A DNA stretch of 50,493 nt from assembly GCA_021811085.1 (NCBI GenBank), contig JAJZPQ010000025.1, positions 1 through 50,493 of the forward strand, in the 5' to 3' direction. The notes under the pieces are model-generated. The model had not been told where the DNA came from. It did no database searches and was given only the letters and a program-made list of their open reading frames with translations. Source of the stretch: Pseudomonadota bacterium (GTDB lineage Bacteria > Pseudomonadota > Gammaproteobacteria > Burkholderiales > SG8-39). Position numbers and translations under genes: made by a program. Shown in pieces: positions 1-50,493 of this stretch (position 1 is the stretch's first letter; each line of letters opens with the position of its first letter).

Positions 1-63
1 CACCGACACCACCGCCCATGGCGCAGCGATTCCCAGCGCCGTCTCAAAAACCTTTGCCGTCAT
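1..63 (-). mobile_element. ISL3-like transposase, N-terminal fragment (partial)
   Basis: A frame opens at an ATG at 63 and leaves the window after 21 codons. The visible part contains ALGIAAPW, which resembles the start of ISL3-family transposases (a short stretch ending in ALG-x-x-x-PW before the first zinc-binding region). A purine-rich stretch (gagaagagg) lies just upstream as a ribosome binding site. It begins only 21 bases after the ndk stop, and the ndk C-terminus looks altered, so an insertion sequence probably entered the 3' end of ndk. The rest of the element is outside the window; the family call rests on a short match. Confidence 0.45.
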
Positions 64-84
64 CCCAGTTCCTCTTCTCAACGC

Positions 85-543
85 TCAACATGACGCCAGT
101 TTACCCACTCGGATTTCAAGAGAGGCATAAATGTTGAGGCTGGGGAAAAAGTAGGCGATTTCGATTTTGGCCGTGTCCACGCCATCGGAACCGTGCACGG
201 CGTTGGCGTCGATGCTGTCGGCAAAATCGGCGCGGATCGTGCCTTTGTCCGCCTTTTTCGGATCGGTGGCACCCATCAGTTCGCGGTTCTTGGCGATCGC
301 ATTCTCGCCCTCCAGAACCTGCACCATCACCGGGCCGGAAATCATGAACTTCACCAGATCCTCGAAAAATGGCCGTCCCTTGTGTACCGCATAAAAACCC
401 TCCGCCTCGGCGCGGGACAAATGCAGCATGCGCGCGGCAATGATCTTCAAGCCGTTGGTTTCAAAGCGGGAATAAATCTTGCCGATGACGTTCTTGGCCA
501 CCGCGTCGGGCTTGATGATCGATAGGGTGCGTTCCAAAGCCAT
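85..543 (-). CDS. ndk: Nucleoside diphosphate kinase with altered C-terminus
   Basis: The 152-residue cytosolic enzyme transfers the gamma phosphate from ATP to other nucleoside diphosphates through a phosphohistidine. The N-terminus [18 protein letters not shown] and the active-site region NAVHGSD, holding the catalytic His, are plain. The start at 543 is preferred over an upstream in-frame ATG because it has GGAG at a good distance and matches the family N-terminus. The family is usually about 141 residues and ends shortly after the FFP-x-x-N-x-Y motif; here that motif is followed by about 12 unrelated residues ([12 protein letters not shown]). The natural stop appears lost, probably by insertion of the neighbouring IS element. 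The core is complete, so the enzyme may still work. Confidence 0.93.
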
Positions 544-690
544 GCAAATCTCCAAAAGTTTCGGTTAGAAAAGGCTTAACGTTATATTTTATCAGGGATT
601 TTGCTTTATGTCGCCTGCCCTGTGTCCGGCCCCAGGCGCGTACGTGGCGCCGCCGGCCTCAGGCATGAGACTGGCGGGCGCACGCGCGGT

Positions 691-2067
691 TCAGGCCCGC
701 CGCCAGCTGATCAGCCAGCCGAATTCAGCTGCGCCGGCCTCCCAGCCGCTGGCGACACCCAATCCCGGCACGGCTACGAGCGTTTCGGCGCAATACATCA
801 AAGGCAGGCGCTCGCGCTCCCAGGGCGGCAGGCTCGCTTCCTGCAGCAGGTTCTTCAGACTGCGTGTCGCGCCCTTAGCCTGGAGCCGTAGTTTCTCGCC
901 TCCCTGGCGCAGCCTCAGGCTCAGACCCTGATCACACACGCGCCCACAAGACAGGCCCGCCCCCTTTCTGCGCGCAAAGTGCAGCGTCCCGCCCAGCTGC
1001 GGCAAGGGCCATACCCGCCTGCCGTCCCAACTCAGGCGCAAATCCGCGGGCGCCCCCGGCAGTGCCGGCAGCAGATAGGCGCAGCCGGCGTAGCGGCGCA
1101 ACTCGTATGGCCCCAGCACGACGTGCACGGCGCCGTCATCGCGTGCCTGGAACAGCTGGCGCAAGCCCTCGCGCAGGCGCTCGGACTCGGGTGCCGGCGC
1201 GCCGTATCGCGACAACAGCCAGCGCAGCAGGTTTTTCGCGCGCGCATCACCGAGCTGCCGCAGGCGCGCCAGCACCAGCTTATTTCCTCGCAGCACGCGT
1301 TTGGCATCGGCTGCGGCCGCTTGATCCAGAACCTGGCTCGCCTCGGCCAGATGGCCGGCGGCGCGCGCCAAGGTTGCGCGGCACGCCGGAAAGGCCTGCT
1401 CGATGACCGGCAGCACGCGGTGCCGCAGGAAATTGCGGTCGTAGCGCGTATCGGCGTTGCTCTCGTCTTCCATCCACTTGAGTTTGTGCGCGCGGGCGTA
1501 GGCTGCAATCTGCTTGCGTGACAGCGCCAGCATCGGGCGCAGGATCGCGGCGGCCGGCCCGCCCTTGTTGCGCACCTGCTGCTCCCGCACCAGCGGCATC
1601 GCCGCCCCGCCCTTCACTCCGGCGCCACGCAGCAGCTGCAGCAACAGGGTTTCGGCCTGATCGTCCTGGTGCTGGGCAAGCACGATGAAATCGGCGTCGG
1701 TTTGCTGCGCGTAGACCTCATAGCGGGCGCGGCGCGCAGCAGCCTCGAGTCCCTCGGCGCGGTAGGGCGCGACATCGACTTCATGCAGCGCGAGCGCAAT
1801 GGCGCGTCGCTTGCACAGGCGCGCACAGAACGCAGCCCAGCGGCGCGCATGCGGACTGATGCCGTGGTTCACATGCACGCAGGAAAGACGAAAGCCTAGC
1901 GGCGCGGCGAGCCGGCGCAGCACCTCCAGCAAGACCACCGAATCGATGCCGCCGGACAGCCCCAGCACCAGCCTGGCCCGGGGAAAGACGAAGGGCCTGA
2001 GCGCCGCGCCTACCGTGGCTTCAAGGCCGTCGAAGCTACTCGGCTTCGACTTCCTTGAACTTGCCAT
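691..2067 (-). CDS. tilS: tRNA(Ile)-lysidine synthase TilS
   Basis: This 458-residue enzyme attaches lysine to cytidine 34 of the tRNA(Ile) that reads AUA codons. The ATP-pyrophosphatase loop is seen as [14 protein letters not shown] near residue 38, followed by HVNHG and the [16 protein letters not shown] block typical of TilS. The C-terminal half, including the segment ending [16 protein letters not shown], matches the TilS C-terminal domain. The ATG at 2067 lies inside the end of accA, a 32-base overlap in another frame, so the two are likely translated from one transcript. The order accA-tilS is common in betaproteobacteria. A later start is possible because the first 25 residues are poorly conserved. 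Confidence 0.95.
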
Positions 2068-3004
2068 AAGCCATCAGGCGGTCTAGACGGGTCTCCAGCA
2101 GTTCGTCCACGCCTTTGTTCCCGAGCGAGCGCAATGCATCCTGCAAGGCCTTCTTCATGGTCTGCATCATGACTGCGTGGTCGCGATGCGCCCCGCCCAG
2201 GGGCTCGTTGATGATCTTGTCGATCAGCCCCAGGGTTTTGAGCCGGCTCGCCGTAATGCCCAGGGTTTCGGCCGCCTCAGGCGCCTTGTCCGCGCTCTTC
2301 CACAGGATGGAAGCACAGCCCTCGGGCGAGATCACGGAGTAGATCGCATATTGCAGCATCATTACGAGGTCGCCGACCGCGAGCGCGAGCGCGCCACCCG
2401 ATCCACCCTCGCCGATCACGGTGCAGATGACCGGCACCCTCAGTTCAGCCAGGACGTACAGGCTGCGGCCGATCGCCTCGGACTGCCCGCGCTCCTCCGC
2501 GCCGATGCCGGGGTAGGCGCCGGGCGTGTCGACGAATGTGAACACCGGGATTTCGAATTTCTCCGCCAAGCGCATCAGGCGCATCGCTTTGCGATAGCCC
2601 TCGGGACGCGGCATGCCGAAGTTGCGCAGTATTTTTTCCTTGGTATCGCGCCCCTTTTGCTGTCCGATCACCATGACCGACTGGCCGTTGAAGCGCGCGA
2701 GGCCGCCGACAATGGAAAGGTCGTCGGCGTAAGAGCGGTCCCCGTGCAATTCCTCGAAATCGGTGAACAGCGCGCCGATGTAATCCAGGGTGAAAGGGCG
2801 CTGCGGATGGCGCGCGACCTGCGCCATCTGCCAGGGCGTGAGCTTGGCGTAGAGCTCCTTGGTCAGCGCATTGCTCTTTTTCTGCAGGCGCGCGATTTCC
2901 TCGGAAATATCCACTGCCGAGTCGTCCTGCACGAAGCGCAATTCCTCGATCTTGGCTTCAAGATCGGAAATGGATTGCTCGAATTCGAGGAACGTCGTTT
3001 TCAA
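2036..3004 (-). CDS. accA: Acetyl-CoA carboxylase carboxyltransferase subunit alpha
   Basis: AccA (322 residues) forms, with AccD, the carboxyltransferase half of acetyl-CoA carboxylase, which makes malonyl-CoA in the first step of fatty acid synthesis. The N-terminus [22 protein letters not shown], the block [11 protein letters not shown], and the glycine-rich [14 protein letters not shown] of the crotonase-like fold are all typical. Length equals the family norm. It lies between the glycosylase gene and tilS on the same strand and overlaps tilS by 32 bases. Confidence 0.97.
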
Positions 3005-3075
3005 AGGCTAGCTGCAATGCGAACGGATAGGCCGGTATTCTAGCTTACTGCCCATCACCTGCGCACTGCGGCGCT

Positions 3076-3690
3076 TCAGTATTCGACCGGCACCGGATCC
3101 AGGCTGCGCCACAGATACCAAGTCGCCACCGAGCGCCACGGCGCCCAGCTTGCGCCGAGTTCGCGCATGGCCTCGCGCGTTGCGCGCTCGCCGTCGAAGT
3201 AATGCAGGCCGATCGCATTTTGCAGACCGAGGTCATCCAGCGGCAGCACGTCCGGCCGCAGCAAGTTGAAGATCAGGAACATCTCCGCGGTCCAGCGGCC
3301 GATGCCGCGCACTTGTATCAGTTCGGCGATCACCGCCTCGTCATCCATATGCGGCCAGTCGCGCGCATGGATGCTGCCGTCGGCGAAGTGGCGCGCCAGG
3401 TCCGCGATGTACTCGGCCTTGCGCTGCGACAGGCCGCAGGCGGGCAGACGGCGGCGTGCCTTGAGCATCTGTTCCGGCGTTGCCGCGGGCGCGACGAGCA
3501 GCACCCGATTCCACACCGACTCGGCCGCTTTGACCGAAATCTGCTGGCCGACGATGGAACGTGCGAGCGTCTTGAACGGCTCGCCGCGGCGCGCGAGCGC
3601 GATGCGCGGATGGGCGCGAATGATGCGTGCGAGCACGGCGTCGCGGCGAATCAGCGTGCGCTTGGCGCGCAGCCAATAATCAGGCTTCAA
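3076..3690 (-). CDS. DNA-3-methyladenine glycosylase II (HhH-GPD family)
   Basis: A base-excision repair glycosylase of 204 residues that removes alkylated purines. It shows the N-terminal TLARSIVGQQISVKAA block, the helix-hairpin-helix VRGIGRWTAEMF, and the catalytic Asp in LPLDDLGLQ. The frame stays open far upstream, into the HNH gene, but family similarity begins at LKPDYW, so a TTG start at 3690 is proposed; no strong ribosome binding site was seen, so the start is uncertain. The position just upstream of accA is a recurring betaproteobacterial arrangement. Confidence 0.88.
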   Translation of the reverse strand: MKPDYWLRAKRTLIRRDAVLARIIRAHPRIALARRGEPFKTLARSIVGQQISVKAAESVWNRVLLVAPAATPEQMLKARRRLPACGLSQRKAEYIADLARHFADGSIHARDWPHMDDEAVIAELIQVRGIGRWTAEMFLIFNLLRPDVLPLDDLGLQNAIGLHYFDGERATREAMRELGASWAPWRSVATWYLWRSLDPVPVEY

Positions 3691-3746
3691 GCGGTTTGCG
3701 CCAGCGGCAGATTGACGAATGGATCCGGCGCGGCGCCAAATCCGGC

Positions 3747-4337
3747 CTAAGCGCGCACTACGGCATGCGGCACGACGCGGCTGTGCGCGGCGACATGCTG
3801 GACCAGGAAACCCATCTGGTCGGACAGGATCTTGCGGTTGGTGAGGATCAGGTACTCCGCCTTGTTCGGCACATAAGGCGTGTACAGCAGTTCCATGCCG
3901 GCTTCCTCCGGCTTGCGGTTGCGCTTGATGCCATTGCAGTGGCGGCAGGCCGAGACCACATTCATCCAATGATCGCCGCCGCCGCGCGACAGCGGCGTGA
4001 TGTGATCGCGCGTCAGGCGCAGGTAGCCGAACTCGGCGCCGCAATAGGCGCAGATATGGCGGTCGCGCCGGAACAACTCGCGATTGCTGAGCGGCGGCAC
4101 CTGGGAGAAGCCCTTGGACGCCATCGCCCTGCCCTTGATGGCGATGATGGAATTGGTGGTGATGCTGGAGCGCTCGCCGGTCTTGCGCGAGATTCCGCCA
4201 TAAAACGTGAACGCGCGTTCACCCAAGGTCCATGCCACCAGGTTCTTGGCATAGTAATAGCAGGACTGCTGCCAGGTTATCCAGCGATGCGGGACACCGT
4301 GGTAGTCGAGTGTCAGGATGAGCGGAATGTCCGCCAT
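3747..4337 (-). CDS. HNH endonuclease family protein
   Basis: A 196-residue protein with an HNH nuclease domain around residues 90-140. Visible are a zinc-type pair CAYC, the motif TRDHITPLSRGG with the catalytic His, a following Asn in MNVVSACRHCN, and a second CxxC. The N-terminal 70 residues (LILTLDYHGVPHRWITWQQ) are a conserved extension of this HNH subgroup. Such stand-alone HNH proteins are widespread in proteobacterial chromosomes and their role is not settled; it need not be a selfish element here. It ends 56 bases before the proposed glycosylase start and is probably cotranscribed with it. Confidence 0.85.
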   Translation of the reverse strand: MADIPLILTLDYHGVPHRWITWQQSCYYYAKNLVAWTLGERAFTFYGGISRKTGERSSITTNSIIAIKGRAMASKGFSQVPPLSNRELFRRDRHICAYCGAEFGYLRLTRDHITPLSRGGGDHWMNVVSACRHCNGIKRNRKPEEAGMELLYTPYVPNKAEYLILTNRKILSDQMGFLVQHVAAHSRVVPHAVVRA

Positions 4338-4485
4338 GCGCTTGCCTCAAATTTCCGCTGAACAGGAAACCGGACTTGATGCACTGCAGAATAAGACCCA
4401 AAAAGCCGCGGCCATCAAGCCCTTACGAGGGATTCTGCCTCAAAAATTGCAGCAACGCTAGAGCTGCATCGCTCCGAGGCAGGAA

Positions 4486-5181
4486 TTACGCGGCGCGCGC
4501 ATAGATCAGCTGATAGCTATTGCAGGCACCGAGCACCAGCCCGGCCTGCGCCGCAGCCGGCGCCGACCATTGCGCCTGCAGCGCCTGTGCCGTTTGCACC
4601 GCATCGATGGTCTCCAGGAACAGCACCCAGTCCGCGCTCCTGTCCGCGCGTCCGCGCAAAGCCATTTCCGGGCTCGGGCCCCCGGTGGCCGCTGCATCGG
4701 CCTCCCACAGCGACATGCGCACCGTGCCGGCCGACTGCATCAAGCCTTGCGCCAGATCCTGTTTCACCCAGCGCCGCGACGCATCCTCGGCGCCCGGCAG
4801 CGGCTTGCACTGGACGACGATCGCGCCGCCTCCGATGCCGGTGCCTTGCGTCCAGGTCTGCCTGCAGGCCGAGCGCAGCATGTTGCGAAAGCTCGGCATG
4901 ATTTTCGTGGTCCACTCGGTCGGATGCGCCAGCCGCTCGAGGTAGGCTTTGGTCCCGAGCACGCCGACCGAATCGCATTCATACACGGCCATGTAAGCCG
5001 GCCCGCTGCCCAGCGCGCGGTAGCGCCGCGCCGTCCTGAAGCCGGGCACGCCGAGGCGTTCCGGAATGTGCTGCTGCTGGTACCAACGATTGAATTCATC
5101 CTCCGTCGCGGCAGCGATGTCGTTCAGCACCAGCAGGATGCCGGTCGTGTCGGGCGCAGTTTGATCAGGGGTGGGCGTCAT
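4486..5181 (-). CDS. DUF4286-like dimeric alpha-beta barrel protein
   Basis: A 231-residue protein of unknown function. The N-terminal segment GILLVLNDIAAATEDEFNRW followed by QQQHIPERLGVPGF is the signature of EthD/DUF4286-like ferredoxin-fold barrels; the second half (WVLFLETIDA and YQLIYARAA) may be a second barrel repeat. The start at 5181 is chosen because similarity begins there, although the frame is open 27 codons further. It is divergent from the DksA-like gene. No catalytic residues could be assigned. Confidence 0.6.
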   Translation of the reverse strand: MTPTPDQTAPDTTGILLVLNDIAAATEDEFNRWYQQQHIPERLGVPGFRTARRYRALGSGPAYMAVYECDSVGVLGTKAYLERLAHPTEWTTKIMPSFRNMLRSACRQTWTQGTGIGGGAIVVQCKPLPGAEDASRRWVKQDLAQGLMQSAGTVRMSLWEADAAATGGPSPEMALRGRADRSADWVLFLETIDAVQTAQALQAQWSAPAAAQAGLVLGACNSYQLIYARAA

Positions 5182-5264
5182 GTGCTGGTGCGCGCTGGCA
5201 ACTACGCCGCAGCGCGATTGCGTAAAGCGTGGAAGGCTCGCCGAATCGTCGGCAGCTGTCAAGT

Positions 5265-5305
5265 TTGATCTTGGTCAAACGCGAGCGCAGGCCGGAGATT
5301 AAGCT
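5265..5305 (+). promoter_or_regulatory. FNR-type box and -10 element upstream of DksA-like/Usp genes
   Basis: The box TTGATcttgGTCAA spans 5265-5278, and TAAGCT at 5300-5305 fits a -10 element with its first base 28.5 bases from the box centre. This matches class II activation by FNR/CRP-family regulators and recurs at seven other sites in the window. The GTG start of the DksA-like gene is at 5328. Confidence 0.6.
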
Positions 5306-5327
5306 GGAATCGAACCTGTGCCCGAAT

Positions 5328-5717
5328 GTGCCGACCGTGCCCGAAAATCGATATGCGGAATTCCGCGCTCAGCTGCAGGCGCAACGCGCGCAGCTGCTGG
5401 GAGAAGTGCGCGAAATAATCGCCGCCTCGGGGGAAGGTCTGGGCTTAGCCAACCAGTCCAAGATCACCGACGACGACGGCCTCGCCGATGCGGCCGCGGA
5501 AATGGACATTGCGCTGGTCAGGCGCGAGAGCCAGGAATTGCGGGACGTGGAGGCTGCGCTCACGCGCATGGACGCGGGCAGCTACGGCAGCTGCGCCGAC
5601 TGCGGCGACGAGATCGGCCGGGCACGGCTGCAAGCCTATCCGGCTGCAATGCGCTGCGTGTCCTGCCAGGAAAAATTCGAGCATGCGCAAAGCCAAATAC
5701 ACAAAACCGGGCTGTAG
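5328..5717 (+). CDS. DksA/TraR family zinc-finger protein
   Basis: A 129-residue protein of the DksA/TraR family, whose members bind in the secondary channel of RNA polymerase and modulate initiation. The N-terminal half is a helical hairpin (YAEFRAQLQAQRAQLLGEVR). The C-terminal half carries the four-Cys zinc finger CADC...CVSC seen as SYGSCADCGDEIG and AMRCVSCQEKFE. The GTG at 5328 is chosen because the open frame upstream runs through the promoter region; a weaker GTG lies 3 codons later. It precedes the universal stress gene by 50 bases and shares its FNR-type promoter. Confidence 0.83.
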   Translation: MPTVPENRYAEFRAQLQAQRAQLLGEVREIIAASGEGLGLANQSKITDDDGLADAAAEMDIALVRRESQELRDVEAALTRMDAGSYGSCADCGDEIGRARLQAYPAAMRCVSCQEKFEHAQSQIHKTGL

Positions 5718-5767
5718 GCGATAATCGAGCCGCCGGACCAATTGCAACATTCTTGACTGGGGGCAAT

Positions 5768-6217
5768 ATGTACACGCACATTCTGGTACCCACCGACGGA
5801 TCCGAGCTGTCCGACAAAGCCGTCGCAGCGGCGCTCAAGCTGGCCAAACTCGCAGGCGCGCGCATCACGGCCTTTCACGCGGTCGAACCCTATCCACTGC
5901 AGGGCGCCTACGCCGCCGAAGCCAGCGGCGTGGCTGAACTGCAGCCGGAGGTGTTCGCCGAACGCAGCGAGGAATACGCCAAGCGCGTGCTCGATGCGGT
6001 CGCGCGCAACGCCGCCGCGGCGAACGTGCAATGCACGACCGCATACGCCACCGCCCGCTCGGTGTCGCAGGCGATAGTCGACAAGGCGCGCGCGGAGAAC
6101 TGCGATCTGATCGTGATGGCCTCTCACGGCAGGCGCGGGCTGGAAGGGTTTCTGCTCGGAAGCGAGACACAGAAAGTTCTCACCCACTCCACGATACCGG
6201 TACTGGTCTATCGCTAA
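5768..6217 (+). CDS. Universal stress protein UspA family
   Basis: A 149-residue single-domain Usp. The N-terminal MYTHILVPTDGSELSDKAV and the C-terminal ATP-binding signature G-x2-G-x9-G-S, seen in GRRGLEGFLLGSET, place it in the ATP-binding subgroup. The ATG at 5768 follows a G-rich ribosome binding site (tgggggc). The gene is followed by a strong hairpin terminator. An FNR-type box upstream of the preceding gene fits the known anaerobic induction of Usp genes in proteobacteria (family knowledge). Confidence 0.92.
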   Translation: MYTHILVPTDGSELSDKAVAAALKLAKLAGARITAFHAVEPYPLQGAYAAEASGVAELQPEVFAERSEEYAKRVLDAVARNAAAANVQCTTAYATARSVSQAIVDKARAENCDLIVMASHGRRGLEGFLLGSETQKVLTHSTIPVLVYR

Positions 6218-6236
6218 GGACAGGTTGGTTAAAAGC

Positions 6237-6264
6237 AAGGGCGGGGAGACCCGCCCTTTTTTTT
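6237..6264 (+). terminator. Rho-independent terminator after usp
   Basis: A perfect 9-bp stem (AAGGGCGGG at 6237-6245, CCCGCCCTT at 6250-6258) with a GAGA loop is followed by a T run to 6264. It lies 20 bases after the Usp stop codon and closes the DksA-Usp unit. Confidence 0.93.
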
Positions 6265-6699
6265 GGCCGCAGCGCCCGCCGCTGTTTCCACAGGCGCTGG
6301 AATCGACGGCATTGCGTCCGCCACCCGCGCACAGCGATATCACCAAAGCTTTGTCCGCATCGCGCTGCAATGCCTGTTGAATTCGCGCGGCCGCTTGATA
6401 TTTCTCAAACGGATTTCGAATCCCCTGCGTACTCTTTCAGCAAGGCCAAAGGCATTAATCAATCACATTTCCGGATGCGATCCATTGCCGAGTTCGATCG
6501 CGTGCGCATCAGATTCATTCTGCCGCGCTTTGGCCGCCACTGCCGCTGGCTTGTATATGCGCGCATGTGCATACATTGATAAAACGCAAAATCTATTTTC
6601 GCCGCCGATGCCTAATAACGACAGCCGATGCGATTTCAATTGGAGCGTGTGAACACAATGGTTTTCATAGGCGCGACTCGAGCGAAACGGAACGAAACT
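6265..6699. other. Intergenic leader before the octaheme cytochrome operon
   Basis: No gene could be supported in these 435 bases. A perfect 10-bp palindrome ATGCGCGCAT lies at 6557-6566, inside a longer imperfect inverted repeat that begins GTAT and ends ATAC. It may be an operator for the downstream operon. A TTGAT half-site at 6576 is too poor to call an FNR box. Confidence 0.4.
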
Positions 6700-8301
6700 A
6701 TGCGCACCGGAATATTCATGGCGGCCCTGATGGCTGCCATGCTGCTTGCCCCCGCAGTCGACGCTGCCTCCGACCCGGGCTCGGCGAAGTTGCTGAAGTC
6801 CACCGCCGACCACAGCCAGTTCAAAGCTCTGCAGCAGGAATTCAATTCCGGACCGGAAGTCACCAAGGCCTGCCTCAGCTGCCATACGGAAGCCTCCAAG
6901 CAATTGCACAAGACCGAACACTGGAAGTGGGAATACAGGAACGCACAGGGCCAGCTGCTGGGCAAGAAGACGCTCATCAACAACTTCTGTACCACGCCGG
7001 TCACCAACGAGGCGGCCTGCAATATCTGCCACATCGGTTACGGCTGGAAAGACGACAGCTTCGACTTCACTTCGGAAGTCAACGTCGACTGCCTGGTCTG
7101 TCACGACAGCACCGGCAACTACCGCAAACCTGCGGGTCTGGCAGGCAACGTGGTGACCAAGGAGATGGAATTTCCGCCCGGCTCCGGCAACATCATCAAA
7201 CCGATCAATCTGAAGAAGATTGCGCAGGCGGTAGGCAAGACCAGCCGGGACAACTGCGGCGCCTGCCATTTCTACGGCGGCGGCGGAGACGGCGTCAAGC
7301 ACGGCGACATGGACAGTTCGCTCGCCTCGCCGGACAAGGCGCTCGACGTGCACATGGACGCACTCGGCAACGACTTCGCCTGCTCCACCTGCCATATGAC
7401 GCAGGGCCATCAGGTGCCCGGCAGCCGCTATGCGCCGACCGCGCAGGACAAGGGCGAGGCGCACCTGCGCGGCAAGGCGTACAAAACCAACCCCACCACC
7501 TGCCAAGCCTGCCACGGCCAGGCACCGCACAAAAAAATCGCCAAGCTCAACGACCATACCGATAAGGTCGCCTGCCAGACCTGCCACATACCCAAATTCG
7601 CGCGCGGCGGCATCGCCACCAAGATGTCCTGGGACTGGTCCACCGCCGGCAAGATGGGACCCGATGGCAAGCCGCTGACCATCAAGGACGCCAAGGGGCA
7701 TCCGATCTATACCGCCATTAAAGGCGATTTCGTCCTGGGCGAGAACGTCGTGCCCGAGTACCTATGGTTCAACGGCACAGTGACCTACACGCTGCGCAGC
7801 GACAAGATCGACAAAGGCAAGGAGCCCGTCCGGATCAACCACTTCGAGGGCAGTGCCGGCGACGGCAAATCGCTGATCTGGCCGGTCAAGATCATGCGCG
7901 GCAAGCAAGCCTTTGACTCGGTGAACAAGACTCTGATCGTGGCGCACCTCGCAGGAAATGACGACACCGCCTACTGGACCAACTTCAATTGGGAGAAAGC
8001 GGCCGCCGTCGGCATGGCCGCGGTCGGCGAGCCGTTCTCGGGCAAGGTGGATTTCGTCAAGACGGAGAGCACCTGGCCGATCACCCACATGGTCGCCCCG
8101 GCCAAGGACGCGCTGCGCTGCCACGACTGCCATGCCTCCGGCGGCCGCCTGGAAAAAGTGCGCGGCGTCTACATACCCGGCCGCGCCAGCGATCACGCAG
8201 GCTGGCTCGACACCACGGGCTGGGCGATCGCGGCACTGACCTTGCTCGGCGTACTCGGCCACGGCCTGGCGCGCGTCCTCGCATCCAGGCGCAACAAGTA
8301 A
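6700..8301 (+). CDS. Octaheme c-type cytochrome, tetrathionate reductase (OTR) family
   Basis: A 533-residue exported multiheme protein. An N-terminal signal peptide (MRTGIFMAALMAAMLLAP) precedes eight CxxCH heme sites at about residues 58, 107, 131, 186, 228, 268, 292 and 474. The C-terminus has one hydrophobic segment and a basic tail, so it is probably a membrane-anchored periplasmic protein. The family member from Shewanella reduces tetrathionate, nitrite and hydroxylamine in vitro; the true substrate here is unknown. The start at 6700 gives a standard signal peptide; ATGs at 6628 and 6658 (with GGAG upstream) remain open alternatives. It heads an operon with cytochrome b, cytochrome c, YeeE and rhodanese genes. 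Confidence 0.88.
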   Translation: MRTGIFMAALMAAMLLAPAVDAASDPGSAKLLKSTADHSQFKALQQEFNSGPEVTKACLSCHTEASKQLHKTEHWKWEYRNAQGQLLGKKTLINNFCTTPVTNEAACNICHIGYGWKDDSFDFTSEVNVDCLVCHDSTGNYRKPAGLAGNVVTKEMEFPPGSGNIIKPINLKKIAQAVGKTSRDNCGACHFYGGGGDGVKHGDMDSSLASPDKALDVHMDALGNDFACSTCHMTQGHQVPGSRYAPTAQDKGEAHLRGKAYKTNPTTCQACHGQAPHKKIAKLNDHTDKVACQTCHIPKFARGGIATKMSWDWSTAGKMGPDGKPLTIKDAKGHPIYTAIKGDFVLGENVVPEYLWFNGTVTYTLRSDKIDKGKEPVRINHFEGSAGDGKSLIWPVKIMRGKQAFDSVNKTLIVAHLAGNDDTAYWTNFNWEKAAAVGMAAVGEPFSGKVDFVKTESTWPITHMVAPAKDALRCHDCHASGGRLEKVRGVYIPGRASDHAGWLDTTGWAIAALTLLGVLGHGLARVLASRRNK

Positions 8302-8314
8302 AAGGGAACGGATC

Positions 8315-8941
8315 ATGGCACGCATCTATATCTTCAAGCGCTTCGAACGCTTCTGGCACTGGTCTCAGGCGGCGCTGATCATGTTCATGCTCGCGACCGG
8401 TTTCGAGATCCACGGCAGCTACGCCCTGCTCGGCTGGCAAAAGGCAGCCGACCTGCACACCACTGCGGCCTGGACGCTGATCGGCCTGTGGCTGTTCGCG
8501 ATCTTCTGGCACTTCACCACCGGCGAGTGGAGGCAATACATTCCGACCGGCAAGAACATCCTCGCCGTGATGAATTACTACTCGGTGGGAATTTTCACCG
8601 GCGCGCCGCATCCGTTCCGCGTCACCCAGTTGAGCAAGCACAATCCGCTGCAGCGTCTCGCCTACCTGCTGGTCAAATTGTTCATCAACCCGCTGATCTG
8701 GGCGAGCGGCCTCGCCTACCTCTATTACAACGAACTTGCCGCGACAAAATGGGCCGCCAGTGCCGGCCTGAGCCTGGGCTCGATCGCGCTGGTGCACACC
8801 GCAGCCGCGTTCATGATGCTCGCGTTCCTGATCGGCCACCTCTATCTGTCCACTACCGGCCATACGCCGCTTGCGCACATCAAGGCGATGATCACGGGCT
8901 GGGAAGACGTGGAATCCGACGCCGCAGCCGTCACCAAGTGA
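8315..8941 (+). CDS. Membrane cytochrome b (b561/NiFe-hydrogenase type)
   Basis: A 208-residue integral membrane protein with about four hydrophobic helices. The first helix follows FKRFERFWHWSQAALI, a typical His-bearing start of dihaem cytochrome b subunits, and further His residues lie in LHTTAAWT, FWHFTTGEW, VHTAAAF and GHLYLSTTGH. It likely links the quinone pool to the octaheme cytochrome. It follows the octaheme gene by 13 bases and has its own AAAGGGAACGG ribosome binding site. Confidence 0.85.
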   Translation: MARIYIFKRFERFWHWSQAALIMFMLATGFEIHGSYALLGWQKAADLHTTAAWTLIGLWLFAIFWHFTTGEWRQYIPTGKNILAVMNYYSVGIFTGAPHPFRVTQLSKHNPLQRLAYLLVKLFINPLIWASGLAYLYYNELAATKWAASAGLSLGSIALVHTAAAFMMLAFLIGHLYLSTTGHTPLAHIKAMITGWEDVESDAAAVTK

Positions 8942-8997
8942 TCCGGCCCTCGAGGCAGACGAAACATTCATCCATTTGATGCATAGGAGAATCGACC

Positions 8998-9390
8998 ATG
9001 AAAGGCAAATTCACATTGGGCGTGCTGACACTCATGCTGAGCGCTGGCGCGATGAGCGCGGCACAAGCCTACGACGGTGACTGGAAGCGCGGCCGCATTT
9101 ATTACCGCCAGGTGTGCACCGTCTGCCACACCACCGAACTGAAAAAAGCAATCGGCCCCAACGAAAGGACCCAGGCGGAATGGGCGGCGTTCTTCAAGAA
9201 CGACAAACACGGCAAAGGCAAAGATACGGTGAAGCACTTCTTCAGCAAGCAATACCGCGACAGCATCAAGGCAACGAACGCGGCGGCGGCGAAATTTGCC
9301 GCTGTGCCCGATAACGAACTGCTCGAGGATGTCAAAGCCTTCCTCAACAGGAGCGCCAAGGACGGCGACGCGCCGGCCGGGTGCAGCTAG
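8998..9390 (+). CDS. Small periplasmic monoheme cytochrome c
   Basis: A 130-residue protein with a signal peptide (cleavage near AQA-YDGDW) and a single heme site CTVCH. The region after the heme is Lys-rich (NDKHGKGKDTVKHFF). It probably shuttles electrons between the membrane cytochrome b and the octaheme protein; that is inferred from the operon. Its end overlaps the following YeeE gene by 10 bases if the latter starts at the first GTG. Confidence 0.82.
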   Translation: MKGKFTLGVLTLMLSAGAMSAAQAYDGDWKRGRIYYRQVCTVCHTTELKKAIGPNERTQAEWAAFFKNDKHGKGKDTVKHFFSKQYRDSIKATNAAAAKFAAVPDNELLEDVKAFLNRSAKDGDAPAGCS

Positions 9391-10622
9391 ACGTGAACGC
9401 AGGCGCGACCCGGAACAGCGGCTTCAAGGCCGACTACGAGCGCATTTTCGTCGAACCCTGGTCGCCCTACGTCGGCGCCATCCTGCTGGTGATGGTCATA
9501 CTCGCCCTGATGATCAGCGGCCTGTTCTGGGGCGTGTTCGGCGGCCTCAAACTATGGGGCGACTGGCTCAACAGCGCGATCGGCCTGGGCGAGATGCTGA
9601 AAATCAGGACCGAACTCGACAGCCCGCTGATGCACCGCATGTCGCTGATGAACATTACCCTGCTGACAGGGGCGTTCTCCGCGGCGCTGATGTCGCGCCA
9701 ATTCCGCATCAGCGGCGCACCCAAGCTCGAATACGTCTGGGGCGCGCTCGGCGGCATCCTGATGGGCATAGGCGCCACGCTGGCCGGCGGCTGCACCACC
9801 GGAGGTTTCTTCACGCCGGCGCTGCATTCCTCGCCGGCCGGCTGGATGATGGCGCTGGGCCTCATGGGCGGCGCCGTGATCGGGCTGAAGCTCTTGCTCT
9901 GGACGCTGGAAAACATCAGTTGGGGCATGCAGGCTCCGGCTTCGGGCGGGTCGTCGTCGCGCGGCCTCTATCCGCTGTTCGGCATCCTCATCGCAGCGGC
10001 CATCGTCGCCTGGACCCTCATTTGGGCGTACGCCGCAGACGCCAAACTCGCAGGCCGCGCAATCATCGTGATCGCCGGCTTTGCCATGGGCTTCATCCTG
10101 CACCGATCGCGCCTGTGCTTCGCGCGCGGTTTCCGCGAACCGTTCATGACCGCCGAGGGCGACATGACCAAGGCGCTGCTCCTGGCGCTCGCCATTGCCA
10201 TCCCGCTGGCCGCGCTGCTGTTCCAGAAGAAAGTGATCGATCCGTATATCGCCATTCCGCCGACGTTCTGGCTGGGCTCGCTTCTGGGCGGTGTGATTTT
10301 CGGCATAGGCATGATTTTCGCCGGCGGCTGCGCCTCGGGCTCCATGTGGCGCGCGGCCGAGGGAAATCTCAAACTCTGGGTGGCGCTGTTCTTTTTCGCC
10401 TGGGGCGGATCAACGTTCTCCGGCCTCATGCATCGCTGGGACATCATGACCGTCGATGTGAACCTCGACGGCCTCGAGTTCACCAAAGTGGGCATCCAGG
10501 CCTATCTGCCCGACCTGCTGGGCGGTTGGCCCTGGGCCCTGCTGGCGGCGTTCGGCATTCTGCTGCTCTGGTACATCCTGGTCCGCTACAACGAATCGAC
10601 CGAGAAATTCACCGTTTTGTAA
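9381..10622 (+). CDS. YeeE/YedE (TsuA-like) sulfur-compound transporter
   Basis: A 413-residue polytopic membrane protein with about ten hydrophobic helices, made of two homologous halves. The half-repeats carry the Cys-bearing loops AGGCTTGGFF and AGGCASGS, and a central RSRLCFARGF motif, all diagnostic of the sulfur-transport family. Characterised members import thiosulfate. The GTG at 9381 overlaps the preceding gene; a GTG at 9393 is also possible. The association with a rhodanese is common for this family and suggests movement of thiosulfate or a persulfide-type sulfur. Confidence 0.87.
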   Translation: MQLDVNAGATRNSGFKADYERIFVEPWSPYVGAILLVMVILALMISGLFWGVFGGLKLWGDWLNSAIGLGEMLKIRTELDSPLMHRMSLMNITLLTGAFSAALMSRQFRISGAPKLEYVWGALGGILMGIGATLAGGCTTGGFFTPALHSSPAGWMMALGLMGGAVIGLKLLLWTLENISWGMQAPASGGSSSRGLYPLFGILIAAAIVAWTLIWAYAADAKLAGRAIIVIAGFAMGFILHRSRLCFARGFREPFMTAEGDMTKALLLALAIAIPLAALLFQKKVIDPYIAIPPTFWLGSLLGGVIFGIGMIFAGGCASGSMWRAAEGNLKLWVALFFFAWGGSTFSGLMHRWDIMTVDVNLDGLEFTKVGIQAYLPDLLGGWPWALLAAFGILLLWYILVRYNESTEKFTVL

Positions 10623-10655
10623 ACCCTCATTTCATTGACCTTTAAGGAGATCATC

Positions 10656-11813
10656 ATGCGTACGCAGCTGAAACGCCTTGGGATCGCGCTGATGCTGGCT
10701 CTGCCCGCCGCGCTACCGGCTGCCATCTGGGCCACTCCGGCGCAGGCGCAGGCGGCAAGCCTGCAGGCGGCGCAAGCCAATTATTACAAGAACCTGGTCG
10801 ACTTCGATTTCGTCAAGCAGTGGGTCGCGATCCCGCCCAAAAAAGGCGTGATGCTGATCGACGCGCGGCCCGCCGCACGCAAATACAATCCCGGCCACAT
10901 CTTTGGCGCCGTCAACATTCCGGACGACAAGTTCGAGCAGATGAAAGACCAGTTGCCGCAGGACAAAAGCACGCTACTGATCTTTTACTGCGAAGGTCCC
11001 GAGTGCCCGCTCAGTCACAGTTCGGCCAGAAAGGCCGAAGCGCTCGGCTACACCAATATCAGGGTGTACACGAACGGCTATCCCGAGTGGCTCGCCAAGG
11101 GTGAAATCGGTGCAGTCTCGGGTGCCTACATCAAGAAGCTGATCGACGATAAAGCTAGTTACGTGCTGGTCGATTCGCGGCCCAAGCGGGTGGTGGACAA
11201 GGACGGCATGATCCCCACGGCGGTGCACATTTCCGACAGCGAGTTCGACAAGCACACCGACAAGCTGCCGGCAGACAAGGCGACCGAATTGATATTCTAT
11301 TGCAACGGTCTTGAATGTCCGCTCAGTCCGAACTCGGCCGCGAAAGCCCGCAAACTCGGCTACACCAACGTCAAGAGCTACGATCTGGGCCATCCGGACT
11401 GGATCAGGCTCTACGGCGCGCCCAAAGCCGCCGCTGCGCCTGAGGCCGCGGGCGGCGCAGCGAAGGCGAGCGTCAAAGTCGAGACCGGCAAGGAGAAGGG
11501 CTCGATTTCGGCGGCATGGTTCGAGCGCATCATGAAAGAGAACCCGGGCGCGTTGCTGGTCGTCGATGTCCGCGACTCGAAGGAGTACGCTGCAGGCACG
11601 ATCAAGGGAGCGCTCAATATTCCGCTGGCCGAGCTGGCGCAGAAAATCGGCACTCTGCCCGCGGACAAGGCGATCGTGTTCATCTGCTCCACCGGCGCGC
11701 GCTCCGGCGAGGCCTACGATACCGCCAAGCTGCTGCGCGCCGAATTGGACGCCTATTTTCTCGACGCCAAGGTGAGTTTCGCCGGAGACGGAAGCTTTAC
11801 GATCAAACTCTAG
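10656..11813 (+). CDS. Exported protein with three rhodanese domains
   Basis: A 385-residue periplasmic protein. A signal peptide (cleavage near residue 32, AQA) is followed by three rhodanese-like domains at about 45-150, 155-255 and 283-385. Each has an active-site Cys: C112 in FYCEGPECPLS, C216 in FYCNGLECPLS, and C344 in FICSTGARSG. The first two share an unusual loop with a second Cys four residues on; the third is a standard six-residue loop. Rhodaneses transfer sulfane sulfur, so this may carry persulfide sulfur in the periplasm. The start at 10656 has AAGGAG seven bases upstream. Confidence 0.87.
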   Translation: MRTQLKRLGIALMLALPAALPAAIWATPAQAQAASLQAAQANYYKNLVDFDFVKQWVAIPPKKGVMLIDARPAARKYNPGHIFGAVNIPDDKFEQMKDQLPQDKSTLLIFYCEGPECPLSHSSARKAEALGYTNIRVYTNGYPEWLAKGEIGAVSGAYIKKLIDDKASYVLVDSRPKRVVDKDGMIPTAVHISDSEFDKHTDKLPADKATELIFYCNGLECPLSPNSAAKARKLGYTNVKSYDLGHPDWIRLYGAPKAAAAPEAAGGAAKASVKVETGKEKGSISAAWFERIMKENPGALLVVDVRDSKEYAAGTIKGALNIPLAELAQKIGTLPADKAIVFICSTGARSGEAYDTAKLLRAELDAYFLDAKVSFAGDGSFTIKL

Positions 11814-12069
11814 CGCGGAGCACCTTCCGCGCGAGCCGCGGCTAGGCCAGCGGCGCGCGCTATTCTCGTTTCCTCGCTTCACGCGAGCGGCAAGAGATCC
11901 ACCCTCATGCCGCTCGCGCAGCGCCCGCGCCCACCCGGCTCCGGCTGCGCCCCGCAATAACAGTCTACCCAATCCGATTTTGTACGCCGCGGCATCAAAA
12001 AAGCCGGCTTGATACACTACGCTACAAATTCGCTGCACCGGGCGCAGACAGGCGGTTATAAAAGAGAAT

Positions 12070-12792
12070 ATGGACAGCACGGACCACATCCTGGTAGTTG
12101 ATGACGACGCGGAGATACGCAGCCTGCTCGGCGAATACCTGCGCAAGAACGGCTACCAAGTCGCCTTGGTCGGCGATGGCAAGGGCATGTGGGCGGCGCT
12201 CGCGCGCGGCAAGGTCGACCTGATCGTGCTCGATCTGATGCTGCCGGGCGAGGACGGCCTGACCCTGTGCCGCAAGCTGCGTTCCGAGTCGGACACTCCG
12301 GTCATCATGCTCACCGCCCGCGGCGAGGAAACCGACCGCATCGTCGGCCTCGAGATGGGGGCGGACGACTATCTGGCAAAGCCGTTCAGCCCACGCGAAC
12401 TGCTCGCGCGCATCAAAAGTGTGCTGCGGCGCACGCGCAGCCTGCCGCGGAACCTGCGCGCCGACGAGGCGCGCGCAATCAACTTCGCCGGCTGGCACCT
12501 GGACGCCGTGGCGCGGCACCTGGTGTCCCCCGCCGGGGTGGTCACCTCGCTCAGCGGCAACGAACACCAACTGCTGCGGATTTTCTTGAGCCATCCCAAT
12601 CACGTGCTCACGCGCGATCAGCTCATGCTGCTCGCCAAGGGTCACGAAGCCGACCCACTCGATCGCAGCATCGACATCCAGGTCAGCCGCCTGCGCCACC
12701 GCCTCGGCGACGATCCAGCCGATCCGCAGATCATCAAGACGGTACGCGGCGAGGGCTATGTTCTCGCGGTACCGGTCGAAGTGGAGCGCTAG
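12070..12792 (+). CDS. OmpR-family response regulator
   Basis: A 240-residue regulator. The receiver domain (about 7-120) has the acidic pocket VVDDD and the phosphoacceptor Asp55 in LIVLDLMLPGEDG, with conserved LTARG and KPFSPREL. The C-terminal winged helix (about 145-240) ends RHRLGDDPADPQIIKTVRGEGY, the OmpR type. The stop TAG overlaps the GTG of the kinase by one base, so the two are translationally coupled. It lies 256 bases after the sulfur-redox operon on the same strand, which may be its target. Confidence 0.93.
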   Translation: MDSTDHILVVDDDAEIRSLLGEYLRKNGYQVALVGDGKGMWAALARGKVDLIVLDLMLPGEDGLTLCRKLRSESDTPVIMLTARGEETDRIVGLEMGADDYLAKPFSPRELLARIKSVLRRTRSLPRNLRADEARAINFAGWHLDAVARHLVSPAGVVTSLSGNEHQLLRIFLSHPNHVLTRDQLMLLAKGHEADPLDRSIDIQVSRLRHRLGDDPADPQIIKTVRGEGYVLAVPVEVER

Positions 12793-14228
12793 TGCGCCTC
12801 GTGCCACGCAGCCTGTTCGGCAGGCTGATCCTGATCCTGCTGAGCGGGTTGATCGTCGCCCAGCTCGCCACCGCATACATCAACCTGACCGAGCGCGACC
12901 AGCTGCTCTACCGCGCGGGCGGAATGCGACTCGCGCAGCAGATCTCGGACATCGTAAAACTGCTCGATTCGCTGCCCGCGCCAGAACGCCGCAAAGTCGT
13001 TGCGGTATTCAACGCGCCGCCGCTGGCGGTATCGCTGGACCGGTCGCGGATCACGGTGGGCGAAGGACACGCGGAGAGCGACTTTCAGCATTCGATGTTC
13101 ACTGCCATGTTGCGCTTTGCCCTCGGCGAGGATGCGCAGGTCAATGTGGTCAGGCTCGAGGACGCACCGGCGAGTTTCCGCCCAGGACCGCGCGGAGGCC
13201 CGCAGGAGACGCCGATGATGCCCATGATGCAGGGTTGGGGCCGCGGCACGGCGCGCGGCATGGGACCGGGTTTCTCCGCGGGAGGCACATTCTTTACTGT
13301 GCAGATTGCGCTGCACGACGGCACTTGGGTGACCTTCGATTCCTTCCTTTCGCCGCAGGCTACGGCAGTGCCGCTGCGGCTTGCGTTGACGCTGCTGATC
13401 TTGCTGGGTACCGTGATTGCGCTCTCGTTGATCGCGGTGCGCTGGGTGACGGGGCCGCTGTCGGCCCTGGCCACGGCGGCGGAAAAGCTGGGCGAGGACA
13501 TCAACCGCCCGCCTCTGCCGGAAACGGGACCGAGCGAAGCGCAGCGCGCTGCGCGCGCGTTCAACACCATGCAGCGGCGGCTGGCGCGTTTTATCGCGGA
13601 TCGCACCCGCATTTTCACCGCGATGTCGCACGATCTGAAGACGCCGATCACGCGACTGCGCCTGCGCGCGGAAATGCTCGAGGATGAGGCACTGCGGGCG
13701 AAGTTCGCCAGGGACCTGGAGGAGATGGAATCCATGGTCACGCAAACGCTGGATTTCATGCGCGACGCGAGCACCCAGGAAGCGGTGCAGCGCGTGGACA
13801 CGATGGCGCTGCTGGAGAGCCTGCAGACCGATTATCAGGACACCGGAGGCCGCGTCGAGATCGAAGGCAGCGTGGCGCTTCCCTACCCCGGCAGGCCGCT
13901 TGGTCTGCGCCGTTGCCTCACCAATCTCGTGGACAACGCAATCCGCTACGGCGGCCACGCCGCGGTCAAGGTCGAAGATACCTCGGATCGGTTGACCATC
14001 CGCGTGCTCGACGATGGCCCCGGCATTCCGGAAGCAGAGTTGGAACAAGCATTCGAGCCGTTTTTCAGAGGCGAGGCCTCGCGCAGCCGGGAGACCGGCG
14101 GCACCGGTCTCGGCCTGGGCATTGCGCGCAACATTGCACGCGCACATGGCGGCGACTTGGTATTGCGAAATCGCGCGGAAGGCGGGCTGGAGGCGACGCT
14201 GTCGCTGCCGCGCATCGCTGCCGCATAA
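12792..14228 (+). CDS. Sensor histidine kinase with Met-rich periplasmic region
   Basis: A 478-residue sensor. A first membrane helix (about 11-30), a periplasmic domain of about 165 residues, a second helix (about 195-217), HAMP, then HisKA with phosphoacceptor His280 in FTAMSHDLKTPITRL and HATPase with NLVDNAIRYGG, DDGPGIP and GTGLGLGIA. The GTG start overlaps the regulator stop. Residues 140-160 of the sensor domain contain PMMPMMQGWGRG followed by GMGPG, a Met- and Gly-rich stretch unusual for such kinases. Met clusters can bind Cu(I) or be oxidised, so metal or oxidant sensing is possible (inference). Confidence 0.9.
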   Translation: MRLVPRSLFGRLILILLSGLIVAQLATAYINLTERDQLLYRAGGMRLAQQISDIVKLLDSLPAPERRKVVAVFNAPPLAVSLDRSRITVGEGHAESDFQHSMFTAMLRFALGEDAQVNVVRLEDAPASFRPGPRGGPQETPMMPMMQGWGRGTARGMGPGFSAGGTFFTVQIALHDGTWVTFDSFLSPQATAVPLRLALTLLILLGTVIALSLIAVRWVTGPLSALATAAEKLGEDINRPPLPETGPSEAQRAARAFNTMQRRLARFIADRTRIFTAMSHDLKTPITRLRLRAEMLEDEALRAKFARDLEEMESMVTQTLDFMRDASTQEAVQRVDTMALLESLQTDYQDTGGRVEIEGSVALPYPGRPLGLRRCLTNLVDNAIRYGGHAAVKVEDTSDRLTIRVLDDGPGIPEAELEQAFEPFFRGEASRSRETGGTGLGLGIARNIARAHGGDLVLRNRAEGGLEATLSLPRIAAA

Positions 14229-14246
14229 CGCGATTCGAAAATTACG

Positions 14247-15077
14247 CTATTTGGCCGCTCTGCAAATCATTTCGGTCGGCGCGATCAGACCGGCGCTGAT
14301 GTCGCCGATCATGTTCTTGACCTTCTGTCCTGCGCTGGCACCCATGACGATGTGCAAGCCTAGCGGCCCCGGCCCCGCGGCCGCGCCCCGCGCGCGCATC
14401 TGCGCAAACACCTCCAGCGCGAAGTCGCGCCGGTCGCGCTCCTTGAGCACTTCGAAACCCGCGGCTTCGAGCCAGCGCCGATAGCTTGCGGCGTCGGCGA
14501 CAAAACTCGATTCCGGACCGCTGGCCCAGGGCACCGGAAACGATAGCTCCCCTGGGGCGAGGCGCATGATGTCGTAGATTCCAAACAAGCCCGACGGCGC
14601 CAGGACTCGGCGCACTTCGGCGAACAGCCTGGATTTGTCTTCGACGTTCATGCCAACATGGAACATGTAGGCGCCGTCGAAACTTTCCGGCTCAAACGGC
14701 AGCGCCAGCACGCTGCCTTGCTCGCAGGACACGCGCGCGTCGAGGCCGACCCGCGCCGCGAGCGCGTTGGCTACGTTGACGTATTCTTCGGACAAGTCGA
14801 TGCCAGTGACGCGGCAACCATGTTCGTGGGCGAAATAGCGCGCTGCGCCTCCCAGCCCACAGCCGACATCGAGCAGGCGCATTCCCGGCCGCGGGCCGAA
14901 TTCCTGCGCGAATGCAATCGTCGCCGGACGGCCGCCGACGTGAAACTCGTCCACCGGCGCGAGATCCTTCGGCGTAAGTCGATTCAGATCCTTGCCCGCC
15001 GCCGTGAGCGCATCCAGTATCGTTTCCTCCAGCGACCCGTGTGCGTAGTGCAATGCCACTGCCTGTTCGACTTCCAT
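14247..15077 (-). CDS. Class I SAM-dependent methyltransferase
   Basis: A 276-residue methyltransferase. Motif I is LLDVGCGLGGAARYF (near residue 70), followed by VTGIDLSEEYV and the LPFEPESFDGAYM motif of the UbiE/methyltransferase-11 group. The substrate is unknown; an N-terminal helical extension (HYAHGSLEETILDAL) is shared by small-molecule methyltransferases. It is convergent with the kinase gene and lies 4 bases from the amidotransferase gene upstream, with which it is probably cotranscribed. Confidence 0.83.
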   Translation of the reverse strand: MEVEQAVALHYAHGSLEETILDALTAAGKDLNRLTPKDLAPVDEFHVGGRPATIAFAQEFGPRPGMRLLDVGCGLGGAARYFAHEHGCRVTGIDLSEEYVNVANALAARVGLDARVSCEQGSVLALPFEPESFDGAYMFHVGMNVEDKSRLFAEVRRVLAPSGLFGIYDIMRLAPGELSFPVPWASGPESSFVADAASYRRWLEAAGFEVLKERDRRDFALEVFAQMRARGAAAGPGPLGLHIVMGASAGQKVKNMIGDISAGLIAPTEMICRAAK

Positions 15078-15081
15078 TGCG

Positions 15082-15888
15082 TCACCTCCCTAATTCTGCA
15101 ATTCGACCCCGCTGCGCGACGATCATTTCCCCCTCGCCCAATGCCACCCATCCTTCGGCCGTCAGCGGGACGCTCGCAACCAGGAGCACCTCCTGTTCGC
15201 CATGTTCGGAAGCGATGCGCAGGCCTTCTGCCGCCAGTCCGCCGCCCGCGGGGCAATGCCGCGAAAGCCGCCACATGCCCGGCGCGCGGATGCTGCCATC
15301 GTCCTGATGCCGCCGGTCGGCATGCGCGAACAGGGCGTCGCCGTCGCAATAGAGAAAATTCGCCGGCCCCAATTCGCGCAGCGCAGCGGCGAAGCGCGCA
15401 ACGATCTGCCGGCGCTCGCCGATCGGCGGCACACCTGCCCCGGACCACAGCGGCCGCAGCGTGTCGAGCAGCGCGCAAAACGCCTGTTCCGAGTCGGTTT
15501 CTCCGACCGGACGGAATCCCTCGGCGCGAAAGCGAGCGTCGGCTGCGATCCCCTTCAGGTCGCCGTTATGCGCGAAACAGTGCCAGGCCCCGCCCAGCTC
15601 GCGCGCGAACGGCTGGCAGTTGCGCATCGCAACCGGGCCCAGCGTGGCTTTGCGTATGTGACTGAGGACCAGAGAACTCGAAAATGGATGCGTCTGGATG
15701 AAACGCACGCAGGCGCTGGATGCAGCCGGATCCCTTTCCTTGACCAGCCGGATATCGCCTTCCTCATACCAGCCGATGCCCCAGCCGTCCTTGTGCGGCC
15801 CGCTCAATCCGCCGTGGCGCGAAAATTCCTCCAGCGACATGCTGACCGTCGTGGGGTGCCGCGCCGACATCGCAAAAAGCTCGCACAT
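15082..15888 (-). CDS. Class II glutamine amidotransferase (YafJ-like)
   Basis: A 268-residue protein of the Ntn-hydrolase glutamine amidotransferase fold. The start at 15888 puts Cys at position 2 (MCELFAMSARHP), the catalytic nucleophile exposed after Met removal; the frame upstream of it is unrelated. Family motifs GPHKDGWGIGWYEEG and SHIRKAT and FAHNGDL are present. There is no synthetase domain, as in the YafJ/EgtC-like group, so the acceptor substrate is not known. Confidence 0.85.
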   Translation of the reverse strand: MCELFAMSARHPTTVSMSLEEFSRHGGLSGPHKDGWGIGWYEEGDIRLVKERDPAASSACVRFIQTHPFSSSLVLSHIRKATLGPVAMRNCQPFARELGGAWHCFAHNGDLKGIAADARFRAEGFRPVGETDSEQAFCALLDTLRPLWSGAGVPPIGERRQIVARFAAALRELGPANFLYCDGDALFAHADRRHQDDGSIRAPGMWRLSRHCPAGGGLAAEGLRIASEHGEQEVLLVASVPLTAEGWVALGEGEMIVAQRGRIAELGR

Positions 15889-15947
15889 GCTTCGCTCCAG
15901 TCTGTCTGGTTCTGAACCGATGGTCTCTGGCCGGTCCGCGGAACCGC

Positions 15948-16214
15948 TCAACTGTAACGCGAGAGGATGTCCAGCGCCTGCTTGATTTCGGCAGGCGCGC
16001 CTGCCTTCGCGCTGAGGCGTGATTCAATCAGGCAGCCGACCAACGAGTGAAACGCCTTGTCCAGCGCACGCCTGGCCGCGGACAGCTGCTGCGCCACCGA
16101 TTCGCACGGCGCGTCCTCGTCGATCAATCGTTGCACGCCGCGGATTTGCCCCTCGATGCGCTTCAAGCGGAGGATAAGCGCCTTCTTGTCTTGCTCCAGG
16201 TGCAAATGGTTCAT
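15948..16214 (-). CDS. CsoR/FrmR-family (DUF156) regulator, intact copy
   Basis: An 88-residue all-helical repressor-type protein. The conserved KKALILRLKRIEGQIRGVQR helix and the Cys in EDAPCESVAQQLSA are clear. In CsoR and FrmR the first Cys is followed 25 residues later by a His; here that position is Leu, and instead His56 and Cys61 occur (KAFHSLVGCLIESRL). So the sensing site is not the canonical copper or formaldehyde site. A closely related copy lies at 17519-17878 (60 of the first 67 residues the same). An operator-like inverted repeat lies 64 bases upstream of the ATG. Confidence 0.85.
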   Translation of the reverse strand: MNHLHLEQDKKALILRLKRIEGQIRGVQRLIDEDAPCESVAQQLSAARRALDKAFHSLVGCLIESRLSAKAGAPAEIKQALDILSRYS

Positions 16215-16300
16215 CCGGATTCCTCTTTCAACGGATTTGCGTCACGGCCTTGAACAGCGTAGCTGTCGACACAATTCTATACTGGTGGTAGTACCAGTAC
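16018..16300 (-). repeat. Duplicated regulator-plus-operator segment, copy 1
   Basis: This segment covers the first two thirds of the regulator gene, its leader and its operator. It is closely similar to 17686-17963, with the same 64-base distance between ATG and operator. The similarity stops abruptly at the operator, where a topoisomerase IB remnant begins, so this copy looks like the inserted one. Confidence 0.85.
16278..16300. promoter_or_regulatory. Operator-like inverted repeat, copy 1
   Basis: The sequence TACTGG at 16280-16285, eight bases, then CCAGTA at 16294-16299 forms a perfect 6-bp inverted repeat around a G-rich centre (tggtagta). It matches the site at 17942-17963 at 19 of 22 positions and lies the same distance from its regulator gene. 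CsoR-family proteins bind such G-tract repeats (family knowledge). Confidence 0.68.
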
Positions 16301-16304
16301 GGCG

Positions 16305-16524
16305 AGTCTATGCTGCGGCGCCGGCCCTGTTCGTCGACGTACTGAAACAGTTCCGCGCCAGGCAGCTCCCTGCAACGCTTTGCGATTGCTGCAATGCGGC
16401 GATCGCATAGTCCGATTTTGTGCTCTTTTCCGCTTTTGCCGCGAAACCAGAATACGAGTTCGGCGCCGGAAATATTAACGTGCCGGTTGCGTAACGCAGT
16501 CAAGCCACAGGAGTGATTCGCCTT
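16305..16524 (-). pseudogene. DNA topoisomerase IB remnant
   Basis: The minus-strand frame reads KANHSCGLTALRNRHV, then FRGKSGKEHKIGLCDRR and LPGAELFQYVDEQGR, which match the central part of bacterial type IB topoisomerases in order. An in-frame TAG lies at 16528-16530 just upstream. Similarity ends near 16305, at the regulator's operator. The N-terminus and the catalytic Tyr domain are missing, so this is a dead fragment. An open frame of 91 codons survives (16228-16503) but its last third is leader sequence of the regulator. Confidence 0.75.
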
Positions 16525-16552
16525 GACCTATTTTTCCAAGGGGATTCCCTTT

Positions 16553-16650
16553 TCAGACGCATTTAAAGCGGTAGATGACAATGCCCGTGGCCGCGTCGCA
16601 GCTCATCTTGGCAAGCGCGAACGGTGGCCGGAGGATATTGGAACGAAGTC
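16553..16650 (-). pseudogene. IS91-type transposase remnant
   Basis: One minus-strand frame beginning at the tsdA-like stop codon reads ILRPPFALAKMSCD and then GIVIYRFK before a TGA at 16553-16555. This order (YxxRPPFxLxK followed by VxYRxK) is found in IS91-family Y2 transposases. Only about 33 codons remain. Together with the topoisomerase fragment it marks past recombination next to the thiosulfate dehydrogenase gene. Confidence 0.45.
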
Positions 16651-17470
16651 ATTTGTTCTTGCCCAAATGTTCTTCCAACACGAACTTCGGCCGGGGCTGG
16701 GCGTTGACGTAGGCCGCGATGTCCAGCGCGTCCTTGTTGCTCAGGTTGGGGTTGCCCAAGGGCATGGCGTTCTTGAGGTAGGTGGCCAGTTTGAGGTTTT
16801 GCGCCAAGCCCGCGCCGCCGTTGTAGGACTTGGATCCCCACACCGGCGGGAACTTGCCCACGCCCGCCCCATCGCTGCCGTGGCAACTGGCGCAGGTTGA
16901 AGCGTACAGAGCCTTGCCGTGTTCCACATCGGCGGTGGCCGGGTCAATCTTAAGAGACGGCTGCGAGTTGGGGCCGAACGGACCTTTCAGGCTCATCTTG
17001 ACGGGATAACCCTCCGACAGCCAGGTGATATAGGCGGCGATGGCCACCGAGACTTCGCTGCCGTTGGCGGGGCGCACCCCATTCATGCTGCGCATGAAGC
17101 AGTTGAGGTTGCGGTCTTCCAAGGTAATGACCTGTTTTTCCCGCGGCGTGTAGGTGGGGTAGACGGAGGCCGCCCCGAGGAAGCTCAGCGCCTTGGGGTT
17201 GGTGCCGCCGTCGAGATGGCAGGAGGTACAGGTGAGGCTGTTGCCCACGTATTGCCGGCTCAAGGGATGGGTGTTGGTGTTGTTGACGATGTCGCGCCCC
17301 AGCGCGACGATTTTGCCCAGCTCGCCCGGCGGCAGCTCGGTGGGGACCGGCACCGCCAGGGGCTTGACGGTTCGGTCCCCTTGCGCCGAAACGGCACCCG
17401 CGGCGACGACCATCAGCGCCAAACCAAACGCGCTTCCCAGTGCTGCTTTGATTATCGGATTTCTTTCCAT
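16649..17470 (-). CDS. Diheme cytochrome c, TsdA-like thiosulfate dehydrogenase
   Basis: A 273-residue periplasmic diheme protein. A signal peptide (cleavage near VSA-QGDR) precedes heme sites CTSCH (81-85) and CASCH (193-197). The block NTHPLSRQYVGNSLTC and the Cys in NLNCFMRSMNG (Cys124) match TsdA, where that Cys is the distal ligand of the catalytic heme; Met236 in NAMPLGNPNLS is a likely ligand of the second heme. TsdA interconverts thiosulfate and tetrathionate. The AAGGAGCC ribosome binding site fits the ATG at 17470. It sits alone between gene remnants, suggesting it came as cargo of a rearrangement. Confidence 0.82.
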   Translation of the reverse strand: MERNPIIKAALGSAFGLALMVVAAGAVSAQGDRTVKPLAVPVPTELPPGELGKIVALGRDIVNNTNTHPLSRQYVGNSLTCTSCHLDGGTNPKALSFLGAASVYPTYTPREKQVITLEDRNLNCFMRSMNGVRPANGSEVSVAIAAYITWLSEGYPVKMSLKGPFGPNSQPSLKIDPATADVEHGKALYASTCASCHGSDGAGVGKFPPVWGSKSYNGGAGLAQNLKLATYLKNAMPLGNPNLSNKDALDIAAYVNAQPRPKFVLEEHLGKNK

Positions 17471-17518
17471 TTCTGGCTCCTTGTCCCAGTTCCGTTGTGT
17501 TGATAAAAACCACGTGTT

Positions 17519-17878
17519 TTAGTTCGAGCAAACCTCTTTCGCTTTTGGCAGCGTCAACTTCGCCTCCAGCCCACCTTCGGGGCGTTGCGCCAGTCGGAGA
17601 GATCCACCGAAGCGCTCGGTGATGGCGCAAACGATGGAGTACCTGCGTGATCTCGCAGGCGCGTTTCCCGTCGCGCCGAGTCGCGATTCGATCAGACAGC
17701 CCGCCAGGGAATGAAACGCCTTGTCGAGGACACGCCTGGCCGCGGAGAACTGCTGCGCCACCGATTCGCACGGCGCGTCCTCATCGATCAATCGTCGCAC
17801 GCCGCGGATTTGCCCCTCGATGCGCTTGAGCCGCGGGATCAGCGCCTTCTTGTCTTGTTCCCGATGCAGATGGTACAT
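17519..17878 (-). CDS. CsoR-like regulator fused to a histidine-kinase tail
   Basis: A 119-residue chimera. Residues 1-67 match the regulator at 15948-16214 (seven differences) and keep Cys37, His56 and Cys61. The last 20 residues of that protein are replaced: from about residue 79 the sequence reads SIVCAITERFGGSLRLAQ then RPEGGLEAKLTLP, the end of a sensor-kinase ATPase domain. The fusion is in frame and has no stop at the joint. The start at 17878 has an upstream in-frame ATG at 17911 that reads leader. DNA-binding helices are retained, so it may still act on the operator at 17942; alternatively it is decaying. Confidence 0.68.
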   Translation of the reverse strand: MYHLHREQDKKALIPRLKRIEGQIRGVRRLIDEDAPCESVAQQFSAARRVLDKAFHSLAGCLIESRLGATGNAPARSRRYSIVCAITERFGGSLRLAQRPEGGLEAKLTLPKAKEVCSN

Positions 17879-17963
17879 CCGGAATTCCTTTCGAACTGAT
17901 TTGTGCCGCAACCCAGAAAATCGTAACCATTGACCTCATTATATACTGGGGGTAGTATCAGTG
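17686..17963 (-). repeat. Duplicated regulator-plus-operator segment, copy 2
   Basis: Counterpart of 16018-16300. Here the operator also sits in front of the divergent OsmC gene, a natural arrangement, so this place is probably the original one although this coding copy is the chimeric one. Confidence 0.85.
17942..17963. promoter_or_regulatory. Operator-like repeat, copy 2, between regulator and osmC
   Basis: The 22-base site begins TATACTGGGGG and continues TAGTATCAGTG; it differs from copy 1 at three positions and has a weaker inverted repeat. It lies 64 bases upstream of the regulator ATG and 57 bases upstream of the OsmC start, so it could control both directions. A 6-bp hairpin (CTGCCC-TGTC-GGGCAG, 17977-17992) follows in the OsmC leader. 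Confidence 0.65.
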
Positions 17964-18019
17964 TAAAGGCAATTTCCTGCCCTGTCGGGCAGCACGCACT
18001 ACCCCGAGGAGATAAGCTC

Positions 18020-18463
18020 ATGGCGCACGTAGTTACCGTTGACCTGAAGCAGGAGATGGACTTTCGCTTTGCGATCGATTTTGGCGGCGGCATTCCGGTC
18101 CTTTATGGCGACGAAACGCCGCCGCTGGGCGGCGGCACCGGACCCAACCCCGCGCACTTGCTCGCCGCCGCGGTCGGCAACTGTATGTCGGACAGCCTGT
18201 TGTTCGCCATTCGAAAATTCAAACAGCATCCGGGGCCGATCCGGACCACGGTGGCGGCAACGATCGACCGCAATGCGGACAAGCGCCTGCGGGTACAGAA
18301 CATCGCCGTAAGGCTGACCCTGGGCGCCGCCGCATCCAGCCTCGCCCATCTCGATCGCGCGCTGGAGCAATTCGAAGAGTTTTGCACCGTCGGCCAGAGC
18401 GTGCGCCAGGGCATACCCGTGACGGTCGAGGTCTACGACAGCAACGGCCTGCGTCTCAAGTAA
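18020..18463 (+). CDS. OsmC family protein
   Basis: A 147-residue protein of the OsmC/Ohr fold. The Cys in AAAVGNCMSDSLLFAI and a second Cys in FEEFCTVGQSVRQGIP mark the two-cysteine redox pair of the family, which reduces organic peroxides or handles persulfides. The ATG at 18020 follows GAGGAGATAAGCTC; the frame upstream crosses the operator and is not coding. Its stop codon directly abuts the stop of the convergent DsbG-like gene. Control by the adjacent CsoR-like operator is likely. Confidence 0.82.
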   Translation: MAHVVTVDLKQEMDFRFAIDFGGGIPVLYGDETPPLGGGTGPNPAHLLAAAVGNCMSDSLLFAIRKFKQHPGPIRTTVAATIDRNADKRLRVQNIAVRLTLGAAASSLAHLDRALEQFEEFCTVGQSVRQGIPVTVEVYDSNGLRLK

Positions 18464-19231
18464 TCAGCGCGGGCCAAGAATTTCAGTCAGCATCTCGGCC
18501 GAAGGCGCCCCTTCCTGCTTTTGCAGCTTGCCGCCGGCATCCTTGTAAAAGATAGCCGGGGTCGCGGAGCTCCCGAGCTGCTCCATCAATTTCTGATTGG
18601 CGTCGAGCTGTGCGCGCACTGTTGCCGATATCTGGCCCAGAGGCTTCACGCCGCCGTCGGCGCGCTCGCGTTCGTGTTCGGCCAGCGCGGCTTGCGGATC
18701 CTTGGCGGTGAGCAGGGCCGCCGCCTTGCCCGCGCTGGTGTCCGTGAGGATGGCAACCATGACATGGCGCAACTGCACCTTGCCGGCCTTGACCCAGGGC
18801 CGGGCATCGTTCCAGAACTTATTACAATAGGGGCAGTTCGGATCGGTAAACACGTAGACGAGGCGCGCGGCACTCTTGCTGCCATCGGCAATCCAGGTGC
18901 TCTTCTCCAGCCGGTTCCAGATTTTCCCGGTCATGGGTTTGCTGACCAGCCGGTCCAACGGTTCCTGGCTCAGGTTCTTCCCTTTTGCGTCGATCATGGT
19001 GCCGACGATCGCATGTTTACCGTCGGCGCTCAGGTAGATGGCCAAGGGATGCTGCTCGATCATGCCGGCATAACCGATCAGCCCGCTTGGCGCGGCAAAA
19101 GTCCCGATCACCTCAACGCCCTGCGATTCGAGCGCCTTGATCGGCGCCGGCCAGTCTTTCGCCTGTGCGCCAAGGGTGATGCCGAGCAAGGCGACCAAAA
19201 CGGCAAATGGAACGACTGTTTTTTTCATCAT
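18464..19231 (-). CDS. DsbC/DsbG-like thiol:disulfide interchange protein
   Basis: A 255-residue periplasmic protein with a signal peptide (cleavage near AQA-KDW). An N-terminal dimerisation region is followed by a thioredoxin fold with the active site CPYC at about 133-136 (FTDPNCPYCNKFW) and the cis-Pro loop SSATPAIFY. The length and insertion pattern fit DsbG better than DsbC. It lies 7 bases downstream of the TlpA-like gene, so the two form an operon. Confidence 0.87.
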   Translation of the reverse strand: MMKKTVVPFAVLVALLGITLGAQAKDWPAPIKALESQGVEVIGTFAAPSGLIGYAGMIEQHPLAIYLSADGKHAIVGTMIDAKGKNLSQEPLDRLVSKPMTGKIWNRLEKSTWIADGSKSAARLVYVFTDPNCPYCNKFWNDARPWVKAGKVQLRHVMVAILTDTSAGKAAALLTAKDPQAALAEHERERADGGVKPLGQISATVRAQLDANQKLMEQLGSSATPAIFYKDAGGKLQKQEGAPSAEMLTEILGPR

Positions 19232-19238
19232 CGGTGAT

Positions 19239-20066
19239 TTACTCCTTGTTGGTGAGGCCGCTGCGCGAGCGCAGCCGGTCTAATTTACTCGCCAGCGAGC
19301 CGGCCGTTAGCTGACCCACGTGGGTATCGACGAGCCGTCCCTTGGTGTCGTAAAAAAGAGTGGTGGGCAAGCCGCCCGAGCCGACCTCGCGGCCCATTCT
19401 GGCGCCCGCGTCGAGCAGTACGTTATCGAGTTCGAGGGAGGCGGCGCTGAGATAGCGCTGCACCGTCCGCGCGTCTTCGCCTTGGTCGACGAAGACGAAG
19501 CGCACTCCCGCTTCCTGTTTTTGCGCGGCGGCGAGAGTCGGCAGTTCGCGACGGCAGGGAGGACACCAGGTGGCCCACATATTGACGAGCAGCGGTTTGC
19601 CCGCAGCCAACCGGGTGAGATCTGCCGGCTCGCCCGCAAGCGTCGTCAACGGAACTGTGGGCAGGGTCGCATTCTGCATCATGCTGATCGCAGTAAACGT
19701 CCCTCCCCAGACAAGCGCCCCTGCCGCCAACCCGAGGGCCAGCGGTTTGCGTACTGCCGCTGTGCGCCAGCCGTGCCAGATCGCCACCAGCAACGCCGCC
19801 GCCATGCCCACCCAGGGGGAGAAGCCGCCGTCGCGGATATCGAGCATGGACCAGGGCGCAATGCGGTAAGCGTCGAACCAGATGGCGACAAAGGCAGCGC
19901 GCGCCACCAGCACGCCGGCGAGCAGCATGTCGGTCAGGATATGACCTATCCCCGTTTTCTGAGCACGCCCGGCCAGGAGACCGGCTCCCGCCGCAATAAG
20001 CAGAGCCACCAAGACCAAGATCACGGCAATCGGCATGGAGAGGGGACCCAGATTCACTGTCAGCAT
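19239..20066 (-). CDS. Membrane-anchored TlpA-like thiol-disulfide reductase
   Basis: A 275-residue protein in two parts. Residues 1-130 hold about four hydrophobic helices; the pieces LGPLSMP and IRDGGFSPWVG recall the membrane core of prolipoprotein diacylglyceryl transferase, but no catalytic residues of that enzyme were recognised. Residues 135-275 are a TlpA/ResA-type thioredoxin with WCPPC at 167-171 and a GGLPTTLFYD cis-Pro loop. It probably keeps the neighbouring DsbG-like protein reduced in the periplasm (inference from the operon). Confidence 0.8.
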   Translation of the reverse strand: MLTVNLGPLSMPIAVILVLVALLIAAGAGLLAGRAQKTGIGHILTDMLLAGVLVARAAFVAIWFDAYRIAPWSMLDIRDGGFSPWVGMAAALLVAIWHGWRTAAVRKPLALGLAAGALVWGGTFTAISMMQNATLPTVPLTTLAGEPADLTRLAAGKPLLVNMWATWCPPCRRELPTLAAAQKQEAGVRFVFVDQGEDARTVQRYLSAASLELDNVLLDAGARMGREVGSGGLPTTLFYDTKGRLVDTHVGQLTAGSLASKLDRLRSRSGLTNKE

Positions 20067-20129
20067 GCCGAATCTGCCTATCGCTCTATCAGGCAGCGTA
20101 TGGCGTCGCTCTGGCAGACGGCTTGCGCT

Positions 20130-20357
20130 TCAGCGGGCGGTCGCGCAGCTTTCCTTCACGCCTACCTTCTTCAGTATCATCCCCAGCGGGCAAAATCCGG
20201 TAAATCCGAACTGCAGCAAGTTGGCGCCGACGAAAGCCGTGAACCACAACCAGTTGGCGCTGTGGAAGATCGGGCTCGCCTGCACACCCAGGGCGAGCGA
20301 AATCAGGATGAAAGTTCCGGCAAAAACGTGGATGAAATTGTCTACGCTCATGTACAT
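20130..20357 (-). CDS. DUF2892 family small membrane protein
   Basis: A 75-residue protein with two hydrophobic helices and the end motif FGFTGFCPLGMILKKVGV, typical of DUF2892 proteins. This domain is also found fused to rhodanese in YgaP. It follows an AAGGAGA ribosome binding site. It sits between the RND transporter and the thiol-redox genes, in a context rich in sulfur handling. Molecular role unknown. Confidence 0.8.
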   Translation of the reverse strand: MYMSVDNFIHVFAGTFILISLALGVQASPIFHSANWLWFTAFVGANLLQFGFTGFCPLGMILKKVGVKESCATAR

Positions 20358-20411
20358 CTCCTTGTTGAAAAATCTGAGTTGAAGCCGAAGATTGCGGCGC
20401 CGCGGCGGAAT

Positions 20412-23400
20412 TCAAGCCGCAGGCTGCGCCGGCCAGCGTTTCCAGTTCGCCGCGTAATACAGCACCGGAATCACCACCAGCGTAAGCACGGTGGACACCA
20501 GGATGCCGAAGATAAGCGAGATCGCCAGGCCGTTGAAAATCGGGTCGTCGAGAATGAACAGCGCGCCCAGCATCGCCGCCAGGCCGGTGAGCACGATGGG
20601 TTTGGCGCGCGTGGCGCCGGCGTTGATCACGGCATGCTCGAAATCCGCGCCCCCTTCCATCTGCAGGTTGATGAAATCCACCAGCAGGATGGAATTGCGC
20701 ACGATGATGCCGGCGAGCGCGATCATGCCGATCATGGAGGTCGCGGTGAACTGCGCGCCGAGCAGCGCATGCCCGGGCATCACGCCGATGATGGTGAGCG
20801 GGATCGGCGCCATGATGATCAGCGGCACCAGGTAGGACTTGAACTGCGCCACCACCAGCAGGTAGATCAGGATCAGGCCGACCGCATAGGCGAGCCCCAT
20901 GTCGCGGAACGTCTCATAGGTCACCTGCCACTCGCCGTCCCACTTGATTGCATAGCCGGCATAGGCGTCGGCCGGCTGGTGTATGTAGTATTCGCCCAGC
21001 GTTCCGCCCTGCGCCAGCGGCTTGCCGATGATGCGGCTGCGGATATCGAACATGCCGTAGAGCGGGCTGTCGAGTTTGCCCGCCATGTCGCCCACCACGT
21101 ACACCACCGGCAGCAGGTCCTTGTGATAATAGGTGATGTCGCGCGCGACGCTCTCGGCGTGCACCAGTTCGGACAGCGGAATCAGCGCGCCGCTGGCGCT
21201 GCGCACTTTCAGCCGCAGCAGCGTGTCGACGCGGCTCGCCTGCGCCGGCGGCAGCGATACCCGCACCGGCACTTCGTATTTGGCGCCGCTGTCATGCAAA
21301 GGCGTGACGTCCTCGCCCGCAAGCCCGATGCGCACGGCGGCGACGATATCGCTTTGCGCGACGCCGATCAGCGCGGCCTTGGCCTGATCCACGCGCAGGC
21401 GCAGCTTCGGCGCAGCCTCGTCGACGCTGTCGTCGACGTCGACGATGTCCGGCGTGGCGGAGAAATCGGCGCGCAGCTTCTGCGCCACCGCGATCTGGCC
21501 CGCATAGTCCGGGCCGTATACCTCGGCCACGATCGGCGCCTGCACCGGCGGGCCCGGCGGCACTTCGACGACTTTCAGCGACGCGCCGTTGCGCTGGGCG
21601 ATCGCCGCGAGCTGCGGGCGCAAAGCGAGCGCGATTTCATGGCTTTGGCGGCTGCGGTGGTGCTTGTCCACCAGGTTCACCTGGATGTCGCCGAGTTCGG
21701 GCGACTGGCGCAGGTAGTACTGGCGCACCAGGCCGTTGAAGTTGATCGGCGCGCTGGTGCCGGCGTAGGCCTGGTAGTCGGTGACTTCGGGCACGGTCGC
21801 CAGATAGGCGCCCATTTCCTGCAGCACGGCAGAGGTCCGCTCCAGCGGCGTGCCGGTGGGCATGTCGACCACCACCTGCAGCTCGGACTTGTTGTCGAAC
21901 GGCAGCATTTTCAGCACCACCAGCTTCAGTCCGGCAAGCGACACCGCTGCGACGATCAGCACCAGTATGCCGACATAGAGTTTGGTTCGCGCCGCGCCCC
22001 CTCTTGCGCCGCCGAGAAACGGCCCGATCACGCGGCGGAACAGGCGCAGTATCCCCGTCTCTTGCGGTTCCTCGCCGATCGCGGTGCTATGCGGCTTGAG
22101 CAGCCTCAGCGCGAGCCAGGGCGTCACGATGAACGCGATCGCGAGCGAGATGATCATGCCCATGCTGGCGTTGATCGGAATCGGGCTCATATACGGGCCC
22201 ATCAGGCCGGTGACGAAGGCCATCGGCAGCAGCGCTGCGATCACGGTGAAGGTCGCGAGTATGGTCGGGCCGCCGACTTCATCCACCGCGTCCGGAATCA
22301 GCGCGGCCAGCGACAAGCCCGAATGCGCGCCGCGGCGGTGGATGTTCTCCACCACCACGATGGCATCGTCGACCAGGATGCCGATCGAAAATATGAGCGC
22401 GAACAGCGATACGCGATTGAGCGTGAAACCCCAGGCCCAGGACGCGAACAGCGTCGCAGACAGCGTCAGAATCACGGCCGCGCCCACGATCACCGCCTCG
22501 CGCCGCCCGAGTGCAGCCCATACCAGCACCACCACGGACAGCGTCGCGAAGATCAGCTTCTCGATCAGCTTCATCGCCTTGTCGTTGGCGGTCACGCCGT
22601 AGTTGCGCGTGACCGAGACTTCGACGCCTTCCGGCACGACGCTGCCTTTGAGCTGCTCCACCCGCTGAATCAGGTGGTCCGCAACATCGACGGCGTTCTC
22701 GCCCGGTTTCTTGGAAATCGCCAGCGTCACCGCCGGAAACTCGCCCTGCGCCTTGTCGCTGCCGGCAACGCCGTTGCCGTACCAGACGTAATGCGTGGGG
22801 AGTTCGGGGCCGTCTTTCACCTGCGCCACGTCGTCGAGGTAAATCGGCCGCCCTTGCACTGCGCCGACCACCAGGCGCTTCACCTGCTCGGCTGAACTCA
22901 GGAACTGGCCGGTCTCGATCTGGGTTTCGGTGTTTCCGTCCACCAGGCTGCCCGCAGGCATCGCGACGTTGGCCGCGATCAGCGCATTGCGCACGTCCAT
23001 CGGCGTCAGGCGCCAAGCGTGCAGGCGCTCGACGTCGAGCAGCACGCGCACTGCGCGCTGCGCGCCGCCCAGCGTGTTCACTGCGCGCACGCCGGACACG
23101 CGCTGCAACTGGATCTCGGCCGCATGCGCGATCTGCTCCAGCTGAAACGCGCCGCGCGCCGGATCGGCGGTCCACAGCGTCAGGCTCACGATGGGCACGT
23201 CGTCTATGCCCATCGGTTTGATGATCGGTTCGCCCACGCCCAGCGACGGCGAGACCCAGTCCCGGTTCGAATTGATGGTGTCGTACAGACGCACCAGCGC
23301 CTGGGTGCGATCCTCGCCCACCTTGAACTGCACCGTGAGCACCGCCAGGCCCGGTTTGGTCACCGAGTAGATATGCTCCAGGCCGGTGATGCGCGCGAGC

Positions 23401-23618
23401 ACCTGCTCGGCCGGCGTGGTCACCAGCGATTCCACGTCCTTGGCGGAGGCGCCCGGGAACGGAATCAGCACGTTGGCCATGGTGACGTTGATCTGCGGCT
23501 CTTCCTCGCGCGGCGTCACCAGCACCGCAAACACGCCGAGCAGCAGCGCAATCAGCGCGATCAGCGGCGTCATCTGCGATTGCAGGAAAGTTTTGCTGAT
23601 ACGTCCGGAGATGCCCAT
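20412..23618 (-). CDS. RND efflux permease
   Basis: A 1068-residue inner-membrane RND transporter. The N-terminal helix region, the two large periplasmic loops and the second half with EYYIHQP and VMPGHALLGAQF follow the AcrB plan. The proton-relay acid pair is seen in SIGILVDDAIVVVENIHRR on helix 4. The start at 23618 (MGISGRISKTF) is chosen since the open frame upstream is made of short tandem repeats. Together with the adaptor gene upstream it forms a pump; no outer-membrane channel is encoded nearby. Substrate not predictable from sequence. Confidence 0.9.
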   Translation of the reverse strand: MGISGRISKTFLQSQMTPLIALIALLLGVFAVLVTPREEEPQINVTMANVLIPFPGASAKDVESLVTTPAEQVLARITGLEHIYSVTKPGLAVLTVQFKVGEDRTQALVRLYDTINSNRDWVSPSLGVGEPIIKPMGIDDVPIVSLTLWTADPARGAFQLEQIAHAAEIQLQRVSGVRAVNTLGGAQRAVRVLLDVERLHAWRLTPMDVRNALIAANVAMPAGSLVDGNTETQIETGQFLSSAEQVKRLVVGAVQGRPIYLDDVAQVKDGPELPTHYVWYGNGVAGSDKAQGEFPAVTLAISKKPGENAVDVADHLIQRVEQLKGSVVPEGVEVSVTRNYGVTANDKAMKLIEKLIFATLSVVVLVWAALGRREAVIVGAAVILTLSATLFASWAWGFTLNRVSLFALIFSIGILVDDAIVVVENIHRRGAHSGLSLAALIPDAVDEVGGPTILATFTVIAALLPMAFVTGLMGPYMSPIPINASMGMIISLAIAFIVTPWLALRLLKPHSTAIGEEPQETGILRLFRRVIGPFLGGARGGAARTKLYVGILVLIVAAVSLAGLKLVVLKMLPFDNKSELQVVVDMPTGTPLERTSAVLQEMGAYLATVPEVTDYQAYAGTSAPINFNGLVRQYYLRQSPELGDIQVNLVDKHHRSRQSHEIALALRPQLAAIAQRNGASLKVVEVPPGPPVQAPIVAEVYGPDYAGQIAVAQKLRADFSATPDIVDVDDSVDEAAPKLRLRVDQAKAALIGVAQSDIVAAVRIGLAGEDVTPLHDSGAKYEVPVRVSLPPAQASRVDTLLRLKVRSASGALIPLSELVHAESVARDITYYHKDLLPVVYVVGDMAGKLDSPLYGMFDIRSRIIGKPLAQGGTLGEYYIHQPADAYAGYAIKWDGEWQVTYETFRDMGLAYAVGLILIYLLVVAQFKSYLVPLIIMAPIPLTIIGVMPGHALLGAQFTATSMIGMIALAGIIVRNSILLVDFINLQMEGGADFEHAVINAGATRAKPIVLTGLAAMLGALFILDDPIFNGLAISLIFGILVSTVLTLVVIPVLYYAANWKRWPAQPAA

Positions 23619-23623
23619 GTCCA

Positions 23624-23707
23624 GTTCGTGGTTCGTGGTTCGTGGTTCGAGATTCGTGGACGTTGTTCGCGGCTCGTCGTACGAACAACGAGCAACGAGC
23701 AACGATT
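23624..23707. repeat. Seven-base tandem repeat array
   Basis: Between the two RND genes a 7-base period runs for about 84 bases. It starts as GTTCGTG repeated, drifts through GTTCGAG and ATTCGTG, and ends as AACGAGC repeated. The two halves are roughly reverse complements, giving a weak hairpin. Read on the minus strand it encodes a PRTTNHE-like peptide repeat. It is not part of either gene. Confidence 0.8.
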
Positions 23708-23714
23708 ACTTGAC

Positions 23715-24785
23715 CTACTTGCCGCCGCGCTTGAGTGCGGCCAGGGCCGCTACCGGGTCGAGTGCGACTTTTTCTCCGGGTGCCAGGCCGGCGAGTACTT
23801 CCACCTCGTCGCCCGCGACCCCTTCTCCGAGACGCAGCTGACGGAAGCGGATTGCGCCGTTATCGCCGACGACATAGGCGCCGTTCACTTCGCTGCGCTT
23901 GGCCACTGCGGCTGCGGGGACCAGCAGTTTCTTCACCTTGCCCACGGCGAAATAGGCGCGCGCGAACATGCCCGGATACAGGCCTTCGATGCCCGGCGGC
24001 AGATCCAGCCGCACCTGCGTCGTGTGCGTTTGCGCGTCTGCTGCCGGCAGGATGGTCACCTTGGTCGCCGGCACGCGCTTGTTCAGGGCCGGGAACTCGG
24101 CGCTGGCGCGCCCGAGCTTGCGCACCGCATCGAGTTCGCGCTGCGGCATGCTCGCCGTGACACGCAGCTCGCTCGGATCGAAACCCGTCATGAGCGGCTT
24201 GCCCGGCACCGCCATCTCGCCCAGTTCGACCAGGCGCGCAGACACCACGCCGCTGTAGGGTGCAGTCACCGTGGCGTAGCCCTTGGTGGCCGCAGCCTGG
24301 CCGCCGCCGGCCTCGGCCACGGCAAGCTGCGCCTTGGCCGCGAGGTAATCGGCCCGCGCCTTGTCCAGCGCGGCTGCGCTCATGAATTTCTGCTGTACCA
24401 GGCTTTGCGTGCGTTCAAACTGCGATTTTGCGTTGCGCAGCGTCGCGTCGGCCTGGGCTATCTGCGCCTGGCTTGCGGCATAGGCCTGGTTGACTTCGGA
24501 GGGATCGATGCGCACGATCACCTGGCCTTTTTTGACCCAGTCGCCGACGTCGAAATTCACCGCGACCACGCGGCCGGAAATCTGCGCCGCGACCGTGGAC
24601 TGCTTTACCGCCTCGACCACGCCTTCGGCGGCATAGGTCTCGTCCACTTCGCGAAATTGCACCGGCGCGGTGCGCAGCGCCGGTGCATCTGCCAGAGCGG
24701 CATGCGGCATGAGCGCGGTCGCGAGCGCCATACCGGCAAACGCAGTGCGCAACAAAGAAATGTCTCGAGTAATCATGGCGCTCAT
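23715..24785 (-). CDS. RND periplasmic adaptor (membrane fusion protein)
   Basis: A 356-residue adaptor linking the permease to an outer-membrane channel. A signal peptide (cleavage near ALA-DAPAL) is followed by the split lipoyl domain (GRVVAVNFDVGDWVKKGQVIVRID and GYATVTAPYSGVVSARLVELGE), a helical hairpin and a beta-barrel with LLVPAAAVAKR. Starts at 24785 and 24776 are both possible. An FNR-type box with a -10 element lies just upstream. The heptamer array separates it from the permease gene. Confidence 0.88.
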   Translation of the reverse strand: MSAMITRDISLLRTAFAGMALATALMPHAALADAPALRTAPVQFREVDETYAAEGVVEAVKQSTVAAQISGRVVAVNFDVGDWVKKGQVIVRIDPSEVNQAYAASQAQIAQADATLRNAKSQFERTQSLVQQKFMSAAALDKARADYLAAKAQLAVAEAGGGQAAATKGYATVTAPYSGVVSARLVELGEMAVPGKPLMTGFDPSELRVTASMPQRELDAVRKLGRASAEFPALNKRVPATKVTILPAADAQTHTTQVRLDLPPGIEGLYPGMFARAYFAVGKVKKLLVPAAAVAKRSEVNGAYVVGDNGAIRFRQLRLGEGVAGDEVEVLAGLAPGEKVALDPVAALAALKRGGK

Positions 24786-24819
24786 TGTAGCGGCCGGACC
24801 GGTAAAGCGTATGTGACTA

Positions 24820-24860
24820 AGGTTACCGAAGCGCGGCTGCGTCTCTATGATATGTGTCAA
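24820..24860 (-). promoter_or_regulatory. FNR-type box and -10 element before the RND operon
   Basis: On the minus strand TTGACacatATCAT occupies 24860-24847 and TAACCT occupies 24825-24820, with 28.5 bases from the box centre to the -10. The adaptor ATG follows at 24785. The box differs from the palindrome at one base in the second half. Confidence 0.5.
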
Positions 24861-24894
24861 ACAATGCGGTCGGATACGCCCCTGCCGCAGCCGC

Positions 24895-25749
24895 TCAGTA
24901 AAGGGCCCCAGCAAGCAGCTTGCGATAGCTGCTCACCAGCTCGGCCTGATCTTCAGCCAGCTTGAAGACTTCGACCATGAGCTTGCGCGCGCTGGTGCGC
25001 AGCGCCCCGCGATCCTTGCGCACCACTTCCAGCAGCGCCGCAAGCGCGGGTTCAAAGCGGCCGTCCGCCATCAGGCGCTCACCCAGCGCGAGCCGCGCGG
25101 CGAGGTCCTCCGGAGCGGCGGCCAGCTTCGCCTCCAGCTCCGCTACCGTCGGCAATTTCTGCCCTTTCTTCCACAATTCGAGCACGGAATAGAGCCGGTC
25201 GGCGCGCTCGTCGCGCTCGCGCTCGGGGATAGGCGCGAATATCGCATCCGCCTCGGCATGGCTGTTCTTCGCCAGCAGCAGCTCGACCAGATCCAGGCGT
25301 ATCGCATGGTTGGCCGGCTCGAGTTCGAGCGCGCTGCGCAGATGACGCTCGGCCTCGTCGAAATCTCCCTGGGTCAAGAGCGCGCGCGCCGTGCGGCGCA
25401 GCTTCTCCCCCGGCGTCGGGATCAGCCGGTCGATGAAGTCGCGCACGCCGCGCTCAGGCAGCGCACCGGTGAATTCGTCCGCGAGCTTGCCGTCGACAAA
25501 AGCCTTGACGTTGGGTATGCCGCGCACGCCGAACTGCGCCGCCAGCTGCGGATGTTCGTCCGAATTGACCTTGGCCAGGAGGAATCTGCCCTGGTATTCG
25601 GCAGCGAGCTTTTCCAGCACGGGTTTCAGCGCGCGGCAGGGGGCGCACCAAGGCGCCCAGAAATCGACCAGCACGGGGACTTTTTGCGAAGCCTGCAGCA
25701 CGTCGCGCTCGAAGGCCTCGGTTCCGGTTTCAAACGAATACGTATTCAT
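24895..25749 (-). CDS. CnoX/YbbN-like thioredoxin with TPR region
   Basis: A 284-residue protein. Residues 1-110 form a thioredoxin domain with the active site WCAPC (VDFWAPWCAPCRALKPV); the rest is a TPR-like helical region (GDFDEAERHLRSALELEPANH). This layout is that of CnoX, a chaperedoxin that holds unfolding proteins and protects cysteines under oxidative stress. The redox motif is complete, unlike the E. coli protein. It lies 109 bases upstream of the RND adaptor start on the same strand. Confidence 0.88.
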   Translation of the reverse strand: MNTYSFETGTEAFERDVLQASQKVPVLVDFWAPWCAPCRALKPVLEKLAAEYQGRFLLAKVNSDEHPQLAAQFGVRGIPNVKAFVDGKLADEFTGALPERGVRDFIDRLIPTPGEKLRRTARALLTQGDFDEAERHLRSALELEPANHAIRLDLVELLLAKNSHAEADAIFAPIPERERDERADRLYSVLELWKKGQKLPTVAELEAKLAAAPEDLAARLALGERLMADGRFEPALAALLEVVRKDRGALRTSARKLMVEVFKLAEDQAELVSSYRKLLAGALY

Positions 25750-25846
25750 GACGGCTCCGGCAAATCAGTTGCTCACTATATGCGGTCGCAGCGGCCAGTT
25801 TTCAAGCGCGCTGGCCCCGCGCCCTCCTTTCTTATAGCATCCGCCC

Positions 25847-27019
25847 ATGGAGCTTCCAGACTACCACGGCGGCAGTGTCGTCAATCTCGTGCGCTCGATC
25901 GAGCGCGCCCTTGGCGCCAGGCCCTGCGCTGCGGCCGCGGCCTATCCGGAACTGAACGCCCTGCCCGCGTGCGCACTCGCCGGGGCGCGCAACATCGTGC
26001 TGCTGCTGATCGATGGACTCGGCTACGACTATCTCACCGGCGCGGGCGCGGGTGGTGCGCTGCATGCCAGGCTGCGGGCGCGCATCACCTCGGTATTTCC
26101 GCCGACCACAGCGACTGCGGTAACCAGCTACCTCAGCGGTGTCGGCCCGCAGCAGCACGCGCTCACCGGCTGGCATGTCTGGTTGCGCGAGCTGGGCTGC
26201 CTCGCGGCGACGCTGCGCTTTCGCCCGCGCTACGGCGGCGAAGCCTTGTCCCGCGCCGGCATCGTTCCGCGCAGCCTGTACACGGCCGAACCCATGTTCG
26301 ATCGTTTGGCTGCGCAAAGTTACGTTGTGTCGCCGGCCGACATTATCGATTCGGACTACAACGTCGCGCATTGCGGCTCCGCACTGCGCCGGCCTTACCG
26401 GGAACTCGCCGGGCTGTTTTCGACGACAGCCGAAATCCTGCGCAGCGGCGGCGAACGCAAGTTCGTCCACGCTTATACCTACGAGCTGGACGCCGCCGCG
26501 CATACGCACGGTTGCACCAGCGCGGAACTGCAGCAGAAGTTCCGCCAGCTCGACGCCGCCTATGCGCATTTCCTGGACGATATCGCCGGAACCGGAACAG
26601 CCGTGATCGCCTGCGCCGACCACGGCTTCATCGACTCGCCCAAGGCGTCCTGCATCGAGCTCGATGACCACCCGCAGCTCGCGCGAACGCTGATGCTGCC
26701 GCTATGCGGGGAGCGCCGCGCCGCCTATTGCTATGTGCAGCCAGGGCAGGAGGCGGCGTTCGAACATTACGTGAAGACGCGGCTCGCCCATTGCACCGAG
26801 CTCTACCGCAGCGCCGATCTGATCGCGCAAGGCTGGTTCGGCCTGGGTCCGGCGAGTCCGCACTTGCAGGAGCGCGTCGGGCACTACACTCTGTTGATGA
26901 AAGACGATTACACCATCAAGGATTGGATTCTGGGCGAGCCGTGCCAGCTTACCCTGGGCGTGCACGGCGGCGTGAGCGCGGCGGAGATGCAGGTGCCGCT
27001 GATCGTGGCCGAGGCCTGA
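25847..27019 (+). CDS. Alkaline-phosphatase-superfamily phosphodiesterase/pyrophosphatase
   Basis: A 390-residue metal-dependent hydrolase of the nucleotide pyrophosphatase/phosphodiesterase type. Visible are the first metal site LLLIDGLGYD, the nucleophile region VFPPTTATAVTSYLSG with the likely catalytic Thr, TYELDAAAHTHG with metal-binding Asp and His, and ACADHGFID. No signal peptide is seen, so it acts in the cytosol unless the start is wrong. It is divergent from the CnoX gene. Confidence 0.8.
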   Translation: MELPDYHGGSVVNLVRSIERALGARPCAAAAAYPELNALPACALAGARNIVLLLIDGLGYDYLTGAGAGGALHARLRARITSVFPPTTATAVTSYLSGVGPQQHALTGWHVWLRELGCLAATLRFRPRYGGEALSRAGIVPRSLYTAEPMFDRLAAQSYVVSPADIIDSDYNVAHCGSALRRPYRELAGLFSTTAEILRSGGERKFVHAYTYELDAAAHTHGCTSAELQQKFRQLDAAYAHFLDDIAGTGTAVIACADHGFIDSPKASCIELDDHPQLARTLMLPLCGERRAAYCYVQPGQEAAFEHYVKTRLAHCTELYRSADLIAQGWFGLGPASPHLQERVGHYTLLMKDDYTIKDWILGEPCQLTLGVHGGVSAAEMQVPLIVAEA

Positions 27020-27035
27020 AAGCGGCGCATCTGCC

Positions 27036-27791
27036 TTGATTCTAGTCAAGTTGCTCGTCGTCCCGACGTTTCTGCTGCTCATTTCGCTTGCCGGCAGGCG
27101 CTGGGGACCGGAGGTCGCAGGCTGGCTCGCGGGTTTCCCGGTGCTCACCGGGCCTATCCTATTTCTGTTGGCCCTTGAAAACGGCCCCGGCTTTGCGGCA
27201 GCCGCCGCCACCGTTTCCTTGTCCGCCGTGTTCGGCGCGGTCGCGTACATCCTCACCTATGCGCGCGTCTGCGCGCGCCGGTCGCCCGGACTTTCCCTGC
27301 TCTCCGGCCTGGCCAGCTGGGTCTGCGCCGCACTGCTGCTGACCTCGCGTCCGCTTGCCCTGTTTGTTTCCTTGGGCATCGCGCTGCTCACGCTCGTGCT
27401 CGCGCCGAAGTTGTTTCCGCGCGTCGCGACGCCGGTATTGACCGCCGCCGTGCCCAGATGGGAACTGCCGCTGCGCATGCTGGCGGGCGCCGTGCTTACG
27501 CTCGCCGTGACCGCGGCCGCCGCGGCGATCGGACCTTCGTGGAGCGGAATGTTCGCCGTATTCCCGGTAATCGCGATCGTGTTGTCAGTGTTCTCGCATC
27601 GGACCTCCGGTCCGGCATTTGCCGTGATTCTGCTCAAAGCCATGGTCCGTGGACTGTACGCGTCCACAAGCTTCTGCCTTACCCTGGCCGCCGTGTTGCC
27701 GCATCACGGCGTGACCGTCTCATTTCTTGCCGCAACCGCCGTGGCCGTCGTGGTTCAGTGGGCGCTGAAATCGCGCCTGCAACGGCGCTGA
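27036..27791 (+). CDS. Polytopic membrane protein, unknown function
   Basis: A 251-residue protein with about seven hydrophobic helices (LLVVPTFLLLISLAG, WLAGFPVLTGPILFLLALE and others). The repeated pattern GFPVLTGP early and FAVFPVIAIVLSVF later suggests two related halves. Gly-Pro motifs recall small permease-like proteins, but no family is firmly recognised. The proposed TTG start at 27036 lies within a sequence that reads TTGATtctaGTCAA, identical to an FNR-type palindrome; a start further downstream is not obvious. Confidence 0.65.
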   Translation: MILVKLLVVPTFLLLISLAGRRWGPEVAGWLAGFPVLTGPILFLLALENGPGFAAAAATVSLSAVFGAVAYILTYARVCARRSPGLSLLSGLASWVCAALLLTSRPLALFVSLGIALLTLVLAPKLFPRVATPVLTAAVPRWELPLRMLAGAVLTLAVTAAAAAIGPSWSGMFAVFPVIAIVLSVFSHRTSGPAFAVILLKAMVRGLYASTSFCLTLAAVLPHHGVTVSFLAATAVAVVVQWALKSRLQRR

Positions 27792-27903
27792 ACGCTGCGC
27801 GAAGCTCTGGACGCGCGGCAAGCGCATATGCTACAAAGCCGGACCGCTCCACCATCTGGCGCGGCCCGACAAATAAATAAGCTGGTCACCGGAGGAGGTA
27901 TAC

Positions 27904-28872
27904 ATGAACCAATTGGCAAAAGCCTTAATCGCAACAGTTATGTGCGCATTTGCGTCACTGTCCGCAAACGCGCAAGGCTATCCCAGCCGCGCCGTGCACA
28001 TCATCGTTCCGTTCGCCGCAGGCGGCCCGGCCGATATCTATGCGCGCGTGCTCGGGCAGCGGCTGCAGGAGGCCTTGCATCAGCCGTTCATCGTCGAAGA
28101 CCGGCCGGGCGGGGGCTCGGTAGTCGGCACCGACGTGGTGGCGAAGTCGGCGCCGGACGGCTATACGCTGCTGATGATGTCCAACACCCACACGGTCAAC
28201 GAATCGCTGCTCACGCATAAGCCGTTTCAGTTGATGCGCGATTTCGTGCCGGTCGCCCCGGTAAACTATTCCGACCTGGTGCTGGTAGTGCATCCCTCGG
28301 TCGGCGTGCATACGCTGAAGGATCTGATCGCGCTCGCAAAATCGAAACCGCATGCGCTCAATTACGCGTCGTCCGGGCCGGGCACGCCCTATCACATGGC
28401 CGGCGAATTGTTCAAGGCAATGGCGGGTCTGGACATCGTGCACGTGCCCTACAAGGGCAGTTCGGGTGCCCGCACCGACGTGCTCGGCGGCCAGGTGCAG
28501 ATGATGTTCGACGCGATCACGACCATGGCGCCGAACGTGCGCGCGGGCAAACTCGTCGCGCTGGGCACGACCGGCAAGGCGCGCTCCCCGGTGCTGCCCG
28601 AGGTCCCCACGATGTCGGAAGCCGGAGTGCCCGGTTATGAAGCGGTGATCTGGCTCGGCGTCATGGCGCCGACCGGCACGCCCAAGCCCGTGCTCGAACT
28701 GTTGAACACCGAGATCAGAAAAATCGTGAACAACCCCGAGGTGAAGGAAGCCTGGGCCAAGCAGGGCGCTACGCCCTTGAACATGAGCACCGAGGAATTC
28801 GGAAAATACCTGCACGAAGATATCGCCAAGTGGGCCAAGGTCGTCAAAATTTCGGGCGCCAAGGTCGACTGA
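27904..28872 (+). CDS. Bug-family (TctC-type) solute-binding protein
   Basis: A 322-residue periplasmic binding protein with a signal peptide (cleavage near ANA-QGYPSRA). The motif VHIIVPFAAGGPADIYAR and the later GTTGKARSPVLPEVPTMSEAG are diagnostic of the Bug family, which binds small carboxylates or related compounds and is much expanded in Burkholderiales. No TctAB membrane genes are adjacent. The strong GGAGGAGG ribosome binding site supports the ATG. It heads a cluster with a molybdenum hydroxylase and likely delivers its substrate (inference). Confidence 0.88.
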   Translation: MNQLAKALIATVMCAFASLSANAQGYPSRAVHIIVPFAAGGPADIYARVLGQRLQEALHQPFIVEDRPGGGSVVGTDVVAKSAPDGYTLLMMSNTHTVNESLLTHKPFQLMRDFVPVAPVNYSDLVLVVHPSVGVHTLKDLIALAKSKPHALNYASSGPGTPYHMAGELFKAMAGLDIVHVPYKGSSGARTDVLGGQVQMMFDAITTMAPNVRAGKLVALGTTGKARSPVLPEVPTMSEAGVPGYEAVIWLGVMAPTGTPKPVLELLNTEIRKIVNNPEVKEAWAKQGATPLNMSTEEFGKYLHEDIAKWAKVVKISGAKVD

Positions 28873-28876
28873 AGCA

Positions 28877-29371
28877 ATGAAGTCGCAGTCCGCAGGCGCT
28901 GCCGCGACGGTGCGGATCCAGGTCAACGGAACCGAACACGAAGTCAGCGCCGCCGCGGATACGCCGCTGCTTTACGTGCTGCGCAACCAGCTCGGCCTGA
29001 AGGCGGCGCATTTCGGCTGCGGCACCGGCCAGTGCGGTGCCTGCAGGGTGCTCATAGACGGGCGCGCCGTTGCCTCCTGCGACACGCCGCTGTGGGCGGC
29101 GGCAGGCAAACACATCACCACCGCCGAAGGGCTGGGGGACGCGGCGCACCCGCACCCGCTGCAAAGTGCGCTGATCGCGGAGCAGGCGGGGCAATGCGGC
29201 TACTGCCTGCCCGGCATCCTGATCAGCGCCGCGGCACTGCTTGCGCGCCGGCCGCGGCCGACCGAAGCCGAGGTGCGCGCCGCGCTCGATGACAACCTGT
29301 GCCGCTGCGGCTCGCACAATCGCATCGTGCGCGCAGTGCTGCGTGCGGCTCAGGCGGAGAACATTAGTTGA
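28877..29371 (+). CDS. (2Fe-2S) subunit of a xanthine dehydrogenase-family hydroxylase
   Basis: A 164-residue electron-transfer subunit with two [2Fe-2S] clusters. The plant-ferredoxin cluster is seen in GCGTGQCGACRVLIDG with a further Cys in ASCDTPL; the second cluster is CGYCLPG and CRCGSHNRI. It follows the Bug gene by 4 bases and overlaps the large subunit by 4 bases (TTGA), so the two are translationally coupled. No FAD subunit is present, as in isoquinoline 1-oxidoreductase and nicotinate dehydrogenase types, so electrons probably go to a cytochrome. Confidence 0.9.
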   Translation: MKSQSAGAAATVRIQVNGTEHEVSAAADTPLLYVLRNQLGLKAAHFGCGTGQCGACRVLIDGRAVASCDTPLWAAAGKHITTAEGLGDAAHPHPLQSALIAEQAGQCGYCLPGILISAAALLARRPRPTEAEVRAALDDNLCRCGSHNRIVRAVLRAAQAENIS

Positions 29372-31518
29372 ATCTCGCTTATCGTCTGGCAGCGGGCGAG
29401 GCCGGCAAGCTGCCGCGGCTGCCGGGCAGCCTGCACCTGAACCGGCGCCTGTCGCAATGGCTGCGCTTCCTGCCCGATGGCACGATCGAAGTGCGCTCGG
29501 GCAAAGTCGAGATCGGCCAGGGCATCACGACGGCGCTCGCGCAAATCGCCGCCGAAGAACTCGATGTGCCGATCGCGCGCATACGCATGCTGCCGGCAAG
29601 CACTGCAGCGAGTCCGAATGAAGGTGTCACCTCGGGCAGCCTGTCGACGCAGGAATCAGGCAGCGCGCTGCGCCATGCCTGCGCCGAGGCGCGTGCACTC
29701 TACCTCGCGGCCGCGGCAACGCGGCTGGGCGTGCCGGTTGCGTCGCTCTCTGTCGTCGCGGGGGACATCGTCGCTGCCGGCGGCGCGCGCACGAGCTACG
29801 CCGAGCTCGCCGACGACGTCCTGCTCGCACGCGACGCCACGGCGAGCGTGCCGCCCAAGCAGGCAGCGCAGCACGTACTCGTGGGTACACCGCTGCCGCG
29901 CCTCGATCTGCCGCACAAAGTGTACGGTGTGCCGCGCTTCGTGCATGACCTCGATCTGCCCGGCATGCTGCATGCGCGCGTATTGCGGCCGCCCTCGCCC
30001 GCGGCGCTGCTGCTGTCTCTCGACGATACGCGCGCACGCGCGATGCCCGGCGTGGTCGCGGTGCTGCGCGACGGCAGCTTCGCCGGCGTGCTGGCCGAGA
30101 GCGAGGAGGCTGCACTGAACGCGCTCGCCGCCTTGCGCGAGGGCGCGAGCTGGCGCGAGAGCGAAACCCTGCCCGATGTCTCGACGCTGGGCGACTGGCT
30201 CAAGGCACAAGCGGTCGAATCCGTGGTCATTGCCGAGCGCGGCGAAAGCGGCGCCGCCGGCGCCGCACACACGCAGCGCGCGCGCTACACCCGACCCTAT
30301 CTCGCGCACGCCTCGATCGCGCCCTCCTGCGCCGTGGCGCAATGGACTGACGGCCGCCTGCATGTCTGGAGCCACAGCCAAGGCATCTACAACCTGCGCA
30401 CCGATCTCGCGCTCGCGCTCGCGCTGCCACCGGAACACATCGTTGTCGAGCATGTCGAGGGCGCCGGCTGCTATGGCCACAACGGCGCCGACGATGTCGC
30501 GTTCGACGCAGCCCTGCTCGCACGCGCCGCCGCGGGGCGCCCGGTGCGGCTGCAATGGACGCGCGCCGACGAGCTCGCCTGGGCGCCGCTCGGCCCGGCG
30601 ATGACCGTGGAAATCGAAGCCGACCTGGACGCGGCCGGCAACATCCTCGCCTGGCGCCATGAAATCTGGAGCAACGGCCACAGCAGCCGCCCCGGGCGCG
30701 CCAAGACGCCGGCATTGCTCGCCGCAGGCCACCTGGAGCAGGCATTCGAGCCGCCGCTCGCCATCAATCCGCCTGCCGCGGCTGGCGGCGGCGCCGACCG
30801 CAACGCGATTCCGGGCTACGATTTTCCGGCCTGGCGCATCGTCAGCCACCGATTGCTCGCGATGCCGCTGCGCACCTCGGCACTCAGATCGCTCGGCGCA
30901 TTCGCCAATGTGTTCGCGATCGAATCCTTTCTGGACGAGCTCGCGGCCGCGCGCGGCGAAGATCCGCTCGCGGCGCGCCTGCGCCTCGCGTCCGAGCCGC
31001 GCGCGCGTGCGGTGCTCGCGGCCGCGGCGGCGCGTGCGAACTGGGCCGGATGGCGCAGGCGCGAAGGCCGCGGCCACGGCATCGGCTTTGCGCGCTACAA
31101 AGGCAGCGGCGCGTGGTGCGCCGTCGTCGCCGAGATCGAGGCCGGGCGCGAAATCCGCGTCGAGCGCCTGGTGATCGCGGTCGACGTGGGTCTCGCGATC
31201 AATCCGGACGGCGTGGCGAACCAGATCGAGGGCGGCGCGATCCAGGCGGCGAGCTGGACGCTGAAGGAGCAGGTGCGTTTCGACCGGACGCGCATCACCA
31301 GCGACAGCTGGGAGCATTATCCGATCCTGCGCTTTTCCGAAGTGCCGGCGGTCGAAGTGGAGATCCTGCCGCGGCCGCAGGAAACCTCCGTGGGTGCAGG
31401 CGAAGCCGCGCAGGGACCCACCGCTGCCGCCATTGCCAACGCCGTGTTCGACGCGCTCGGCGTGCGCGTGCGCGATCTGCCGATCACGCCTGAGCGTATC
31501 ATCGCTGCCGCAAATTGA
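29368..31518 (+). CDS. Molybdopterin-binding subunit (isoquinoline 1-oxidoreductase beta-like)
   Basis: A 716-residue catalytic subunit of a Mo hydroxylase. Seen are GKVEIGQGITTALAQIAAEEL, the substrate-channel motif EGAGCYGHNGADDVAFDA, and the C-terminal SVGAGEAAQGPTAAAIANA where the Glu of GE is the expected catalytic base. The pattern YGHNGADD is that of the IorB group, not of xanthine dehydrogenase proper. The TTG start overlaps the upstream stop. No twin-arginine signal is present, unlike some IorB proteins. It probably hydroxylates a nitrogen heterocycle or similar ring; the substrate is unknown. Confidence 0.88.
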   Translation: MNLAYRLAAGEAGKLPRLPGSLHLNRRLSQWLRFLPDGTIEVRSGKVEIGQGITTALAQIAAEELDVPIARIRMLPASTAASPNEGVTSGSLSTQESGSALRHACAEARALYLAAAATRLGVPVASLSVVAGDIVAAGGARTSYAELADDVLLARDATASVPPKQAAQHVLVGTPLPRLDLPHKVYGVPRFVHDLDLPGMLHARVLRPPSPAALLLSLDDTRARAMPGVVAVLRDGSFAGVLAESEEAALNALAALREGASWRESETLPDVSTLGDWLKAQAVESVVIAERGESGAAGAAHTQRARYTRPYLAHASIAPSCAVAQWTDGRLHVWSHSQGIYNLRTDLALALALPPEHIVVEHVEGAGCYGHNGADDVAFDAALLARAAAGRPVRLQWTRADELAWAPLGPAMTVEIEADLDAAGNILAWRHEIWSNGHSSRPGRAKTPALLAAGHLEQAFEPPLAINPPAAAGGGADRNAIPGYDFPAWRIVSHRLLAMPLRTSALRSLGAFANVFAIESFLDELAAARGEDPLAARLRLASEPRARAVLAAAAARANWAGWRRREGRGHGIGFARYKGSGAWCAVVAEIEAGREIRVERLVIAVDVGLAINPDGVANQIEGGAIQAASWTLKEQVRFDRTRITSDSWEHYPILRFSEVPAVEVEILPRPQETSVGAGEAAQGPTAAAIANAVFDALGVRVRDLPITPERIIAAAN

Positions 31519-31540
31519 TCATTCACAAGAAGGGATGCAG

Positions 31541-32245
31541 ATGCAATTGAACATACTGAGCGGCGGCGCGGCGCAAAGCGTCGTGACCGCGCTGGCCGCG
31601 CAATTTCGCGCCGCTACCGGATATGAGCTCGCCTGCACGTTCAGCGCGGTCGGCGCGATGAAGGCGAAACTGCTCGCGGGCGCGCCCGCCGACCTCGTGA
31701 TCCTGACGCAGGCTGTGGTGGCCGAACTCGCGGCCGGCGGGCAGGTGCTGCGCGACAGCTGCGCCGATCTGGGCCGCGTGCGCACCGGCATCGCCGTGCG
31801 CGCGGGCGACCCCTTGCCCGAAATCGCCAGCGCGGACGCGCTGCGCAGCGCCCTGCTCGCGGCGGAAGGCATCTACCTGCCCGATCCGCAAAAAGCGACC
31901 GCGGGCATCCATTTCGCCGGCGTGCTGGATAAACTCGGCATACGCGCGGAAGTCGGGGCGAGGCTGAGGCCCTACCCGAACGGCAACACGGCGATGCGCG
32001 AACTGGCGCAGGCGCAGGGCGCGCGCCTGATCGGCTGCACCCAGGTGACCGAAATCAAAAGCACGCCGGGCGTACAGCTGGTCGGGATGCTGCCGCGCGA
32101 GTTCGAACTCGCGACCGTCTATTCCGCCGGCGTGTGCACCGCGGCGGCCAGTGCTGATACCGCGCGGCGCTTCATCGCCCTGCTCGCCGGCGAGGGTTCG
32201 CGCGCGCTGCGCGTGAAGGCCGGATTCGAACTCGGGACGGCGTAA
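31541..32245 (+). CDS. ModA-like substrate-binding protein without signal peptide
   Basis: A 234-residue protein of the molybdate-binding (PBP type 2) fold: LNILSGGAAQSVVTALAAQF, then FSAVGAMKAKLLAGAPADLVILT and QKATAGIHFAGVLDKLGI. No signal peptide is visible from either ATG (31535 or 31541); 31541 is preferred because AAGGG is correctly spaced from it. There are no permease or ATPase genes nearby. A cytosolic ligand-binding role, for example sensing or handling of the same substrate as the hydroxylase, is possible. Confidence 0.72.
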   Translation: MQLNILSGGAAQSVVTALAAQFRAATGYELACTFSAVGAMKAKLLAGAPADLVILTQAVVAELAAGGQVLRDSCADLGRVRTGIAVRAGDPLPEIASADALRSALLAAEGIYLPDPQKATAGIHFAGVLDKLGIRAEVGARLRPYPNGNTAMRELAQAQGARLIGCTQVTEIKSTPGVQLVGMLPREFELATVYSAGVCTAAASADTARRFIALLAGEGSRALRVKAGFELGTA

Positions 32246-32320
32246 CCCTGCGACGCGACGGTTGGTCGGCACAATTCCGCCGCCTGCCAGGCAGGTCCCG
32301 CGATGAAAGGAGAAATACCA

Positions 32321-33076
32321 ATGGCATTGGTCATGAATTGCGACATGGGCGAGGGTTTCGGCCTCTATACCTGCGGCGATGACGAGGGAATCATGCCCTA
32401 CATAACGTTAGCCAACGTTGCATGCGGCTTCCATGCTTCGGACCCGGCAGTCATGCGCAAAACCGTGCGTCTGGCAAAGCAGTACCACGTCAAGGTCGGC
32501 GCCCATCCCTCGTTTCCGGATTTGCAGGGCTTTGGCCGACGCGAGATGAAGATGACCCGCGACGAGTTATCCGCCTGCATCATATATCAAGCGGGCGCGC
32601 TCAAAGCGTTTCTGGATGCGGAAGGCATGCCCCTGAATCATATCAAGCCGCACGGTGCACTCTACGGTTTGGCCGCCCGCGACGAGCAGACGGCGCACGC
32701 AATATGCGACGCCGCCGAGGTCTTCGGCGTGCCGCTCCTGGGCATGGCCGGCACCCAGCATGAGACGATATACACCGCTCGCGGCATTCCTTTCCTGGCC
32801 GAGTACTACGTCGATCTCGACTATAACGACGACGGCTCGCTCATCATCACGCGCGAGCACGAGGCCAGGGATACGGCTGAAGCAGTCAGGCGCGCGGTAC
32901 GCGCGGTACGTGAAGGCAAGACCCGCTCGATCAACGGCAAGGACATCCCGATGCGCGCAGATTGTATTTGCGTGCACTCCGACACGCCGGGCGCCCTGGT
33001 GCTGGCGAAAGCGGTGCACGACGCGCTCGCGCCGTTTCTGGACGCAAACGCTCTGCGGGCGGCTGTCGCCAACTGA
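32321..33076 (+). CDS. LamB/YcsF (PxpA-like) protein
   Basis: A 251-residue protein of the LamB/YcsF family. Visible motifs are NCDMGEGFG near the start, NVACGFHASDP, GAHPSFPDLQGFGRR, and HIKPHGALYG. In PxpABC the PxpA subunit works with PxpB and PxpC to open 5-oxoproline using ATP. PxpB and PxpC are not encoded here, so this may be a solo form that acts on another lactam. The ATG at 32321 follows AAGGAGAAA. It lies at the end of the catabolic cluster and may open a lactam made by the Mo hydroxylase (inference). Confidence 0.85.
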   Translation: MALVMNCDMGEGFGLYTCGDDEGIMPYITLANVACGFHASDPAVMRKTVRLAKQYHVKVGAHPSFPDLQGFGRREMKMTRDELSACIIYQAGALKAFLDAEGMPLNHIKPHGALYGLAARDEQTAHAICDAAEVFGVPLLGMAGTQHETIYTARGIPFLAEYYVDLDYNDDGSLIITREHEARDTAEAVRRAVRAVREGKTRSINGKDIPMRADCICVHSDTPGALVLAKAVHDALAPFLDANALRAAVAN

Positions 33077-33137
33077 TGCGCCTGAGCCTAGGCTTTCGCC
33101 CAAGGTCGGCTTCCCGAGCGTGTCGGGGACGGCAGTT

Positions 33138-33213
33138 GTTAAGGGTTGTGGGACGCCTGCCCTGTCTGCGGACGTCGCAGGGAACCGAGGGCAGGCGTCG
33201 CACAACCCTTAAC
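33138..33213. repeat. 76-bp palindromic element, copy 1
   Basis: Outer arms of 26 bases begin GTTAAGGGTTGTGGG and end CCCTTAAC, pairing with one mismatch. The 24-base centre holds a small inner hairpin (CTGCG-GACGT-CGCAG). The copy at 49188-49263 differs at three of 76 positions. The element lies 61 bases after the PxpA-like stop. Confidence 0.92.
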
Positions 33214-33514
33214 ACCACCGGCCGTTGGCGACGGATTTAGGCCGACCGGCCGCTTTCCATTCCGACAAATGCGTACTCATGACCCAAAGCGAAAATAGGA
33301 CAGTTCGAAAAGCAGCCGCTCAACCCCGGGCAGCAGGCGCGCGCCACTTGCGGCGCATGGGTCTCCAAGCCGTTGTTCGGTGGCGCGAACTAGAATAGAC
33401 GCTGCCGCGTGCTAGGGCAGCGGATTGGAGAGTTGTGTATAACCCAAACAACGACTATTCGATCGTGGTGCACAGTGATCGACAGTCTAAGAGGCTACGA
33501 ATTACGCAACCAGA
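33214..33514. other. Intergenic region with no recognised feature
   Basis: About 300 bases with lower GC content than the surrounding genes. A GTG-started frame on the plus strand (33435-33680) overlaps the minus-strand gene below antisense and is not favoured. No repeat or promoter was recognised. Confidence 0.4.
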
Positions 33515-33835
33515 TCACTGCTTTTCGCTCTTGTCGGCGTTCGACAGGAGGTCCAATGCGGCAGCGTCGCCAATCAGCAGTGAGACGGATTCCTTCGCTG
33601 GTGCCGCGCAATTAGTCGGCGTGATCGATGCGGATCTCAGGAATGGAGCGAAGATCTGTGTGGCTTTAGGGGAAAGGTAGAAGGTGCGACCATGCTCCAT
33701 GTTGCGATCCTGAAACATGGCCGCTCCTGCCGGCGTCAGGGCCTTCAAAAATATGGCGTCGAACTGTGTCTGCAGCCTGAACGCTTTTGCCTCAACATCG
33801 TCTTTGCGCGCTACAGTGATTTTTGTCCAGCCCAT
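33515..33835 (-). CDS. Hypothetical protein
   Basis: A 106-residue protein of unknown family. It starts MGWTKITVARKDDVEAKAF after a clear ribosome binding site (AAAGGGGGA). The sequence is evenly mixed with no membrane helices or signal peptide; FRLQTQFDAIFLKALTPAGA looks like a helical segment. It runs alone toward the 76-bp palindrome. A real gene is favoured by the ribosome binding site and amino-acid composition, but there is no homology to support it. Confidence 0.5.
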   Translation of the reverse strand: MGWTKITVARKDDVEAKAFRLQTQFDAIFLKALTPAGAAMFQDRNMEHGRTFYLSPKATQIFAPFLRSASITPTNCAAPAKESVSLLIGDAAALDLLSNADKSEKQ

Positions 33836-33984
33836 AATATCCCCCTTTTCTCTGACACCGGTACGCCGCGCTCACCTTGATTGGATCGCCATTGCAGTGC
33901 CACGTGATGGGAAAAGTCGCCTCGCGCGCACCATGAGGCGCGGCGAGTCTCTCGGCTGTAACAGCGACCCGATCCGCTCGGTAT

Positions 33985-34254
33985 CTAAGCGGTCTCTACG
34001 GAGCGCGCAGATCGCGAGCCACCGGACTGAATTAGGCTGTCGATTTCTATTTCCGCCTGCAACCAATCTTCCATTTCATTGCCAGGCGCAAACCCCCTTC
34101 GCGCGGCGCGATAGTATGCAGCTTCGGAAATCATTTGCTCACGCGCCTCCGGCCCCGCAACGCCCTCCTGGGGAACCGGGTCACGCCGTACCGGCGGCGG
34201 ATTTATTTTTCCGACCGCACTCGATCCCTTGTGCGCGCCTTGTTTCCTGGTCAT
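33985..34254 (-). CDS. DUF2934 domain protein
   Basis: An 89-residue soluble protein. The segment REQMISEAAYYRAARRGFAP followed by GNEMEDWLQAEIEIDSL matches the DUF2934 signature, a short helical domain of unknown role common in proteobacteria and often found near stress genes. AGGAGATT lies at the right distance from the ATG. An FNR-type box with a -10 element lies about 150 bases upstream, giving a long leader. Confidence 0.8.
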   Translation of the reverse strand: MTRKQGAHKGSSAVGKINPPPVRRDPVPQEGVAGPEAREQMISEAAYYRAARRGFAPGNEMEDWLQAEIEIDSLIQSGGSRSARSVETA

Positions 34255-34383
34255 GTGAATCTCCTGATTCGGTGCAGAAATGGCGTTAGTCGCAATACTT
34301 TCCGCTCGATAGGAATGCTGACGGACCGCGGACCGCTATCTACGTGTTCATGCCGGTCGCACCGGCATTAGGCTGCAGAATTT

Positions 34384-34424
34384 ACGTTACCTCTGCCCAG
34401 CCGTTCCGATATGACAATAATCAA
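34384..34424 (-). promoter_or_regulatory. FNR-type box and -10 element for the DUF2934 gene
   Basis: On the minus strand TTGATtattGTCAT occupies 34424-34411 and TAACGT occupies 34389-34384, 28.5 bases from the box centre. The surrounding 22 bases match the site at 39458-39479 at 19 positions. Confidence 0.55.
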
Positions 34425-34747
34425 GCAAGCCGGCAAGAGGGAAAGGCCAGCCCTAGAATCGGTGACTGTGCAAAGCCGATTCTTGGACATACGGAGTCTA
34501 ACGATATCGATTTTGCGTGCGAAATCGCCCCAACACGGAGCAGCGTTAGCGACCCGAATGTTCAACGATGCCGATGCGGTGAAGCGTGCAGCCACCCGCG
34601 CCAAGCTCAAGGTGCCTCAACAGGGCGATGAGTGATGGAGCAGCTCCGTCTGAGCGTTCTGTCGCATTCTCCTGTAATAGGCGATCGCATCGCCACTGCC
34701 GGTAGTTTTCAATCGTTGCGGAACTGACGCGGCGGTATCGCCAACCG

Positions 34748-34788
34748 TTGACGATAGTCAATTGCAGGCGCTTTTCGGGGAATAAGAT
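34748..34788 (+). promoter_or_regulatory. FNR-type box and -10 element for the 34885 gene and CheR
   Basis: The box TTGACgataGTCAA at 34748-34761 is a perfect TTGAC-N4-GTCAA palindrome, and TAAGAT at 34783-34788 sits 28.5 bases from its centre. Transcription would begin near 34796, about 90 bases before the ATG at 34885. Confidence 0.65.
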
Positions 34789-34884
34789 TCAATCACTTGA
34801 TTGCGGGATGATCGGAGATCACTTACTCGCCCCACGGAAGGCAAGCAGCTGGCGTCCTGAGCCCGCCGTGGCTGGAGGAGGCTA

Positions 34885-35172
34885 ATGGAAATCCGCGTCG
34901 AATCCTATGCCGGCTACCGCGATGAACAAGAGCCGCGGGCGTTCTGGCTTGGCCAACGACGGATCGAGGTGGTCGAGTTAATCGACCGCTGGCTTTCACC
35001 TGAGCACCGCTACTTCAAGGTCAGAGCGCCCGATGGCGACGCCTATATCCTGCGCTACGACGAAGCGCTAGGGATATGGGAGCTCGGCGCCTTTACCCGC
35101 TCGCGAACGGCGACTGCCGACAGTCCAACTCCAAAGCGGCCGCACTCACCGCGCGCCGACGACCCGGAATGA
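34885..35172 (+). CDS. Conserved small protein (DUF6504-like)
   Basis: A 95-residue soluble protein. The block PRAFWLGQRRIEVVELIDRW then HRYFKVRAPDGDAYILRYDE and WELGAF follows a small beta-rich family seen in proteobacteria and actinobacteria; the DUF number is given from memory. The C-terminal 25 residues are Pro-, Ser- and Arg-rich and look disordered. A GGAGGAGG ribosome binding site precedes the ATG. It is 16 bases upstream of the CheR-like gene. Confidence 0.7.
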   Translation: MEIRVESYAGYRDEQEPRAFWLGQRRIEVVELIDRWLSPEHRYFKVRAPDGDAYILRYDEALGIWELGAFTRSRTATADSPTPKRPHSPRADDPE

Positions 35173-35188
35173 GCCGGACCGAGCAGCG

Positions 35189-36025
35189 ATGACGGACGAC
35201 GACTGTGTCAAATTCCTGCAGATGGCGCTCCCGCGGCTCGGTCTGCATTGGCCGGGCTATCGCAGGGTGCGCGGACTCGTTCGAAAGCGGCTGGGAAAGA
35301 GACTGCGCGATCTGCGCATCTCCAATCTCCGGGCTTATGTGCCTTACATCGAGAACCACTACGAGGAATGGGACGCGCTCGATCAACTTTGCCGCATCCC
35401 GATTTCGCGCTTTTACCGCGACTGCGGCGTGTTCGAGCGCCTCGAGCATGAAGTGCTGCCGGCGCTTGCCGAAACCGCTGCGGCGCGGAGCCGGAGCAAT
35501 CTCGCTTGCTGGAGCGCCTGTTGCGCCTCTGGCGAGGAGGCTTACACCCTTGTCTTGCTCTGGCGTCTGCGCATTAAGCGCCGGTTTCCGCAATTGCAAC
35601 TGCGCATAGTCGCAACCGACATCGACGCGCATCTGCTCGAGCGCGCCCGCAGCGGTTGTTACCGTTCGAGCAGCCTGAAGGCGTTGCCGGAAGATCTGCT
35701 GACGGCAGGATTCACCCGGCGTGAAACGCAATTCTGCGTCCGCAACGAGTTTCGCTCCATCGATTTCCTGCAGCAGGATATGCGTAAGGTCGTTCCCGAC
35801 GAAGAATTCGATTTGGTACTTTGCCGCAACGCCGCGCTCACCTACTTCGCGCCCCCGCTGCGGTGCAAGGTGATGCAACGAGTGATCTCGCGCGTGCGGC
35901 GCAGCGGCGCGCTCGTGATTGGAATCCACGAATCGTTGCCTCAGGGTCTAAGCGAAATGGTGCCATGGCCGGGTGCTCGCGCCATCTACCGCAGGCGCGA
36001 TGCGGACGCAGTGCCCACCGATTGA
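35189..36025 (+). CDS. CheR-type methyltransferase, without chemotaxis neighbours
   Basis: A 278-residue protein with the CheR layout: an N-terminal helical domain (about 1-75) and a SAM-binding domain. Motif I is CWSACCASGEEAYTLVLLW, where CheR normally has CSTGEEPY; IVATDIDAHLLERARSG and FDLVLCRNAALTYF (normally CRNVLIYF) also fit. CheR methylates glutamates of chemoreceptors. No chemoreceptor or che gene is in the window, and the gene shares an FNR-type promoter with a small protein, so another target is likely. Confidence 0.82.
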   Translation: MTDDDCVKFLQMALPRLGLHWPGYRRVRGLVRKRLGKRLRDLRISNLRAYVPYIENHYEEWDALDQLCRIPISRFYRDCGVFERLEHEVLPALAETAAARSRSNLACWSACCASGEEAYTLVLLWRLRIKRRFPQLQLRIVATDIDAHLLERARSGCYRSSSLKALPEDLLTAGFTRRETQFCVRNEFRSIDFLQQDMRKVVPDEEFDLVLCRNAALTYFAPPLRCKVMQRVISRVRRSGALVIGIHESLPQGLSEMVPWPGARAIYRRRDADAVPTD

Positions 36026-36063
36026 CTTTGGTCAACAAGCACCATTGCGCCGGCTGTTAGCGT
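36022..36063 (+). promoter_or_regulatory. FNR-type box and -10 element for the AIR-synthase gene
   Basis: The box TTGACtttgGTCAA at 36022-36035 is a perfect palindrome overlapping the stop of the CheR-like gene. TAGCGT at 36058-36063, preceded by TG, lies 29.5 bases from its centre. The site at 40678 has nearly the same sequence between box and -10, so the two promoters look copied. Confidence 0.65.
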
Positions 36064-36216
36064 GGATGCTCATCCGCGAGGCTGCGAACCAGTCGAAGTC
36101 TACTGCGCAAACGACGTCGCGCGTCCAGGTCACCGTGCCGGCGGGGGCGAAGGTTCGAAGGCCAATCGCGGGTCAGATCTGCCGCGACGAATCCATTCAA
36201 ATGGAGACTCAAGCGC

Positions 36217-37254
36217 TTGGCTACTGCAGATAAGCCGAAAGGGCTGCTGGGTGTCGGAAAGCTCCCGCCAGAGCTCCTGTCAACGATTCTTGCGCACGCG
36301 GCCGTCGACGACCCGCGTGTGATATTGGGCCCGGGCATTGGCTTGGATTGCGCGGTCGTGGACCTTGGCGACCGTCTCGCCGTTTACAAATCCGACCCGA
36401 TTACCTTCGCGAGCGACCAGATCGGCTATTACCTCGTGCATGTGAATGCAAACGATATCGCGACTACCGGGGCGCAGCCCCTGTGGCTGCTGGTGACCCT
36501 GCTCCTGCCGCACCAGGGAACGACGGCGGAACTGCCCAATGCGGTCATGACGCAGATCTACGACGCGTGCCACGATCTGGGAATTGCCGTCATCGGTGGT
36601 CATACGGAAATTACGACGGCATTGGACCGGCCCATTGCCGTGGGCACACTGGTCGGCGAAGTGGCCCGCGACAAGCTCATTACGCCGCGTGGCGCCCGCG
36701 CAGGCAACCGCATACTGCTGACCAAAGGCGTGCCGATCGAGGCCACCACGCTGCTCGCGCGCGAATTTCCTGCACGCCTGCGCGGCGCGTTGACGAGCAC
36801 CGAAATCACGGCGGCACAGAACTATCTGTTTGAACCGGGGATAGGCATCACGCGCGATGCGCGCATTGCGCTCGAGGCGGGGTGCGTGACGGCGATGCAC
36901 GATCCGACGGAGGGCGGCATTGTGACCGCATTGTGGGAACTCGCCCAAGCGAGCGACAATACACTTCGTGTCGATCCAGGCGCAATCCCCGTGCCTGCTC
37001 TCGCGCGCCGCGTTTGCGCAGCGCTCGGAATCGACCCGTTCCACGCGCTCGCTTCTGGCGCGCTGCTGCTGACCGCGCCGCCCTCCGATGCCGCAGCAAT
37101 ATGCCAAGCGTTGGCGCGGGAGGGCATCGCATGCGCGGACATCGGCGTTGTAGCCGACGGACCGAGCATCGTAGAACGAAGAACATCGGCGGGCTACGAG
37201 GTGTGGCGGCCGCCTGCGGCCGACGACATCACGAAAGCGTTTACTGAATCCTGA
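36217..37254 (+). CDS. AIR synthase-related protein (HypE/PurM-like)
   Basis: A 345-residue protein of the PurM/HypE/SelD ATP-binding fold. Visible are GPGIGLDCAVVDLGDRLAVY, the VHVNANDIATTGAQP motif that binds Mg-ATP, and VIGGHTEITTALDRPIAVG. It lacks the C-terminal Cys used by HypE and the N-terminal Cys/Sec loop of SelD, so its reaction is not known. A TTG start at 36217 has GGAG ten bases upstream. It is the first gene of a unit with the DUF1614 gene under an FNR-type promoter. Confidence 0.8.
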   Translation: MATADKPKGLLGVGKLPPELLSTILAHAAVDDPRVILGPGIGLDCAVVDLGDRLAVYKSDPITFASDQIGYYLVHVNANDIATTGAQPLWLLVTLLLPHQGTTAELPNAVMTQIYDACHDLGIAVIGGHTEITTALDRPIAVGTLVGEVARDKLITPRGARAGNRILLTKGVPIEATTLLAREFPARLRGALTSTEITAAQNYLFEPGIGITRDARIALEAGCVTAMHDPTEGGIVTALWELAQASDNTLRVDPGAIPVPALARRVCAALGIDPFHALASGALLLTAPPSDAAAICQALAREGIACADIGVVADGPSIVERRTSAGYEVWRPPAADDITKAFTES

Positions 37255-37288
37255 TCCCGCAACCGAATCCGACCCCCCTGTCGCCAAT

Positions 37289-37954
37289 ATGCCTTTTTCT
37301 CGACTGCGAATTCTGCTCCAGCTTGGCGCGCTTGGGTTTTTGATAACACTGGTCCAGCTTGATATCATCACCGTCGCATTGGAAAAGCTGGGCCTGTCCC
37401 GCGATACGGCTTTTCTGCTTCTTGCGAGTACGCTCGTCGGCAGCCTGATCAACGTGCCATTATTCAGCATCAAGACGAGAGAGGTAGGTTCGGGGTTTTC
37501 ACAACAAGAGATTCCCGCATATTTTCGCCCACCGCCTATGCACCCTGCGGGAAAAACGGTGATTGCAGCCAACGTGGGCGGCTGCTTGATACCCGTCATC
37601 TTTTCGATCTATCTGCTGGCGCGTAGTGCGCTAAGCGCAGCGGAGGCCACCATCGCAGTTGCGACGGTGGCCTGGGTCGCTTACTTATTCAGTCGCCCGA
37701 TTCCCGGGCTCGGCATGGCGATGCCGGTCCTGGTTGCCCCGGTTACTGCCGCGCTAGTCGCGGTGACGCTGAACTATCAACTGAGCGCCCCACTTGCCTA
37801 CATCGGCGGAACCCTGGGGGTCCTTCTGGGTGCCGATGTATTGCGCCTTAGAGATGTCCGCACGCTCGGAGCGCGGGCGGCCTCGATCGGCGGCGCCGGG
37901 ACATTCGACGGGGTTTTCATCACGGGGCTCCTGGCGGTGCTTCTGACCCAATAG
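37289..37954 (+). CDS. DUF1614 membrane protein
   Basis: A 221-residue polytopic protein with about six hydrophobic helices. The segments LVGSLINVPLFSIK, NVGGCLIPVIFSIYLL and the end SIGGAGTFDGVFITGLLAVLL are the signature of DUF1614. The family is found in archaea and bacteria, often next to AIR-synthase-like proteins. Function unknown; a transport or sensory role cannot be told from sequence. The start lies 34 bases after the AIR-synthase stop. Confidence 0.82.
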   Translation: MPFSRLRILLQLGALGFLITLVQLDIITVALEKLGLSRDTAFLLLASTLVGSLINVPLFSIKTREVGSGFSQQEIPAYFRPPPMHPAGKTVIAANVGGCLIPVIFSIYLLARSALSAAEATIAVATVAWVAYLFSRPIPGLGMAMPVLVAPVTAALVAVTLNYQLSAPLAYIGGTLGVLLGADVLRLRDVRTLGARAASIGGAGTFDGVFITGLLAVLLTQ

Positions 37955-38021
37955 TCTGCCGCAAAGCTGCGGCGCATTCTTCGCTATGCTGCTCCACGTT
38001 TCGATGTGCGATTGCCGGAAC

Positions 38022-38384
38022 TCAGCAAGTCACATGAAACAGCGCGATGGTTGGGCCTTTGGCCTCGTTCCATCGGCGCATGGCGTTCGGTGTGGGCGAG
38101 AGATCAACCCGAACGCCTTGTTTCTTGAAATATTCGGCGGCTTCCGTGGAGAGCGTGACCATGCCATTCTGGCCTGAGCCAATGATGAGCCTTTCGGCCC
38201 CCTTTTCGAATATGTACTCGGCCTCCTCGAGCGATATTGTATGAGAACCGCCGAACACCGCCTTCGACAGCTTCTTCTTTCTCTTCTTGATCTCGCCTGA
38301 CAACCGGATCAGGACATCGTGTTCGATGTCCGCTCCATCTATGGTGATGGAACCAAATTGGGTAGCGTCGATCCTGGGTCTCAT
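38022..38384 (-). CDS. Mth938-like domain protein
   Basis: A 120-residue soluble protein. FGSITIDGADIEHDVLIRLSG, then RLIIGSGQNGMVTLSTEA and the end segment VRVDLSPTPNAMRRWNEAKG match the Mth938/NDUFAF3 fold, whose mitochondrial member assists complex I assembly. Its role in bacteria is unknown. It is convergent with the DUF1614 gene. Confidence 0.8.
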   Translation of the reverse strand: MRPRIDATQFGSITIDGADIEHDVLIRLSGEIKKRKKKLSKAVFGGSHTISLEEAEYIFEKGAERLIIGSGQNGMVTLSTEAAEYFKKQGVRVDLSPTPNAMRRWNEAKGPTIALFHVTC

Positions 38385-38516
38385 GATGCCTCTCCTGAGG
38401 GAGCAGCTGCTGCTTGCGCCTGGCGTAGATCCGCGGCGCGCTGCCGCGATGACGTAACGGCGGCGAGAATCCAGCGCACATGGCGCCGACCAGCCAGACC
38501 ACCGGCCGAGTGGCCG

Positions 38517-39020
38517 CTACTCGAAGCGTATCAATGTTTCCGCAGGGGTGTCCTCACCGTAGCGCCGAATGAGTTCTTCGATCTCGCCGAGCAGCACGCC
38601 CTCGTCGTCCTCGTCGATCGCGCCGTCGCCGATCAACCGGGCGGTCAGGCCGTTCACCATCGCCTCGCGCATCGCACGCAGCGTCGGCATACGCCGAAAA
38701 CTGATGTCGTCCATGGCCGCCTGGATGAGCCGCGATAGACCCTCGCTTGCCTTGATGACGACGAAGTCGATAGCAGTCGCTTCCTCGCCGTACTCCTCGA
38801 TCAGGCGGTCGAGCTCGACCAGCAGCGATGTCTCATCTTGTGGGTGCAGAAACTCCATTTCCAGCGCTTCCCCGGTGCCGCGTTCCACCAAGGCGACCCG
38901 TACCTCTCCCAGCGTCTGCGGCGGCAGTTCTCGATCCGGGTCATTCACCAGCCCTTCGATGGTGGCCGATAGTTCTGGGCTGATGCGCGTTGCGACGTCA
39001 ATGGAAGGTCTGATCGTCAT
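38517..39020 (-). CDS. Hypothetical acidic protein
   Basis: A 167-residue soluble protein of unknown family, rich in Glu and Asp. Predicted helices include LVELDRLIEEYGEEATAI and LLGEIEELIRRYGEDTPAE, which share a LxELxRLIxxYGE pattern and may be a repeat. No signal peptide or membrane helix. The frame and codon use resemble the neighbours. Confidence 0.6.
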   Translation of the reverse strand: MTIRPSIDVATRISPELSATIEGLVNDPDRELPPQTLGEVRVALVERGTGEALEMEFLHPQDETSLLVELDRLIEEYGEEATAIDFVVIKASEGLSRLIQAAMDDISFRRMPTLRAMREAMVNGLTARLIGDGAIDEDDEGVLLGEIEELIRRYGEDTPAETLIRFE

Positions 39021-39063
39021 TTGCCGTATCCCGAGAGGATCCGAATCGTGCCGCTACGATCGC

Positions 39064-39384
39064 CTAGACGCCGCGGTTGCGCGGCGGCCCGGCGTACTCG
39101 CCGGCTGGCACATCGACCCGATCCGCTTTCACTTGGCAATGCGGTTTATTGCCGGCTATATCGAAGCGGTTACACCAGTGATAAGGGCGAAGGTTTTGCG
39201 GCTTGTCCGGCGTGCCGCCGGCAAGCTTTTCGATCTTCCAGCCGAACTCCGAATGGCTGTCACCGAACTGGTCGCGACGCATCCAAGCGCCGCACGCGTC
39301 CTGCCGCCACACGGACGGGTCGGCATCCGGCATCGCCCTGCCATGCTGCCACACCGCTTCGATAGATTCTTCTTTCCAATCCAT
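39064..39384 (-). CDS. Hypothetical protein, HNH-like C-terminal pattern
   Basis: A 106-residue protein. The end of the conserved part, KLAGGTPDKPQNLRPYHWCN, has the Asn-Leu-x-Pro-x-His order of the second half of HNH nucleases, but the catalytic DH pair is absent, so nuclease activity is doubtful. Several Trp residues (AVWQHGR, SVWRQDACGAWM) are likely structural. The start at 39384 fits the conserved beginning MDWKEESIEAVWQ. An FNR-type promoter lies about 60 bases upstream. Confidence 0.55.
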   Translation of the reverse strand: MDWKEESIEAVWQHGRAMPDADPSVWRQDACGAWMRRDQFGDSHSEFGWKIEKLAGGTPDKPQNLRPYHWCNRFDIAGNKPHCQVKADRVDVPAGEYAGPPRNRGV

Positions 39385-39437
39385 AGCCTGTTCCGCTGGG
39401 ATCAAGGATCGCCCGCCCTGGCGCTTTCGATATTTTC

Positions 39438-39478
39438 AGGCTAACGCTGCTCGACTTCTCCAATATGAGAATAATCAA
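39438..39478 (-). promoter_or_regulatory. FNR-like box and -10 element for the 39384 gene
   Basis: On the minus strand TTGATtattCTCAT occupies 39478-39465 and TAGCCT occupies 39443-39438, 28.5 bases from the box centre. The second half-site has two mismatches; the case rests on its likeness to the site at 34411. Confidence 0.45.
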
Positions 39479-39645
39479 GAAAATGGCCAACTCAGGAAGA
39501 TCAAGCGCAAATCCGGCAATGATGCAATGCTGCCTTTGACAGGGATATCCGCAGCGCCGCATGCCGCAGCCCTGCAGCACCAGCCAGTCCATGCGCGCCC
39601 GATGTCGTTACAGAAGTAAAATGAACATCAACGGGAGGTTCGCGC

Positions 39646-40545
39646 GTGAACGCTACTGTCGATGACGTACGGGAAAACCAGCAGATCGCTGATAAGCTGC
39701 GTGAGGTGGCGGCTCTGCTAGAAGCACAGGGAGCAAACCCGTACCGAGCCAGCGCATATCGAAAGGCGGCCGACACGATTGCCCGCCTGGCGCAACCGGT
39801 GCGCAAGACGTTCGATGCCGAGGGTGTTGCTGGGCTCGATGCACTGCCCCACATCGGCAAGGGCATCGCCGCGGCCATCGCCGAGATCCTCATTACCGGC
39901 CGCTGGAACCAACTCGAACGCCTGCGCGGGACACTGGATCCGGTGAAGCTGTTTCAGGGAGTGCCAGGCATCGGGCCGCGGCTCGCCCACCTCGCGCACG
40001 AGACATTGCACGTCGACACGCTGGAGGCGCTCGAGGCAGCGGCGCAGAACGGACGCCTCGAAAGCGTGCCTGGCGTCGGAACCCGGCGCGCGGCGGCGTG
40101 GCGCGCGACGCTCGCCGACATGCTCAAACGGGTCCGCCCCAGGGATCGCGCTCCGTTGCCGGCACCGGCAAGCCAACCCCCGGTGGCGACCTTGCTCGAC
40201 GTGGATAGCGAGTATCGCCGCAAGGCCGAGACCGGCATTCTGCCGGCCATCGCGCCCAAGCGCTTCAATCCCGATGGCAAGGCATGGCTTCCCGTGCTGC
40301 ACACGCGCCGCGGCGATTGGTATTTCACCGCCCTATACTCGAACACTGCCACCGCACATAAGCTCAAACGCACGCACGATTGGGTCGTCGTCTACTTTTA
40401 CGATCACGACCATGTCGAGGGCCAGCACACAATCGTGACGGAGACACGCGGTCCGCTAACCGGACGACGCGTGGTGCGCGGACGCGAAGTGGAATGCCGG
40501 GAGCTTTACGCGCAGGAGGGAACGCGCAGCGGCGCCCCGGCCTAG
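39646..40545 (+). CDS. Helix-hairpin-helix protein with PolX-type N-terminus
   Basis: A 299-residue protein. Residues 1-165 resemble the 8-kDa and fingers regions of family X DNA polymerases, with three HhH motifs: LPHIGKGIAAAI, VPGIGPRLAHL and VPGVGTRRAAAW. The polymerase palm (paired Asp residues) and the PHP nuclease domain are absent. Residues 205-299 form a separate domain (WLPVLHTRRGDWYFTALYSN and WVVVYFYDHDHVEGQHTIV) of unknown function with several His and Asp. The GTG start at 39646 has GGGAGG upstream. Probably binds DNA ends or gaps. Confidence 0.8.
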   Translation: MNATVDDVRENQQIADKLREVAALLEAQGANPYRASAYRKAADTIARLAQPVRKTFDAEGVAGLDALPHIGKGIAAAIAEILITGRWNQLERLRGTLDPVKLFQGVPGIGPRLAHLAHETLHVDTLEALEAAAQNGRLESVPGVGTRRAAAWRATLADMLKRVRPRDRAPLPAPASQPPVATLLDVDSEYRRKAETGILPAIAPKRFNPDGKAWLPVLHTRRGDWYFTALYSNTATAHKLKRTHDWVVVYFYDHDHVEGQHTIVTETRGPLTGRRVVRGREVECRELYAQEGTRSGAPA

Positions 40546-40677
40546 AATGGTCGGCCCCCGATATCCGCTAAAAACGAGAGCAGAACCGAACGGCGCTCGC
40601 GAACATGCCGGGCGCACATCTGCCTCCCCCGGAAACGCCAAGGTGCGCAACGTGATCCCGCTCACAATGGAAATCGT

Positions 40678-40719
40678 GTGACTTTCGTCAACAAGGACCG
40701 GCACGGCGGCTGTTAGCAT
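40678..40719 (+). promoter_or_regulatory. FNR-type box and -10 element for the PRPP operon
   Basis: The box GTGACtttcGTCAA at 40678-40691 has one mismatch. TAGCAT at 40714-40719, preceded by TG, lies 29.5 bases from the centre, the same as at 36022. The hydrolase ATG follows at 40761. Confidence 0.63.
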
Positions 40720-40760
40720 AATTCTTTGTTCACGGCCCGGCGAACCCAACGAGGTGTGCG

Positions 40761-41444
40761 ATGCAACCATCGCCACGTGTCCAGGTCAGCATTCCGGCGG
40801 ACGGCCGGCAGCTCGAAGGTGAATTGATCGTGCCCGGCGGCGCGTCTGGCGTCGTTGCCTTTGCGCACGGCAGCGGCAGCAGTCGGCACAGTCCGCGCAA
40901 TCAATTCGTTGCGCAGGTGCTGCAGCAGGCGGGGCTCGCGACGCTGCTGCTCGATCTGCTCGAGGAAGACGAAGCGCGGGACCGGCACAAGGTGTTCGAC
41001 ATTGAACTGCTCGCCCTGCGCCTGCTCGCCGCCGCGCGCTGGCTCGGCGACAACCCCACCACTCGCTCCCTCGCGCTCGGCTATTTCGGCGCCAGCACCG
41101 GGGCGGCGGCGGCTCTCGTCGCCGCGGCACGCGATCCCGGAAGGGTAGCTGCGGTCGTGTCCCGGGGCGGGCGTCCCGACTTGGCGATGCGCTGGCTGCC
41201 GCAGGTGAAAGCACCGACGCTGCTGATCGTCGGCGAGAATGATGAGCCCGTGCTGCAGTGGAACCGCGATGCGTATGAACGTTTAGGCGTCGAGAAGGAC
41301 TTGGTTGTAGTTCCGCGCGCGACGCATCTGTTCGAAGAACCCGGCGCGCTCGAGGAAGCGGCGCAGCACGCCTGCCGCTGGTTCGTGCGCCACCTTTCTC
41401 CGCTTGGCGTGCGCTCCGGTGCCAGCGGAAAGGCAGAGCGATGA
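40761..41444 (+). CDS. Alpha/beta hydrolase (dienelactone hydrolase-like)
   Basis: A 227-residue hydrolase. The oxyanion motif VAFAHGSGSSRHSPRN, the nucleophile elbow GYFGASTGAAAAL (Ser in GASTG), an Asp in VGENDEPV and the His in PRATHLFEEPG form a complete catalytic set. Substrate unknown. Its stop overlaps the start of the PRPP synthetase gene (ATGA), so the operon is translationally coupled. Confidence 0.85.
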   Translation: MQPSPRVQVSIPADGRQLEGELIVPGGASGVVAFAHGSGSSRHSPRNQFVAQVLQQAGLATLLLDLLEEDEARDRHKVFDIELLALRLLAAARWLGDNPTTRSLALGYFGASTGAAAALVAAARDPGRVAAVVSRGGRPDLAMRWLPQVKAPTLLIVGENDEPVLQWNRDAYERLGVEKDLVVVPRATHLFEEPGALEEAAQHACRWFVRHLSPLGVRSGASGKAER

Positions 41445-42382
41445 GCGCAGTCGCGCTCATCGCCGGGGATGCCCACCCGCAACTGGCGCGCGAAATTGCG
41501 CGTTCGATGGGAACGTCTCTGGTTCCCGCCTCCGTCTCGGCCTTTGCCGACGGAGAGACGCGCGTGCGCATCGAGGCCGAAGTCCGCGATGCAGACCTGT
41601 ACATCGTGCAACCGACTTCGGTGCCGACCAATGAGCGCCTGATGACGCTGGCGCTGCTCGCCGACGCCGCGCGCGCCGCTGGCGCAGCGCGCATCACCGC
41701 AGTGATGCCCTATTTCGGCTACGCGCGCCAAGACGTGCGCAAGAGCCCGGGCGAGCCGCGGTCGGCTCAGCTTGCGGGGCGTATCCTGCGTTGCGCCGGC
41801 GTCGAGCGGATGGTGGCGCTCGAGCTGCATTCGCCGGCGCTGGAGAGCGCCTTCGAGATGCCGCTCATTCACCTGCGCGCCGACGATCTGATGCTGCCCG
41901 CGATCCGAGACTGCGGTTTTTCTCGGCTTACGGTCGTGTCGCCCGATGCCGGCGGCCTCAAGCGCGCGCAGCGTTACGCGCAAGCCCTGGCAGCGCCGCT
42001 GGCGGTCGTGGCGAAGACCCGTCCGCGCGCCGACGCGGCGGTCGTGCAGCAAGTGCTTGGCGACGTGCGCGGCCGCGCCTGTCTCATCGTCGACGACATG
42101 GCCAGCACCGGCGGCACTATCGTGGGCGCGGCACAGGCCCTGCTCGAAGCGGGAGCCGCGGCGGTTCACGCGCTCTTTATCCATGCCGTCATGGCGCCAG
42201 GCGCGCTGGAACGCATCGGCGCGGCATCGGTGCGGACCATCATGACAACCGACAGCGTGCGCATCGCGATCGATCCTCGAGTCCGGATCGTGCCGATTGC
42301 GCCGCTCCTCGCGCAGACTCTGGGCCGGCTCACGGGCCGAAGCACCCTTCGAACGGAGGTGACCGATGTTCAGGAATCGTGA
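41441..42382 (+). CDS. Ribose-phosphate pyrophosphokinase paralog
   Basis: A 313-residue PRPP synthetase homologue that would transfer pyrophosphate from ATP to ribose 5-phosphate. The FADGETRVRIE start region, MPYFGYARQDVRKSPGEPRS (ATP-binding flexible loop), VSPDAGGLKRAQRYA and the PRPP loop VDDMASTGGT are present. Relative to housekeeping Prs, the loops around the catalytic Lys are changed, so it may be specialised or a regulatory paralog. It sits between a hydrolase and a phosphoribosyltransferase, overlapping both, which suggests PRPP made here is used locally. Confidence 0.83.
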   Translation: MSAVALIAGDAHPQLAREIARSMGTSLVPASVSAFADGETRVRIEAEVRDADLYIVQPTSVPTNERLMTLALLADAARAAGAARITAVMPYFGYARQDVRKSPGEPRSAQLAGRILRCAGVERMVALELHSPALESAFEMPLIHLRADDLMLPAIRDCGFSRLTVVSPDAGGLKRAQRYAQALAAPLAVVAKTRPRADAAVVQQVLGDVRGRACLIVDDMASTGGTIVGAAQALLEAGAAAVHALFIHAVMAPGALERIGAASVRTIMTTDSVRIAIDPRVRIVPIAPLLAQTLGRLTGRSTLRTEVTDVQES

Positions 42383-43028
42383 AGACGCGGCGTTGCAGCT
42401 CGCACAGCGCTTGAAGGCGCGTAGGCTGAAGGATCCGGTCGTTCTCGGGATTCCACGCGGGGGCGTGGTGACCGCAGCCATTCTGGCGCGCGAGCTCGGC
42501 GCCGAGCTCGACGTCGTGTTGTCGCGCAAGCTGCGGGCGCCGTATCAGCCGGAACTCGCCATCGGCGCCATTGGCGAAGACAGCGAGGTATACCTCAACG
42601 CATTCGCACGCAAAGCGGCCGGTATGACCGAAGCGTACATCCGCGAGGAGCGGGACCACCAGATCGCGGAAATCATGCGGCGCAGCAAGCTCTTCCGCGC
42701 GGTGAGACCGCCTGTCGACGTGACGGGGCGATCGGTGATCGTCACCGATGACGGCATCGCCACCGGTTCGACCATGCTCGCCGCGCTGCATGTGCTGAGT
42801 GCGCAGAAGCCGCAAGAGATCATAGTGGCGGTGCCCGTGGCACCGCCAGAGACGATCGAGAGGTTCCGCCCGCACTGCAGCCACGTCGAATGCCTGCTTA
42901 CACCCGGGAACTTCGAGGCAATCAGCCAGTTCTATGCAGACTTCCGGCAAGTCGAGGACGAGGAAGCGGTCCGGCTGCTGCGCGAGTCCCGCGCTCCGCT
43001 TGGGGCGGTGAAATCAACTCCGCGGTAG
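42366..43028 (+). CDS. Phosphoribosyltransferase family protein
   Basis: A 220-residue type I phosphoribosyltransferase. GIPRGGVVTAAILARELGAE forms the pyrophosphate loop, and VIVTDDGIATGSTM is the PRPP-binding motif with two Asp residues. The hood region (RKLRAPYQPELAIGAIGEDS) differs from known purine enzymes, so the base is unknown. It starts inside the end of the PRPP synthetase gene (17-base overlap). This phosphoribosyltransferase type commonly accompanies hydrolases and stress genes. Confidence 0.85.
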   Translation: MFRNREDAALQLAQRLKARRLKDPVVLGIPRGGVVTAAILARELGAELDVVLSRKLRAPYQPELAIGAIGEDSEVYLNAFARKAAGMTEAYIREERDHQIAEIMRRSKLFRAVRPPVDVTGRSVIVTDDGIATGSTMLAALHVLSAQKPQEIIVAVPVAPPETIERFRPHCSHVECLLTPGNFEAISQFYADFRQVEDEEAVRLLRESRAPLGAVKSTPR

Positions 43029-43081
43029 GGCGCACGCGTGAGATTCGTTGCTCGGACAGAGCTACTGAAAGAGGGACAGCC

Positions 43082-43606
43082 ATGAATATTGAAGGCATGT
43101 GCACGCACAGCGTCGTCACCGCCGACCGCTCCAGAACGCTGCAGGAATGCGCGGCGCTGATGGGCGAGAACCATGTCGGGTCGATACTAGTGACCGAGGA
43201 AACGCCGGATGGCCCCCAGGCAGTAGGGCTCGTAACCGACCGGGATCTGGTCGTCGAGGCCATGGCGCACGGCATGGCGCCGGGACAGACGTCGATAGGA
43301 CAGATTACCGCGAGACGTCTGGTCGCGGCGCCCGCAACTGCCAGCATCGATGAAGCCATCCAGGTGATGAACAGCGAAGGTGTACGGCGCCTTCTTGTCG
43401 CATCACCCGATCGACGGCTGGTGGGGATCATTTCAATGGACGACCTTCTCATGGCGCTGGCCGGCAAGATAGCCGGCGCTGCGCTGGCCGGCGAAATAGC
43501 CGGCATTGCGCAGGCGATTCGCCGCGGCTTGACGCGCGAAACGGCCGCAATACGCCGCAGTTGCGAGCTGTGCGGCGAGCGTTCGGTGCGGCTGCCTGCG
43601 CCTTGA
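43082..43606 (+). CDS. CBS-pair protein
   Basis: A 174-residue protein with two CBS motifs (about 5-65 and 75-130), a Bateman module that typically binds adenosine nucleotides. The second motif ends LLVASPDRRLVGIISMDDLLMAL. After it comes an Ala-Gly rich stretch built on a 27-base tandem duplication, and a C-terminal CELCGERSVR that has a Cys pair and may bind metal. The ATG follows AGAGGGACAGC. Last gene of the PRPP operon; it may sense adenylate charge. Confidence 0.82.
   Translation: MNIEGMCTHSVVTADRSRTLQECAALMGENHVGSILVTEETPDGPQAVGLVTDRDLVVEAMAHGMAPGQTSIGQITARRLVAAPATASIDEAIQVMNSEGVRRLLVASPDRRLVGIISMDDLLMALAGKIAGAALAGEIAGIAQAIRRGLTRETAAIRRSCELCGERSVRLPAP
43454..43507 (+). repeat. 27-base tandem duplication inside the CBS gene
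   Basis: Two in-frame 27-base units (43454-43480 and 43481-43507) encode ALAGKIAGA and ALAGEIAGI. They differ at a few bases and form a short Ala-Gly helix after the second CBS motif. Confidence 0.8.
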
Positions 43607-44149
43607 GTCGGTGCGTCGCCCGCTTTTCTGAGCACGCAAGAGGTGCGCGGATGAAGGTGGCCAGCATGCCCACTTACGTGCGGGCGGGTGAATTCAAGCA
43701 TTGGACGCCCGATCCGGGTCGACTGCGGCCTCAGGCACGCTCGGCAAGCAAATACTGGCCAAATTGTTAGGGAGTGGACGGCGCCCCGGACAACAAGTGC
43801 CAAAACCAGGCACCAGCGAGCGTCCGCCAAGTCGAATGCCGCGCCTGTGACGGTAGTCAACAGCTTACTGGCAGTTTCCTGATACAAAACTCGACAACTA
43901 CCCCACGTTCCGAGACTAGGCAGTGCCCTGCTCCCCGCGGAATTGGCGCGACCGATGATGGATTGGGCTGAGGAAAGGGGTCATTGGCCTAGCTTGCTAG
44001 TGGCAGTTACAGCGCTCAGGCACCCGTTCCAAATGTGGTAGGGCCATGCATAAAAAATTAAGGAAAAAAAGATGCGATTCCGCCCTGCGGCTTAAGTGAT
44101 GGCCCGGCTTGCTTGCATCGTCTGTGTCAATGCCGGGTCCCGCATCATT
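43607..44149. other. Gap between convergent operons, with an orphan FNR-type promoter
   Basis: No protein gene could be supported in these 543 bases; frames are short and lack ribosome binding sites. The base composition falls toward AT near 44050-44070. One FNR-type promoter reads rightward into it (listed separately), so a small RNA or a lost gene is possible. Confidence 0.45.
43847..43888 (+). promoter_or_regulatory. FNR-type box and -10-like element without a gene downstream
   Basis: The box GTGACggtaGTCAA at 43847-43860 has the same one-base deviation as the PRPP-operon site. TACAAA at 43883-43888, with TG two bases before, lies 29.5 bases from the centre. Downstream on this strand is only a non-coding stretch up to the convergent AcoX gene. 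Confidence 0.42.
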
Positions 44150-45202
44150 TCAGGCGGCTCGGTTATCGACGCGCAGCGTGCCGTTCTGCGCGGCCCAAGC
44201 CAGCGTCCGCGATACGTCGATCGTGCGGGGGCCGGACAGATCCAACATTACAGCGAACTGTTCGCCCTCGGAAAACTCGATCTCGCGCTCGCCGTCCAAC
44301 GCGATGGTGCCGCTGGCCGATTGCAGCGTCATCCATTGCCCCGGCATCAACGGTTTGATGCACACCACTCCGACTTCGGCCACCAGCCCAGGGGCGATCG
44401 CTGCCGTCACGGTGGTTCGCGCCAGCTCCGAGCGTGGCGCGACCAAGCGGAGATAGAGGCCCTGCGCCTGGTCGCGTGCTACCGGCTGCAGCATGCCGGC
44501 GATGGATGAGAGCCCAATCACGTCCGCCTCGGCAAAGGTGACGGCCAACTCCGATAGCGTTTCGGGTCGCCAGAGGGCGCGTGCACCGGCCAGCGAGAGG
44601 CTCGAGACACAAGCGTCGACCAGTGCGATTTCGGCCGGCCGCTCGGCTGCCGTCGAGGCGAGGCGGAGCACCTTGTTGCGGCGCAGCGCCACATCTTCGG
44701 GCACGCTGCCGCGCGCCACGAGCGCGGCGGCCATACCCGTGACCGTGGCCTCCCGCAGGTCGGGAAAGACATTGTTGGTACCGGTGGAGAGCGTCGCCAG
44801 CGGAACCTTGCCGCAGCGCGCCGCGACCACGCGGTTGGTCCCGTCCCCGCCCAACACGACGATCGCGGATGCCCCTTCCTGCATCATCAGTTCGACGGCG
44901 ACGAGCGTATCCTCGGCGTTCCCCTCGTTCGGCATGTCGAGAATCTCCAGTCGCGGCCAGCGTATCTCCGGCGACGCAGACAGACGCTCGCGTGCGCGCA
45001 GGACTCCGGCGCAAATGCCGTTCTGATCGGGCATCATCAGGGCGCGCTTGACACCGAACGCACCCAAGGCGCCGAGAATGCGTTGCACCATGTTCGCTTT
45101 CTCGACGGAAGCAAACACCGAGGCATGGCACACCAGGCGACGAATATCCCGCCCGGAAGCCGGGTTGGCGACGATGCCGACGGTGAGAGCGGAATCACTC
45201 AA
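44150..45202 (-). CDS. acoX: ATP-NAD kinase-like protein AcoX
   Basis: A 350-residue protein of the NAD kinase superfamily. VGIVANPASGRDIRRLV and the GGDGTNR motif (VVLGGDGTNRVVAARCG), plus LSTGTNNVFP, match AcoX, a protein always found with acetoin-type dehydrogenase genes and of unproven function. Its start overlaps the end of the ligase gene by 8 bases. Last gene of the dehydrogenase cluster. Confidence 0.85.
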   Translation of the reverse strand: MSDSALTVGIVANPASGRDIRRLVCHASVFASVEKANMVQRILGALGAFGVKRALMMPDQNGICAGVLRARERLSASPEIRWPRLEILDMPNEGNAEDTLVAVELMMQEGASAIVVLGGDGTNRVVAARCGKVPLATLSTGTNNVFPDLREATVTGMAAALVARGSVPEDVALRRNKVLRLASTAAERPAEIALVDACVSSLSLAGARALWRPETLSELAVTFAEADVIGLSSIAGMLQPVARDQAQGLYLRLVAPRSELARTTVTAAIAPGLVAEVGVVCIKPLMPGQWMTLQSASGTIALDGEREIEFSEGEQFAVMLDLSGPRTIDVSRTLAWAAQNGTLRVDNRAA

Positions 45203-45935
45203 CTTCGCCCATTTCCATCCGGGTGGCTTCGGCCGCCTCTACGGCCGCCGATAGTGCGCGCAGCAACGATGGCTCCAGGGTCTCTGCCGAAGCGGGCTGA
45301 CCGAGGATTTCGGCGCAGGAGGCGGTACGCCCTGCCAAGACCAGAGCTTGCTCCCGAGGTAGATCCAGCACGTCGCAGAGCACATCCCACGGAGGCGATG
45401 CGATCAGCACTCCGGCGCAAAACAGAACGCCGTTGCGCCGGCGCGCCTGCGCCAGGCCTACGATCTTCCTGTCGCCTACCGCCACTTCCCAATGCGACAA
45501 GCTGCCGAAACAGGCCCAACGCAGTGCATAATCGCGTGGCGCGACAGGAGCAGGCACGGCGTGCGCCGCGATGCCCAGCGATTGCAGCCACGCCTGATGC
45601 GCAAGACCAAGCCAGCGAAAACTTTGCGCCACGCCGGGGGCGACAAGAGGGTGTCGCGGTGGCAGCACGACCGACGCGCCGAGCAGCCACGGCCCGGCCA
45701 ACACCGCGCCCCCGCCACTTTGCCGGACACAGAACTCCACCCCTGCGGCGGCCGCCCGCTCGCACTGCCACGCCTGCGGCCGCGCGGAACAACCGAGGAT
45801 CACCGCTGGCCGGCGATACACCCAGGTACGCAGCGCCGGCTCGGCCGCGGGCTCGCGCAAGATCGCCGCCGACCAGTCCTGCTCTTCGGCTGCGCTCGCG
45901 CCGCAGACGGCGGTCTTTGCAATGCAGCGGTCCAA
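45195..45935 (-). CDS. Lipoate-protein ligase-like protein
   Basis: A 246-residue protein of the LplA/BPL fold. VEFCVRQSGGGAVLAGPWLL is the R-x-x-GGG-x-V substrate motif, and GDRKIVGLAQARRRNGVL holds the catalytic Lys region. A TTG start at 45935 is proposed, since no ATG is present in this frame and GAGG lies upstream at 8 bases; the frame further upstream is the lipoyl gene in another reading. It probably attaches lipoate to the small lipoyl protein encoded just before it. Confidence 0.78.
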   Translation of the reverse strand: MDRCIAKTAVCGASAAEEQDWSAAILREPAAEPALRTWVYRRPAVILGCSARPQAWQCERAAAAGVEFCVRQSGGGAVLAGPWLLGASVVLPPRHPLVAPGVAQSFRWLGLAHQAWLQSLGIAAHAVPAPVAPRDYALRWACFGSLSHWEVAVGDRKIVGLAQARRRNGVLFCAGVLIASPPWDVLCDVLDLPREQALVLAGRTASCAEILGQPASAETLEPSLLRALSAAVEAAEATRMEMGEVE

Positions 45936-45940
45936 TACCG

Positions 45941-46189
45941 TTATGCCTCGCGCATCGTGGCGAGCGGGCGCCCTCGCGCAAAGGTTTGCTCCGCCGGCAC
46001 CAGGATGCGTTCGAGCACGCCGCTCGCGGGCGCCGTCACGTCGCAGTTGGTCTTGACCAGCACCACTTTGGCCACGACTTGCCCGGCGGCGACGTGGTCG
46101 CCCTCGCGGACCAGCCACTGATCGACGAGCGCCTCGACGCCCGCGTCGACACCTTCCCACAGTTCGTCGGCGAGCGTGATGTCGATCAT
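45941..46189 (-). CDS. Free-standing lipoyl/biotinyl carrier domain
   Basis: An 82-residue protein consisting of one lipoyl/biotinyl domain. AKVVLVKTNCDVTAPASGVL carries the Lys that would be modified, placed as in biotin carriers (EAMKM) but with VKTN instead of the usual ETDKA of lipoyl domains. No acyltransferase domain follows, unlike a normal E2. Its ATG overlaps the E1 beta stop (ATGA). The neighbouring ligase is its likely partner. Confidence 0.78.
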   Translation of the reverse strand: MIDITLADELWEGVDAGVEALVDQWLVREGDHVAAGQVVAKVVLVKTNCDVTAPASGVLERILVPAEQTFARGRPLATMREA

Positions 46190-47220
46190 GCCGGCTGCGC
46201 TACCTTGCCCCGCATCATGCCACGGCATGCGTCGGCAATGCTCTTCACCTGTGGGATGATGAACTGCTCGAGCGGCCGACTGTAAGGTATCGGCACGCCT
46301 GGAACGCCGAGACGCCGAATCGGTGACTTGAGGCTTATTTGGTCGAGACGCTCGGCGATCAGCGCGGCGATTTCCCCGGTGAGCCCGAAATTGAGATAGT
46401 CCTCGTCGGCGACGAGCAGGCGCCCGGTCTTTTTCACCGAGCGCACCACGGCCTCGACGTCAAGCGGCACCAAGGTGCGCAGGTCGACGACCTCGGTGCC
46501 GATTCCTTCTTTCTCCAGTTCGGCGGCGGCGAGCAACGCCTTCTGCACCATCTGGCTCAAGGCGACGATCGTGACATCCTTTCCTTCACGCGCGATGCGC
46601 GCCTGGCCGAAGGGAACCGTGTACGCCTCCTGCGGCACCTCGTTGCTGCTGCCCTCGTAGTAGGCCATCCAGGGCAGCCCCATGATGCCTTTGTGAAAGA
46701 AATACATCACCGGATTGTCGTCGCGGATCGCCTGAATCATGAGCCCCTTGGCGTCGTAGGCATTCGACGGGACCACGATCTTCAAGCCGGGCACATGCGC
46801 GAACAGTCCGTAGAGACATTGCGAGTGCTGCGCGGCGTCGTTGTAGCCGCCGCCGATGGCCGTCATCAGCACAACCGGAAGGCGCACCTTGCCGCCCGAC
46901 ATGTAGGTGTTCTTCGCCAAGTGGTTGTAGATCTGATCCATGCAAACGCCGAAAAAGTCGACGAACATCAGTTCGGCGATCGGCCGCATGCCCTCGGCCG
47001 CCGCGCCGGTCGCGGCGCCGATGAAGGCGGATTCCGAAATCGGCGTATCCATGATGCGCTCCTTGCCGAAGCGCTCGAGCAGCCCGCCTGTGGCGCCGAA
47101 GATTCCGCCGTACCTGGCAATATCCTCGCCCATCGCGAACACCTTCGGGTCGCGTTCCATTTCCTGCCCGATCGCCTCCGAAATAGCCTGCGCCATGGTC
47201 AATTTGCGTGCGGTAGTCAT
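46186..47220 (-). CDS. 2-oxoacid/acetoin dehydrogenase E1 beta subunit
   Basis: A 344-residue transketolase-like subunit, pairing with E1 alpha. AQAISEAIGQEMERDPKVF, GEDIARYGGIFGATGGL and LMFVDFFGVCMDQIYNHLAK are typical of acetoin dehydrogenase beta subunits. The ATG at 47220 follows AAGGAGGATAGAC; the frame upstream overlaps E1 alpha and is not coding. Confidence 0.93.
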   Translation of the reverse strand: MTTARKLTMAQAISEAIGQEMERDPKVFAMGEDIARYGGIFGATGGLLERFGKERIMDTPISESAFIGAATGAAAEGMRPIAELMFVDFFGVCMDQIYNHLAKNTYMSGGKVRLPVVLMTAIGGGYNDAAQHSQCLYGLFAHVPGLKIVVPSNAYDAKGLMIQAIRDDNPVMYFFHKGIMGLPWMAYYEGSSNEVPQEAYTVPFGQARIAREGKDVTIVALSQMVQKALLAAAELEKEGIGTEVVDLRTLVPLDVEAVVRSVKKTGRLLVADEDYLNFGLTGEIAALIAERLDQISLKSPIRRLGVPGVPIPYSRPLEQFIIPQVKSIADACRGMMRGKVAQPA

Positions 47221-47263
47221 GTCTATCCTCCTTGATCGTCCAGTCAGCGTCGGATTGCGGGCA

Positions 47264-48277
47264 TCATACGAATACGTGCTGCAGCGCCTCGCGCGGTTCC
47301 GGATAAGCGCTTTGGCGTGCGAACTCATAGCTCTTCTGCACCAGGCCGTGCACCTTCTCGCGAATAGCCGCATCCTTGCCGTCGTCGAGGATGCCGCGCG
47401 CGCGCAGATGCTTGCCCAGGCTCGGGATCGGGTCGTTCTTGCGCAATTCACCGACCTCGCCCTTCGGCCGATATACTTCCGCGTCGCCCTGGAAGTGTCC
47501 CATGTAGCGGTCGGTCTTGACCTCGATCAGCGTCGGGCCGCCGCCCTTGCGCGCGCGCGCGACAGCCTCGCCCGCCGCCTCGTACACTTCGAGCGCGTCG
47601 TTTTTCGCCACGGCAACGCCGGGGATGCCGTATGCGGCGGCGCGATCGGCATCGGAGTGGATCGCGGTCGACTCGGACTTCTCGACCGATATCGCGTACT
47701 TGTTGTCTTCGCAAACGAAAATCGCAGGAAGGCTCCACAGCGCAGCGAGATTGAGCGCTTCGTGGAACGTCCCCTGATTGGCAGCGCCTTCGCCGAAAAA
47801 CGCGACGGCCACCCAGTCCTTGCCCATTTTCTTCGCCGCCAGCGCGGCACCGCAGGCGGGCGGCAGGCTCGCGCCTACGATGCCGCTGCAGCTGAATTTG
47901 TGCTCCGGATCGAAAAGGTGCATGTGGCCGCCCTTGCCGTGCCCGAGACCGGTCGCCTTGCCGAACATTTCCGCTGTCATGGCATCGACCGGCACGCCCT
48001 TGGCGATGGCGAAATGATGCGGCCGGTGCGTGCCGACCACGGTGTCTTCCTTGCGCAAATGAGCGCACACGCCCACGGCTACGGGTTCCTGCCCGGCCGC
48101 AAGGTGCATTTCTCCGGGCACCGGGCCGGAACCGATATCAAAAGCCAAGCCCTTCTGGATGTTGGGTGGCAGCTTGCCCTCCAGATAGACGTTGGCCATA
48201 GTCTCCTCGTACTCGCGAATGAGGAGCATGGTCTCGTACATCCACATGAGTTTTTCGGCACTCGGTTCCATATCCAT
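47264..48277 (-). CDS. 2-oxoacid/acetoin dehydrogenase E1 alpha subunit
   Basis: A 337-residue TPP-binding subunit. The TPP motif is FFGEGAANQGTFHEALNLAA ending ICEDN-like FVCEDNKYAIS; GLGHGKGGHMHLF and HRPHHFAIAKG are also conserved. Acetoin, pyruvate or another 2-oxoacid may be the substrate. A strong GGAGGGCG ribosome binding site precedes the ATG. With E1 beta 43 bases downstream it forms the decarboxylase of an incomplete complex. Confidence 0.92.
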   Translation of the reverse strand: MDMEPSAEKLMWMYETMLLIREYEETMANVYLEGKLPPNIQKGLAFDIGSGPVPGEMHLAAGQEPVAVGVCAHLRKEDTVVGTHRPHHFAIAKGVPVDAMTAEMFGKATGLGHGKGGHMHLFDPEHKFSCSGIVGASLPPACGAALAAKKMGKDWVAVAFFGEGAANQGTFHEALNLAALWSLPAIFVCEDNKYAISVEKSESTAIHSDADRAAAYGIPGVAVAKNDALEVYEAAGEAVARARKGGGPTLIEVKTDRYMGHFQGDAEVYRPKGEVGELRKNDPIPSLGKHLRARGILDDGKDAAIREKVHGLVQKSYEFARQSAYPEPREALQHVFV

Positions 48278-48428
48278 CGCCCTCCTAGATGTTAAGCACG
48301 GAAATAGGGCGGGCTACGCTAACAGCAGCCCGCCGACCATCTCTCTCATTCAAATAGAAATCGCGCTGCCGCTCTATAGGAAGCGGTCGTTGCCCGCTCA
48401 TACTCGCCAGACCGCTCCCAGGGAGCTG

Positions 48429-48812
48429 CTAAATTCGCGAGTCCTTATCGGCCCTGGGATTAAGAACAAAAGCGTTCGTGGCCGTCTCGTGATATGTCGC
48501 GCCAAAGCCGGCGAGAATCTCTCTGGACTTGGCGTTTGGGGTCCCCCAGCATTGGCAGGTGATCTTGTCGCACGCCTCGATGAGTGTGCTCAAGGGCCCC
48601 TTGCCTTTCTCGTTGGCGAGGTGTGCTGCGAATGCCTCGTCGGTCGCGTAGATCTCGGTCCACTGGCTGACGCGCTGCGAGGGATAGTCGGCGTGGTAGC
48701 AGATCACGCCTGGATGTTCGAGCATCACCTTGCATAGCGCCTCTTGATTGGCCTTGAAGTCGGCCTCGCGCCCAGCTTTGATGTCCCACCGGAGCTTGAG
48801 CATGAATGACAT
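48429..48812 (-). CDS. ABM-domain (ferredoxin-fold barrel) protein
   Basis: A 127-residue protein. MLKLRWDIKAGREADFKANQ and VICYHADYPSQRVSQWTEIY with the later DEAFAAHLAN match the dimeric antibiotic-biosynthesis-monooxygenase fold. A CDKITCQCWG segment has three Cys, unusual for the family. The ribosome binding site GGAGGGAA precedes the ATG. It is 151 bases upstream of E1 alpha on the same strand and may belong to the same unit. Confidence 0.72.
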   Translation of the reverse strand: MSFMLKLRWDIKAGREADFKANQEALCKVMLEHPGVICYHADYPSQRVSQWTEIYATDEAFAAHLANEKGKGPLSTLIEACDKITCQCWGTPNAKSREILAGFGATYHETATNAFVLNPRADKDSRI

Positions 48813-49553
48813 ACTTCCCTCCTTTGCAGTGGTAAGCGGAATAAAAGTGTCTGCCGATTACTTCACTCGGTCAAGTGGCTTTGGGCAAAGGCTATGGGTT
48901 CCTAGGTCCGATGTACCAGCCCATGTAGCTAATGACCTTCTGTGCGGCGCGCGCGCGATGGTTACAAATGGTATGGTGTGTCCGGTCCTACCTTAGGCCC
49001 AAGGGTGAGCTAAAACTTCGCCTCAGACGATTTGCGTCCAGTTGCGGATAGAGTGGAGGTCGGGTCTGGGTCGAGTCCTTCCAAAACGAACTCACTAAAG
49101 CAACCGTTCGGCTTGGCTATCTGGATCAACGTCAGGTCTCGTTAGCGTTGCGGACATTGACGGATCCAGGACCCTGCGGCGGGTTATGTTAAGGGTTGTG
49201 GGACGCCTGCCCTGTCTGCGGACGTAGCAGGGCACCGAGGGCAGGCGTCCCACAACCCTTAACAAACCCTGCCTGTCGATTTCATGGCCCTTACGTGCTC
49301 TCTATACCCGGCATTGGGTTGACACCAGCACACTGATTCCGCCAACCCGTCTGCGCGCCGTCCCGAGTACTTTCTACTGTCAGTGGTCCCCAATTATGTC
49401 GCGAACAACCTTCCTGCGTAGAGCCGCGCGACCATGCGCGAAGAACGTTTTGCCCTCAGATACTCACAGGAACATAATAAGCGCGCGGATATGAATTCCT
49501 ATCCCACCATGGGGCCATGGTCAATACTGTTTGGCCTAGATTTGGAGTCCCAG
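48813..49553. other. Intergenic region holding palindrome copy 2
   Basis: About 740 bases of lower GC content. Apart from the 76-bp element at 49188 no gene, promoter or known repeat was recognised. Frames such as 48748-48996 are short and lack a ribosome binding site. A possible longer start of the next gene (49434) would extend into it. Confidence 0.4.
49188..49263. repeat. 76-bp palindromic element, copy 2
   Basis: Arms of 26 bases pair perfectly: GTTAAGGGTTGTGGG onward at the left, ending CCCACAACCCTTAAC at the right. The centre has a 4-bp inner hairpin (CTGC-GGACGTA-GCAG). It differs from copy 1 at three positions, one of which restores a stem pair that copy 1 lacks. Confidence 0.93.
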
Positions 49554-49799
49554 ATGGCAGCACCACGTACACCAGAGCAATGCGCACACGCTATCCTTGC
49601 CATATTTGTCTCGCACTTTGGCTTGCGCCCGAACGAAGTCTTGCCGCGCAGGAGCTTTCTTACCATCTGGCCACAGCGGGGCTATCGCCCGAAGGATTTC
49701 AAGGCTGGCCTGCAATTTGCGACTGAGAGCGGCTGGCTAGAACTGCTCCCCGGTGGCAAGGCTCTTCGTCTAACCAAGAGTGGCTTCACGGACGGCTAA
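49554..49799 (+). CDS. Small hypothetical protein, winged-helix-like
   Basis: An 81-residue protein. The segment RSFLTIWPQRGYRPKDFKAG then LQFATESGWLELLPGGKALRL resembles a winged-helix pattern (helix, turn, helix, strand pair ending in RLTKSGF). GGAG lies seven bases before the ATG at 49554; longer forms from 49434 or 49491 are possible. It is 14 bases upstream of the Mrr-like gene and probably cotranscribed. Confidence 0.55.
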   Translation: MAAPRTPEQCAHAILAIFVSHFGLRPNEVLPRRSFLTIWPQRGYRPKDFKAGLQFATESGWLELLPGGKALRLTKSGFTDG

Positions 49800-49813
49800 T
49801 TGCCGCGCGGTCA

Positions 49814-50493
49814 ATGGGACGCAAACGCGAAGAGGGAGTATTCGAGTTGCTCGCGCAGCTCCCATGGTGGGTTAGCGTAATTGTCGCGGGCCTGGTCTAC
49901 GCCTTCCTCACCTGGATACTCCCTGCGCTAGCAGGGCAAAGTCCCCTTCTGAAGGGGCTCGCACAAAGTCTGCAGCCAAACGCCTGGATTTTCGCCGCGC
50001 TCTTCTTGCTTCCAATCCCGGTCTCCGTCCTAAACTCATTCGGCGGCCGTAAGTCGCCCAGGCGGTCGCCCTCGCGGCAGAAGAGCGAAGGCATCTTTGA
50101 GACGCTTGCCACGCTGCCGTGGTGGATAAGTGTTGTGGTCGCCTGCCTCGCGTACGTATTCTTCCGATGGGTATTCCCTGCACTTGCCGGCGAGTCGTTT
50201 CTCCTCAAAGTAATGGCCCGGGCTGTCCAGACCAATGCCCTCCTATTCGCCTGCCTTTTCTTGATTCCAGCACCAATCGCCTTTTTCAGTGCGGCCCGCC
50301 GGCGGAAGCTGCTTAATTTGCAAACCGGCATTGAGAGCATCCGGGCCATGTCTTGGCAAAACTTCGAGCTTCTCGTTGGCGAGGTGTTCCGTCGCCAGGG
50401 CTATGGCGTTGAGGAGCGTGGCGGCAGCGCGCCCGATGGCGGGTTGGACTTGGTACTTCGCAAGAGCGGCAAAACCACAGTGGTCCAATGCAA
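49814..50493 (+). CDS. Mrr-like restriction endonuclease with duplicated membrane module (partial)
   Basis: The frame runs from an ATG at 49814 to the window end (226 codons, no stop). Two homologous modules of about 80 residues (1-80 and 82-160) each hold two hydrophobic helices: QLPWWVSVIVAGLVYAFLTW and its copy TLPWWISVVVACLAYVFFRW. They are followed by an Mrr-type nuclease start (SWQNFELLVGEVFRRQGYGV, then SAPDGGLDLVL and VVQC), where Asp and the QxK that should follow form the active site. It may be a type IV-like nuclease tethered to the membrane. The end is outside the window. Confidence 0.8.
   Translation, partial: MGRKREEGVFELLAQLPWWVSVIVAGLVYAFLTWILPALAGQSPLLKGLAQSLQPNAWIFAALFLLPIPVSVLNSFGGRKSPRRSPSRQKSEGIFETLATLPWWISVVVACLAYVFFRWVFPALAGESFLLKVMARAVQTNALLFACLFLIPAPIAFFSAARRRKLLNLQTGIESIRAMSWQNFELLVGEVFRRQGYGVEERGGSAPDGGLDLVLRKSGKTTVVQC

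Follow-up and report, generated by a model that had tools for sequence, protein, structure and literature searches.

Do the FNR-type boxes scattered over this locus mark working promoters, and which signal would they pass on to the genes behind them? At low oxygen FNR keeps its [4Fe-4S] cluster, dimerises and binds TTGAY-N4-RTCAA; where the centre of such a box lies some 40-42 bases ahead of the start, sigma-70 RNA polymerase is recruited to the -10 element. An earlier note on the window (the whole stretch of 50,493 nucleotides analysed here) proposed eight class II promoters of this kind, forming one regulon. All eight boxes lie at the coordinates and on the strands that were given, with the exact form TTGAYNNNNRTCAA at 5265, 34748 and 36022 and a near form at 24847, 34411, 39465, 40678 and 43847. 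We infer binding, activation and an oxygen signal, and conclude that seven of these sites, and one further site in the window, are very probably class II FNR-type promoters switched on at low oxygen.

The pattern stands out across the 4.48 Mb genome, in which TTGAYNNNNRTCAA occurs 68 times, compared with 7.8 copies expected from base composition and 1 for the reversed pattern, an enrichment of the TTGAT-N4-ATCAA-like palindrome that is expected of class II FNR promoters. A TAnnnT sits at the class II distance from the box centre in 32 of these 68 exact boxes (28.5 bases in 21, 29.5 in 11), against only 0-4 at each remaining offset from 8.5 to 69.5; a -10 at this spacing, which fits a site near -41.5, is found in the genome set and not at 43847. 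The strict TAnnnT is missing at that distance in the other 36 of 68, so that a box by itself is no proof of activation. Most of both sets lie outside strong ORFs (28/32 class II boxes and 30/36 of the rest), and the window is about 73% coding. Furthermore, over 46 genomes of the family, this one included, box plus spacing was found 412 times with a 21-base gap and 206 times with a 22-base gap, compared with 1 and 3 times, respectively, for the reversed patterns. Elsewhere in the genome, class II sites precede genes for MtrC-like cytochromes, a FAD-binding flavoprotein and a U32 protein, as well as hemerythrin, ribosome hibernation domain and Usp genes.

Near boxes of the form VTGAYNNNNRTCAA call for more caution, as 172 are present in the genome versus 55 expected from composition and 25 reversed, and many must therefore be chance. 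The -10 was tested in 100 of these 172, among the matches listed (7 in the window and 93 outside). Outside the window, a class II -10 accompanies 12 of the 93 (among the matches listed), with a mean of 0.58 for each other offset; within it, 3 of 7 have one (24847, 34411 and 40678, again among the matches listed) and 4 of 7 do not (32045, 37586, 43847 and 47517). These last four window sites behave as chance similarity in intergenic DNA would, yet such an origin for the pattern at large is exceedingly improbable, and is refuted for the site set as a whole by the number of high-scoring window sites, the sharp positional peak and recurrence in relatives. Specifically, a model of box, spacing and -10 built from 29 class II sites elsewhere in the genome scored 9 window sites above 16, versus 0.05 expected per simulated window (100 simulated windows), and 840,060 bases of simulated DNA with the make-up of a relative gave no match above 17. 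The concern that box plus spacing might turn up equally often in random or coding DNA was likewise put to a sequence check, which did not go against the finding.

The nine sites comprise seven of those proposed earlier (17.0-32.0) together with 6395(+) and 27036(+). The class II -10 proposed for all eight boxes is confirmed at seven and fails at 43847 (8.6), which we reject as a promoter: its box scores 10.2 and its -10, a TACAAA without the final T, about 0, and gene calling gave nothing on the same strand behind it. Site 6395 should take its place in the promoter list (Table 1). The exact box at 27036(+) was also absent from the earlier list.

Table 1. Putative FNR-type sites and genes of the window; -10 distances are in bases from the box centre.
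Feature	Position	Strand	Remarks
FNR box TTGATCTTGGTCAA, -10 TAAGCT at 28.5; dksA-usp promoter	5265..5305	+	score 32.0
DksA/TraR-type zinc-finger protein	5328..5717	+	PF01258; in-frame GTG starts 5328 or 5337
Universal stress protein	5768..6217	+	PF00582, E 1.4e-33; ATG at 5768
FNR box TTGATATTTCTCAA, -10 TACTCT at 28.5	6395..6435	+	score 24.1; absent from earlier note
Octaheme tetrathionate-reductase-family cytochrome c	6697..8301	+	TIGR04315, E 1.1e-187
Cytochrome b561, small protein (8998-9390), sulfur transporter, rhodanese protein	up to 11813		behind octaheme cytochrome
RND permease	20412-23702	-	RND families, all below curated cut-offs
Membrane fusion protein	23715-24785	-	PF16576; operon 20412..24785
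FNR box TTGACACATATCAT, -10 TAACCT at 28.5; RND operon promoter (24847 site)	24820..24860	-	score 23.9
Exact box TTGATTCTAGTCAA, poor -10 TCTGCT	27036..27049	+	score 19.1, nearly all from box
DUF2934 protein, 89 aa	33985..34254	-	PF11154, E 9.5e-16; presumed target of 34411 promoter
FNR box TTGATTATTGTCAT, -10 TAACGT at 28.5 (34411 site)	34384..34424	-	score 21.2
FNR box TTGACGATAGTCAA, -10 TAAGAT at 28.5	34748..34788	+	score 24.2
95-aa protein	34885..35172	+	no Pfam match; homologues in 10 relatives
CheR-type methyltransferase	35189-36025		behind 95-aa gene
FNR box TTGACTTTGGTCAA, -10 TAGCGT at 29.5	36022..36063	+	score 23.2
AIR-synthase-family protein (HypE/ThiL/SelD-like)	36217..37254	+	below all NCBIfam cut-offs
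DUF1614 protein	37289-37954		after AIR-synthase-family gene
107-aa protein	39064..39387	-	no Pfam match
FNR box TTGATTATTCTCAT, -10 TAGCCT at 28.5 (39465 site)	39438..39478	-	score 17.0, weakest accepted
FNR box GTGACTTTCGTCAA, -10 TAGCAT at 29.5	40678..40719	+	score 18.4
Operon: alpha/beta hydrolase, PRPP synthetase, phosphoribosyltransferase, CBS-domain protein	40761..43606	+	
Box GTGACGGTAGTCAA of earlier note	43847..43860	+	score 8.6; not supported as promoter

Most of the sites examined for this are conserved in some related species. Equivalents of five of the eight accepted sites (5265, 6395, 24847, 34411 and 40678) were each found in one to four relatives. For the dksA-usp promoter there are four such species (G001, G010, G013 and G002), each with a class II site before homologues of dksA (64-69%) and usp (85-88%). 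The cytochrome operon follows with two, G010 and G013, where the cytochrome gene is preceded by a site with the same TTCTCAA half; the small protein encoded in this operon had no match in an NCBIfam search. The RND operon has one, the G010 equivalent (TTGATGCATATCAT, 28.5, TAACCT) being flanked by trx-TPR and the membrane fusion gene.

FNR sites are clustered in the 34-44 kb group, and the proposed low-oxygen link of its genes is supported through these class II FNR promoters, the oxygen response itself being a prediction. The DUF2934 promoter recurs in one relative, G001, where the homologue stands behind TTGACAAATGTCAA, 28.5 and TATGCT. For the 95-aa gene, a scored site directly before the homologue was seen in 0 of 10 relatives, three of which offer less than 500 bases of upstream DNA, and equivalents of 36022 and 39465 with their own gene were not found in the relatives looked at. 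The 39465 box has two departures and falls outside the near pattern; in G056, cheR and CBS homologues precede that of the 107-aa gene, and ahead of cheR there is a class II site. The CheR-like methyltransferase of the window has no recognised chemotaxis context there. In same-genus G001, prs-prt-cbs lies behind TTGACTTTGGTCAA, 29.5 and TAGCAT, and all that intervenes is a 26-aa match to the hydrolase; a clear site directly precedes the prs operon in 2 of 7 relatives. The contig scan for PRPP synthetase kept 80 loci, 78 of them at 35-43% and two, L103 and L104, at 72-73%; sites were examined in these two, and none scored in L103, where upstream DNA is short. L104 and L185 are apparently one contig, both coming from a contig of 37,240 bases. 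With no gene initially called behind 34411 and 34748, small RNAs were considered there, an idea dropped after the DUF2934 and 95-aa genes turned up at the fitting positions. Across the window, no Rfam family scored as high as its gathering threshold.

The regulator that the earlier note asked for has candidates in the same genome. Of 19 matches to PF13545, 14 exceed the cut-off and 5 fall below it; among the 14, which were the ones read, are two complete FNR proteins with the four cluster cysteines and one FNR-like fragment. Both complete proteins match the solved FNR (E 1.8e-58 and 3.7e-61) with their four cysteines aligned; L061 carries an LETVSR helix, giving the genome a four-cysteine FNR with an ETVSR-type recognition helix, and L065 carries EETVCR. 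The gene of the first complete FNR is immediately preceded by an exact box. Two further FNR-like proteins, L063 and L064, have ETVSR recognition helices and no N-terminal cysteine cluster. Box enrichment, the sharp -10 peak at the claimed distance, these four-cysteine FNRs and recurrence together bear out class II FNR promoters; a single regulon is not established, because the complete FNRs, the fragment and the cluster-less proteins could share the boxes. Which FNR acts, and its response to oxygen, we infer.

The cluster-less proteins could themselves be the main readers of the boxes, as DNR/FixK-like regulators for which nitric oxide or another input, not oxygen, is the direct signal. FNR, FixK and DNR are treated as sharing a target sequence in the sections of PMC2908626 drawn on here; however, with two complete four-cysteine FNRs present, and with 28 scanned targets that include multiheme cytochromes and stress genes and name no denitrification enzyme, we consider this unlikely. 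A division of sites among FNR paralogues, with exact boxes serving one, and those that have an unusual end base or a CTCAA half serving another or mixed dimers, has somewhat less than an even chance. The presence of several FNRs would allow it, and imperfect halves do recur (ATATCAT at the RND promoter in G010, TTCTCAA at the cytochrome promoter in G010 and G013); moreover, Herbaspirillum seropedicae has Fnr1 and Fnr3 groups, the Fnr3 sites being weak at end positions 1 and 14, and mixed dimers or paralogue-specific sites have been proposed there (PMC5934665, in the parts used). Orientation, however, shows no clear preference (of the 12 near class II sites found outside the window, 8 have the odd end upstream and 4 downstream), and G001 has exact boxes at its DUF2934 and prs promoters, where their window counterparts are imperfect.

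Under the preferred reading of class II FNR promoters, transcription would begin some 40-42 bases away from the centre of the box at eight promoters (5265, 6395, 24847-, 34411-, 34748, 36022, 39465- and 40678). At low oxygen FNR would thereby switch on DksA-Usp and the octaheme cytochrome and RND operons, and the last five promoters would do the same for the stress and uncharacterised genes at 34-44 kb, with a possible role in anoxic survival. It is quite unlikely, if conceivable, that the 34-44 kb group forms an anoxic-dormancy module of the betaproteobacterial family (PRPP supply, CheR-like, AIR-synthase-like and small, unassigned proteins) in which FNR paralogues and selected asymmetric boxes set an oxygen threshold for each promoter.

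This kind of system, a class II FNR regulon, is already familiar. In E. coli, 19 of 23 FNR-activated promoters with a known start have a site at -41.5 within 4 bases, and class II promoters there have the TTGATnnnnATCAA box in common with the present set (PMC3688515, as excerpted); in contrast, a PRPP-synthetase operon, a CheR-like gene and genes without family are among the targets of the present set, and its 28.5 step, counted here only, occurs roughly twice as often as 29.5. Herbaspirillum seropedicae likewise has several Fnr proteins, with a dksA operon targeted directly by Fnr1 and two uspA genes by both Fnr1 and Fnr3; the main text of that study makes no mention of 'phosphoribosyl' (PMC5934665, in part). 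The lxa locus of Burkholderia cenocepacia also clusters low-oxygen-induced stress and other genes, with a link to anoxic survival, and the FNR-type regulator BCAM0049 has been named as a possible oxygen sensor (PMC6127331, PMC9104464, PMC3759415, each in part); 'FNR' and 'phosphoribosyl' are absent from the main text of PMC6127331, and the gene lists were compared in part. Finally, genes changed in microoxia in Bradyrhizobium diazoefficiens include those for ribose-phosphate pyrophosphokinase, Usp, CBS-domain and MlaE-type proteins (PMC6515984, sections used here), this being an alphaproteobacterium in which the pyrophosphokinase is listed beside a thymidine phosphorylase gene.

Box plus the 28.5/29.5 step to TAnnnT, which separates promoters from many near boxes, offers a reading of the anaerobic regulon of uncultured relatives from sequence only. 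It predicts a low-oxygen role for uncharacterised proteins (DUF2934, DUF1614, the 95-aa, 107-aa and CheR-like proteins), and the imperfect boxes recurring in relatives make paralogue-specific or mixed FNR dimers a testable idea.

Spacer likeness was also compared between promoters. For 34411 and 39465, 12/21 bases agree, a level that other pairs also reach (up to 13/21), so a likeness is not claimed. The resemblance of 36022 and 40678 between box and -10 that had been pointed out is confirmed, with 16/22 spacer bases in agreement, versus at most 12/22 in 55 pairs of exact 29.5-type sites; the 36022 spacer also resembles that of the G001 prs promoter.

The box-to--10 geometry that the earlier note had read from eight sites in the window is a property of the genome at large, since the same distances peak across all of its exact boxes. 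In the draft assembly (4.48 Mb in 148 contigs, the window being contig C3), the exact box TTGAYNNNNRTCAA occurs in 68 places, all recovered via three sub-pattern searches (21 + 32 + 15), whereas the reversed pattern has a single place and the dinucleotide composition of the window predicts 7.8. Flanks to either side of all 68 boxes (136 arms) were searched for the -10 pattern TAnnnT at each distance from the centre of the box, and we found 21 matches at 28.5 bases and 11 at 29.5, against 0-4 at any other distance from 8.5 to 69.5. These 32 matches mark 32 separate class II sites, 29 outside the window and three within it (5265, 34748 and 36022). The other 36 exact boxes, which have no strict TAnnnT at a class II distance, could be promoters of lower strength, sites for repression or chance matches. 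Outside strong ORFs lie 28 of the 32 class II boxes and 30 of the remaining 36; a similar score puts the coding share of the window at about 73%.

Over half of the originally listed sites are not exact boxes, and the near-box class VTGAYNNNNRTCAA is itself enriched, with 172 places compared with 25 for the reversed pattern and 55 expected from composition. Of the 100 listed among these 172 places, 93 fall beyond the window; a class II -10 is present at 12 of them, as opposed to 0.58 per other distance, which argues that the class mixes some genuine sites with many chance matches; the -10 rule separates the two. Within the window, three of seven near boxes pass this rule, and 43847 is among the failures.

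We then scored the window with a model of box, spacing and -10 trained solely on the 29 class II sites outside it, with 100 simulated windows of the same dinucleotide make-up as the null. Nine sites score above 16, compared with 0.05 per simulated window. All eight boxes of the earlier note are present as written, and seven of its promoters are recovered with scores of 17.0-32.0; the eighth, 43847, reaches 8.6, fails the class II -10 test and is rejected. A site absent from that list, 6395, ranks among the best. With 43847 out and 6395 in, the set of predicted class II FNR-type promoters in the window is well supported.

Sites in the window scoring above 16 and their predicted targets
Position	Strand	Type	Score	Predicted targets or remark
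5265	+	class II	32.0	DksA-type protein, Usp
6395	+	class II	24.1	octaheme tetrathionate-reductase-family cytochrome (TIGR04315, E 1.1e-187), cytochrome b561, sulfur transporter, rhodanese
24847	-	class II	23.9	membrane fusion protein, RND permease
27036	+	box	19.1	score owed to box; -10 TCTGCT poor
34411	-	class II	21.2	DUF2934 protein
34748	+	class II	24.2	95-aa protein without Pfam match, then CheR-type methyltransferase
36022	+	class II	23.2	AIR-synthase-family protein, DUF1614
39465	-	class II	17.0	107-aa protein without Pfam match
40678	+	class II	18.4	alpha/beta hydrolase, PRPP synthetase, phosphoribosyltransferase, CBS protein

Several proteins of unknown function gain a predicted link to low oxygen. 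Predicted leaders range from about 15 to 254 bases, an in-frame GTG at 5328, read from the sequence, being taken as the dksA start. The cytochrome-to-rhodanese genes span 6697-11813, and an OmpR-like regulator follows at 12070. The likeness noticed earlier between box and -10 of the 36022 and 40678 promoters (36022-36063 and 40678-40719) is confirmed, 16 of 22 spacer bases being identical; the spacer of the prs promoter in the relative G001 shares 19 of 22 with 36022 and 16 of 22 with 40678, suggesting that a promoter was copied or exchanged.

Relatives offer further support. The family, sampled by 46 genomes counting the host's own, contains 412 boxes with TAnnnT after a 21-base gap (reversed pattern, 1) and 206 with TAnnnT after a 22-base gap (reversed, 3); 4 and 7 of the 46, respectively, have no match. 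The family prefers 28.5 over 29.5 bases by 2:1. Gene by gene, 12 of 40 places in relatives matched a window protein; these places were preselected for a class II site, so their recurrence shows that the same gene follows, and not how often sites are lost. In G001, G010, G013 and G002, class II sites with TAAGCT at 28.5 precede dksA (64-69% identity) and usp (85-88%). In G010 and G013 the sites of the cytochrome gene have the same imperfect half, TTCTCAA, as in the window, and no site above 17 lies directly upstream of its G002 homologue (46%). The RND operon of G010 has TTGATGCATATCAT with TAACCT at 28.5, close to the window's TTGACACATATCAT with the same -10 and spacing; in G001 the contig stops at the gene start. 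G001 also has a class II site, its box exact, upstream of a DUF2934 homologue (52% over 50 aa). Among seven relatives with PRPP synthetase, a clear site directly precedes the operon in G001, where the hydrolase is reduced to a 26-aa match between site and prs, and in G110; the site in G121 is weak, and G111, G125, G056 and G130 lack one directly upstream of the operon. In G056 a class II site at cheR is followed by homologues of three window genes, cheR and those for the CBS and 107-aa proteins. As counter-evidence, no scored site lies directly upstream of the 95-aa gene in any of 10 relatives, with fewer than 500 bases of upstream DNA in G047, G006 and G050. Nor did the relatives looked at yield a counterpart of 36022 or 39465 ahead of its own gene. 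The strength of the spacing rule, the 2:1 preference, the recurrence of imperfect boxes in relatives and the predicted link of several unknown proteins to low oxygen are what this analysis adds.

The FNR/DNR-like regulator that the earlier note proposed to look for has candidates. Of 19 PF13545 matches in the genome, the 14 above cut-off were examined, and two are four-cysteine FNR proteins, L061 and L065, both on contig C38. L061 aligns with solved FNR at all three cysteines of the N terminus and at the central one, its helix reads LETVSR, and an exact box without a good class II -10 lies just upstream of its presumed start. L065 (C38:15157) has all four cluster cysteines, but its recognition helix is EETVCR, with Cys for Ser; the serine of the FNR helix (ETVSR) would contact the box. 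Three other FNR-like loci are a fragment at a contig end (L062) and two proteins without the cysteine cluster (L063, L064).

Elsewhere in the genome, Pfam scans of the ORF behind 28 of the 29 outside sites (L035, which has its gene in common with L034, was omitted) gave, among others, Usp (L013, L034), an FAD-binding flavoprotein (L011), a U32 protein (L027), hemerythrin (L022), a ribosome hibernation factor domain (L041), an AlaDh/PNT protein (L015), formate-tetrahydrofolate ligase (L042), archease (L046), an MlaE permease (L021) and a CBS protein (L039), with no match at E 1e-5 for two of the 28 (L005, L016); the ORFs were chosen automatically and some may be wrong, chiefly those distant from the site (L028, L077). 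MtrC/MtrF-like cytochromes L075 and L076, both on contig C115 and each with its own class II site, may place extracellular electron transfer under FNR control.

The window's class II FNR-type promoters belong to an already known kind of system. Of the activated E. coli promoters of known start, 19 of 23 are reported to have the FNR site at -41.5 (+/- 4 bases) (PMC3688515). An account of H. seropedicae describes a dksA operon as a direct Fnr1 target, two uspA genes as regulated directly by Fnr1 with Fnr3, and the end bases of Fnr3-type boxes as weak (PMC5934665). P. putida is described as having three FNRs differing in oxygen sensitivity (PMC4505428), the core regulon predicted for FNR in alphaproteobacteria includes uspA (PMC2908626), a low-oxygen locus of 50 genes is reported in B. 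cenocepacia (PMC6127331), and a ribose-phosphate pyrophosphokinase appears among genes changed in microoxia in B. diazoefficiens (PMC6515984). In the literature searched we recognised no paper describing DUF2934 proteins, or this PRPP-synthetase operon, as FNR-controlled, which says little beyond that search.

A near-palindromic 78-base repeat at 33137-33214 and 49187-49264 flanks the 34-49 kb segment; its copies are 96% alike and 83% self-complementary. A genome search finds only these two copies, and related copies occur on three contigs of the same-genus genome G007.
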